Assembly (NCBI GenBank): GCA_003134435.1
Contig: PLBE01000155.1
Span: 1-38,756 of the forward strand
Length of the DNA: 38,756 bases
Source of the DNA: Acidobacteriaceae bacterium
GTDB taxonomy: Bacteria; Acidobacteriota; Terriglobia; Terriglobales; Acidobacteriaceae
Reading direction: 5' to 3'
Positions 1-38,756 of this stretch are shown here, piece after piece (positions within the stretch are counted from its first letter, which is position 1; every line of letters starts with the position of its first letter). The notes below the pieces were generated by a model that did not search any database, was not told the origin of the DNA, and worked only from the letters and a program-made list of their open reading frames with translations. The position numbers and the translations under genes are program-made.

Positions 1-281
1 TCGAAACTCTCTTCCCAGAATCGGCGATAATAAGCCGCCCAGTCGCTGACTGTCTTTATCGCCTCTGGCCTCAGCGTGCACACACTCTCCCGTCCACGCT
101 TCGTCTTGATCACAATCCGCGCCCGCACCAGGTAGGCAATATGCTTTGAAATCATCTGCTGCGAGAGTGCAAACCGTTCCGTCAATCCATGCACAGAGGC
201 AGGACCATGTGAGAGTCGTTCGATCATCCCCCGCCGGGTTGGATCAGACAAAGCAGCAAATGTTGTACCCAATTTATCCAC
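1..281 (-). CDS. ArsR-family winged-helix repressor (3' end cut by window)
   Basis: About 93 codons are visible, reading from a GTG at 281 down to the window edge. The protein opens with the ArsR signature FAALSDPTRRGMIERL, followed by a helix-turn-helix (LTERFALSQQMISKHIAYL) and a winged part rich in basic residues, and reaches the YYRRFWEESF segment that normally lies about 20 residues before the end of this family. It is therefore nearly complete. Such small repressors without a metal-binding CxC motif are commonly paired with a downstream SRPBCC/AHSA1 gene, which would lie outside the window. GTG is chosen because no ATG lies between it and the upstream in-frame stop. A TTGACA sequence lies a short way upstream, but I see no clear Shine-Dalgarno sequence. 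The ligand is unknown. Confidence 0.8.
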   Translation of the reverse strand, partial: MDKLGTTFAALSDPTRRGMIERLSHGPASVHGLTERFALSQQMISKHIAYLVRARIVIKTKRGRESVCTLRPEAIKTVSDWAAYYRRFWEESF

Positions 282-441
282 AACCGTATGGTAGTGGATT
301 TTATGTCAATGTCAAGTGTGAAATTTTTCGTACTCATGAGGATTGCCGCCCGCCTCCGCTAACGCGCACCCCGGCCGCTTTGCCCGCCTGAGACGGGAAG
401 GGGTGAACTTTCCCGTTAACATAGCTAACCCCGGCATGCTG

Positions 442-470
442 TTGTCAGGTGCAGCGGGCGCCCCTACAAT
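442..470 (+). promoter_or_regulatory. Sigma-70-type promoter of the penicillin acylase gene
   Basis: TTGTCA at 442-447 and TACAAT at 465-470 are separated by exactly 17 bases. The predicted start of transcription (about 477) is only some 3 bases before the ATG at 480, and there is no Shine-Dalgarno sequence, so the mRNA would be leaderless or nearly so. Inference from consensus matching only. Confidence 0.6.
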
Positions 471-479
471 CTTCCAATA

Positions 480-3071
480 ATGTCTTCCCCTGCTTTCCTG
501 CCCGAAATCTCACCCCCCGAGGTTCGCCGTCGCCATCCCGCGCTCCGCATCGTGAGCTACGTCATAGGCGTACTGTTGGTGGCTCTCGTCGCCGCACTCG
601 GCTGGCTCTACTGGACGGCCCATTCCGCGCTGCCGCAACTGGATGGGAGGGTCGCGGTGCCGGGGATTTCTGCCAAAGTGCGGGTGGTGCGCGATGAGCA
701 CGGGGTGCCGACGATCGAGGCGGCCACGCTCGAAGACCTTTTTTTTGCGCAGGGATACGTGACCGCCCAGGACCGGCTGTGGCAGATGGATATCATGCGG
801 CGCGCCGCCGCCGGTGAGCTTTCGGAGGTGGTCGGCGAAGAAACGCTCAAAAGAGACCGCGAGGAGCGAATTCTGGGACTGCGGGTCGCGGCCGAAGCGC
901 AGGTGAAGAACATCTCTCCGGGCGAACGGGCTTACTTCGAGGCATACGCTCGCGGCGTCAATGCTTTCATCGAATCGCATCGCGACCGGCTCTCGCTCGA
1001 ATTCCGCTTGATGCGCTACTCGCCGCGGCCCTGGACGGTGACGGACTCCCTGCTGGTGGGCGCGGGCATGGTGCAGGACTTAAACCACTACAGTTACTCG
1101 AATGCGCTGACGCGAGAGAAAATTCTGGCTAAGCTGGGGCCGGAGCTGACCGCCGACCTCTATGCAAATTCCTCGTGGCGAGACCGTCCGCCGACGGCAG
1201 TGCGGCGGCTGGAAGACGATCCCGCAGCGAGCAGCGCCGATGACGATGACGATGACGACGAAGAAGTGGATCCGGACGGTGGAAACAGCCGGTTGACATC
1301 AGGGCTGCCCGCGCTGACAGTGCCGCAGGCGCTGAAGCGCAACACATTTTCAGCGACCGACGGCACGGTTGAAGTCGCGAACTTCCTTCGGGATGGCGCG
1401 CTGGAGGATTCCTCTTATGCGTTCCGTCCGGGCTCGAACAACTGGGTGGTCTCCGGACAACATACGGTTTCGGAGAAGCCTCTGCTCTCGAACGATATGC
1501 ATCTCGGCCTCTCGATGCCGAATCTGTGGTTCGCGGCGCACCTCAAAACTACTTCCGGCAATTTTGACGTGGTGGGGGTTACGCTCCCCGGAGTTCCCTT
1601 CGTCATCGTCGGCCACAATCAGAGGATCGGATGGGGATTCACCAACGTTGGGCCGACGGTGGAAGACGATTTCATCGAAGAATTCAATGCGCAGGGGCAG
1701 TATAGGACTCCGGCGGGATGGGTAGAACCGCAGCGGCGGCAGGAGACGATACACGTCAAAGGCAAGCCGGACGTGACGTTCGACGTGCTCACTACGCGGC
1801 ACGGCCCGATCATTACCGACATCATCCCCGGCGAGACGCGCCAGATCGCCCTGCGCTGGACCTTGCAGGATGGCATGGGGCAGGTGTTCTTCGACGTGGA
1901 CTCGGCGCAAAACTGGGATGAGTTTCGCAAGGCGTTCTCGAATTTTGTCGCGCCGGGACAAAACGTAATGTATGCCGACGTCGACGGTCATATCGGATAC
2001 CAGGCGACGGGACGGGTGCCGATCCGGACGGCGGGCGACGGCAGCCTGCCGGTCAGCGGCAGCGATGATGCGCACGAGTGGACGGGCTGGATTCCCTTCG
2101 ACGAGATGCCGCATGTCTACGATCCGCCCGGGGGGATTCTGGCGACTGCGAATGGCCGCATCACCCCCGATGGCTACAAATATTCGATCAGCACGAATTG
2201 GGATGCGCCGTGGCGCACCGATCGTATTTATCGCGTGCTGGAATCGGGAAGGAGGTTTTCGCCCGCCGACATGCTGGCGCTGCAGATGGATGTGTCATCG
2301 ACCTATGACCGGTTCTGCGCCGACAAGTTTGTGTATGCGATCGATCACGCTCCGACCGCTTCTGACCGGGCGAAGCGCGCCGCGGAAATTCTCCGGGACT
2401 GGGATGGGCGGATGTCGGCCGATTCAGCGGCGCCTACGATTGAAAACAACGCGCGTCAGGAACTGGTGCGGCTTCTGCTGGAACCGAAGCTTGGCCCGGT
2501 GCCCGATGGCCCCGATCGCGGCGGACTGAACTGGGAGAGTTATCGATGGGCGATGTCGTCGGTTTGGCTGGAGAACGTGCTGACTCGGCAACCGGCGCGC
2601 TGGCTTCCGGCTGGATACTCAGACTACGGATCACTGCTGACGGCCGCGCTTGAGAACGTGGTCAAGACGACGCGTCTTGCGGTGGACCATCCTGCAAAGG
2701 CCGCTCCTTCCGACCTGGCGCAGTGGAAGTGGGGGGCGAATTATCAGGTTGAAATCGATCACCTGGTACTCAGCCACCTGCCGCTGATAGGCCGCTTCAC
2801 GGGACCGGGGCGGCATCCGTTGAGCGGAAGCAACTTCACGGTGAAGGCAGTGGACCCGCGGCATGGACCTTCGGAACGGGCGACGTGGAACTTTGCCAAC
2901 CTCGACGAGAGCACGCTGAACCTGGTGACGGGAGAGAGCGGAATATTTTTAAGTCCCTATTACATGGATCAGTGGACAGCGTGGTACGGAGGCTCGACGT
3001 TTGTCCTTCCGTTTTCGGAGGCGGCAGTGGAGCGCAAGCGAGCGCACGAGATGACGTTGGAGCCGCGGTAG
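480..3071 (+). CDS. Penicillin acylase (Ntn-hydrolase) family amidase, membrane anchored
   Basis: An 863-residue N-terminal-nucleophile hydrolase of the penicillin/acyl-homoserine-lactone acylase family, which cleaves amide bonds after self-processing. A hydrophobic segment at about residues 25-46 anchors it to the inner membrane or acts as an uncleaved signal, leaving the rest periplasmic. The alpha-chain region begins with VRDEHGVPTIEA and AQDRLWQMD. The autocatalytic site is GSNNW, with Ser319 as the expected new N-terminus of the beta chain and nucleophile. Before it, at residues 254-262, there is a run of seven Asp and two Glu in what should be the removed spacer peptide. Length is normal for the family. 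The substrate (beta-lactam, acyl-homoserine lactone or other amide) cannot be told from sequence. The ATG at 480 follows a promoter with almost no leader. The gene stands alone, convergent with the next one. Confidence 0.93.
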   Translation: MSSPAFLPEISPPEVRRRHPALRIVSYVIGVLLVALVAALGWLYWTAHSALPQLDGRVAVPGISAKVRVVRDEHGVPTIEAATLEDLFFAQGYVTAQDRLWQMDIMRRAAAGELSEVVGEETLKRDREERILGLRVAAEAQVKNISPGERAYFEAYARGVNAFIESHRDRLSLEFRLMRYSPRPWTVTDSLLVGAGMVQDLNHYSYSNALTREKILAKLGPELTADLYANSSWRDRPPTAVRRLEDDPAASSADDDDDDDEEVDPDGGNSRLTSGLPALTVPQALKRNTFSATDGTVEVANFLRDGALEDSSYAFRPGSNNWVVSGQHTVSEKPLLSNDMHLGLSMPNLWFAAHLKTTSGNFDVVGVTLPGVPFVIVGHNQRIGWGFTNVGPTVEDDFIEEFNAQGQYRTPAGWVEPQRRQETIHVKGKPDVTFDVLTTRHGPIITDIIPGETRQIALRWTLQDGMGQVFFDVDSAQNWDEFRKAFSNFVAPGQNVMYADVDGHIGYQATGRVPIRTAGDGSLPVSGSDDAHEWTGWIPFDEMPHVYDPPGGILATANGRITPDGYKYSISTNWDAPWRTDRIYRVLESGRRFSPADMLALQMDVSSTYDRFCADKFVYAIDHAPTASDRAKRAAEILRDWDGRMSADSAAPTIENNARQELVRLLLEPKLGPVPDGPDRGGLNWESYRWAMSSVWLENVLTRQPARWLPAGYSDYGSLLTAALENVVKTTRLAVDHPAKAAPSDLAQWKWGANYQVEIDHLVLSHLPLIGRFTGPGRHPLSGSNFTVKAVDPRHGPSERATWNFANLDESTLNLVTGESGIFLSPYYMDQWTAWYGGSTFVLPFSEAAVERKRAHEMTLEPR

Positions 3072-3137
3072 AGTCGGCCCGCTGGCAGCGGCATCAGTGC
3101 GCCGCACGTGATCAGAGACGAACCAGGAAGAGCAGCC

Positions 3138-4652
3138 TTAAAAATCGGGCGTGATGACGTCGACGAAATCGCCTACGAGATTGGAAATTTGGCCGGGGTT
3201 ATTGGGATCGTTGGGGTTGTACTCCAGAGCATCGATCGTGGTGTCGTAGATGTAGAGCGACCCCCCTTGCACGTTTTGCCCTTGGACGACGTACACGACG
3301 TTACGCGTGGCGATGGGCTGGATACCGGTCACGTCCCCGTTCTCGGGAGGAATCCCGACGGAGTAGGGTTGAATGCTTCCCACCGCCGTCGGCAGCGTGT
3401 TGTAAATCGAAAGACAGCCCCGAGTCTCGGCTCCCTGCGGCGGTGAAAGGGGCGGAATAATCTCGGTACAAGTGCGGGCTCCGATGAAAAGCTGTCCGTT
3501 AGAACCGAGCGCCATGCGCGTGTGATAACCGTCTGTGATGACGATCGGACATTGCTGACCGGCGGCACAATTTGGGGGCTGGACAACGCTCATGCTGCTG
3601 AGGTCGAAGATGGTAAGAAGTCCGCAGTTGGTTGCCAGCGTACCACTCGGGCAAGGCTGGGCGGGCGTGGGAGTTCCGGCGAGATAGAGAGTTGAATTGT
3701 TGACCAAAGCTACGGTTGCGGCGGGAACGGGTACGGGTACGCCTGGGGTCGGAGGAGTGGTCGTCAAATCCAGGGTTTGAATGCTCGCCTGCGTTCCGCC
3801 GCATTCCGCGCCACAATTTAACACGTAGGCCAGAGTGTCGTTGCTGTTGAAAACAGCCCATATGGGATGGTCAAAGGCAGTAGGACCAGAGCCCGAGGCA
3901 AAGGTGATGACCGGATTCGTGGTTCCGGCGTTCGACGGAGTGATGACCGCGACGGCATTGGCGACGGCGTCCGAGCCCTCGCTGAAAGCCAGGAGGCGAG
4001 TGCCGGTGTTTCCCATCGACAAGAAATGGTAGGGCGGGTTGAATCCTCCACACAGGTATGGCGTTGCATCGCAGACGCTCGGCGGCGGCTGGGGCACAGG
4101 GTACGGGAGGCAGACAGGGTTGGTCACAGTGGGGTTATAGGCCGGGCAGTAGATCTCAGCGGCCAGAGTACCGGCACCAAGATTCGCAATGTCAACCACG
4201 CCCGAAGACTGTCCTGCCACTGAGGCGGCTGGAATGGCGATGTAGGCTGTGGTGCTGTCCGGAGAAACGACGAAGCTCTCGGTGTAGCCGGGCAAAGTAG
4301 CGTGGGCCGAAACGGCTTCGGTGGAGTTGTTGATGATGCTGAACTGGTTGTCCGGGAAGGGAGTGCCGAAGCCGCTGAAAACCAGAGTCTGGCTTCGGTT
4401 GGGCGTGAGGACCATCAGTCCGGGAGTGTTGCCGGTGGAAATTGGCGGGACCAGGGCACGCACATCCGTCTGCGCATTGACGATATAAACTCCCGCCGCT
4501 CCCGTGTTGGCCGAGACACTGTTGGTGAGGAAAGCGCGGTACTTTATGCCGCTGGTTTGTGAACCCCCAGCCGAACCGGTGCCGCCGCCGCAACTGAGCA
4601 ACGCCAGACTGGCGGGCAGCAGGAATAATAGAAAAATCAGGGCTCTTCTCAA
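3138..4652 (-). CDS. Secreted beta-propeller-like lipoprotein of unknown function
   Basis: A lipoprotein of about 504 residues. With the TTG at 4652 as start, the signal is a short basic n-region (MRRA), a hydrophobic core and the lipobox LLSC, with lipidated Cys21. A GGAG lies 8 bases upstream of this TTG. The open frame extends to another TTG at 4694, which would give 14 extra residues in front of the basic region and has no ribosome site. The mature part consists of repeating Gly/Thr/Pro-rich beta units with motifs such as GVYIVNAQTD and SLYIYDTTID, resembling YncE/lactonase-type beta-propeller surface proteins; I see no catalytic motif. Paired cysteines in the middle suggest disulfides and export. 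An extended -10 box lies about 66 bases upstream. Function unknown; a role in surface binding is a guess. Confidence 0.8.
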   Translation of the reverse strand: MRRALIFLLFLLPASLALLSCGGGTGSAGGSQTSGIKYRAFLTNSVSANTGAAGVYIVNAQTDVRALVPPISTGNTPGLMVLTPNRSQTLVFSGFGTPFPDNQFSIINNSTEAVSAHATLPGYTESFVVSPDSTTAYIAIPAASVAGQSSGVVDIANLGAGTLAAEIYCPAYNPTVTNPVCLPYPVPQPPPSVCDATPYLCGGFNPPYHFLSMGNTGTRLLAFSEGSDAVANAVAVITPSNAGTTNPVITFASGSGPTAFDHPIWAVFNSNDTLAYVLNCGAECGGTQASIQTLDLTTTPPTPGVPVPVPAATVALVNNSTLYLAGTPTPAQPCPSGTLATNCGLLTIFDLSSMSVVQPPNCAAGQQCPIVITDGYHTRMALGSNGQLFIGARTCTEIIPPLSPPQGAETRGCLSIYNTLPTAVGSIQPYSVGIPPENGDVTGIQPIATRNVVYVVQGQNVQGGSLYIYDTTIDALEYNPNDPNNPGQISNLVGDFVDVITPDF

Positions 4653-4686
4653 ACCTGGGACTCCAGCACTATGCGGATATTCACTT

Positions 4687-4712
4687 GGATGCAAGAACTA
4701 AGGATGCAAGAA
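4687..4712 (-). repeat. Tandem 11-bp direct repeat at the lipoprotein gene's transcription start
   Basis: GGATGCAAGAA on the + strand occurs at 4687-4697 and again at 4702-4712, a period of 15 bases. Read on the coding strand the copies fall directly after the -10 box, within the first transcribed bases. It could be an operator or a chance duplication. Confidence 0.6.
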
Positions 4713-4717
4713 TAAGG

Positions 4718-4726
4718 ATTATAGCA
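4718..4726 (-). promoter_or_regulatory. Extended -10 promoter of the lipoprotein gene
   Basis: On the - strand TGCTATAAT is a perfect extended -10 element (TGn plus TATAAT). No good -35 box is visible, which is usual for extended -10 promoters. Transcription would begin near 4711, giving a leader of roughly 59 bases to the TTG at 4652. Confidence 0.6.
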
Positions 4727-4799
4727 AAGGAATAACCTGCGTTTGCGCGCCGGGATTGTCGGGGCGGCAAGGCGGGAGGCAAGTCCTTGCATTGAGCCG

Positions 4800-5957
4800 T
4801 CATCCGAGGAAAAACTGCTGCAGCAGTTCCATTCTGACCTGCTCCTTGGCGACGGCTTGGCCGATGCGCTGAAAATTTGGAATCTGATCGACCGCATCCA
4901 TGGCGCTCACTCTTGCCGGGTCAATGTCGCCGAGGTTGAGTCCGTCCAGGCGTTCGCGCGTCAGGCTGATCGTAATGCGCTGGTAGGTCAGGGCCTTCTC
5001 CGACCCTGGCGTCGGTTTGATGAAATCAAGGGCATCGTCGCTGGGCGCGCCCGAGGCTCGAGCCGCGTTCGCTTCCGCCATGGGAATTGGAGCCCGGCCC
5101 ACGGGCGTCTGGCCGATCAAGTGCATCAGCACATTCTGCTGCAGGTTGGCATCGTCCATGAGTTCGGTGACCGCGTATCGAGCCCAGTCCAGCAGGTTGT
5201 AACACCCAGCCTTGCCGGCGGGCACCGTCATCGTGCTGAAGCCGGTACCGAGCGACAGCAACAGAAGCCGGTCGGTTCCAATCGGCCATCCGAACTGATA
5301 AGACGGATTGGTGGCCTCAAGAAAAACCTGCAGCGACGGATTGTTGTAGCTACTGACTCCACCATCGATGAACTCGTACTCCTGGGGCTGTCCGGAGTCG
5401 TCCGGAACGAGAATGGTCCGCGGCGGAAAGTAAGTGGGAGCGGCACTGCTGGCGCGCACAATCTGCCATAGCGGAAGTTCACGGTTGTTGGGGAAGTACT
5501 TGCCCTTCGGGTTGTTGGTGAAGAACCAGGTTGTGCCCTGGGTAACATTCTTAGACACGATGAGAATGCTGGTGCGTAGTTTGGGGCTTCCCAGCGTAGT
5601 GTCTTCGCCAAAAACATCCTTCAGGTGCTGTTCGAGTGGACCGCTGGGATAACTGTGCCAGAGGCGTTCGGGCAAAAAAACCTTGGTGAAGATCTGCTTT
5701 CCGAACTTGAGGTAGAAGTCGCGCAGTTCCGCCGCCTTCAGGCCAAGCGCGAGCCCGACGGCGAGGATGGCGCCGGTGCTGGTGCCACCGATCAAGTCGA
5801 AGCGGTCGGAGAGCGGCAGGTCGCGGCCGGTAAGGGCGTCGAGTTGAGCTTCAATGGCAATCAGAGCTTCCGCGGGGATCAGCCCTTTCAGACCGCCGCC
5901 ATCGATCGAAAGCAGACGCATGGGACGCGTCGAGGAAGTCGAGGTGCTGGGCGCCAT
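4800..5957 (-). CDS. Patatin-like phospholipase, solitary
   Basis: A 385-residue patatin-family lipid acyl hydrolase, predicted cytoplasmic (no signal or membrane segment). All catalytic parts are present: the oxyanion hole DGGGLKG (residues 19-25), the nucleophile elbow GTSTG with Ser60, and the DGG motif with Asp198 of the Ser-Asp dyad. The ATG at 5957 is chosen because GGAGGACACC precedes it; an in-frame upstream ATG at 6005 has no such site. The N-terminal glycine motif near residue 20 resembles the CapV effectors of CBASS defence, but no cyclic-nucleotide synthase or other CBASS partner is adjacent, so a defence role is not supported here. The flanking genes are unrelated and it appears to be a single-gene unit. 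Confidence 0.9.
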   Translation of the reverse strand: MAPSTSTSSTRPMRLLSIDGGGLKGLIPAEALIAIEAQLDALTGRDLPLSDRFDLIGGTSTGAILAVGLALGLKAAELRDFYLKFGKQIFTKVFLPERLWHSYPSGPLEQHLKDVFGEDTTLGSPKLRTSILIVSKNVTQGTTWFFTNNPKGKYFPNNRELPLWQIVRASSAAPTYFPPRTILVPDDSGQPQEYEFIDGGVSSYNNPSLQVFLEATNPSYQFGWPIGTDRLLLLSLGTGFSTMTVPAGKAGCYNLLDWARYAVTELMDDANLQQNVLMHLIGQTPVGRAPIPMAEANAARASGAPSDDALDFIKPTPGSEKALTYQRITISLTRERLDGLNLGDIDPARVSAMDAVDQIPNFQRIGQAVAKEQVRMELLQQFFLG

Positions 5958-6258
5958 GGTGTCCTCCGCGCACAGTGCAATCCGATAATACATCGGTTCC
6001 TGCAAGGGCAGGACTGCTGCAGTCGTGGGATTCCTGGAGAAATGTCAAGGAGGGATCGTGGCATCAGGAGCGAGCAGCCCGCACGAGGGCGGAGCGCTTC
6101 AATTTCCGTCGGGCGACGTGGCCCGTTGTAAGAACCAACACAGCTTGCCGATCCTCATCGAGCTCATAAACAGGTGTCGTAAGAATGCACGATCCCGGCG
6201 AAACCTAAAACGCTCGGCAAACGACGATTACGCGGTTCAGACGCGGCAACATTACCGA
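5958..6258. other. Intergenic stretch of 301 bases without a supported gene
   Basis: Holds the upstream region of the patatin gene. On the - strand, 6068-6203 is an open frame of about 45 codons (containing VYELDEDRQAVLVL and a basic tail) with a stop in front and no start codon before its middle. I do not recognise it and treat it as noncoding or a gene remnant. No RNA gene or clear terminator seen. Confidence 0.4.
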
Positions 6259-6663
6259 CTACCGTGTTTCCCACTGAAAGCACAGGTTATACCCGTCCGG
6301 ATCGCGAACGTACAATTGCTTCATGCCATAGGGCGCGACTTTCGGCTCTTGCACATTCTGGCCACGCGAGCGCAAGTAAGCGTACGCCGCATCTACATCG
6401 GGACAACCGAAGAACATCGCCGTATCGTCGTGGGCGGCGATCCGCGCGGGATCAGGTTGAGGAGGCCGGGAGTCCTGTTCGTAAGCCGTGTTCAGCATCA
6501 ACTCCATGCCATTCAGCCGGAGCAGCGCCCAATCGAAGTGCTCTCCCCTGGGAGTGGACGTGCTCACCACCTCGAACCCCAGCACGTCCCGGTAAAATGC
6601 AATGGAGGTTGGCATATCGAACACTTGCAGCAGCGGCACCATCCCACGAATTGCAATGCCCAT
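6259..6663 (-). CDS. Glyoxalase/bleomycin-resistance (VOC) fold protein
   Basis: A 134-residue protein of the vicinal-oxygen-chelate superfamily. It has the two beta-alpha-beta-beta-beta halves: the N-terminal part carries the typical FDMPTSIAFYRDVLGFEV, and the C-terminal part ends with LYVRDPDGYNLCFQW, where the Glu usually found in DPDGN.xE is replaced, so metal binding may be altered. These proteins include glyoxalases, dioxygenases and antibiotic-binding proteins, and the substrate cannot be inferred. The ATG at 6663 is preferred because AAAGGTGA lies just upstream; the open frame itself extends to 6696. It is divergent from the homocysteine methyltransferase/MTHFR gene, and a 10-bp inverted repeat lies between them. 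Confidence 0.85.
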   Translation of the reverse strand: MGIAIRGMVPLLQVFDMPTSIAFYRDVLGFEVVSTSTPRGEHFDWALLRLNGMELMLNTAYEQDSRPPQPDPARIAAHDDTAMFFGCPDVDAAYAYLRSRGQNVQEPKVAPYGMKQLYVRDPDGYNLCFQWETR

Positions 6664-6683
6664 GCGATCACCTTTTGAGGCAC

Positions 6684-6751
6684 ATTGAATCATCAAAACG
6701 ACATTGAGACATCTTGAAAACCCAAGGGCCTTTGACTTTCAATGATTCAAT
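6684..6751. repeat. 10-bp inverted repeat in the divergent promoter region
   Basis: ATTGAATCAT at 6684-6693 and its exact reverse complement ATGATTCAAT at 6742-6751 flank 48 bases between the glyoxalase-fold gene and the methyltransferase/MTHFR gene. The right arm overlaps the expected -35 position of a weak promoter whose TATTCT (-10) is at 6769-6774. It may be a regulator site. Confidence 0.5.
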
Positions 6752-6781
6752 TATCTCGCTCCTTCTTGTATTCTCAAGTAG

Positions 6782-8629
6782 ATGCCGCAGAATTTTCTTG
6801 AACGTCTGAAGCAATCGCCCGTGCTCTGCGATGGAGCCATGGGCACGCTGCTCTATGCCAAGGGCATCTTCATCAACCGTTGTTATGACGAACTGAACCT
6901 GTCGCAGCCGGAACTGATCCGCGCGGTTCACCACGATTATCTGCAAGCGGGCGCAGAGATCGTCGAGACCAACACTTTCGGAGCGAACAGCTTTCGCCTG
7001 GCGCGACACAGCCTGGCCGACCGGGTGCGCGACATCAATCTTGCGGGCGCGCAGGTGGCCCGCGAAGCGGTCAAGAGCTTCGATGTATGGGTTGCCGGAT
7101 CGATCGGTCCCCTTGGTGTTCGCATCGAGCCGCTGGGCAAGACTTCGTTTGAAGAAGCTCGGACGGCATTTCGCCAACAGATCGCCGCCCTGGTGGAAGG
7201 CGGCGTCGATCTGCTGATGCTGGAAACCTTCGGCTATCTCGAAGAACTGCATCAGGCGGTGCTGGCTTGCCGCGACGTGAATCCCCGGATTCCCATCGTC
7301 GCCCAGGTCACCATTGACGAGGACGGCAACTGCCTCGACGGCGCCGATCCCGAGGCTTTCGCCGCCCGGCTCACGGAATGGAACGTGGACGTGCTGGGAA
7401 TCAATTGCAGCGTGGGACCCGTCGCAATGTTGGACGCCATCGAGCGGGTGCGGGCGGCGACATCCCTGCCCCTGGCAGCACAGCCCAATGCCGGCATGCC
7501 GCGCTCCGTCGAAGGCCGGAATATCTATCTCTGTTCGCCGGAGTACATGGCGAGCTATACCCGGAAATTCGTGGCCGCCGGCGTGCAATTGATCGGCGGC
7601 TGTTGCGGCACCACTCCCGACCACATTCGCGCCATGAAATCGGCTTTGCGAGTGGGCGAAGCGCGGGGCAAGACCGCGATTTCGGAGGCGATTCATTCCG
7701 GAGTAGCGCCCGCGGCCCCGGCCAGCGTCCCGATGGCGGAGCGCTCCCGCCTCGGCGCCAAGCTGGCCGCCGGCGAATTTATCACCATGGTCGAGATCGT
7801 GCCTCCCAAGGGCATCGATATTCGCAAAGAAATCGACGGCGCAAGATTCGTCAAATCGGTCGGTGTCGACGCGGTCAACATTCCCGACAGCCCCCGCGCC
7901 TCGGCCCGCATGAGCAATCAGGCCTTGTCCCTGCTGATGCAGCGCGATGTCGGCATTGAAGCCATCCTGCACTACACCTGCCGCGATCGCAATGTGCTGG
8001 GCATTCAATCCGACCTGCTCGGAGCCGCAGCCACCGGAATCCACAATCTCATCTGCATCACCGGCGACCCTCCGAAGATGGGCAACTATCCCGATGCCAC
8101 GGCAGTCTTTGACGTGGATTCGATCGGGCTGGTGAATATCGTCCACAATCTGAATCGCGGATTGGACCTGGGCGGGAACCCCATCGGCGTGGGCACAAGT
8201 TTCGTCATTGGAGTGGGTGCGAATCCCGGACTGCCCAACCTTGACGAAGAGATCAGGCGCTTCGAATATAAGGTGCAAGCCGGCGCGGAATACGTGGTAA
8301 CTCAGCCTGTCTTCGACCTGAGTTTATTAGAGGGATTTCTTAAGCGGATCGAACACTGCCGAATTCCCGTCGTGGCCGGAATCTGGCCCTTGGTGAGCGC
8401 CCGCAACGCTGAATTCATGAAAAACGAACTGCGGGTCTCCGTACCTGATGAAATTCTCAACAGGATGACCAGGGCCGCCAACCCGGAAGCAGCTCGCGCC
8501 GAAGGCGTGGCCATCGCCCGCGAAATGCTGGCGGCTGTCCGCGAACGCGTCCAGGGCGCCCAGATCAGCGCGCCCCAGGGAAGATACAGCTCCGCCGTGG
8601 ATGTCCTTGAGGCTCTGGGATCGAAGTGA
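6782..8629 (+). CDS. Bifunctional homocysteine S-methyltransferase / methylenetetrahydrofolate reductase
   Basis: A 615-residue fusion acting in methionine and one-carbon metabolism in the cytoplasm. Residues about 1-300 are a homocysteine methyltransferase barrel opening with LCDGAMGTLL; the zinc-binding triad is present as Cys209 (GINCSVGP) and Cys274-Cys275 (GGCCGTTP). Residues about 322-600 are an FAD-dependent 5,10-methylenetetrahydrofolate reductase barrel (EIVPPKGID, NLICITGDPPKMG, VTQPVFD). This YitJ-like arrangement is a known fusion that makes methyl-THF and methylates homocysteine. The cobalamin domain of full MetH is absent. The ATG at 6782 lies 7 bases after a possible -10 (TATTCT), with no ribosome site, so it may be leaderless. 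I see no SAM riboswitch upstream. Confidence 0.93.
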   Translation: MPQNFLERLKQSPVLCDGAMGTLLYAKGIFINRCYDELNLSQPELIRAVHHDYLQAGAEIVETNTFGANSFRLARHSLADRVRDINLAGAQVAREAVKSFDVWVAGSIGPLGVRIEPLGKTSFEEARTAFRQQIAALVEGGVDLLMLETFGYLEELHQAVLACRDVNPRIPIVAQVTIDEDGNCLDGADPEAFAARLTEWNVDVLGINCSVGPVAMLDAIERVRAATSLPLAAQPNAGMPRSVEGRNIYLCSPEYMASYTRKFVAAGVQLIGGCCGTTPDHIRAMKSALRVGEARGKTAISEAIHSGVAPAAPASVPMAERSRLGAKLAAGEFITMVEIVPPKGIDIRKEIDGARFVKSVGVDAVNIPDSPRASARMSNQALSLLMQRDVGIEAILHYTCRDRNVLGIQSDLLGAAATGIHNLICITGDPPKMGNYPDATAVFDVDSIGLVNIVHNLNRGLDLGGNPIGVGTSFVIGVGANPGLPNLDEEIRRFEYKVQAGAEYVVTQPVFDLSLLEGFLKRIEHCRIPVVAGIWPLVSARNAEFMKNELRVSVPDEILNRMTRAANPEAARAEGVAIAREMLAAVRERVQGAQISAPQGRYSSAVDVLEALGSK

Positions 8630-8717
8630 CATGCCTGGTTTAGTTTTGGGAACAGCATGCCCGACAAATTACAATTCAAGACATTTTTCACTGGACATTT
8701 CTCACCAGAAACGGCAT

Positions 8718-8723
8718 TACAAT
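8718..8723 (+). promoter_or_regulatory. Possible -10 box before xseB
   Basis: TACAAT; the nearest -35-like hexamer is TGGACA at 8692-8697, with a long 20-base spacer. Transcription from here would begin near 8730, downstream of the GTG at 8725, which argues for the start codon at 8743. Confidence 0.35.
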
Positions 8724-8742
8724 AGTGGTAGGAGCAACTCGA

Positions 8743-8979
8743 TTGGTGAAGTTTGAAGATAGCCTCGGACGTCTGGAGAAGATAGTCCAGGAACTGGAAA
8801 AAGGTGAAGTTCCTCTGGAAAAATCTCTGACGCTCTTTGAAGAGGGCATGCAACTTTCCGCCACCTGCCGGAAGCAACTGGAGGAAGCGGAAGGTAAAGT
8901 TGAGATTCTGCTGAAGCAGAACGGAAGGCTGCAAACCGAACCATTCGAGCCCCCGGCCGAGAAAGCGTTGCGCAAGTAA
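8743..8979 (+). CDS. xseB: Exodeoxyribonuclease VII small subunit
   Basis: A small helical protein of 78 residues (E. coli XseB is 80) that forms the accessory stalk of exonuclease VII, which degrades single-stranded DNA in both directions. The family core is plain: FEDSLGRLEKIVQELEKG, then LEKSLTLFEEGMQL, then a coiled-coil tail with KVEILL. TTG at 8743 is favoured because GGAG (8731-8734) lies 8 bases before it; a GTG at 8725 in the same frame would add six residues. The large subunit gene xseA is not in the window. In many bacteria xseB is followed by ispA, and here a receiver-like gene sits between them. Confidence 0.9.
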   Translation: MVKFEDSLGRLEKIVQELEKGEVPLEKSLTLFEEGMQLSATCRKQLEEAEGKVEILLKQNGRLQTEPFEPPAEKALRK

Positions 8980-9071
8980 CGCTGTCGCGCTCGGAACTAT
9001 AACGCCTGTGCTAGCAGTTTGCTGTCGCAGCCAAGGCCGCCGCGAATCTGCGGTGTAGTCAGGGGGAAGGT

Positions 9072-9434
9072 ATGGAAGCACTCAGCGTAGTTCTCTATCA
9101 GAATGACCCCGGAACGGCGCATAGTCTGGCCGTCGGACTCTCTCAACATTTTGAATCGGTTTATTTGGCGCGCAATCCCGAAGACGTCCGCCCGGTGCTG
9201 GCCAAGCATCGCGCGGAAGCGCTGGTCCTGGATCTGGAAACTTCGGGACCGGACGAAGTTGAACGTCTGCATCGCGACTTCCCTTCCCTTTGCATCGTTG
9301 GCACCCACCGCCTGGCGGACGATAAGCTTTGGGCCGAGGCGATGAGTCTGGGCGCATCCGATATCTGCGAACCGCGGAATGATGACATCGTGCGCTCGCT
9401 GTTGCACCGGTTCGCACCCCAGGCCGTCGCTTGA
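9072..9434 (+). CDS. Degenerate response-regulator receiver domain protein
   Basis: A 120-residue stand-alone domain with the CheY-like alternation of beta strands and helices. Asp12 lies in the acidic loop (QND), Asp54 (VLDLE) matches the phosphorylation site and Thr78 (IVGTH) the switch Thr/Ser. The almost invariant lysine of the final loop is replaced: the segment reads ICEPRN, with Glu100 where Lys is expected. Such pseudo-receivers usually signal without ordinary phosphorylation. GGGGGAAGG lies immediately before the ATG. It is sandwiched between xseB and ispA, with no histidine kinase or output domain nearby. Function unknown. Confidence 0.75.
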   Translation: MEALSVVLYQNDPGTAHSLAVGLSQHFESVYLARNPEDVRPVLAKHRAEALVLDLETSGPDEVERLHRDFPSLCIVGTHRLADDKLWAEAMSLGASDICEPRNDDIVRSLLHRFAPQAVA

Positions 9435-9460
9435 AGAATCGGGGTCGGTACCGGGTCCAG

Positions 9461-9524
9461 GTCGCAGGTCTCAGAGAGCTCTCAGAAAGAATACGAATCA
9501 GCCAGGTCTTCTGAGGTCTGCGAC
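9461..9524. repeat. Imperfect inverted repeat upstream of ispA
   Basis: GTCGCAGGTCTCAG (9461-9474) pairs with CTGAGGTCTGCGAC (9511-9524) with 12 of 14 positions matching, enclosing a 36-base loop that contains further CTCAGA-type repeats. There is no U-rich tail, so it is not a classic terminator. It may be a REP-like intergenic element. Confidence 0.5.
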
Positions 9525-9551
9525 TGGGGACTGCGGCCTGACACCCTGCCT

Positions 9552-9560
9552 TGTTATACT
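9552..9560 (+). promoter_or_regulatory. Extended -10 promoter of ispA
   Basis: TGTTATACT is an extended -10 (TGn + TATACT). The ATG at 9569 follows only 8 bases later, so transcription would start about two bases before it and the message would be leaderless. No clear -35 is visible. Confidence 0.5.
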
Positions 9561-9568
9561 GCGGAGCC

Positions 9569-10519
9569 ATGCTGAAACAAGTTCTGGAGCAGGGACGAGC
9601 AGCCGCGGACGCGGCACTTGATCGACTCTTGCCTGCCGCCACACAGCACCCAACTTCAATCCACCAGGCTATGCGGCACAGCGTATTCGCTGGCGGTAAA
9701 CGCCTGCGCCCCATCCTGTGCATGGAGGCGGGACGCATGATCGCGGCTGCATCAAACGCCTCGTCAGCCTCATCATCCGCCGCTGCCGGAGCGCTGCCCC
9801 GAGGCATTGAAGACTTGGGCGCCGCGCTGGAGATGCTGCACACCTACTCGCTGATCCACGACGATCTGCCGGCGCTCGATAACGACGACTTACGACGCGG
9901 GCGGCCAACTTGCCACAAAGCCTTCGGCGAAGCCACCGCCATCCTCGCTGGAGACGCTTTGCAGACCCAGGCCTACGAGGTGCTCGCGCAGATCGCGTGC
10001 CCCACCGAGTCGCGCGTGGCCATCATCCGTGAAATCGCCCACGCCACCGGAACCATCGAGGGCATGATTGGCGGCCAGGTGGTTGACCTGGAAGCCGAAC
10101 ACAAAAAACCCGACCTCACCACCCTCGAATATATCCACCGCTCAAAGACGGCCGCGCTCATCACCGCCAGCGTGGTTAGCGGAGGCTTATATGCCGGAGC
10201 AACTTCCAGGATGAATCCCGGTCCCGGAACCGCCTCCGATCTCAACCGCCTTCGCACTTATGGCCAGTCCATCGGATTGGCGTTCCAGATCGTGGATGAC
10301 GTGCTCGACCTCACCCAGACCTCCGAACAACTGGGAAAAACCGCCGGGAAAGATACGGCGGCGGAAAAAACGACCTATCCGGCGTTGTTCGGGATCGAGG
10401 AATCGATCCGGAGGGCCGACGCCCTGGTCGCTCAGGCCGGCGCCGAACTGAACGAATATGGTGCCGCGGCATCGACTCTTATAGAGTTGGCGCACTACCT
10501 TGCAGACCGCAAGAAATAG
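9569..10519 (+). CDS. ispA: Polyprenyl (farnesyl-type) diphosphate synthase
   Basis: A 316-residue all-helical prenyltransferase that condenses isopentenyl diphosphate with allylic diphosphates to farnesyl (or geranylgeranyl) diphosphate for undecaprenyl and quinone synthesis; cytoplasmic. Substrate-binding motifs are intact: GGKRLRP near the N-terminus, the first Asp-rich motif DDLPALD (Asp98, Asp99, Asp104) followed by GRPTCHK, and the second DDVLD (Asp243, Asp244, Asp247) in FQIVDDVLDLT. Short insertions of Ala/Ser occur around residues 60-75. An in-frame TTG at 9551 would add six residues, but it lies within the extended -10 box, so the ATG at 9569 is preferred. The dxs gene that often follows ispA is absent here. 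Chain length of the product is not certain from sequence. Confidence 0.92.
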   Translation: MLKQVLEQGRAAADAALDRLLPAATQHPTSIHQAMRHSVFAGGKRLRPILCMEAGRMIAAASNASSASSSAAAGALPRGIEDLGAALEMLHTYSLIHDDLPALDNDDLRRGRPTCHKAFGEATAILAGDALQTQAYEVLAQIACPTESRVAIIREIAHATGTIEGMIGGQVVDLEAEHKKPDLTTLEYIHRSKTAALITASVVSGGLYAGATSRMNPGPGTASDLNRLRTYGQSIGLAFQIVDDVLDLTQTSEQLGKTAGKDTAAEKTTYPALFGIEESIRRADALVAQAGAELNEYGAAASTLIELAHYLADRKK

Positions 10520-10899
10520 CGTACGTTCCGCCTTCGTCGAGGCGGCTCGGGGCCTCCATGATCATGACCTCAGGCTGATTGATGGGAAGCACCATTGAGC
10601 AAAGCGAAAAACTTGGCGCGAATGATAATCCGAAGTGATCTGAAAGATTTTCCTAGGTGGAATCTATTTAACAGTGCACTCCACGTAAGGGGAATTTCAA
10701 AGCGAGGTTTGATGGCCCACACCTTGAGGGTAGAAACGCAATAACTGCCCGTTGCAGGTCCCCATCCAAAAGACTTTCGAAACTCGCGGAGGGACCGCCC
10801 CCTTCCCCAGTTTGCAAAGCTGCGTTAATCTTGGAAAACTCGAATAAAGAGAACCGGAAGAAAAAAGATCGCAAAAGACAAAAGAGAGGAGCTGAACCT
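10520..10899. other. Intergenic region of 380 bases; one small hairpin
   Basis: Just after ispA a perfect 6-bp hairpin occurs: CCGCCT (10528-10533), a 6-base loop, AGGCGG (10540-10545). It has no U-tract, so it is a doubtful terminator. No gene, tRNA or clear promoter is recognised in the rest. Confidence 0.4.
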
Positions 10900-11535
10900 A
10901 TGGCGACTCATAAGCTTAACTCCAAGGTGGACGGGTACATCGCGAAGGCGCGCCCGTTCGCGCAACCGATCATGGCCCACTTGCGGGAACTCGTCCACAA
11001 GGGCTGCCCCGGCGTCGAGGAGACCATCAAGTGGAGCCGGCCTTTTTTCGAATACCGCGGCGCGATTCTCTGCAACATGTCGGCGTTCAAGGAGCACTGC
11101 AGCTTCGGTTTCTGGGGGGTCGAGATCGGAGCCGTGCTGCGCGAGGCCAAGGTTCTGCGCGGGGATGGAATGGGTTCGCTCGGTCGCATTACCAGCCTGG
11201 ATGATCTACCCTCCGACAAACAGATGCTCGGGTGGATCCGGGAAGCCGCCGAGTTCGTCGACAGTGGCCAGTACACCAGCCCGATCGCGGCGCGACGACA
11301 GGTAGTGAAGCCGAAGAAAGCGGCACCCAAGAAGTCTGCGCAATTCACTGCGGCGCTGCAGAAAAACAAGAAAGCTGTCGCCGCGTTTGCAGCCTTCAGC
11401 CCCAGTTGCAAAAGTGAATATGTCGAATGGATCGCCGAGGCGAAGCGTCCCGAGACGCGGGATAAACGAATCGCGACCGCGGTGCAGTGGATCTCCGAGG
11501 GCAAGCAGCGCAACTGGAAGTATCAAAACTGCTAG
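10900..11535 (+). CDS. DUF1801 / YdeI-OmdA family protein
   Basis: A 211-residue protein with two recognisable parts. Residues about 15-125 match the DUF1801 fold (CPGVEETIKWSRPFFEYRG and a hydrophobic CSFGFW strand). After a Lys/Pro-rich linker at about 130-147, residues about 148-208 match the bacteriocin-protection OmdA/YdeI domain (SPSCKSEYVEWIAEAKRPET followed by RI..AV.WI.EGK). Members are small cytoplasmic proteins whose biochemical role is not established. The ATG at 10900 is supported by GAGGAG 8 bases upstream; the frame is open from 10831, but the added part is only a Lys/Arg/Asn-rich stretch. The gene stands alone before a tRNA on the opposite strand. Confidence 0.85.
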   Translation: MATHKLNSKVDGYIAKARPFAQPIMAHLRELVHKGCPGVEETIKWSRPFFEYRGAILCNMSAFKEHCSFGFWGVEIGAVLREAKVLRGDGMGSLGRITSLDDLPSDKQMLGWIREAAEFVDSGQYTSPIAARRQVVKPKKAAPKKSAQFTAALQKNKKAVAAFAAFSPSCKSEYVEWIAEAKRPETRDKRIATAVQWISEGKQRNWKYQNC

Positions 11536-11599
11536 ACATCATCCGAGAAACAACCAGACAACTCGGGAACAGCGAACCCTGCCGAGGGCAAGTTTTTGG

Positions 11600-11673
11600 G
11601 GTGGGAGACGGGAATTGAACCCGCAACCGTCGGAGCCACAGTCCGATGCTCTACCGATTGAGCTACTCCCACC
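11600..11673 (-). tRNA. tRNA-His (GTG)
   Basis: A complete cloverleaf can be drawn: acceptor stem GTGGGAG/CTCCCAC with the extra 5' G(-1) facing C73 that marks tRNA-His, D arm AGCTCAATCGGTAGAGC, anticodon stem TCGGA/TCCGA with loop CTGTGGC (anticodon GTG), and T loop TTCAATT. CCA is not encoded in full. A TATAAT box lies upstream. Confidence 0.95.
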
Positions 11674-11685
11674 GCAAGTGAGAGC

Positions 11686-11691
11686 ATTATA
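11686..11691 (-). promoter_or_regulatory. -10 box of tRNA-His
   Basis: TATAAT on the - strand, 12 bases before the tRNA 5' end; a weak TTGGCC -35 candidate is 19 bases further up. Confidence 0.55.
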
Positions 11692-11808
11692 CCCAACCCA
11701 TTCACGAGAAGGCCAATTAGGCTCCCAAGACCGTCAAGGCAACTCCCGCGGTAAGCGCGAGAGACCACACCTGTGGCCGCCTGCATGAAGCAGAGAGTCT
11801 TGATGAAG

Positions 11809-12534
11809 TCAGGGCTGCAGGTGCTGGGAGGGCGGATGCGGCGACCACTGGGGATCTTCGTCGGGGGCTACGATTTCGCCGTCGCGCATGTGGACGATGC
11901 GGTCGCCATACTCGGCGGCTTCGGGATTGTGGGTAATCATGAGTACAGTCTGACCTAAATCCTTGTTCGACTGGCGCAGCATGTTGAGGACGATGGCCGA
12001 GCTTTTTGAATCGAGATTGCCGGTGGGCTCGTCGGCGAGCACGATGGCAGGACGGTTGATGAGAGCGCGGGCGAGCGCAACTCTCTGTTGTTCACCGCCG
12101 GAAAGCTCGTTCGGACGGTGCTCTAGACGCTGAGAGATGCCCAGCATTCCGGTGATTTTCTTCAAGAACTCGGGATCGGGTCTGCCCAGTCCCGCAATGT
12201 CAGCGGCAATTTCGATATTGGAGCGCGCGCTGAGCGTGGGCAGAAGGTTGAATTTCTGGAAGACGAATCCAATTTTACTCTTGCGCAGCCGGGTGCGCTC
12301 ACTATCGGAGAGCGTGGCGAAATCGACGCCATCGATGGTGACACTTCCCGAATCGGCGCGAGTGAGTCCGCCGAGCAGATAAAAAAGAGTGGACTTGCCG
12401 CTGCCGGAGGGGCCGACGACGGTGACGAACTCCCCTTTTTGTACGCTGCAAGAGACGCCGCGCAGGGCAGGCACATCCACTTTACCAACCCGGTAGGTCT
12501 TGCGCAGTTCCCTGGCTTCGATGAAGGCCGACAT
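11809..12534 (-). CDS. ABC transporter ATP-binding protein, LolD/MacB type
   Basis: A 241-residue ATPase with every canonical element: Walker A GPSGSGKST (41-49), Q-loop (FVFQKFN), signature LSGGEQQR, Walker B IVLADEP and the H-loop (MITHNPE). The sequence pattern (VPALRGVS near the start, NLDS after Walker B) places it in the LolD/MacB/FtsE branch, which drives MacB-type permeases in lipoprotein release, peptide or antibiotic export. The partner FtsX/MacB-like permease is not adjacent within the window: downstream lies the tRNA-His and upstream a response regulator on the same strand, about 180 bases away. Its physiological role therefore cannot be fixed. Confidence 0.9.
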   Translation of the reverse strand: MSAFIEARELRKTYRVGKVDVPALRGVSCSVQKGEFVTVVGPSGSGKSTLFYLLGGLTRADSGSVTIDGVDFATLSDSERTRLRKSKIGFVFQKFNLLPTLSARSNIEIAADIAGLGRPDPEFLKKITGMLGISQRLEHRPNELSGGEQQRVALARALINRPAIVLADEPTGNLDSKSSAIVLNMLRQSNKDLGQTVLMITHNPEAAEYGDRIVHMRDGEIVAPDEDPQWSPHPPSQHLQP

Positions 12535-12717
12535 CCACTGAAAACCATATCACATGGATGAATGCGGCATCGCAACATGGAGACAATGGGACGCAATGAA
12601 AATTAGTAAAAGACACTGAGACGCTGAATCGTCGGACCCGCGAGCCAATCCTACACGAGCCCATCACTCAATGTCTCAGTCTCACTCCAGCTGTCAATGG
12701 TGCATCCCTCGCGCCAC

Positions 12718-13146
12718 TTATGCCACCGTGGCCTGCCGCACGTCTTCCGCGCGGGACCGGAATTCTGCCGGGCGCCTGGGACCGCGCCTGCGCACCAGCA
12801 GGAGGCGGATACGTTCCAGTAGATCGGCGGGTTCGTACATGCCCTTGGAGAGAAAAACGTCGGCCAGGGTCTCCCGCTCGTAGACCTTGGTTCGACCGGA
12901 AATCAGCACGGCCGGAGTCTGCGGTGAGAGGCTTTTTATTTCTTCGATCAGCCGCGAACCATCCACCCCGGGCATGATCAGATCGGTCAGCACCAGATCG
13001 ACGCCGCCGCGGCGAAAAGCTTCGAGCGCGAGTTCACCGGTATTGCACGCGAGCACGCGATAGCCTCGCGTTTCCAGCATGATTTTGCGGATGGAGAGCG
13101 ACTGTTCGTTATCGTCGACGCAAAGAATGGTTTTTTTGGGCTTCAT
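12718..13146 (-). CDS. Single-domain response regulator (CheY-like)
   Basis: A 142-residue receiver without an output domain. All phosphotransfer residues are present: Asp11-Asp12 (CVDDN), phospho-acceptor Asp55 (LTDLIMPGVDG), Ser83 (LISGR) and Lys101 (FLSKG). A basic tail (RRRGPRR) follows the fold. The ATG at 13146 is chosen because the homology begins exactly there (MKPKKTILCVDDN); the frame stays open upstream to 13365, but that part has no family similarity. No histidine kinase is close. The AT-rich 80 bases upstream probably hold its promoter. It may act by protein-protein contact in a phosphorelay. Confidence 0.85.
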   Translation of the reverse strand: MKPKKTILCVDDNEQSLSIRKIMLETRGYRVLACNTGELALEAFRRGGVDLVLTDLIMPGVDGSRLIEEIKSLSPQTPAVLISGRTKVYERETLADVFLSKGMYEPADLLERIRLLLVRRRGPRRPAEFRSRAEDVRQATVA

Positions 13147-13669
13147 TGAATCAACCAAAAGATTGTCGTCAAAAATATTTTGTGAATTCGATACCTGATT
13201 TCTATTTTGGGAATCGTGAGCGAGGTGAATCCTAAATAGAATCACAGCATCCGTAAAGTGGCGCGCTCGCCAATGGCAATCTGGCGTTTGGCAGAATCGA
13301 GCACAGAGCTGTGAACCGCGACTGTCGCAGGTTTTCGAAGCACTGGATAGAAACTGAAACTTCACCGCGACAAACTTCTACACAATTTCCACCGACGCGC
13401 ACATTGACCACATGGTAATCACGCGCGCCTCGCAGCCTGCCCGCACGAACAAGAATGCCGCTGGGACGGTGCACTTGGGTGCATGGTTCAATGACAACTT
13501 GTTCCTCGGAGGCAGCCACCCGCATGTAAACCTCACAACGAATCCCCATCTCGACCCGACCAACACCCACCCAAGACGACCAGGCCTGGTCTTCAATCCT
13601 GAAACGCCTTTGAGTGACCTTTGCCTTGGTGTAGCAGATTGCGCGGCCCGCCGGGTGACCTCCATCGAA
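13147..13669. other. Intergenic region of about 520 bases
   Basis: The 100 bases next to the response regulator are AT-rich and presumably carry its promoter. The remainder has open frames on both strands (for example on the - strand between about 13230 and 13660), none with a recognisable domain. It adjoins the TPR remnant and is probably decayed sequence. Confidence 0.35.
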
Positions 13670-13705
13670 CGGATGGCATCTCTTCAGAGGTCGCCCCGAA
13701 GTCGC

Positions 13706-13953
13706 CTCTATCCGACCTATGTGCGCGGAGAGGCATACTTAGCCGCGGGACAGGGCAGCGCCGCCGCCGAATTTCAGGAGGTTATCGACCCTAGCGGCAT
13801 CGTGTGGAACTGCTGGACAGAGGCGTTAGCCCATCTGGGAGTGGCTCGCGCCAATGGGTTGGAGTCGAGAACTGCGCCGGTCCGAAGCGCGGATGCAGAT
13901 GCCGCCCGCACTCGAGCGCTCGCCGCCTACGGAGAGCGGAGTACGCCAAGCTG
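13706..13953 (+). pseudogene. Remnant of a TPR-tailed acidobacterial kinase/regulator (C-terminal fragment)
   Basis: The + strand from 13706 reads LYPTYVRGEAYLAAGQG, then GIVWNCWTEALAHLGVARAN and DADAARTRALAAY. I recognise this as the C-terminal TPR region that ends many acidobacterial Ser/Thr-kinase and winged-helix TPR proteins. Right after ALAAY the expected continuation (about 20 residues around a DFLTLWKDADPD-type segment) is missing, and the family's terminal AEYAKL appears at 13936-13953 in a different frame. So there is a deletion plus frameshift, and no 5' portion, kinase domain or proper start remains. It abuts, tail to tail, the 3' end of the UDP-glucose dehydrogenase-like gene. 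Recognition is from memory of the family, not a search. Confidence 0.65.
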
Positions 13954-13964
13954 CGTTTGCTATT

Positions 13965-15236
13965 TCAGCAAGGTCGTCCCACACCCATGTATTGGAATCC
14001 CATGGCGCGCAGTCGCGATGAGTCGAGCAGGTTCTTCGTGTCAATGATGATCGGTCGTTTTACCAGGTGGCGGATCTTGGCGAAATCCAGCGTGCGGAAT
14101 TCCGGCCAGCCCGTAGCCACGATCAGTGCGTCCACTCCTTCAGCGACCCCGTAGGCGGATTCGCAATATTTGACCATGCCATTCAGTTGCAGACGAGCGT
14201 CCGGCATCGCCGCGGGATCGTACGTTCTTACCCGCGCGCCCCCGGCCAGCAGGTTCTGCGCCAGTTGAATGGAAGCCGAACCCGCCACCGAGTTAGTGTT
14301 CGGCTTGAAAGCCAGGCCCAGGATACCCACGTCTTTGTTCTTCACCGAGTCGATCGCGTTTGCAACTTTCTGCATCAGACGATCGGCCAGGTCCAGATTG
14401 ACTTCGCGCGCCGCATTCAGAACTCTCAGATCGACATGATTCTCCCGCGCCAGTCCGGTCAGCGACTCCATATCGCTTTCGGCGAAGATTCCACCCATGC
14501 CCGCTCCCGGTTGCAGGCAGCGCGGCGCGATTTTTTTATCCAGCCCCAGAGCCAGCGACAGGCTGACCGCATCGGCGTTGACGTGTTCGCACAGGCTCGC
14601 AATTTCGTTGATGAAGGAAATCTTGGTGGCGACAAACGCCGTCGTCGCCTCCCGCGCCAGTTCGGCCGTTTCGTAGTTTGTCACCAGCACCGGAACCCCG
14701 CGCATCACCAGCGGGTGAAAAATCTGTTTCAGCGAAGACACCGCTTCGCTCGATTGTGTTCCCAGTATGATCCGGTCGGGCCAGTTGAAATCCTCCACCG
14801 CGCAGCCGTTCGTGAAGAACATCGGTTGACACACCAGCAGGCTCTTCAGCCCCTTTTCTTTCAACGCCTTTTCAATCTTCGTGGTCGAACCCACCCGGCC
14901 CGGCGTAACAATCGACAGCACCTGGAAGCGTCCCCCTGCCCGGGCCAGCCGAACCACCAGTTCCTCCAACCCTTGCGCCGAATCTTCCGCTAGAAAAATT
15001 ACCTGCGCTTTGCGCGCCAGCTCTTCCGGATCGGCGGAATACACCAGCCGTCCCGAGCGCACGTTGCGCCGAATCACTTCCTGTAAATTTTTTTCGAAGA
15101 AGGGAATGTTGCCTTTGGCAACTTCCATCAATTGCGTGCCGTCGGCATGACAGCAGCAAACCGGTGTGCCGAAATCGGCGAGGCAAGCAGAAATTACGGT
15201 TGCGAGGTAGCCGGACCCATAGACCCCAATTTGCAT
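13965..15236 (-). CDS. UDP-glucose/GDP-mannose dehydrogenase-like protein, catalytic residues lost
   Basis: A 423-residue protein with the full three-part fold of nucleotide-sugar 6-dehydrogenases: N-terminal NAD domain (MQIGVYGSGYLATV), central helical linker with the conserved ATKISFINEIASLCE, and C-terminal domain (GILGLAFKPNTNS, TYDPAAM). However, the active-site segment normally GFGGSCFPKD reads GAGMGGIFAESD: the catalytic Cys is Phe251 and the following Lys is Ser. The third Gly of the NAD loop is Ala, and the usual EF.REG loop is MFFTNG. It is therefore probably not a working four-electron dehydrogenase. It is intact and long, so it may be a pseudo-enzyme with a binding or regulatory role. 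The ATG at 15236 is preferred (AAAGAG just upstream) over a TTG at 15263. Confidence 0.82.
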   Translation of the reverse strand: MQIGVYGSGYLATVISACLADFGTPVCCCHADGTQLMEVAKGNIPFFEKNLQEVIRRNVRSGRLVYSADPEELARKAQVIFLAEDSAQGLEELVVRLARAGGRFQVLSIVTPGRVGSTTKIEKALKEKGLKSLLVCQPMFFTNGCAVEDFNWPDRIILGTQSSEAVSSLKQIFHPLVMRGVPVLVTNYETAELAREATTAFVATKISFINEIASLCEHVNADAVSLSLALGLDKKIAPRCLQPGAGMGGIFAESDMESLTGLARENHVDLRVLNAAREVNLDLADRLMQKVANAIDSVKNKDVGILGLAFKPNTNSVAGSASIQLAQNLLAGGARVRTYDPAAMPDARLQLNGMVKYCESAYGVAEGVDALIVATGWPEFRTLDFAKIRHLVKRPIIIDTKNLLDSSRLRAMGFQYMGVGRPC

Positions 15237-15490
15237 ATTCTCTTTCGATTCAGATCGATTCAACCGCGATCTCTTTCCGCAACCGCGCTTCCACCGATCA
15301 AACCCGCAGCCTGGGATCCGGCGCTTGGTTTCTAGCCCGTTGAATCCATAGTAATCCTGCCCATAGACTTGGCAACGGCCAGAAGGTACATGTCCCGTGG
15401 AGCGGCGAAAGTGCCCGCTGGCTGCGCGTTTCTTGGGGGTATTGGAGGGTAATGCTGGCGGACGCGAAAGCGGGATAAGGACAGCGAAGA

Positions 15491-16039
15491 TTAAGACTTG
15501 GACGACAATTGGCCGCGTCCTAACGGGAGCGGCGCCACGTCCTGCCAGCAGCCGTCATGTTCCCGCACGAACATCAGCTCTTCCACCTGCACCTGGCGCT
15601 TACCGGGAAACTTCGCCCAGCGTTCCCGCGCCACCACGCTGGCCACCCGCGCCTCTTCATCCGTTTCCGTCTTCAAAATCGTCAGATGCGGAATATATGG
15701 CCAGTTCTCCTGGCACTGCAACCCCCGGCCGCAGAGTTGATCATGCAGTTCCCGCATCCGGTACGCCGCCCGTTTGACCTGGATAAACACCGTTGGGGTC
15801 GTGGGCAGAAACGTTTCGACGTCTCCCAGCTCAACGTCGAAGGGAACGATATGCCCGCAAGCCTCTTCCAGAAACTCCCGTGCCGCTGCTTCCGGTCCCG
15901 ACAGTTCCCGCGGTGGCAGAATAGTGAGATGGGCAGCCATGTGAGCCGTAGGCGGATGGAGCTCGCGGCGCAGTTGTTCCACGAACTCGCCCACCGGATT
16001 GCGTACGTACGTTACCAACGCGTAGCGTGAACTTGCCAT
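15491..16039 (-). CDS. 2H phosphoesterase (LigT / 2'-5' RNA ligase-like)
   Basis: A 182-residue protein of the 2H phosphoesterase superfamily. Both HxT motifs are present and well spaced: His37-Leu-Thr39 (AAHLTILPP) and His118-Leu-Thr120 (IPHLTILKT), each followed by hydrophobic strands. Family members hydrolyse 2',3'-cyclic phosphates or ligate RNA halves in the cytoplasm; the true substrate of this branch is unknown. A short purine-rich CGGAAG precedes the ATG at 16039. It is divergent from tRNA-Pro, and about 250 bases without features separate it from the gene downstream. Confidence 0.85.
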   Translation of the reverse strand: MASSRYALVTYVRNPVGEFVEQLRRELHPPTAHMAAHLTILPPRELSGPEAAAREFLEEACGHIVPFDVELGDVETFLPTTPTVFIQVKRAAYRMRELHDQLCGRGLQCQENWPYIPHLTILKTETDEEARVASVVARERWAKFPGKRQVQVEELMFVREHDGCWQDVAPLPLGRGQLSSKS

Positions 16040-16133
16040 GTCTTCCGAAGTTAAAATTATAGCCCGAGTGCCCCACCCTCAGGCATGGCACCTTCCGGCG
16101 GGTGTCACCAAGGTCACCGCCACCCCATCATTA

Positions 16134-16139
16134 TATAAT
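16134..16139 (+). promoter_or_regulatory. -10 box of tRNA-Pro(TGG)
   Basis: A perfect TATAAT, 9 bases before the mature tRNA 5' end, so the primary transcript would carry almost no leader. The -35 is weak (AGGTCA at 16111-16116). Confidence 0.6.
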
Positions 16140-16148
16140 CCAAGCAGT

Positions 16149-16225
16149 CGGGGCGTAGCGCAGCCTGGTAGCGCACCTGCCTTGGGCGCAGGGGGTCCGC
16201 GGTTCAAATCCGCGCGCCCCGACCA
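16149..16225 (+). tRNA. tRNA-Pro (TGG)
   Basis: A complete cloverleaf: acceptor CGGGGCG/CGCCCCG with discriminator A and encoded CCA, D arm with AGCGCAGCCTGGTAGCGC, anticodon stem CCTGC/GCAGG with loop CTTGGGC (anticodon TGG), and T loop TTCAAAT. The 5' C1 is typical of bacterial tRNA-Pro. Confidence 0.95.
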
Positions 16226-16378
16226 GTTAGACCTAGCCCAGCGGCGGGGTTCCGGGTTGGAGTTCCCACTCCTCGCCATGGCCAGGCTAGTAGGCATAGC
16301 GATCTAACTTTCGTAACTCTGCGTCCGTTTCCTTGCAGGCTAGAATCGGTAAAGTGGCAGGGGAATCGTCGCGCGGCA

Positions 16379-18424
16379 ATGAACCAGCAGTCATTTCAAG
16401 AAGTGAGCCAGAACAGTCCCGAAGTGATTCCGGCGCAGATGCGGCGGATCGAAGGGCGGGAATGGTGGCTATGGGCAATCGCCATTGTTATCACGATGGC
16501 TTTGACCGCGGGGATTATCTCGTTTACGTTTCCCTGGTTTAACCGGGAGGCGGACTTTGCGTACTGGTTTGATCTCCGGGAATGGGTGCGAGGGCTGACC
16601 GCCCTGGTTTTGCTTTTCGATTTTTATGCGATTTATCAGCACTTGCAACTGCACCGCATCCGACGCCAGTTGGCGGAGCGCGATCAGCTTTTTCACCTGA
16701 TCAGCGAAAACGCCGCCGACATGATCGCGCTGGTTGACAGCGCCGGCCAGCGCCTCTACAACAGCCCCTCCTATCTGAAGGTTCTGGGATATTCGTCCGA
16801 GGACTTGAAGACCAGTTCAGCGTTCGACCAGATTCATCCCGACGACCTGCCGCGGGTCTTAAAGGCAGCGGAAAAAGCGCGCCGCAGCGGGCAAGGCGAA
16901 AGAATCGAATATCGGGTGCGCCACAAGGACGGCTCCTGGCGCACTTTGGAATCGACGTCGAGTCCGATTCGAAACGCCAGAGGCCAGACCGACAAATTGG
17001 TAATTGTCAACCGCGACATCTCCGAACGTAAGCGGGCCGAAGAAATGCTGGCCCATAATGCTTTTCATGACGGTCTCACCAACCTGCCCAACCGCGCTCT
17101 GTTTCTCGACCGTTTGCAACACGCTCTCACTCTCTCGAAGCGGCACTCCAACTACAAGTTCGCAGTGCTCCTGATCGACATCGATGAGTTCAAGATCGTC
17201 AATGACAGTCTGGGACACTCGGCCGGGGACGAACTCCTGATTCAGATTGGCTACCGATTACGGGACTCGGTGCGCCGGGCCGACATGGTCTCACGCCCCC
17301 GCGTCCTGCCAGACCGGCCTGCCAATGACGAGACTGTGGCCCGGCTCGGGGGGGACGAGTTTACCATCCTTCTGGACGACATCCGGGACCCCATTGAAGC
17401 GGTGCGGGTTGCGGAACGAGTACAAGCGGAACTGGCAATTCCTTTCTCGCTCAACCAGCAGGAGATCGTAATCTCAGCAAGCATCGGAATCGCGGCCAGC
17501 ACCAGTCCCCACACCCGGGCGGAAGATCTGCTGCGAGACGCGGATATTGCCATGTACCGCGCCAAGCGGGCGGGTAAGGCGCGTTGTGAAGTATCGGACC
17601 CCGCCATGCATGCCAGCGCGGTAAAGCGGTTGAGCCTGGAAACGGACTTGCGCAAGGCTGTCGACCAAGGCGAATTCCGCGTGTACTACCAGCCGGTTAT
17701 GTCATTGCAGAGCGGCAGGATTATGGGTTTTGAGGCGCTGACGCGTTGGCAACGGCCGCAGGGGGTACTTCCACCAGGCGAGTTCATTGCGGTGGCGGAA
17801 GAGACCGGACTGATTATCCCGATGAATCGCCAACTGCGGCGCGAAGCCTGTGAGCACCTGCGATTGTGGCAAGCTGAATTTCCCTGCAGTCCTCCTCTCA
17901 CCATGAGCGTGAACATCACCCCCAAGGAGTTCGCGCAACCCGACCTCGCCCCTGAGATTGGCAAGTGCTTGGAGCAGACCGGCGTCGATCCCGCCTGCCT
18001 GCAACTGGAAATTGTAGAAACGATCGCCATGGGAGATGCGGAAAAATCCGGCCAGGTTCTGGCGCAGTTGAAAGCGCTGGGCGTACGCTTGAGCATCGAC
18101 GATTTTGGCACCGGTTATTCCTCCCTCAGTCGCTTGCGCCGTATTCCGGTGGATACGTTGAAGATCGACCGAACATTTATTTCGAACATGGACACTGACC
18201 CCGAAAATCGCGAGATTGTGCGGGCCATCATCGTCCTTGCCCACAATCTGGGTTTGAAGGTCGTCGCCGAAGGCACGGAAACCATCAAACACATTGAATT
18301 GCTCAAGCAATTCAATTGCGAGATGGCCCAGGGTTATTTTTTTTCCCGGCCAGTTGACGACCAGGCCATGTTGAAACTGCTGGGAGCCAACTCTGGCTCC
18401 CGCGCTGCCAAAGCTGGTCTTTAG
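16379..18424 (+). CDS. Membrane PAS-GGDEF-EAL cyclic-di-GMP enzyme
   Basis: A 681-residue inner-membrane signalling protein. Two hydrophobic segments (about 29-53 and 70-92) precede a PAS/PAC domain (about 100-220, with NSPSYLKVLGYS and RVRHKDGSWR). The diguanylate cyclase domain has an intact GGDEF at residues 324-328. The phosphodiesterase domain has intact EAL at 452-454 (EALTRW), DDFGTGYSS and EGTET. Both synthesis and breakdown of c-di-GMP are possible. An extra stretch of about 16 residues, rich in Pro/Arg, sits just before TVARLGGDEF, and no RxxD inhibitory site is seen at the normal position. No effector gene is nearby. The ATG at 16379 has only a weak ribosome site. Confidence 0.93.
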   Translation: MNQQSFQEVSQNSPEVIPAQMRRIEGREWWLWAIAIVITMALTAGIISFTFPWFNREADFAYWFDLREWVRGLTALVLLFDFYAIYQHLQLHRIRRQLAERDQLFHLISENAADMIALVDSAGQRLYNSPSYLKVLGYSSEDLKTSSAFDQIHPDDLPRVLKAAEKARRSGQGERIEYRVRHKDGSWRTLESTSSPIRNARGQTDKLVIVNRDISERKRAEEMLAHNAFHDGLTNLPNRALFLDRLQHALTLSKRHSNYKFAVLLIDIDEFKIVNDSLGHSAGDELLIQIGYRLRDSVRRADMVSRPRVLPDRPANDETVARLGGDEFTILLDDIRDPIEAVRVAERVQAELAIPFSLNQQEIVISASIGIAASTSPHTRAEDLLRDADIAMYRAKRAGKARCEVSDPAMHASAVKRLSLETDLRKAVDQGEFRVYYQPVMSLQSGRIMGFEALTRWQRPQGVLPPGEFIAVAEETGLIIPMNRQLRREACEHLRLWQAEFPCSPPLTMSVNITPKEFAQPDLAPEIGKCLEQTGVDPACLQLEIVETIAMGDAEKSGQVLAQLKALGVRLSIDDFGTGYSSLSRLRRIPVDTLKIDRTFISNMDTDPENREIVRAIIVLAHNLGLKVVAEGTETIKHIELLKQFNCEMAQGYFFSRPVDDQAMLKLLGANSGSRAAKAGL

Positions 18425-18544
18425 AAGCGGTCGTCATTTTATATAGCGGAATCGCGAGGCACTATCCCTGAGGCCGGCTGCGATCTCATCGGTCTTGCTT
18501 GATTTCGCTCAACCACCTTTCGCTCTGGTACCCTGCATGTATCT

Positions 18545-20296
18545 ATGCGCCCTCTCCACCGCCTGTTTTTTATCATTGCGGCGACCGGTCTTGCCCTTGG
18601 CCAGAATCCCATGCAGGTTGCCGAACGCCTTGCCGCCCAGAACGCCCTTTTCGAAGAGCAGTACGAGTCCGATCTCCGCAACTTCCCGGAGCGGGCTACC
18701 GCCTTTGGCGACTATCGTTACAACGACAGGCTTGCCGAGTATTCCCTGGACGCGATCTTCCAGCGCCACAAGACCGACGAGGCATTCCTGGCGCGGCTTG
18801 AGGCCATCCCGACTACGGGCTTCTCCGACCAGGACCGACTCTCTCACGATCTCCTGATCCGCGTCCTCCAGCAGCGCATCGCCGACTTTGATTTCAAAGA
18901 GTACGAGATGCCCATCAACCAGCAGAACGGCGTTCATACCGGCCTTGCCGACCTGCCGCTTTCTGTTCCATTCGACTCGGTCAAGCACTACGAGGATTAC
19001 ATCGCTCGTTTGCACCAGATTCCTCGCGTGCTCCGCCAGACCACCGAAGTCCTGCACGCGGGTATGAAAGACAAGCTGATGCCCGTCCGCTTTTTGATCG
19101 AGAAACTCCCTGTCCAATGTCAAGGCATCATCGACGCTAACCCGTTTCTGAGTCCGACAAAGAAATATCCTGACACTATCTCCGCCGAAGACCGGACGCG
19201 CCTGACACAACAGATCACCGATGCTATCAATGTCGACGTGATCCCCGCCTACAAGTCGTTCGCGGACTTCCTTCGCCTGGAATACGCGCCCCAGGGCCGG
19301 ACCATTCTCGCCATCACATCTCTACCAGGAGACCAGAAGCGCTACGAAAACAACATCTATGCCCGGACCACCACGCACATGACGCCGGAGGAGATCCATC
19401 AACTCGGCCTCCGCGAGATCGACCGCATCCAGGCCGAGATGACGACGATCGCGAAGAAGCAGGGCTTCGCCGATCTGGCTGCCTTCCGTGCCTCCCTCAA
19501 AGCGAATCCCAAGTACATTCCGGCATCTTCGGAACAGATACTCGAGGATTTCCGCCACTATATCGCCCAGATGGAGCCAAAGCTTCCAGAGCTCTTCACC
19601 TTGCTTCCGAAGTCGCCGGTCACAGTTGAAGCGATACCCCTCTTCCAGTCGGCCGCCGCGACTCACTACGTTACCGGCACACCGGACGGAAAGCGCCCTG
19701 GCCGCGTGGTCGTGGCCACTTCCGATTTCGCCGAGCGCTCGCTCGTCGACGACGAGGCGATCGCCTACCACGAAGGCATCCCCGGACATCACATGCAATT
19801 ATCCGTGCAGCAGCAACTCACGGGGATGCCCAAGTTCCGTTTGCATAGCCTCGGCTTTAACGCTTACGTGGAAGGCTGGGCCCTGTATGCCGAGCAACTC
19901 GGCAAAGAGGTCGGCTTCTACCAGGATCCGGTCTCCGACTACGGCCGCCTGTCCTCCGAGCTTTTTCGCGCAGTGCGCCTGGTCGTCGATACCGGGATTC
20001 ACTCGCAAGGGTGGACGCGCGACCAGGTCGTGGACTTCTTCCGCAAGTCCGGCGCGGTCGATGAACCCACGATTCAGTCCGAAACCGACCGCTACATCGC
20101 CTGGCCCGCCCAAGCGCTGAGTTACAAACTGGGCCAACTCAAGTTCCGCGAACTCCGCGACCGCGCTCAGAAAGCATTGGGCCCCAAGTTTGACATTCGA
20201 AAATTTCATGACGAGATACTCGACGGCGGGACCCTCCCCCTCGATCTCCTCGACGCCCGCACAAATCAATGGATCGCGCAGCAGAAATCAAATTGA
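18545..20296 (+). CDS. DUF885 family metallopeptidase-like protein, exported
   Basis: A 583-residue protein of the DUF885 family, usually linked to zinc-dependent (gluzincin-like) peptidases. A signal peptide covers about residues 1-20 (RLFFIIAATGLALG). The zinc motif is HEGIPGHH at residues 409-416, and the likely third ligand lies in the conserved YVEGWALYAEQLG soon after. Size is normal. A TGGTACCCT sequence 10 bases before the ATG could be an extended -10. The next gene starts 11 bases after the stop, so transcription may continue into the carbohydrate genes, although I see no functional tie. The peptide substrate is unknown. Confidence 0.88.
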   Translation: MRPLHRLFFIIAATGLALGQNPMQVAERLAAQNALFEEQYESDLRNFPERATAFGDYRYNDRLAEYSLDAIFQRHKTDEAFLARLEAIPTTGFSDQDRLSHDLLIRVLQQRIADFDFKEYEMPINQQNGVHTGLADLPLSVPFDSVKHYEDYIARLHQIPRVLRQTTEVLHAGMKDKLMPVRFLIEKLPVQCQGIIDANPFLSPTKKYPDTISAEDRTRLTQQITDAINVDVIPAYKSFADFLRLEYAPQGRTILAITSLPGDQKRYENNIYARTTTHMTPEEIHQLGLREIDRIQAEMTTIAKKQGFADLAAFRASLKANPKYIPASSEQILEDFRHYIAQMEPKLPELFTLLPKSPVTVEAIPLFQSAAATHYVTGTPDGKRPGRVVVATSDFAERSLVDDEAIAYHEGIPGHHMQLSVQQQLTGMPKFRLHSLGFNAYVEGWALYAEQLGKEVGFYQDPVSDYGRLSSELFRAVRLVVDTGIHSQGWTRDQVVDFFRKSGAVDEPTIQSETDRYIAWPAQALSYKLGQLKFRELRDRAQKALGPKFDIRKFHDEILDGGTLPLDLLDARTNQWIAQQKSN

Positions 20297-20307
20297 CCTT
20301 ATTCGGT

Positions 20308-21414
20308 ATGCAGAGGCACATGACAAACTCTAAAGTTGTAAAGACAATTCAATCGGGGCTAGGCGGCTGCCATCAGCTTTTGGGTGCCGGTGACACTGGA
20401 CCAACCTCCCGTCGGCGGTTCATGGCTGGGATCGGCGGCGCGGCGGTAAGCCTCTGCGCTTACCCCGGCCTGGTCCATGCGCTGAGCTTCATGTCTGCTC
20501 AAGAGCGGCAAGAAGCGCATCGGTCCGAAGCCCCGGTTCGCCATATCTCGTCTATGTTTCGGGTGGGTGTCATCAGCGACGAGATTTCCCAGGATTTTGG
20601 CCGCGCTTGTGAAGTAGCAGCGCTCGAATTTGGAATGGGTTGGGTCGAGCTCCGCGACTTGTGGAATAAAAATGTCTTGAATCTCGATTCCACCGAACTC
20701 GCGGAGGCGCGCAGAATTCTGCAAAAGTATCAATTGCGCGTGACGGACATTGCCAGCCCGCTTTTTAAGGTGGATTGGCCGGGAGCCCCGCAATCGAAGT
20801 ACAGCCAACACGACGAGTTTAAAGCCGGCTTTACTTTCAACCAGCAGGATGAAGTGTTGGAGCGGGCGCTCCACGCGGCCGCGGCGTTTGAGACCGATCG
20901 CGTGCGTTGCTTCGATTTCTGGCGCTTGCAGGATCAAAAGCCGCATCGCGCGGCCATCAACGACCGCCTGCGGGAGGCGGTGGACAAGGCTGGGAAGAAG
21001 AATGTCATTCTGCTGCTCGAAAATGAGAGCGCCTGCAACACCGCGACGGGAGCGGAAGCGGCGAAAGTCCTGGAGGCAGTCAAGTCACCCTACTTGATGT
21101 TGAATTGGGACCCGGGGAACGCTGCCGCCAGTGGCGAGAAGCCCTATCCCGACGGATATGATCGGCTGCCCAAGGAACGGATCGGTCACTGCCACTGCAA
21201 GGACGCGGTCAAGCGGGGCAACGAATATGAATGGGAAGCGATGGGGCGCGGAATCATCGATTGGGAGGGCCAGTTCAAGGCACTCCGGCGCGACGGCTAT
21301 CGCTATGCGGTAAGTCTCGAGACGCACTGGGATGGCGGCGGCTCTCCGGAAGAATCGTCGCGCCAGAGCTGGTTGGGAATGAAGAAACTTCTGCAGGCAG
21401 CAGACGCTCTGTAA
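20308..21414 (+). CDS. Tat-exported sugar isomerase/epimerase, xylose-isomerase-like TIM barrel
   Basis: A 368-residue protein with a twin-arginine signal (SRRRFM followed by a Gly/Ala-rich hydrophobic stretch) and then a TIM-barrel of the AP-endonuclease-2/sugar-phosphate isomerase family, starting around FRVGVISDEISQDF. Likely metal ligands lie in LLLENES, LNWDPGN, GHCHCKD and VSLETHWDG, the usual Glu/Asp/His positions at the barrel mouth. Relatives act as 3-keto-sugar isomerases, epimerases or eliminases. The ATG at 20308 is chosen because it follows the stop of the DUF885 gene; an ATG at 20320 is equally possible, and the frame opens further up at 20269. It is followed 49 bases later by a Gfo/Idh/MocA gene, with a hairpin (GGCGAG/CTCGCC, 21420-21438) in the gap. 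Confidence 0.85.
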   Translation: MQRHMTNSKVVKTIQSGLGGCHQLLGAGDTGPTSRRRFMAGIGGAAVSLCAYPGLVHALSFMSAQERQEAHRSEAPVRHISSMFRVGVISDEISQDFGRACEVAALEFGMGWVELRDLWNKNVLNLDSTELAEARRILQKYQLRVTDIASPLFKVDWPGAPQSKYSQHDEFKAGFTFNQQDEVLERALHAAAAFETDRVRCFDFWRLQDQKPHRAAINDRLREAVDKAGKKNVILLLENESACNTATGAEAAKVLEAVKSPYLMLNWDPGNAAASGEKPYPDGYDRLPKERIGHCHCKDAVKRGNEYEWEAMGRGIIDWEGQFKALRRDGYRYAVSLETHWDGGGSPEESSRQSWLGMKKLLQAADAL

Positions 21415-21463
21415 CCTGAGGCGAGTTTGAGCCTCGCCCTGCGATATCTCAAGAGGACTCGAT

Positions 21464-22708
21464 ATGAATGTCAAAACTAGACGCGATTTCCTGCAGCAGG
21501 CGGCATTGGGCGCAGCTGCGTTCCTCGCCTACCCGCCCGCGACCGTGCTGGGCGCCAATGATCGCATACGGGTCGGAATGATTGGAGTAGGGAATCGCGG
21601 GCAAGATCTTCTGCAGGAAGTCATGTCGGTGCACGGAACCCAACTGGTGGCGATCGCCGACATCTATAGCCGGCGACGGGACGAAGCTAGGAAGCTGGCG
21701 CCCGGGATCGAGACCTTGGACGATCACCGCCGGTTGCTCGATCGAAAAGACCTCGACGCCATCATTGTCGCCAGTCCATTGCACACGCATGCCCGGCATT
21801 TTCTGGATGTAGTTTCTGCCGGCAAAGACCTTTATGCGGAGAAGACCATGACCTGGTCGATCCCTGAGGCGGAACAGTGTTTGGCCGCAGCGAAGGATTC
21901 CGACCGGGTCGTGCAAATCGGACTGCAATTTCAAAGTTCCGGGGCGCTCGCCGACGCACGCTCGTGGGTTCGAGGCGGGCTGTTGGGAAAAGTTACGCAG
22001 GTGGAATCGTGGATGAGCCGTAATACACCGCATGGGCACGGACAGTGGGTTCGGCCGGTGCCTGCGGACTGCAATCCGCGGAATGTGAATTGGAGCGCCT
22101 TTCTGAATGGCCGTCCCGATCGCCCCTTCGACCCTTATCGATTGATTAACTGGCGATTGTTCTGGGAGTTCTCCGGCGGGAATGTCACGGAGAACATGGT
22201 GCACCAGATCGCGTGGATCATGACTGCGCTGGAGTTGCCGCTACCGTCGGCGGCTTATATGTCGGGCGGCATCTTTTCAGAAAAAGACGGGCGCGAGGTT
22301 CCAGACACGATCGCAGTGACGCTCGATTTTCCCGGCGACGCCGTGGTGACCTGGCAGTCAACTTTCAGCAACAGCCATTTCGGATTGGGCGAGCGCATCC
22401 TGGGTAGCGATGGGACGATTGAACATGGGTGGGAGAAGTCCGACATGGTGAATGGCGAGGAAGGAGAGTTTGTGCGCTATTCTCCTGAAAAAATCAATCA
22501 TCCTCAGGCGGCGGCGCTCACTGGCAAGACGAAAGATCAGGATCACATGACGAATTGGATTGAGTGCATTCGAACCCGCAAAACGCCGAACGCCTCGGTG
22601 GAAATTGGATATCGCTCGGCGATTGCGGCGCACATGGCCAACTTGGCATACCGGCGGAGACAGCGCATCACGCTCGAGGATGCGAAGGCAGTCTCCCCGC
22701 AGTTCTAA
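21464..22708 (+). CDS. Tat-exported Gfo/Idh/MocA family oxidoreductase (1)
   Basis: A 414-residue NAD(P)-dependent sugar oxidoreductase. The N-terminus is a twin-arginine signal (TRRDFLQQAALGAAAF), followed by the Rossmann domain (RVGMIGVGNRGQD) and the C-terminal beta-sheet substrate domain (GGNVTENMVHQ). The family's usual EKP motif is AEKTMTW here, so Pro is replaced by Thr after the catalytic Lys. Export by Tat would carry a folded protein with bound cofactor to the periplasm, as in glucose-fructose oxidoreductase. AGAGGA precedes the ATG. Its stop overlaps the stop of the convergent lacI-type gene (22705-22708). In context it probably reduces or oxidises keto-sugars. Substrate unknown. 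Confidence 0.9.
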   Translation: MNVKTRRDFLQQAALGAAAFLAYPPATVLGANDRIRVGMIGVGNRGQDLLQEVMSVHGTQLVAIADIYSRRRDEARKLAPGIETLDDHRRLLDRKDLDAIIVASPLHTHARHFLDVVSAGKDLYAEKTMTWSIPEAEQCLAAAKDSDRVVQIGLQFQSSGALADARSWVRGGLLGKVTQVESWMSRNTPHGHGQWVRPVPADCNPRNVNWSAFLNGRPDRPFDPYRLINWRLFWEFSGGNVTENMVHQIAWIMTALELPLPSAAYMSGGIFSEKDGREVPDTIAVTLDFPGDAVVTWQSTFSNSHFGLGERILGSDGTIEHGWEKSDMVNGEEGEFVRYSPEKINHPQAAALTGKTKDQDHMTNWIECIRTRKTPNASVEIGYRSAIAAHMANLAYRRRQRITLEDAKAVSPQF

Positions 22709-23775
22709 CTCTGTTCCGAATTCGAATGACCCCTCGCCCGCAATCGATGGGCAGTGTCCAACTTGCGCTTTCGGGGGGCAGCGGTCGACTGGCGAACAAC
22801 TAAACCCGTTTCTAGATAATCGTCGTTCCCTTTGCGGCGTTTTAGCTGCAGCATTTTGTCAAGCGCTTGAAAGGCGATCCGGCCCAGACGCTCTCGTGGA
22901 ACTCGGATGGTAGTCAAAGGCGGGTGCGCCAGGAAGGCGAACGAGATGTCGTCAATGCCGATGACCGAGACATCCTCAGGAATTCTGATTCCTGCCTCCT
23001 GGAGGGCGTTCATTGCTCCCATCGCAATCAAGTCGCTGCCACAAAAAATGATGGTCGGCAGTTCCGGAGCAGCAAGCAGAGAGCGCACCGCCGAGGCGCC
23101 CGCATCCACCCGGTAGTTGCTGTTGACTACGGAGGAAAGACGGAGTTTCTGCTGTTTCAGTCCGGCAACCAGGGTCTGCTTGATAATCACCGCGGTGCGA
23201 TTGTCCTCCGGGCCTGCGATGACTGCGGAATGACGATGGCCGAGTTGCACAATATGGTCGATCGCCTGGGCGATTCCCCGCTGGTAGTCGATGGAAATGT
23301 TACCGACCAATTTTTCGGCGGGACCCAGGTTGCAGAACACGACTCCAATTCCAGCCGCGGTTAATTCCGCGGTTCCGCTCTTATCGAACGATGAGGTCAT
23401 GATCGCAACTCCGCGAACATCGCTCTCGATGAGTTTCTGAATCACCGATACGCTCCGTTGCGGGTCATATTCGGTATTGCATAGCACCACGTCGAATCCG
23501 CGATCCCACGCTTCCGCCTGAAAACCGCGAATGATCTCGGGAAAATACGGGTTGATGATCTCCGAGATGACTAGGCCGAACAGATCGCTGCGCCCGGTGG
23601 CCAAACGGCGGGCATGAACATTTTTGTGATACTTCAATTGCCGAACTACTTCGAGGACCCGGCGCTCGGTTTCGGGCGCAATGACATGAGTGCGGTTCAG
23701 CACCCGCGAGACCGTTGCCTTGGAAACTCCCGCGCGCGACGCCACCTCGCTCATGGTGTGGCTCATCGCAGGCAT
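22705..23775 (-). CDS. LacI-family transcriptional repressor
   Basis: A 356-residue regulator. The N-terminal helix-turn-helix is classic (VASRAGVSKATVSRVLN), with hinge helix ARRLATGRS and a periplasmic-binding-protein-like effector domain (about 63-335, with GLVISEIINPYF and DDISFAFLAHPPLT). It most likely binds a sugar or keto-sugar. It is divergent from the DUF1080 operon, and the 286-base region between them carries two tandem pairs of GAAACCGGTTTC-type palindromes, one pair close to each gene; autoregulation plus control of the operon is the natural reading. The start at 23775 has GGGGA in front; ATGs at 23766 and 23754 are alternatives. The C-terminus ends in a basic/Ser-rich tail. Confidence 0.93.
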   Translation of the reverse strand: MPAMSHTMSEVASRAGVSKATVSRVLNRTHVIAPETERRVLEVVRQLKYHKNVHARRLATGRSDLFGLVISEIINPYFPEIIRGFQAEAWDRGFDVVLCNTEYDPQRSVSVIQKLIESDVRGVAIMTSSFDKSGTAELTAAGIGVVFCNLGPAEKLVGNISIDYQRGIAQAIDHIVQLGHRHSAVIAGPEDNRTAVIIKQTLVAGLKQQKLRLSSVVNSNYRVDAGASAVRSLLAAPELPTIIFCGSDLIAMGAMNALQEAGIRIPEDVSVIGIDDISFAFLAHPPLTTIRVPRERLGRIAFQALDKMLQLKRRKGNDDYLETGLVVRQSTAAPRKRKLDTAHRLRARGHSNSEQS

Positions 23776-23871
23776 TCCCCGGTGGAGATCCCAACTTCGA
23801 TCTGGAGGAGAGTTCCCGCCCCGTGGTCGCGGGAAACAACTGCGGCATGGGGTCGCGATCGCGGCATGGAT

Positions 23872-23896
23872 GGAACCGGTTTCCGAAACCGATTAC
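23872..23896. promoter_or_regulatory. LacI-type tandem operator pair, lacI side
   Basis: GGAACCGGTTTC (23872-23883) and GAAACCGATTAC (23885-23896) are one and two mismatches from the palindrome GAAACCGGTTTC, separated by a single base. The central CG flanked by AAAC/GTTT is typical of LacI-family sites. The pair lies about 97 bases before the lacI-type start codon. Confidence 0.75.
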
Positions 23897-23984
23897 ATAA
23901 ACACCTGAAACTACCACGGATTTTAAGCAAAGACCACATGGAGATGACCTGGCATAAAGTCGATCCATGGGCGGGGGAATAAGC

Positions 23985-24011
23985 TTGACAAGGCGCAGAG
24001 GCGAGTATACA
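23985..24011 (+). promoter_or_regulatory. Promoter of the DUF1080 operon
   Basis: A perfect TTGACA at 23985-23990, then TATACA at 24006-24011 (15-base spacer). The predicted start near 24018 sits directly against the operator pair beginning at 24021, the ideal place for a repressor to block polymerase. Confidence 0.65.
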
Positions 24012-24020
24012 AGGTTTGTG

Positions 24021-24045
24021 GAAACCGGTTTCAGAAACCGGTTTC
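24021..24045. promoter_or_regulatory. LacI-type tandem operator pair, operon side
   Basis: Two perfect copies of the 12-bp palindrome GAAACCGGTTTC, at 24021-24032 and 24034-24045, separated by one A. It lies between the predicted start of transcription and the ATG at 24062. The geometry (12 + 1 + 12) is identical to the pair on the lacI side. Confidence 0.85.
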
Positions 24046-24061
24046 CATCACAGGAAAACTT

Positions 24062-25054
24062 ATGATTTCGAGGCAATTGCAAACCCTGCTTTATGCCATC
24101 CTGCTGGCCACTTTCATGGGATCGGTTTCCGCCACTTGCGCCGGCGCACGCGTCACGCTCGACGCGCCTGCTCCAAATGCCGACGCCGCCAAGCCCTTTC
24201 TCGGCCGTTGGGATTTAACGCTCAAGGCTCCCGACCGCGAGTATCCCTCGTGGCTGGAAATTCGCATGGACGATGGCAAACTGACGGCCCAGATGACCGG
24301 CCGTTGGGGAAATGCCCGACCCCTTCCCAAGGTAGAAGTTTCGGGCGACCAAGTGACCTTTGTTTCGCCCAAGGAAGAAGAGGATTCTCCGTCCGATTGG
24401 GTCTTTGTCGGAAACCTCGTCGGAAAGACGCTCTCCGGCTCTGTCACCGGACCCAAAGGAGGCCCGTGGACTTGGACCGGCGAACCCGCCCCCTTGCTCC
24501 ACAGAAAAGGCGCGCCGAAATGGGGGAAGCCAATCTCGTTGTTCAACGGAAGAGACTTGACGGGATGGAAAATGAGCGATCCCAATGCTGCAACCGCCTG
24601 GAAGGTGGAGAACGGGACGCTCATCAGTCCAGGACATGGGCCGGAGATTATTAATGAGCGAAAGTTTGGAGATTTCAAACTGCACGTCGAGTTTAACTGC
24701 GGCGTGAACGCCAATAGCGGAGTCTATGTCCGGGGCCGCTATGAAGTCCAGATCGAGGACAATTCCATTCAGGAACCCCCCAGTCATCACACCGGAGGCG
24801 TGTACGGGTTCATCGCACCCTCGCCCGAACTGCCGCGCAAGCCGGGAGAATGGCAAACCTTCGACATCACTCTCATTGGGCGAATGATCACGGTTGTGCA
24901 GAATGGCCAGACGATCATCGACAATCGGGAAATCCCCGGTATTACAGGCGGCGCTCTTGATAGCCATGAGGAATTACCCGGGCCCATCTATCTGCAGGGC
25001 AGCGAAGACAACCACGTTGCTTTTCGGAACATCGTGATCACGCCGGCCAAATAG
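24062..25054 (+). CDS. DUF1080 3-keto-disaccharide/glycoside hydrolase with N-terminal extra domain
   Basis: A 330-residue exported protein: Sec signal at about 1-28, an extra beta-rich domain at about 40-150 (FLGRWDLTLK, ITGRWG-like strands, GKTLSGSVTG), then a DUF1080 (3-keto-disaccharide hydrolase, concanavalin-like jelly roll) at about 157-328. The latter is marked by LFNGRDLTGWK, NSGVYVRGRYEVQI and PIYLQGSEDNHVAFRNI. In the known pathway this domain cleaves the glycosidic bond of sugars first oxidised at C3. It is the first gene after the repressed promoter, and the SIS gene follows after 5 bases, so they form one operon. Assignment to a precise substrate is inference. Confidence 0.88.
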   Translation: MISRQLQTLLYAILLATFMGSVSATCAGARVTLDAPAPNADAAKPFLGRWDLTLKAPDREYPSWLEIRMDDGKLTAQMTGRWGNARPLPKVEVSGDQVTFVSPKEEEDSPSDWVFVGNLVGKTLSGSVTGPKGGPWTWTGEPAPLLHRKGAPKWGKPISLFNGRDLTGWKMSDPNAATAWKVENGTLISPGHGPEIINERKFGDFKLHVEFNCGVNANSGVYVRGRYEVQIEDNSIQEPPSHHTGGVYGFIAPSPELPRKPGEWQTFDITLIGRMITVVQNGQTIIDNREIPGITGGALDSHEELPGPIYLQGSEDNHVAFRNIVITPAK

Positions 25055-25059
25055 CGTGG

Positions 25060-26199
25060 ATGGCCATTACCACGACTGAACTCAGAGATTGGATTCAGAC
25101 AGCGTCTTGGGCGAGGCAGCAGATGACACATTTTCTCCAGGACATACTCCGGCAGCCGCGAGAACTGGAGCGAACCCTCGGCTACCTTTCCGGGGCTGGC
25201 AACCATGATCTGCAGGCGGCCGCCGATGCGATTCGCAGAGCTCGCCATGTTTATCTGACTGGGATCGGCAGCAGTTGGCATGCGGCGTTCGGAGCGGGAG
25301 TCGTCTTTTTCAGCGCCGGAAAACCAATCTACATGCAAGACGCCGGAGAACTGGTACAGTTTGCCAAGTTTCCACCGGAGTCGCTCATTATCGCCATATC
25401 CCGCAGTGGGCGCAGCGTGGAGATTGTGAACCTGCTGGCAAAAGCTCGCGCGAGCGGCGCTACGGTCATTGGCATCACCAGCACGGCCGACGGCATACTG
25501 GCGCAGGAAGCGCAGCGCTCTATGTTGATTCCGACCGCTCGCGATCATGCCATCTCGGTGAATACTTATTCCACTCTCGCGGTTGCGGCGGCGGCTCTCG
25601 CGCAAGCGACAGTCGACTCTTTTGACGGAAAGCTCGCCGCCACGCTTCGGTGTTCAGTGGCCGAGGCCGAGCGCAGGATCCCAAACTGGCAGGCCCAGAT
25701 TGCAGGCAGCAGCTGGCTGGCTCCAGGTAAGCTTGTCCATTTTCTGGCTCGCGGCAGCAGTCTGGGAAGCTGTCATGAAGCCAGACTCTTGTGGGAGGAA
25801 GGCGGGAAATCCGAAGCGACCGCTTTAGCTACCGGCAGCTTCCGGCACGGGCCACAAGAAATGGTGGCAGAGGCGTCCCGCTTCGCGATGTGGATCGACG
25901 GACAACGATGCCGCGAGCAAGATTTGTCCGTAGCCCGCGACTTAAGGCGTCTGGGAGCGTCGGTCATGGTGATCGGCCAGAGTATCCCGCCCGACGCCGG
26001 CGATCTTGTTCTTCAACTCCCTCCGGTGCCGGAAGAATGGCAGTTCATGGTCGACATTCTACCCGCGCAACTGGCGGCGGAAAATCTGGCCCGGCTTTCG
26101 GGAGTGGATTGTGATTCGTTCCGCGTCTGTTCGTATATTGTCGAGGACGAGTATGGACTGATCGGAGCGGAGGCCACTGCTCCTAAGACGGCTAAGTAA
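25060..26199 (+). CDS. Tandem SIS-domain sugar isomerase/deaminase (GlmS C-terminal/AgaS-like)
   Basis: A 379-residue cytoplasmic protein with two sugar-isomerase (SIS) domains at about 45-180 and 205-350. Phosphosugar-binding elements are clear: TGIGSSWHAA, the SRSGRSVE serine loop, and in the second domain an active-site-like GSFRHGPQEM equivalent to the KHGP of GlmS. The glutaminase half of GlmS and its C-terminal Lys region are missing, so it is more like AgaS/FrlB-type aldose-ketose isomerases, deaminases or deglycases. No signal peptide is present, unlike most neighbours. It lies 5 bases behind the DUF1080 gene. The ATG at 25123 (FLQDILRQP just after it, GAGG 8 bases before) is an alternative start. 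Substrate unknown. Confidence 0.85.
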   Translation: MAITTTELRDWIQTASWARQQMTHFLQDILRQPRELERTLGYLSGAGNHDLQAAADAIRRARHVYLTGIGSSWHAAFGAGVVFFSAGKPIYMQDAGELVQFAKFPPESLIIAISRSGRSVEIVNLLAKARASGATVIGITSTADGILAQEAQRSMLIPTARDHAISVNTYSTLAVAAAALAQATVDSFDGKLAATLRCSVAEAERRIPNWQAQIAGSSWLAPGKLVHFLARGSSLGSCHEARLLWEEGGKSEATALATGSFRHGPQEMVAEASRFAMWIDGQRCREQDLSVARDLRRLGASVMVIGQSIPPDAGDLVLQLPPVPEEWQFMVDILPAQLAAENLARLSGVDCDSFRVCSYIVEDEYGLIGAEATAPKTAK

Positions 26200-26282
26200 C
26201 AGTATGGATTGCAAAGTGAAGTTTACCGAGTCGATAGAATACGGTGTTATCTACAAAGACTAGCAGCCCCAGGAGGCTATTC

Positions 26283-27638
26283 ATGAAGAGAAGTTTTTTT
26301 TCGCGCCGTGAATTTCTAGGCTTGGGCGCAGCCGCCGCCGGCGCTTCGCTGGCCGGGAAAACGATCTTGCTCGGTCCTGAACCGCTGTTCGCATCGGAGG
26401 TTCCCGTAGCGCCGAGCGATCGCCTTCGTTTCGGAATCATTGGAATTGGCATGCAGGGAAACTGGCTGCTGAGCAGCGCCATCGAACTGCCGGGTGTGGA
26501 GTGCGTAAAGGCCTGCGATTTATACGACGGTCGTCACACGCTGGCTCGCGAAATCACCGACAAGCCGAATTTGCCTGTGACTCGACGCTACCACGAACTC
26601 CTGGAAGACAAAGACATCGATTGCCTCATTGCCGCGGTACCCGATCACTGGCACAAGCAGATCGTCGTGGATGCGGTTTCGGCGGGCAAGGACATTTACT
26701 GCGAGAAGCCCATGTCACACACCGCCGCCGAAGGAGTTGAGATGTCCGAGGCGCAAAAGCGCACCGGTCGCATTATCCAGATTGGCTCGCAACGCGTCAG
26801 TTCGCTGATCTGCAAAAAAGCGAAAGAGATGGTCGATCAGGGCATGCTCGGCGACTTGATGATGGTGGAAGGATGGCTGGGTCGTAACGATCCAACCGGG
26901 GCCTGGGAATATCCGCCGCCCTTCGATCTTTCGCCGGAGAACCTGGATTGGGATACGTGGCAGGGCACGGTGCCGAAACGGCCGTTCAACCCTGAGATTT
27001 TTGCGCGGTGGCGATGCTGGAAAGAATATGGCACCGGTGTGGCCGGCGATCTGCTCGTGCATCTGGTGAGCGGCATGATGTTTGTGCTCGGCTGGAACGA
27101 GGCTCCGAAGCGCGCGATGGCGATGGGCGGAATCTTGCGCTGGAAAGACGGCCGCAACATGCCGGATGTTCACGGAACCCTGTTTCAATACGGCGATATC
27201 CCCGTCTATATGCGATTGAACCTGGGCACCGAGATGCCGGAAACTTACCGCTTCCAGGGATCGAAGGGGATCCTGGAAATGACGGAGTTTGGGCTAAGCT
27301 TCACCCCGCAGACCGGTAAAGATTCTGGCCCCAGCTACTACGACGGCAGTTTCCCGCACGCCATGCGCGATGCTTACGAGAAAAGATGGCATGAGGAAAA
27401 CACTCCCAGGCTCGGTCATGAGCCGATGCCGGAAACAATCTCGTTCAAGGGTCCGGATTACGACGACGTGAAGCCCCATCTGTGGGCTTTCTTCGAAGCA
27501 GTACGCTCGCGCAAGCCGGTCGTAGAGGACGCCGTCTTCGGCCATCACGCCGCCTTGGCTTGCCACATGGCGAACGAGTCGTATTTTCGCCAGCAGGCGG
27601 TGCATTGGGATGCAGTCACCAGAATGATCAAGAGTTGA
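26283..27638 (+). CDS. Tat-exported Gfo/Idh/MocA family oxidoreductase (2)
   Basis: A 451-residue NAD(P)-dependent oxidoreductase. The start at 26283 is certain: AGGAGG lies 6 bases before the ATG, while the open frame to 26244 has none. The Tat signal is textbook (SRREFLGLGAAAAG). Next come the Rossmann loop FGIIGIGMQGN, the conserved CEKPM with catalytic Lys, and a long C-terminal substrate domain (GVAGDLLVHLVSG, with the His of the DLxxH motif). It is longer than enzyme (1) and differs from it in having the canonical EKP, so the two are not a recent duplication. Probably periplasmic with tightly held cofactor, acting on keto- or deoxy-sugars in the C3-oxidation scheme. Confidence 0.92.
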   Translation: MKRSFFSRREFLGLGAAAAGASLAGKTILLGPEPLFASEVPVAPSDRLRFGIIGIGMQGNWLLSSAIELPGVECVKACDLYDGRHTLAREITDKPNLPVTRRYHELLEDKDIDCLIAAVPDHWHKQIVVDAVSAGKDIYCEKPMSHTAAEGVEMSEAQKRTGRIIQIGSQRVSSLICKKAKEMVDQGMLGDLMMVEGWLGRNDPTGAWEYPPPFDLSPENLDWDTWQGTVPKRPFNPEIFARWRCWKEYGTGVAGDLLVHLVSGMMFVLGWNEAPKRAMAMGGILRWKDGRNMPDVHGTLFQYGDIPVYMRLNLGTEMPETYRFQGSKGILEMTEFGLSFTPQTGKDSGPSYYDGSFPHAMRDAYEKRWHEENTPRLGHEPMPETISFKGPDYDDVKPHLWAFFEAVRSRKPVVEDAVFGHHAALACHMANESYFRQQAVHWDAVTRMIKS

Positions 27639-27731
27639 TCTGGAGTTGAGGCGGCTCCGAATGCGTTGACAGTCTGGCGCCGCCCGCTTCAATCGCTCGT
27701 ATTTCTTGGGTCTCTGTTTTGGGGAAATGCC

Positions 27732-30700
27732 ATGACGCGTTGCCTGGAGAGGATTGCCGTTCTTGTGTTGCTCCTGTTTCTCGGACATTTAGCCGCCGCG
27801 CAAGACACGGCAACGCTCACGGGGACAGTGCGCGATGCAACCGGAGCCCTGTTGCCCAAGGCGAGCGTTGTCATAAAAAATATCGCTCAGGGAACGACTC
27901 GGAACCTGGTCAGCAACTCGGACGGCGAATACGTGGCTGCGGGTCTGCCTCCGGGACAGTACAACATCACGGTCACCGCCCCCGGATTTCGCCGATACCA
28001 GGCGGAACATGTGACCTTGCGGGTGGCACAGAATGCCCGCATCGACGTTGCCATGCAAGTTGGCAACGTGCAGGAAGAAGTGACGGTGAAGGGCGAAGGA
28101 CTGGCGCAAGTTAATACGCAATCGTCCGAATTAGGAGGTACGATCACCGGCAAAGAGGCGCTGCAGTTGCAATTGAATGGTCGGAATTTCACTCAGTTGA
28201 TCACGCTGGTGCCGGGCGTGAGCAATCAGACTGGCCAGGATGAGGGCGTGGTGGGGGCGCAGGGCAATGTCAACTACAGCGTCAACGGGGGCCGTACGGA
28301 ATACAACAACTGGGAGGTGGACGGCGGCGACATGCTCGACAACGGCAGCAACTTTTCGCTCAACGTCTATCCCAGCGTCGAGGCAATTGGCGAAGTCCAG
28401 GTGCTGACTTCAAACTATGGAGCACAATACGGGCGCAACGGCTCGGGCACGGTCGAGGTAGAAACCAAGTCGGGAACCAACGCATTTCACGGCTCGTTAT
28501 GGGAGTTTTTGCGCAACGAGATGTTCAACGCGCACAATTATTTTGACCCTCCCGGGACGCCCGTGGCCGGATATCACAAGCATGATTTTGGCTACAGCGT
28601 GGGCGGTCCGATCTGGAAGAACCACACTTTCTTTTTCTGGCTGCAGAACTGGCGACGCGAAGTCGTTCCTTCCAACTTCTTCAATTTCGTACCTTCCGTG
28701 GCGAATCGTCAGGGTAATTTCACCGACGTTTGTACCGTTCCGAATCCAACCGACTGTCCCGTGGACCCAAATACGGGGAACCCTTATCCTAACGACCAGA
28801 TTCCCTTCATCGACCCCAACGCCCAGATCCTGTTGCCCATGATTCCCTTACCCACCACCACTACAAACACAACCAATGGAACTGTGCCCACTTACTCGGC
28901 ATCGGTGGGCGTACCCACGCGTTGGCTGGAAAACCTGGTGCGCATCGACCACGATTTCAATCCTAAATTGCGCGCCACCTTCCGCTTTATCCACGATTCC
29001 TGGGACACGACTAACTCTACCGTCACCTGGGGCGGCGAAAGCTTTCCCACGATTCGAACCCATTTCATAGGACCGGGCGTGGAAATCGTCGCTAGGTTGA
29101 CGGGTACGGTTTCGCCCACGTTGCTCAACGAATTTGTCGCCAGCTATACCACCGACCACATCCAGCAGATCAACACTTATCCTTCGGTCTGGACGCGCGG
29201 CAGCAACTTCACCATGCCCGGACTCTTCCCGAACTACGGCGACAAACTGCCCGGTTTCTGCCTGAGTACATCGGGAGCCTATGGCGGCGGGTTCTGCGAG
29301 GGTCCGACGGCCTTCCCGTGGGCAAACTCGAACCCCACATTTACCTATCGAGACAATGTCACCAAGAGTCTGGGGAAACACAAGCTGGAATTCGGCGGCT
29401 ACTTCGTCAACGCCGAGAAAAATGAACCCGCCTATACAGACCTGGGCGGCGACCTGGGGTTCGACAGCACAGTGCCCGTTTCCACCGGCAACGCTTTCGC
29501 CGATATGCTGATGGGAAACATTGCCAACTTCACGCAGGCCAACGCGCAGCCGAAGTATCACATCAACTACAAGATATTCGAGCCGTTTTTTCAGGACGAC
29601 TATCACATCTTCAAAAACCTGACGCTGAACCTGGGAGTCCGAATCAGTCTGTTCGGTACATTCTGGGAAAAGAACCACATGGTCTATAACTGGGACCCGA
29701 TGTCTTATAACCCGGCTGTGGCTCCCAAGATTGATGTGACCGGCAACAAGACAGGGCAACAGGGTGCGCTCATTCTCACGCCGGCGACCACTCCATTCGA
29801 CGGCATGCTGCAGTGCGGCGTGGGAGTCGTACCGCGTGGCTGCCTGAATGGGCATTTGTTTAACCCGGCGCCGCGTCTTGGATTCTCCTGGGACCCGTTT
29901 GGGAACGGGAAGATGGCGGTGCGCGGCGGTTACGGAGTATTCTTCGAGCACACCAACGGAATGGAAGGCAACGCGGAGAATCTGGAAGGCACTCCACCGC
30001 TGGTGCAGGAACCAACTCAATTCAATATCGTTGGTTACAACAATGTGGGCGGGCTCGGACTCTTGTTTCCACTATCAACGATTTCGATTCCCGACTCCGT
30101 GCAATGGCCCTATGTTCAACAATGGCACCTCGACGTACAGCGCGACCTGATCAAGCACGCGGTTGCGACCCTAGCTTACGTTGGCGCCAAAGGAACCCAT
30201 CTCACTCTGCAGCACGAAGATAATGCGCTGCATCCAACCCAGCCCTCCGAAAACCCCTTCCTGCCCGGTCAACCCATCACCAACGATATTTGCAACTCCC
30301 AATACGGGGGCCCTCTAACCCCGATTTTTAAGGTGAATCACCAGAAAGTTACAGGGCAACCTGCGATCAACCTGGCTGTTGCCTGCGGAAACGATCCCGA
30401 TCCGTTCCGGCCGTATTACAGCCTCGATTCGCTGCAACGCGTGGAACCGGAAGCAAATTCTAATTATAATGCAATGCAGTTTTCACTGCGAAAAACCGAT
30501 GGTCCACTTACTCTGGACGTAGCCTACACTTATAGCCATTCGCTCGATGACTCGTCCGATAACGTAGACGGGAACTATGTGAATGCTTACAACGTGCACA
30601 GCAACTATGCCAGTTCCAACTACGATCAACGGCACATTCTAACGGTGGCCTGGGTCTATGAAGAGCCGTACTTCGCGGGAAAAGGCGTCTCTCACACCTT

Positions 30701-31181
30701 GCTCGGAGGGTGGCAGTTTGCCGGAATCATGACCTCGCAGAGCGGCGATCCTTTTTCCGTGGTTGATGGTATCTATGGCGACAGCGCCGGAGCAGCCGAC
30801 GGAATCACGAATAATGGATCGTATGCCGACCGAGTTGGCGATCCGCACGCGCACCTCGACCCCAGCTGTGTTGTTCCTGGCACCAAGGGCGCCCCCCTCT
30901 TCAACTGTATCGCTTACCAGCAGCCGCAGGGTCTGACCTTTGGCAACTCAGGCCGTAACAGCCTGAATTTGCCCCACCGCACCAACTTCGATATGTCGGT
31001 GTATAAGATTTTTAAGCCCGCCGAAAGACTTCAAATGCAGTTTCGCGCCGAAGCTTTCAACATCTTCAACCACACGCAATGGTCGTCTGTAAACAACTAC
31101 GTGGGCACCCAGAATTTCCTCTACTCTACCGGAGCGCACATGCCTCGGGTGCTGCAGTTTGCTCTGAGAATCACGTTCTGA
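27732..31181 (+). CDS. TonB-dependent receptor-like outer-membrane protein with carboxypeptidase-regulatory domain
   Basis: A 1149-residue outer-membrane beta-barrel of the Oar/acidobacterial SusC-like type. A signal peptide ends near AAAQ (residue about 24); a carboxypeptidase-regulatory/Ig-like domain spans about 25-110 (LTGTVRDATGALLPKASV, LPPGQYNITVTAPGF). A plug follows (LNGRNFTQLITLVPGV, VDGGDMLDN, SNYGAQYGRNGSG), then a barrel of alternating aromatic strands ending in a terminal Phe (FALRITF), as expected for BAM insertion. No clear TonB box and no SusD partner are seen. The ATG at 27732 has GGGGA upstream; an earlier TTG at 27666 would put residues in front of the signal. It presumably imports the oligosaccharide handled by the neighbouring enzymes. 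Confidence 0.93.
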   Translation: MTRCLERIAVLVLLLFLGHLAAAQDTATLTGTVRDATGALLPKASVVIKNIAQGTTRNLVSNSDGEYVAAGLPPGQYNITVTAPGFRRYQAEHVTLRVAQNARIDVAMQVGNVQEEVTVKGEGLAQVNTQSSELGGTITGKEALQLQLNGRNFTQLITLVPGVSNQTGQDEGVVGAQGNVNYSVNGGRTEYNNWEVDGGDMLDNGSNFSLNVYPSVEAIGEVQVLTSNYGAQYGRNGSGTVEVETKSGTNAFHGSLWEFLRNEMFNAHNYFDPPGTPVAGYHKHDFGYSVGGPIWKNHTFFFWLQNWRREVVPSNFFNFVPSVANRQGNFTDVCTVPNPTDCPVDPNTGNPYPNDQIPFIDPNAQILLPMIPLPTTTTNTTNGTVPTYSASVGVPTRWLENLVRIDHDFNPKLRATFRFIHDSWDTTNSTVTWGGESFPTIRTHFIGPGVEIVARLTGTVSPTLLNEFVASYTTDHIQQINTYPSVWTRGSNFTMPGLFPNYGDKLPGFCLSTSGAYGGGFCEGPTAFPWANSNPTFTYRDNVTKSLGKHKLEFGGYFVNAEKNEPAYTDLGGDLGFDSTVPVSTGNAFADMLMGNIANFTQANAQPKYHINYKIFEPFFQDDYHIFKNLTLNLGVRISLFGTFWEKNHMVYNWDPMSYNPAVAPKIDVTGNKTGQQGALILTPATTPFDGMLQCGVGVVPRGCLNGHLFNPAPRLGFSWDPFGNGKMAVRGGYGVFFEHTNGMEGNAENLEGTPPLVQEPTQFNIVGYNNVGGLGLLFPLSTISIPDSVQWPYVQQWHLDVQRDLIKHAVATLAYVGAKGTHLTLQHEDNALHPTQPSENPFLPGQPITNDICNSQYGGPLTPIFKVNHQKVTGQPAINLAVACGNDPDPFRPYYSLDSLQRVEPEANSNYNAMQFSLRKTDGPLTLDVAYTYSHSLDDSSDNVDGNYVNAYNVHSNYASSNYDQRHILTVAWVYEEPYFAGKGVSHTLLGGWQFAGIMTSQSGDPFSVVDGIYGDSAGAADGITNNGSYADRVGDPHAHLDPSCVVPGTKGAPLFNCIAYQQPQGLTFGNSGRNSLNLPHRTNFDMSVYKIFKPAERLQMQFRAEAFNIFNHTQWSSVNNYVGTQNFLYSTGAHMPRVLQFALRITF

Positions 31182-31223
31182 CCCGTTGTTCATGTCTATT
31201 TCACACTTCCAGGGAGAATGCCG

Positions 31224-31835
31224 ATGGCGGGACAGAACATTGAGCGCCGCGAAATTCTACGCATCCTGGCCGTCGCCGCGGCTGCCGCTGGCTTCCCGGG
31301 TTTCCAGAAGTGGGCATTCGCCGGCGCCCATTCTCACAGTTCTCTTGCCCAGATCAAACCCACCGCTTATCGGCCCGTGTTCTTTCGCGAGCAGGAGTAC
31401 GCCTTGGTCGAGCGACTGACCGACATCATTATTCCGTCGGATGAAACTCCCGGCGCTCGCGAGGCTGGCGTTTCTGAGTTCATCGATCTCATGGCGTCCC
31501 GGGATACATCCCTGCAAAACAGATTTCGCGCCGGATTGATGTGGTTGAACAATCATAGCCGCAAGCGAAGAGGAAAACTGTTCCTCGCGCTCGCAGCGGA
31601 AGAACAAGTCGCATTACTGGAACCGCTGGCATACAAGGCGAAGTATCGCGCTGGAGAAGAGCGCGGGCGCGATTTTTTTGACCTCATTCGCGAGTACACG
31701 GTGATGGGTTTCTACACTACCGAAATTGGCCTCAAGGAATTGGACTTTCCCGGGCTCCGGTTCTATTCGGAGTCACCGGCATGTCCGCACCAGAACGATC
31801 CAGAGCATCGCCATCTTCCCTCGCCGAACTGGTAG
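31224..31835 (+). CDS. Small subunit of GMC dehydrogenase (gluconate 2-dehydrogenase subunit 3 / G3DH gamma type)
   Basis: A 203-residue protein of the gluconate-2-dehydrogenase subunit-3 family. A twin-arginine signal (ERREILRILAVAAAAAG) starts it, and the core follows: FFREQEYALVERLTDIIIPSDETPGAREAGV, then DLMAS and a helical middle. The tail has the conserved YSESPACPHQNDPEHRH. In known glucoside-3-dehydrogenases and FAD-glucose dehydrogenases this subunit carries the catalytic subunit through the Tat system. The ATG at 31224 has GGAG 7 bases before it; an ATG at 31218 lies too close to the same site. It lies 42 bases after the TonB receptor and immediately before the GMC gene, so the three are probably cotranscribed. 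Confidence 0.9.
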   Translation: MAGQNIERREILRILAVAAAAAGFPGFQKWAFAGAHSHSSLAQIKPTAYRPVFFREQEYALVERLTDIIIPSDETPGAREAGVSEFIDLMASRDTSLQNRFRAGLMWLNNHSRKRRGKLFLALAAEEQVALLEPLAYKAKYRAGEERGRDFFDLIREYTVMGFYTTEIGLKELDFPGLRFYSESPACPHQNDPEHRHLPSPNW

Positions 31836-31840
31836 AACTC

Positions 31841-33514
31841 ATGCCCCATCGGATCTATGACGTCATTGTGATTGGGACCGGCGCCGGCGGCGGCATGGCC
31901 ATCAAGACATTATGTGAAGCCGGATTGAAAGTCTGTGCTCTGAACTCCGGGCGCAGGCTGGATCCCCACAAAGATTTTCGCAGCCACCGCATGCCCTGGG
32001 ATTTGAAGTATCGAGGTTTTGGCGACCCACAAACTCACTCTGCGTCGGAGCCCGATTTTCCCGGTCCATCCGAGTACGTGCATGGAGCCTGGGAGACAGA
32101 GCACGTCCACACCACTGCGCCGGGCACCGATTGGGTCTGGCCACGCTGCTCCGCAGTCGGAGGCAAGACAAATTTCTGGGGACGCAGCTCCGCTATTTTC
32201 GGCGACATCGACTTCCGTGCGGCATCGCTCGATGGCTACGACGTCGATTGGCCGGTCACGTACGCGGAGATGGCGCCCTACTATCGACGCGTTGAACAAA
32301 TGGTGGGTGTCGCCAGCACAGTCCAGAACCGTCCCAGCAATCCTGATGGCATCTACCTGCCGCCGATGAATTTCCGTTGTCTCGATATGATCCTGCAGAA
32401 AGGAGCCGAGAAGGTTGGCGTGCCTTATCTGCCCGATCGAATTTCCCAACTTACCGTTCCGCTCGGCACCCATCCCGCGTGCCACTATTGTGGGAATTGC
32501 ACCAGTGGGTGCGACGTGGGCGCGTTTTTTTCTGCACCTTATTTTCTGCTGCCTGCGGCCGAGGCGAGCGGCAATCTCGAATTGCGAACCAATGCGCTAG
32601 CCCGGAACATCGTGGTGGATGAAAGCGGACAAGCGCAGGGGGTCGCTTACATTGATCGCCAAAGCAGGCGGGAATTCGAGGTCTATGGCCGCGCCATCGT
32701 GATTGCGGCATCGTGTCTTGAGACGACGCGAATCATGCTGAATTCAAAATCACGGCATTGGCCCACGGGTATTGCGAATTCCAGTGGACAACTCGGGCGC
32801 AACCTCTGCGACCATCTTTACGGGATTGCCGCGTCTGGATACCTTCCACAACTCGTGGGCCAGCCCAGCTTTCCCGACAATGTTTCGGACAGTTCGATCG
32901 CCTGGATGCCCCGCTGGCAGAACCTGCTTCATCCCCGCGAAGAGAAGTTTATTCGCGGCTACTCCGTCTATCCCGATGGCGGATGCTGGGAATTTCCCTC
33001 ATACCAGGATGAGATCGAAGGCTTCGGATCCTCATTCAAGCGCGAGATCAAGCGCCGATACCCCGCGCCCATCAGCATGATGACACAAATACCAACTCTA
33101 ACCTCGCCCCAGAACTTTGTGGATATCGATCCCCAGGCCGTCGATTCCTACGGCGTACCAACACTCCGCGTCCATTTTCAGTGGGGCGCCAACGAACTAG
33201 CCATGTGGGAGCATAGCAAGACAATGTGCGGTGAGGTCATGCGAGCGGCGGGCGGCATAGTGGATTTCGTTGCCGACCACCCCGAAAGTCCGGGTTACAG
33301 CCAGCATGAAATTGGAACTTGCCGGATGGGCAACGATCCCAGAAAGTTTGTCACGAATCGTTTTGGTCAAACCCACGATGTTGCTAACCTATATGTCGCC
33401 GACGCTAGCCTATTTGTTAATGTAACCGACAAGCCACCGGCATTTTCCATCCTGACCTTCTCGCTCCGCACCAGTGAGCACATCGTACAACAATTCCGCG
33501 ATCACACACATTAG
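31841..33514 (+). CDS. GMC-family FAD dehydrogenase, probable glucoside 3-dehydrogenase catalytic subunit
   Basis: A 557-residue flavoprotein. An FAD-binding Rossmann motif opens it (YDVIVIGTGAGGGMA), and the GMC C-terminal part carries the catalytic His489 in HEIGTCRMG and the closing NLYVADASLF. A four-cysteine run, Cys214-x2-Cys217-x2-Cys220-x3-Cys224 (CHYCGNCTSGC), resembles the 3Fe-4S site of bacterial FAD-glucose dehydrogenases. It has no signal of its own and would hitchhike on the Tat signal of the small subunit. It should oxidise C3 of glycosides and pass electrons to a carrier, but no cytochrome gene is adjacent. The ATG at 31841 is 5 bases after the previous stop; an ATG at 31781 with GGAG upstream would overlap that gene by 55 bases and is a real alternative. 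Confidence 0.9.
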   Translation: MPHRIYDVIVIGTGAGGGMAIKTLCEAGLKVCALNSGRRLDPHKDFRSHRMPWDLKYRGFGDPQTHSASEPDFPGPSEYVHGAWETEHVHTTAPGTDWVWPRCSAVGGKTNFWGRSSAIFGDIDFRAASLDGYDVDWPVTYAEMAPYYRRVEQMVGVASTVQNRPSNPDGIYLPPMNFRCLDMILQKGAEKVGVPYLPDRISQLTVPLGTHPACHYCGNCTSGCDVGAFFSAPYFLLPAAEASGNLELRTNALARNIVVDESGQAQGVAYIDRQSRREFEVYGRAIVIAASCLETTRIMLNSKSRHWPTGIANSSGQLGRNLCDHLYGIAASGYLPQLVGQPSFPDNVSDSSIAWMPRWQNLLHPREEKFIRGYSVYPDGGCWEFPSYQDEIEGFGSSFKREIKRRYPAPISMMTQIPTLTSPQNFVDIDPQAVDSYGVPTLRVHFQWGANELAMWEHSKTMCGEVMRAAGGIVDFVADHPESPGYSQHEIGTCRMGNDPRKFVTNRFGQTHDVANLYVADASLFVNVTDKPPAFSILTFSLRTSEHIVQQFRDHTH

Positions 33515-33535
33515 AAGCCCCAGCTTACTTTCGGG

Positions 33536-35359
33536 CTATATCGCTCGCAAATAGGTTGAATACTGCTCTTCTTCAATATCAGTAAATGGCTTCATTTTCA
33601 CCACGCCACCAGCTGCCTTCACCTCCCAGGTCCGGTTGTTCATCCGCTTAGCGGCGAGTAAGTCGGCCCGGGTCAGCTGCGGTTGCGTATCCGTAATCGG
33701 AAACAACACAAGCGGCCCAAACACTAATGCGACAGTCTGCGGATGCTGCGGATCCACTGCTTCCAACCCGAGCCTCATCGGTAGATCCAGTTCAATGCGA
33801 TCACCCGTCCTCCACTGGCGGTGGATGGCGGCAAAACTCCCCGGGGTCGCCAATTGTCTCTCGCGTCGGCCGTTAATCGAAATCGAAACTCCAGTCGCCC
33901 AGACCGGAATCCGCACATTCACGGTAAACTCCCTCGTCTGCGAAGAAGTCACTTCCAATTGCACGACGCTGTCAAAAGGGTACTGACTCTTCTGTGTCAG
34001 CGCGACAACAGCGCCATCCTGGTTCCAGCGAAGCGTCGATGGAATGTATAAGTTGACATACACACCTTGCGCATCTCGAAAGTACGCGTTGATACGATAA
34101 TCGGCGGCGACTTGCGGCAGCGTTCCTGAACAGCAAGCCCACCGTTGGGTGGGCCGGTATACCTTGTGCCCGTGGAAATTGTAGTCGGAGTAATAAAACG
34201 TCCGGCCGTCCGCCATTAACGGTTTCGCACCCAGCACCGTGTTGTACATCATACGTTCCATGCTATCTCCGTACTTAGAGTCACGGGTCACGCGCAACAG
34301 GTAACGTGTCAACTTGAAGTGCGCGTAGCCTCCACAAGGCGTTTCAAAACTACTATGGCTACCGGTCAAGCTGGCATGAACGTCTCCGCTGCCGGGTGCC
34401 CGAAGGGTCTCATCGGGCCCCCAGCCTCCGGTGGCAAAACTTTGCTTCGAGAGCATTTCGAACGCGTTGGTCGCGGCACGAAGATGTTTCTCGCTGCCCA
34501 AAGTGAGATACGCCTGCATCGCCGAACTCAGAGAGTTTACATAACTATAGGCGTGCCTTCCCGCTAAAACATCGCGGCCCTCAGATAGCGGATCGTAATA
34601 CTCGTCGTCAAGATACTGCCGCCCCAACTCGCGGTATCTGTCGCCAGCGCCGCGCTGATATGCCAGAAACAGATTTTCCGACATTGTGTACGATTCGTCC
34701 CATGTCCAACTCTGATCCTTGTTTGGCCGCCAGTCCCTGCCGTGTTCGACCGCATGCTTGGGAAAGTGGGGCAATGCAGTGTTTGTAGTGTGTTCGAGAA
34801 TCGAGAACGCGTCCGGATCACCAACGTATCTGTGGGAATCGATCAACCCAAGCACGATCTTGTCGTAGCAATATGTTGGGAAACGGTTATTTTCGTAGTA
34901 ATCGCCAGAAATCGTCTGCGCGTACAGCCGGTTCAAGCGCAATACTTTGTCACGAGTCGGCTGGTCTCGACGGATGGCGTACATGCGGGCGAGGGCCGAA
35001 ACCCATTGCCCAAAAGTACAACTGGGAGCAAAACCGTCATCATCCTTGCCCCACTGGTAGTCGGGACTATAGTGATACCAGCCACCCAGGTCTTCGCCCG
35101 GCGCTGGCTGCCCGCTCATCTGGCGCAGCGGCTTCAGCAGACTGTCGTCGCTCAAGCCCATCAGAACAGCATGTGTCTGGTCCAGTTGCTTCTCATGGAG
35201 GTCGCTTGTGAGTACCACATCACCATAATCAAACTGCTCGAGGGGCGATTTACCGGCGAGCATATGTGGGAGCCAGCAACCAGGAATTGCAATCCCCGCG
35301 GTAATCAGTGAAGCCGACTGCATCAACTGTCGGCGCGAAAGCTTGGCACAAGTGGACAT
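33536..35359 (-). CDS. GH127-like glycoside hydrolase (DUF1680), Tat signal
   Basis: A 607-residue protein of the DUF1680 superfamily, whose studied members are beta-L-arabinofuranosidases (GH127/GH146). A twin-arginine signal (SRRQLMQSAS) starts it and PGC near residue 28 could be a weak lipobox. The body is an alpha/alpha barrel (WDESYTMSENLFLAYQRG, ALYNTVLG-like MMYNTVLGAKP) followed by beta domains (FTVNVRIPVWATGVSISING). The zinc-thiolate active site is probably Glu339-Thr-Pro-Cys342 and Cys409-Cys410 (ACCSGT); characterised enzymes have Glu-x-Cys and Cys-Cys-Pro, so the spacing here differs. Last gene of a - strand operon with two GH30 genes, convergent with the GMC gene 21 bases away. 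Confidence 0.88.
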   Translation of the reverse strand: MSTCAKLSRRQLMQSASLITAGIAIPGCWLPHMLAGKSPLEQFDYGDVVLTSDLHEKQLDQTHAVLMGLSDDSLLKPLRQMSGQPAPGEDLGGWYHYSPDYQWGKDDDGFAPSCTFGQWVSALARMYAIRRDQPTRDKVLRLNRLYAQTISGDYYENNRFPTYCYDKIVLGLIDSHRYVGDPDAFSILEHTTNTALPHFPKHAVEHGRDWRPNKDQSWTWDESYTMSENLFLAYQRGAGDRYRELGRQYLDDEYYDPLSEGRDVLAGRHAYSYVNSLSSAMQAYLTLGSEKHLRAATNAFEMLSKQSFATGGWGPDETLRAPGSGDVHASLTGSHSSFETPCGGYAHFKLTRYLLRVTRDSKYGDSMERMMYNTVLGAKPLMADGRTFYYSDYNFHGHKVYRPTQRWACCSGTLPQVAADYRINAYFRDAQGVYVNLYIPSTLRWNQDGAVVALTQKSQYPFDSVVQLEVTSSQTREFTVNVRIPVWATGVSISINGRRERQLATPGSFAAIHRQWRTGDRIELDLPMRLGLEAVDPQHPQTVALVFGPLVLFPITDTQPQLTRADLLAAKRMNNRTWEVKAAGGVVKMKPFTDIEEEQYSTYLRAI

Positions 35360-35433
35360 GTCGGCAGCCCGTCCCTTTCACATTCAACGTTCAATATCTC
35401 GCCGCTGGCGCGCCGCGAGCGAATGAGTTCTGT

Positions 35434-36918
35434 TTACTTCCATTCAAAGGTCGCAACCGATTGCGAAGGCAGTGCATAATTGAAGTAACTGCCTTTCCAA
35501 CTCACCGAAAATGTTTGAGGCGCGCTCCCCGCGTTCAGGACAAACAGGACGATCGATCCATCAGGATTCTGAAACGCAACATCCTCAATTCCACCAGGAT
35601 TCGTCGGATCTGAATCGATGCGGTGGGCTCCCGGCAAAACAAACTTGGCCAGGTGACCGAGCACGTAATATTCGACGTTGTAGTCAACGGTCGCGGGAGA
35701 GGTACTGCTGTCAATCGTGACTACACCACGGCAATTCATGCAGCCGCCATTGGTTGGTCCCGAGTTCTCATCGAGTGCCAGGTTCCACAATGAGATACTG
35801 CGCGCCCAGTTACGAGTCGCTCCTATCAGCAGGTTCTCAGAGTTCCACACCAGGTCACCAGCAAAATTAGATCCTACAGTTCCACTACATTCCGTAAACC
35901 AGATGCCTTTGCCCGGATAAGCGGCTTCCACCGCAGATTGCGCACTTACATCACCGTTGTAACAATGGAAAGAACTGCCCGCCACATATGTGGACGCGGA
36001 ACTGCCGAGGACAGACTCTGGATAGCTCGTGTTGTCCCAGTTATGTTCGTAAGCGAAAATCTTCACCGCGCCCAGCCCGTTACTGCTCAACGCCGGTCCA
36101 AGGTAGTTAGCGATAAAAGTGGATTCATCGGTTGGATCCAGGTACTCGCTTGGGTAAGAACTGGTCGAATTGAGCGGTTCGTTCTGCACGGAAATGGCAT
36201 AAATGGGAATCCCGGCCTGCTGATAGGCCTGCAGAAATAAGACAAAGTACTGCGCCATGCTTGAAAAGTAGGCGGTGTTCATATTGCCGCCATTCATGGT
36301 GCCACTCGTCTTCATCCATGCCGGTGGACTCCACGGAAGCGCGACCACATGGGCAGAGGGGTTGATCGAGAGCGCCTGCTGCAACAAAGGGAGAATATAA
36401 GCCGTGTCATGCGCGATTGAAAATTGAGCGAGTTGTGGATCATTTTGCCCCGAGGCAACATCATCGTAACTGTAGTTGCCATTCACCGCAAAATCCGTGG
36501 CTCCCATCGGCTGGCGCAGAAAGCTCAGGCCGATCCCCGCTGTCGGACTGAATAGCTGTTGCATTAGCGCTGCTTGTTGCGTTGAGTCCAGATCATTCGA
36601 GATGACCCACGCCGACGAATCGGTCAACGAGGCGCCGAAGCCGTCAATTTCCTGATACTGATTGTTGTCGCTCACAGTGATCACCGGCGAACTCTGGTTG
36701 CCCCCGGTTCCGAAAGAGACCGTGGACTGAGGCTGCAGCAACCTGGTTTGGTCGCCAGTAGTCACGACCGCTTGCACATTTGGACCTGTCGTTGCGACGG
36801 TCATAGTCTGGTTGCCGCCGCAAGCTACCAGCCCCAGAGCCAGAAAGAGAGTAAGCGAAAAAATAACAACAATCTTCCGATCAACCCGGATATTCGACAT
36901 GCAATCGGCCAATCTCAT
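35434..36918 (-). CDS. GH30-family glycoside hydrolase, lipoprotein
   Basis: A 494-residue retaining glycoside hydrolase of family 30. A signal with lipobox LVAC makes it a lipoprotein, probably surface or periplasmic. The GH30 barrel shows EIDGFGASLTDSSA, the segment LPWSPPAWMKTSG, acid/base Glu247 (SVQNEP) and nucleophile Glu343 (WFTECSG); a beta-sandwich ends with SVATFEWK. Family activities include glucosylceramidase, beta-1,6-glucanase and beta-xylosidase/fucosidase, and I cannot choose among them. The ATG at 36918 overlaps the stop of the upstream GH30 gene as ATGA and has AAGGA in front, so the pair should be translationally coupled; the frame is open to 36939. Confidence 0.92.
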   Translation of the reverse strand: MRLADCMSNIRVDRKIVVIFSLTLFLALGLVACGGNQTMTVATTGPNVQAVVTTGDQTRLLQPQSTVSFGTGGNQSSPVITVSDNNQYQEIDGFGASLTDSSAWVISNDLDSTQQAALMQQLFSPTAGIGLSFLRQPMGATDFAVNGNYSYDDVASGQNDPQLAQFSIAHDTAYILPLLQQALSINPSAHVVALPWSPPAWMKTSGTMNGGNMNTAYFSSMAQYFVLFLQAYQQAGIPIYAISVQNEPLNSTSSYPSEYLDPTDESTFIANYLGPALSSNGLGAVKIFAYEHNWDNTSYPESVLGSSASTYVAGSSFHCYNGDVSAQSAVEAAYPGKGIWFTECSGTVGSNFAGDLVWNSENLLIGATRNWARSISLWNLALDENSGPTNGGCMNCRGVVTIDSSTSPATVDYNVEYYVLGHLAKFVLPGAHRIDSDPTNPGGIEDVAFQNPDGSIVLFVLNAGSAPQTFSVSWKGSYFNYALPSQSVATFEWK

Positions 36919-38354
36919 GCTTCCTTCGACCACACCCATGTCGTGATCGAATCCTCTTCCAGAACAGCGTCGGCCTGCATCGATCCGATTTGCACGGTAG
37001 TTTTCTGGGCGGCTCCGAAGTTAGTCATGACTAACACCTTGGTTCCGTCAGGATTCGCGAAGGCCGCGTGACTGACCTTAGTCAATGCGCTTTCAGAATC
37101 AAAGCGGCGCGCACCTCGACGAATAGCGCGCGAAAAGTGCGCCAACCCCCAGTATTGCCCGCTGCGGGTAATTTCCCGAGTCCGGGAGTCGATTGTCACC
37201 AGACCTCCACATTTAAATGGCCCAATATTCGGACGGCCTAGTTCATCCAGCGCCAGATTCCAGCCGGTGATCGAGGCGCACCAGTTACGCAAAACTGCGG
37301 TAAAATCACGCCCCCATTGCGCCCAGTCGGTCAGGTAGTCGGTGCTCACATAGTCCGGACCACCTTCGGTCCAGTGCATATCGGCTCCAGGATGAGCATC
37401 GTGAGCCCTCGTCATCATTTCCGGAATGCCAACGTAACCATGCCAGGCAATCGCGTCGCAGTATTTCCGCAGGTTCGGGTCATCGAGCTCCGCAACCGCT
37501 CGGCCCCACAGATTGTAATTGTGATCGAGAATCCAGATCTTAGTCGAGAGACCCTGCTTTTCCAGCAACGGCCCGAGGTGTTTGCCTACGAACTCGATTT
37601 CATACTCCTGTGGCCAAATACAGGCGGGCATACGCGCGTCCTGGTCGGTGTCCACTTCATTTTGGGGCGTGACCGCCTGAATCTGAATTCCTTCTTGCGC
37701 ATACGCCTGCAGAAACTTCAGAAAGTAGTCTGCGTAGACGTCCAGGTACCGGTGTCGCATCGAGCCCCCCAGGATCGATCCTCCCGATTTCATCCAGCCC
37801 GGCGGACTCCACGGCGACGAAAAAAGAAAGATCTCGGAATTCACCTTCCGAGCCTCGCGCAACATCGGCAGAATGTAATGGCGGTCCTGCTCGATCGAAA
37901 AACGCTCCAGTTCCGGATCAACTTCCCCTTCGTCGTAGCTGTAGGGCTTGACCGAATAATCGCTCGATCCGATGCAGGTACGGCAAACGTTGAGCGCCAT
38001 TTCGTCGGGATGAAATAATTCGTGGAAAAGGACTTGGCGGGCCGGCGCCGAGAGTTGGTTGAACATGTAGCAGGCGGCATCCGTAAACGCCGCGCCAAAA
38101 CCCAGAATCGTCTGAAATTGTTTCGCCGCGTTCAGCACAATCGCCGGCGCGGCGGGATCGGCGCTCGCGGACCGCCATTGCTGCCCGTCTGTACGGGCAA
38201 AGCGCTTCATCCCACTCGTGATCCAGACCGAAATCTCTCCCGGTGGCCGCGCCGAATCGATGCCGAACCGGGGTAGGGCCCCGGCGGTTGCGGTGGCTAC
38301 CAGTCCTGCGGCCGAGGATCTTAGAAACTCTCGTCTGGTTTTTCTGATCGTCAT
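36915..38354 (-). CDS. GH30-family glycoside hydrolase, Tat-exported
   Basis: A 479-residue family-30 glycoside hydrolase with a twin-arginine signal (TRREFLRSSAAGLVA). The barrel has ILGFGAAFTDAA, SSPWSPPGWMKSGG, acid/base Glu233 (TPQNEV) and nucleophile Glu330 (HWTEGG), so it should be active. It diverges clearly from the second GH30 gene (different signal type, TPQNEV versus SVQNEP), suggesting different targets, not a fresh duplicate. It is the first gene of the operon; its stop overlaps the next start as ATGA. The 5' leader contains a hairpin-plus-U-tract structure (38402-38468). Tat export of a glycosidase without a cofactor is unusual. Precise linkage unknown. Confidence 0.92.
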   Translation of the reverse strand: MTIRKTRREFLRSSAAGLVATATAGALPRFGIDSARPPGEISVWITSGMKRFARTDGQQWRSASADPAAPAIVLNAAKQFQTILGFGAAFTDAACYMFNQLSAPARQVLFHELFHPDEMALNVCRTCIGSSDYSVKPYSYDEGEVDPELERFSIEQDRHYILPMLREARKVNSEIFLFSSPWSPPGWMKSGGSILGGSMRHRYLDVYADYFLKFLQAYAQEGIQIQAVTPQNEVDTDQDARMPACIWPQEYEIEFVGKHLGPLLEKQGLSTKIWILDHNYNLWGRAVAELDDPNLRKYCDAIAWHGYVGIPEMMTRAHDAHPGADMHWTEGGPDYVSTDYLTDWAQWGRDFTAVLRNWCASITGWNLALDELGRPNIGPFKCGGLVTIDSRTREITRSGQYWGLAHFSRAIRRGARRFDSESALTKVSHAAFANPDGTKVLVMTNFGAAQKTTVQIGSMQADAVLEEDSITTWVWSKEA

Positions 38355-38401
38355 CGCAGACCCCTACCCTTAGATTATTCTCGAAGTCCCAAGCCAAAAA
38401 G

Positions 38402-38468
38402 AAAAAAGATGCTCTGAAAAGATGATGAACCCTGGGCTCGCACACCCGGCATTCCTTCTCGGAGCATC
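38402..38468 (-). terminator. Possible intrinsic terminator or attenuator in the GH30 leader
   Basis: Read on the - strand, GATGCTC (from 38468) pairs with GAGCATC (to 38408), and the stem is followed directly by six T (38407-38402), with more T after one C. Between the arms an inner hairpin CCGGG/CCCAG can form. The closing stem is long-range (47 bases apart), so this is a structured terminator or leader RNA, not a simple hairpin. Confidence 0.4.
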
Positions 38469-38631
38469 CATCGCTTGCTACCGAAGTGTTTTACCACAGC
38501 TGAGCTTCTCCTTCTACGGTCATCAACCCATCCGCTCCGACTCTTCTGTGCGACAAGGTCGAAGACGCACGGTGGTTCGGATGGAAGGGGCGGGCTGACC
38601 AGTGTGGCTTAGGCTTTGAATTGCCCTCAGT

Positions 38632-38649
38632 TGTACCGAATGTACCGAA
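38632..38649. repeat. Tandem 9-bp direct repeat
   Basis: TGTACCGAA occurs twice without a gap (38632-38640, 38641-38649), followed by AAAAGAGG. It lies between tRNA-Pro and the GH30 operon and could be a regulator site. Confidence 0.5.
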
Positions 38650-38711
38650 AAAAGAGGATCAATCGGAAGCCGCTAAAGCTGCGTAACCGACTGAATGGGC
38701 GAGAGAAAGAT

Positions 38712-38756
<45 letters not shown>

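Follow-up and report, generated by a model that had tools for sequence, protein, structure and literature searches.

In Bacteroides thetaiotaomicron, an oxidation-first pathway of glycan breakdown encoded by BT2157-BT2160 and combining DUF1080, Gfo/Idh/MocA and TIM-barrel proteins was reportedly described in a 2024 Nature paper. The LacABC dehydrogenase of Caulobacter crescentus is of the GMC and subunit-3 type, and the third subunit of LacABC-type glucoside 3-dehydrogenases is a cytochrome c. According to an excerpt of PMC9007349, the use of lactose by Caulobacter requires a DUF1080 gene together with LacABC; the same text refers to BT2157 as a 3-ketotrehalose hydrolase. The enzymes of the DgpA type, as presented in an extract of PMC11239390, hold NAD(H) and take 3-oxo-glucose as oxidant.

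The window analysed here is a stretch of 38,756 nt of contig PLBE01000155.1 (56,740 bases, extending past the window) of assembly GCA_003134435.1, from an Acidobacteriaceae bacterium (Terriglobales), and coordinates are positions in it. All the genes named in a first-pass annotation of the window were confirmed as open frames in their places, with Pfam domains over the cut-offs (AP_endonuc_2, two Gfo/Idh/MocA, LacI, DUF1080, SIS, TonB plug and barrel, Gluconate_2-dh3, GMC, GH127 and two GH30). However, the single 18-kb locus that had been proposed is composed of three units, namely a LacI-type operon (24062-33514) with the DUF1080, SIS, GfoB, TonB receptor, subunit 3 and GMC genes, a TIM-barrel/GfoA pair, and an opposite-strand group with one GH127 and two GH30 genes. 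Orthologues suggested that the starts of SIS, GfoB and GMC are downstream of those of the longest frames. Chance co-location was rejected for the operon and its GH30/GH127 neighbours.

The TIM-barrel isomerase/epimerase (20269..21414, forward strand, Tat motif) and GfoA, a second Gfo/Idh/MocA protein and its usual neighbour (21464..22708, forward strand, Tat and EKT motifs), are a separate pair that is common in the order and often found away from the operon. Of 150 Terriglobales genomes, 92 had an orthologue of the TIM-barrel protein (E 1e-25), which weakens its candidacy as a locus-specific step. The alignment used for this protein (A3) left out L190. Since the fold search returned only general ketose 3-epimerase/isomerase matches, no reaction is assigned to it. 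The frame starts within the 3' end of an upstream DUF885 gene; membership of DUF885 in the system was unsupported, with no match in the stretches examined around the core of relatives G016 and G017.

The LacI-family gene (22705..23775, reverse strand; LacI and Peripla_BP_3 over the Pfam cut-offs) has orthologues in relatives. Two perfect copies of the operator GAAACCGGTTTC with a 13-bp pitch (24021..24045) lie directly downstream of TTGACA/TATACA, and a LacI-type operator pair, GGAACCGGTTTC followed by GAAACCGATTAC (23872..23896), is located 149 bp ahead of them, in a block that is also present in G016, G017 and G018. Twin operators resembling GAAACCGGTTTC with the same pitch occur in five loci, including that of the window, and the 14 operator sites that these loci contain at up to one mismatch are all located in the interval separating LacI from the operon, against an expectation of about 0.31. 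Orthologues of LacI adjoin the operators in G016, G017, G018 and G003:C1. As palindromes that stand at the promoter of the operon and are kept together with LacI, these sites mark the LacI-family protein as the likely repressor of the operon. None of the six operator-like sites (up to two mismatches) adjoins the GH30/GH127 genes. The other perfect GAAACCGGTTTC in the genome, on contig C118, is inside a TonB receptor frame, and hence no second LacI target is claimed. Sigma-70 and terminator scans performed no better than on shuffled sequences.

The first gene of the operon (24062..25054, forward strand) encodes a DUF1080 (3keto-disac_hyd) protein with a Sec-type N-terminus and a conserved N-terminal domain. 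The protein reached 149 bits with PF06439 (Pfam cut-off 26.8) and was the only DUF1080 match in the 5.75-Mb assembly. A conserved core was visible in an alignment of 13 rows, which did not include the split gene of G019 or the weaker matches to DUF1080. GfoB (26244..27638, forward strand, likely start 26283), a Gfo/Idh/MocA protein with a Tat motif, is its constant partner. Adjacency of both genes (within 1.5 kb, same strand) was observed in 15 of the 16 loci retrieved with GfoB at 59% identity or higher (split G083 left out), and in none of the three loci, out of 11, taken at 56-58% identity. Pooled, 15/19 GfoB-baited loci showed adjacency versus 0/12 control loci, hand-picked among GfoB paralogues of 43-47% identity (Fisher p 1.6e-5); this count excludes 14 loci, namely the window itself and those retrieved with DUF1080 or SIS as the query. 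Two loci keep GfoB without this partner: G003:C1, where the operators are shared and LacI, SIS, GfoB and TonB are kept but the 20 kb examined contain no DUF1080, and G143:C91. At a strict threshold, GfoB matched at eight of the best 80 of at least 474 DUF1080 loci, many of them from Bacteroidota, so the pair is established mainly within Terriglobales. In relatives this core is flanked by GH30, GH3, GH16 or GH127. The oxidation-first gene set of the first-pass annotation is supported and is kept in relatives.

The closest solved relatives of GfoB are 8tdf and 8tdh ('Dehydrogenase'), with DgpA entries within the top five. Its best NCBIfam model is the BT_2158 glycoside 3-dehydrogenase, with 114.2 bits against a cut-off of 750 (GfoA, 121.5), which makes them related proteins and not equivalogs, and C3 is accordingly a provisional site of oxidation for GfoB. 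By analogy with the DgpA and BT2158-type homologues, GfoB is a candidate glycoside 3-dehydrogenase acting at C3. A Tat-type RRxF motif was present in 32 of the 33 GfoB frames of relatives, the exception being a fragment from G121, the back part of a gene that is broken into two frames. In its loose form, this motif was also found in GfoA (11/11), subunit 3 (5/5) and the TIM-barrel protein (14/21), and in few or none of the frames of SIS (2/10), DUF1080 (1/20), GMC (0/11) and the ROK kinase described below (0/8). These counts cover frames of relatives longer than 150 aa and above 190 bits, some of which are pieces at stretch ends.

We lean towards a function of the LacI-controlled operon in the oxidation-first cleavage of beta-glucosides. 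The GH30 enzymes would cut 1,6-beta-glucan outside the cell, and the TonB-dependent outer-membrane receptor (27666..31181, forward strand; CarboxypepD_reg/OMP_b-brl_4) would, judging by its family, import the oligosaccharides. In the periplasm, the Tat-exported GfoB, with tightly bound NAD, would oxidise the terminal glucose at C3, DUF1080 would then cleave the 3-keto-glycoside, as expected from its family, and the freed 3-ketoglucose would re-oxidise GfoB-NADH, turning into glucose. Because 3-ketoglucose would take the hydride back, such a cycle would be redox-neutral and would need no free NAD outside, which suggests that Tat-exported NAD enzymes can function there by recycling their bound cofactor. 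The subunit-3/GMC pair might prime the cycle or drain electrons as an accessory, and the sugar would finally enter the cytoplasm, become phosphorylated and be handled by the SIS isomerase.

One important question is whether the GMC dehydrogenase is the main C3 oxidase, with DUF1080 cleaving its product and both Gfo enzymes merely reducing the freed keto-sugar. Subunit 3 (Gluconate_2-dh3, 31218..31835, Tat motif) and GMC (31781..33514, likely start 31841, with the Cys-rich motif CHYCGNC and without a signal of its own), both on the forward strand, come next in the operon, where the genes are separated by short gaps or overlap. A GMC enzyme with a Tat-signal subunit 3 is the combination expected of a LacABC-type dehydrogenase, whose pairing with DUF1080 is established in Caulobacter (excerpt of PMC9007349), but no cytochrome c domain was detected among 13 genes scanned between 18545 and 38354. 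GMC genes also adjoin DUF1080 in L122 and L154, are no more than 5 kb from GfoB-DUF1080 in G042, G120 and G134, and in G015 a GMC orthologue has a LacI gene and a distinct DUF1080 gene as neighbours. Against this stands the absence of GMC and subunit 3 from the loci that are syntenic in G016, G017 and G018, and the lack of any genome-wide GMC match in G016, G017 and G008 (82%, 92% and 99% complete, respectively), all of which keep GfoB-DUF1080. At the threshold used, GMC matched at only three of the best 80 of at least 474 DUF1080 loci. Since GMC is missing from some relatives that keep the core, the constant core of the system is GfoB-DUF1080 and not GMC, which the first-pass annotation had taken as the defining oxidase; it was probably wrong on the main oxidant. 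GMC as the main oxidase is therefore rather unlikely, and an optional electron outlet is the best reading of this enzyme. Its place inside the operon and its recurrence near DUF1080 elsewhere keep it relevant; given that place, the strain analysed here may rely on GMC as its principal oxidant.

The third unit, on the reverse strand, comprises a GH127-like gene (33536..35359, Tat/lipoprotein-like N-terminus), GH30a (35434..36939, lipoprotein-like N-terminus) and GH30b (36915..38354, Tat motif). The best model of both GH30 proteins is the endo-1,6-beta-glucanase BT3312 (NF053856), with scores of 345.5 and 231.6 under a cut-off of 700, and their best PDB match is 5ngk, which was named Glucosylceramidase by its depositors. 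As they are closest to the BT3312 model, 1,6-beta-glucan is a better first candidate than the xylosides or glucosylceramides proposed initially, although human glucosylceramidase also matches both proteins, which keeps these as less likely substrates. An ordinary hydrolytic locus for 1,6-beta-glucan of fungal walls, working through GH30 and GH3, with the C3-oxidation genes devoted to a different glycoside, for example a plant or phenolic glucoside, would fit the GH genes without operator-like sites, and GH30_3 and GH3 are both enzymes of the 1,6-beta-glucan locus of B. thetaiotaomicron, as given in an excerpt of PMC5481569. GH3 adjoins GfoB in G003:C40, G008 and G010 and is 6 kb off in G017, and GH16 and GH20 also occur near the core in relatives. 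Nevertheless, no GH3 match was obtained at up to 12 kb from GfoB in the genome of the window, G016 or G018, despite the GH30 or GH127 present there, and we consider this explanation unlikely.

The oxidation-first reading includes a cytoplasmic end. The double-SIS phosphosugar isomerase (25060..26199, forward strand, likely start 25123 from orthologues) has no visible export signal, so that one conserved step is probably cytoplasmic; the earlier idea that nearly all steps occur outside the cytoplasm holds for most enzymes, which carry export signals, but not for this one. The searches for SIS covered 25 relatives and a sample of 150 Terriglobales genomes (of G019-G024, only G022 was covered). 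In 7/11 loci, the distance from SIS to GfoB is at most 1.2 kb. In relatives SIS travels with a ROK kinase, for which glucokinase is the best model, and an MFS transporter, for which it is GluP, both under the cut-offs. In the genome of the window these lie outside the locus, and contig C73 carries the closest ROK, an adjoining MFS gene and a SIS paralogue.

The relatives of SIS include NagB-II and GlmS. Hence, an amino-sugar locus might be envisaged, with SIS as glucosamine-6-phosphate deaminase and ROK and MFS as its kinase and transporter; two genes divergent from GH30b stand just beyond the window end, nagA (over the NCBIfam cut-off) and one resembling the GlmS isomerase, and GH20 adjoins GH30a in G008. 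We take the GlmS positions aligned with SIS to be E488 and H504 of the isomerase site and K603, the Schiff-base lysine. The isomerase-site residues of SIS (E247 and H263) were identical in 14/14 rows, whereas in the sequence alignment the lysine position, in a stretch modelled with low confidence (residues 358-379, pLDDT <50), holds Tyr in 11/11 locus-type SIS proteins, Gln in G133, and Lys in both SIS paralogues of the genome of the window. The nagA-linked SIS has Lys there. Together with the glucokinase and GluP models of ROK and MFS, this makes an amino-sugar locus very improbable. We propose, with considerable reserve, that SIS, lacking the GlmS lysine, represents a novel type of phosphosugar isomerase that salvages phosphorylated 3-keto-hexoses. 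Keto-sugar would leak from the periplasmic cycle, be imported, be phosphorylated by ROK and return to central metabolism; if true, this would close the missing end of 3-keto-sugar catabolism. A role as the missing glucose-6-phosphate isomerase of the cell was weakened by a 65-bit PGI match in a 965-codon frame elsewhere.

Compared with BT2157-BT2160, the locus shares DUF1080, Gfo/Idh/MocA enzymes and a TIM-barrel protein, but GfoA and GfoB score under the BT_2158 and BT_2159 cut-offs, and the locus has in addition a LacI gene with its twin operators, a SIS gene inside the operon, the GMC/subunit-3 pair and GH30 neighbours. With LacABC and DUF1080 of Caulobacter crescentus, as far as the excerpt of PMC9007349 describes them, it has in common an oxidising dehydrogenase and an exported DUF1080; here, however, only two dehydrogenase subunits are in the locus, GMC is not kept at syntenic loci and the constant partner of DUF1080 is GfoB. 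The C-glycoside 3-oxidoreductase DgpA (extract of PMC11239390) is of the same Gfo/Idh/MocA family and, by analogy, GfoB would share its bound NAD and 3-keto-sugar acceptor, differing in its Tat motif and in its pairing with DUF1080. GH30_3-like enzymes and an outer-membrane importer are shared with the Bacteroides 1,6-beta-glucan locus BT3309-BT3314 (excerpt of PMC5481569), whereas here GH3 is missing within 12 kb of GfoB and oxidation genes adjoin the GH30s. The operon also suggests that soil acidobacteria may apply oxidation-first chemistry to beta-glucans. The chemistry is known from other bacteria, and the gene set with the extra SIS, which relatives keep, looks like a new version of it against the open-licence literature, itself weak evidence of novelty. 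Within this operon, a single LacI is linked to DUF1080, a Gfo enzyme and a phosphosugar isomerase, and in relatives also to a kinase and a transporter, which offers a testable cytoplasmic end for keto-sugar catabolism.

Each gene listed in the first-pass annotation was found as an open frame where claimed, above the Pfam cut-offs. The window covers bases 1 to 38,756 of a contig 56,740 bases long, and one DUF1080 match is present in the 5.75-Mb assembly. The single 18-kb unit proposed for these genes resolves, by strand and gene order, into three. Unit (i) (24062-33514, plus strand) carries DUF1080, the double-SIS protein (25060-26199), the Gfo/Idh/MocA enzyme GfoB (26244-27638), a TonB receptor, a Gluconate_2-dh3 protein (subunit 3, 31218-31835) and the GMC dehydrogenase; neighbouring frames as listed are 5 to 44 bases apart, except that subunit 3 overlaps the long GMC frame by 55 bases. 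Unit (ii), upstream, consists of a TIM-barrel isomerase/epimerase (TIM, 20269-21414, plus strand) and a second Gfo/Idh/MocA enzyme, GfoA (21464-22708, plus strand), and a convergent LacI gene stands between it and unit (i). Unit (iii), on the minus strand, comprises GH127, GH30a and GH30b and is convergent with unit (i). Directly beyond the window end, divergent from GH30b, lie two further genes (L028:213-2650, contig 38969-41406): nagA, which passes its NCBIfam cut-off, and a stand-alone gene resembling the GlmS isomerase.

The constant pair is GfoB-DUF1080. In a survey of 150 genomes of the order with GfoB as bait, DUF1080 was located no more than 1.5 kb away and in the same orientation at 15 of the 16 loci with at least 59% identity, at 0/3 loci of 56-58% and at none of the 12 control loci around GfoB paralogues (43-47% identity), two of which showed weak DUF1080 matches 3.4 and 4.5 kb away (Fisher test, 15/19 vs 0/12, p 1.6e-5). 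The exceptions are G143:C91 and G003:C1, the latter with the order LacI-SIS-GfoB-TonB-ROK-MFS and no DUF1080 (ROK, glucokinase-like kinase; MFS, GluP-like transporter); contig C40 of G003 carries a GfoB-DUF1080 pair. DUF1080 matches at E about 1e-89 or better were found in 11 of the 24 genomes of the genus, the window's own included and that of G019 split in two frames; any match was present in 18 of 41 genomes. The order TIM-GfoA-LacI-DUF1080-SIS-GfoB-TonB is retained in G016 and G017, and LacI through TonB in G018. Outside the order the pairing is tentatively suggested: among the best 80 of at least 474 named DUF1080 loci, several of them short, GfoB matched in 8 and GMC in 3 under a strict threshold. 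The closest named DUF1080 loci among the matches listed belong to Terriglobia and to MAGs of Candidatus Sulfotelmatobacter, also Acidobacteriota, which points to an acidobacterial origin of the window. The conserved N-terminal domain of the DUF1080 protein (24062-24530, about 110 residues) is also covered by matches in Bacteroidota.

For GMC, the closest orthologues (59-74%) are on contigs other than that of the core in G003, G004, G011 and G001, where the contigs are broken and linkage may still exist; in G015 the orthologue lies 1.5 Mb from the core, adjoining a LacI gene and another DUF1080. One stretch of G004 reads LacI-GH30b-GH30a-SIS-ROK-MFS-subunit 3-GMC. No GMC gene was detected at the loci of G016, G017 and G018 that are syntenic with the window, nor in genome-wide searches of G016 (82% complete), G017 (92%) and G008 (99%); G018 has one distant match (37%) away from its syntenic locus. 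In G042, G120 and G134, the GfoB-DUF1080 pair has a more distantly related GMC gene less than 5 kb away. Thus, GMC recurs alongside C3-oxidation chemistry, yet the core does not depend on it. The CxxCGxC motif (10/11 GMC relatives) and the best solved matches, glucose and fructose dehydrogenases, are consistent with a dehydrogenase that would hand electrons on.

Two perfect GAAACCGGTTTC palindromes, 13 bases apart, were identified directly downstream of TTGACA and TATACA, whose spacer, read from the sequence, is 15 bases; a promoter scan requiring 16-18 bases did not return this pair and performed no better than on shuffles. A second operator pair lies 149 bases upstream. The whole window contains six operator-like sites with up to two mismatches (1.87 expected; six reached in 2/100 shuffles), of which four form the two pairs and the others fall inside LacI and GfoB; within the window, neither the GH genes nor the region ahead of TIM has such a site. 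The layout is repeated in G016, G017 and G018 (149, 148 and 158 bases, respectively, then 13). Twin sites precede SIS in G003:C1, a single site stands directly before the SIS frame in G015:C10, and one with one mismatch precedes SIS in G010. Across the window, G016, G017, G018 and G003:C1 (162,114 bases), 14 sites with at most one mismatch were counted, and every one falls between LacI and the operon; base composition predicts about 0.31. Most other stretches tested lacked a site; G010 and G029 each carried one at another position. In the upstream alignment of the five loci, conservation is highest at the operators, whereas TTGACA is retained in 4/5 and TATACA in 2/5, the others having variants of it. 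This distribution suggests that LacI is likely the repressor of unit (i) only.

Counting the window's own, eleven SIS orthologues were found across 25 relatives and 150 genomes of the order. In seven genomes (G000, which is the window's, and G003, G015, G016, G017, G018 and G138) SIS and GfoB are no more than 1.2 kb apart, and in G010 they share a contig at a distance of about 16 kb; in G004 and G001 the two genes are on different contigs, and in G093 the sole GfoB relative is a 43% paralogue on another contig. ROK and/or MFS lie within about 6 kb of SIS in G003, G004, G010, G015, G016, G017 and G138; the best models for the G004 genes are glucokinase and GluP, both under cut-off. The closest ROK of the window's genome (72%) shares contig C73 with an adjoining MFS and a paralogue of SIS. 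This second MFS-SIS-ROK module (L102:1731-5024) has a TonB receptor nearby, and its SIS retains a lysine missing from that of the window. The SIS model (mean pLDDT 86.7) matches GlmS isomerase domains and an E. coli tagatose-6-phosphate ketose/aldose isomerase, and E247 and H263 are identical in 14/14 alignment rows. Where GlmS has its lysine, 11/11 locus-type proteins have Tyr and both paralogues have Lys, as read from the sequence alignment alone because the tail of the model (358-379) is of low confidence. A PGI match is present elsewhere in the genome. Therefore, SIS is probably a cytoplasmic phosphosugar isomerase, neither GlmS nor a typical deaminase.

TIM is common in the order and GfoA is its usual neighbour, so its tie to the unit (i) operon is loose. 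Of 19 other TIM loci examined (L185-L198), at least 9 have a Tat-type GfoA with TIM, and in four controls (G155, G100, G168, G157) a distance of 7-10 kb separates TIM from a paralogue of GfoB without DUF1080 alongside. Its fold resembles ketose 3-epimerases in a structure-model search, and the alignment retains E200, D230, H256 and E300, the residues that usually bind metal in this fold. An Agrobacterium study describes two putative sugar phosphate isomerases/epimerases as a beta-eliminase and, on preliminary evidence, a hydratase (PMC10628242).

The nearest model for GH30a and GH30b is the endo-1,6-beta-glucanase BT3312, and their best PDB match is 5ngk, named Glucosylceramidase by its depositors and mentioned in the BT3312 paper (PMC5481569); human glucosylceramidase is a poorer match. 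GH3, GH16 and GH20 adjoin the core in relatives. Our best guess from these similarities is that the substrate may be fungal beta-glucan.

The best solved relatives of GfoB are 8tdf and 8tdh, with DgpA entries among the top five (E 1e-15); its best NCBIfam model, BT_2158 glycoside 3-dehydrogenase, scores far under cut-off. A Tat-type motif occurs in 32/33 GfoB frames and EKP in all 31 frames above 495 bits, a count that leaves out lower-scoring fragments. DgpA-type enzymes are described as holding NAD(H) in a ping-pong cycle with 3-oxo-glucose as oxidant (PMC11239390). By analogy, GfoB would oxidise the glycoside, DUF1080 would then cleave the product, and 3-ketoglucose would re-oxidise GfoB, making free NAD outside unnecessary. 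The division of labour first proposed, with GMC as oxidase and the Gfo enzymes as reductases, is probably otherwise, given the absence of GMC from some core-keeping genomes and the constancy of GfoB-DUF1080. The parts list and the general oxidation-first idea hold, the single unit does not, and the locus is a real, conserved variant of an oxidation-first pathway already known, probably under the control of a repressor.
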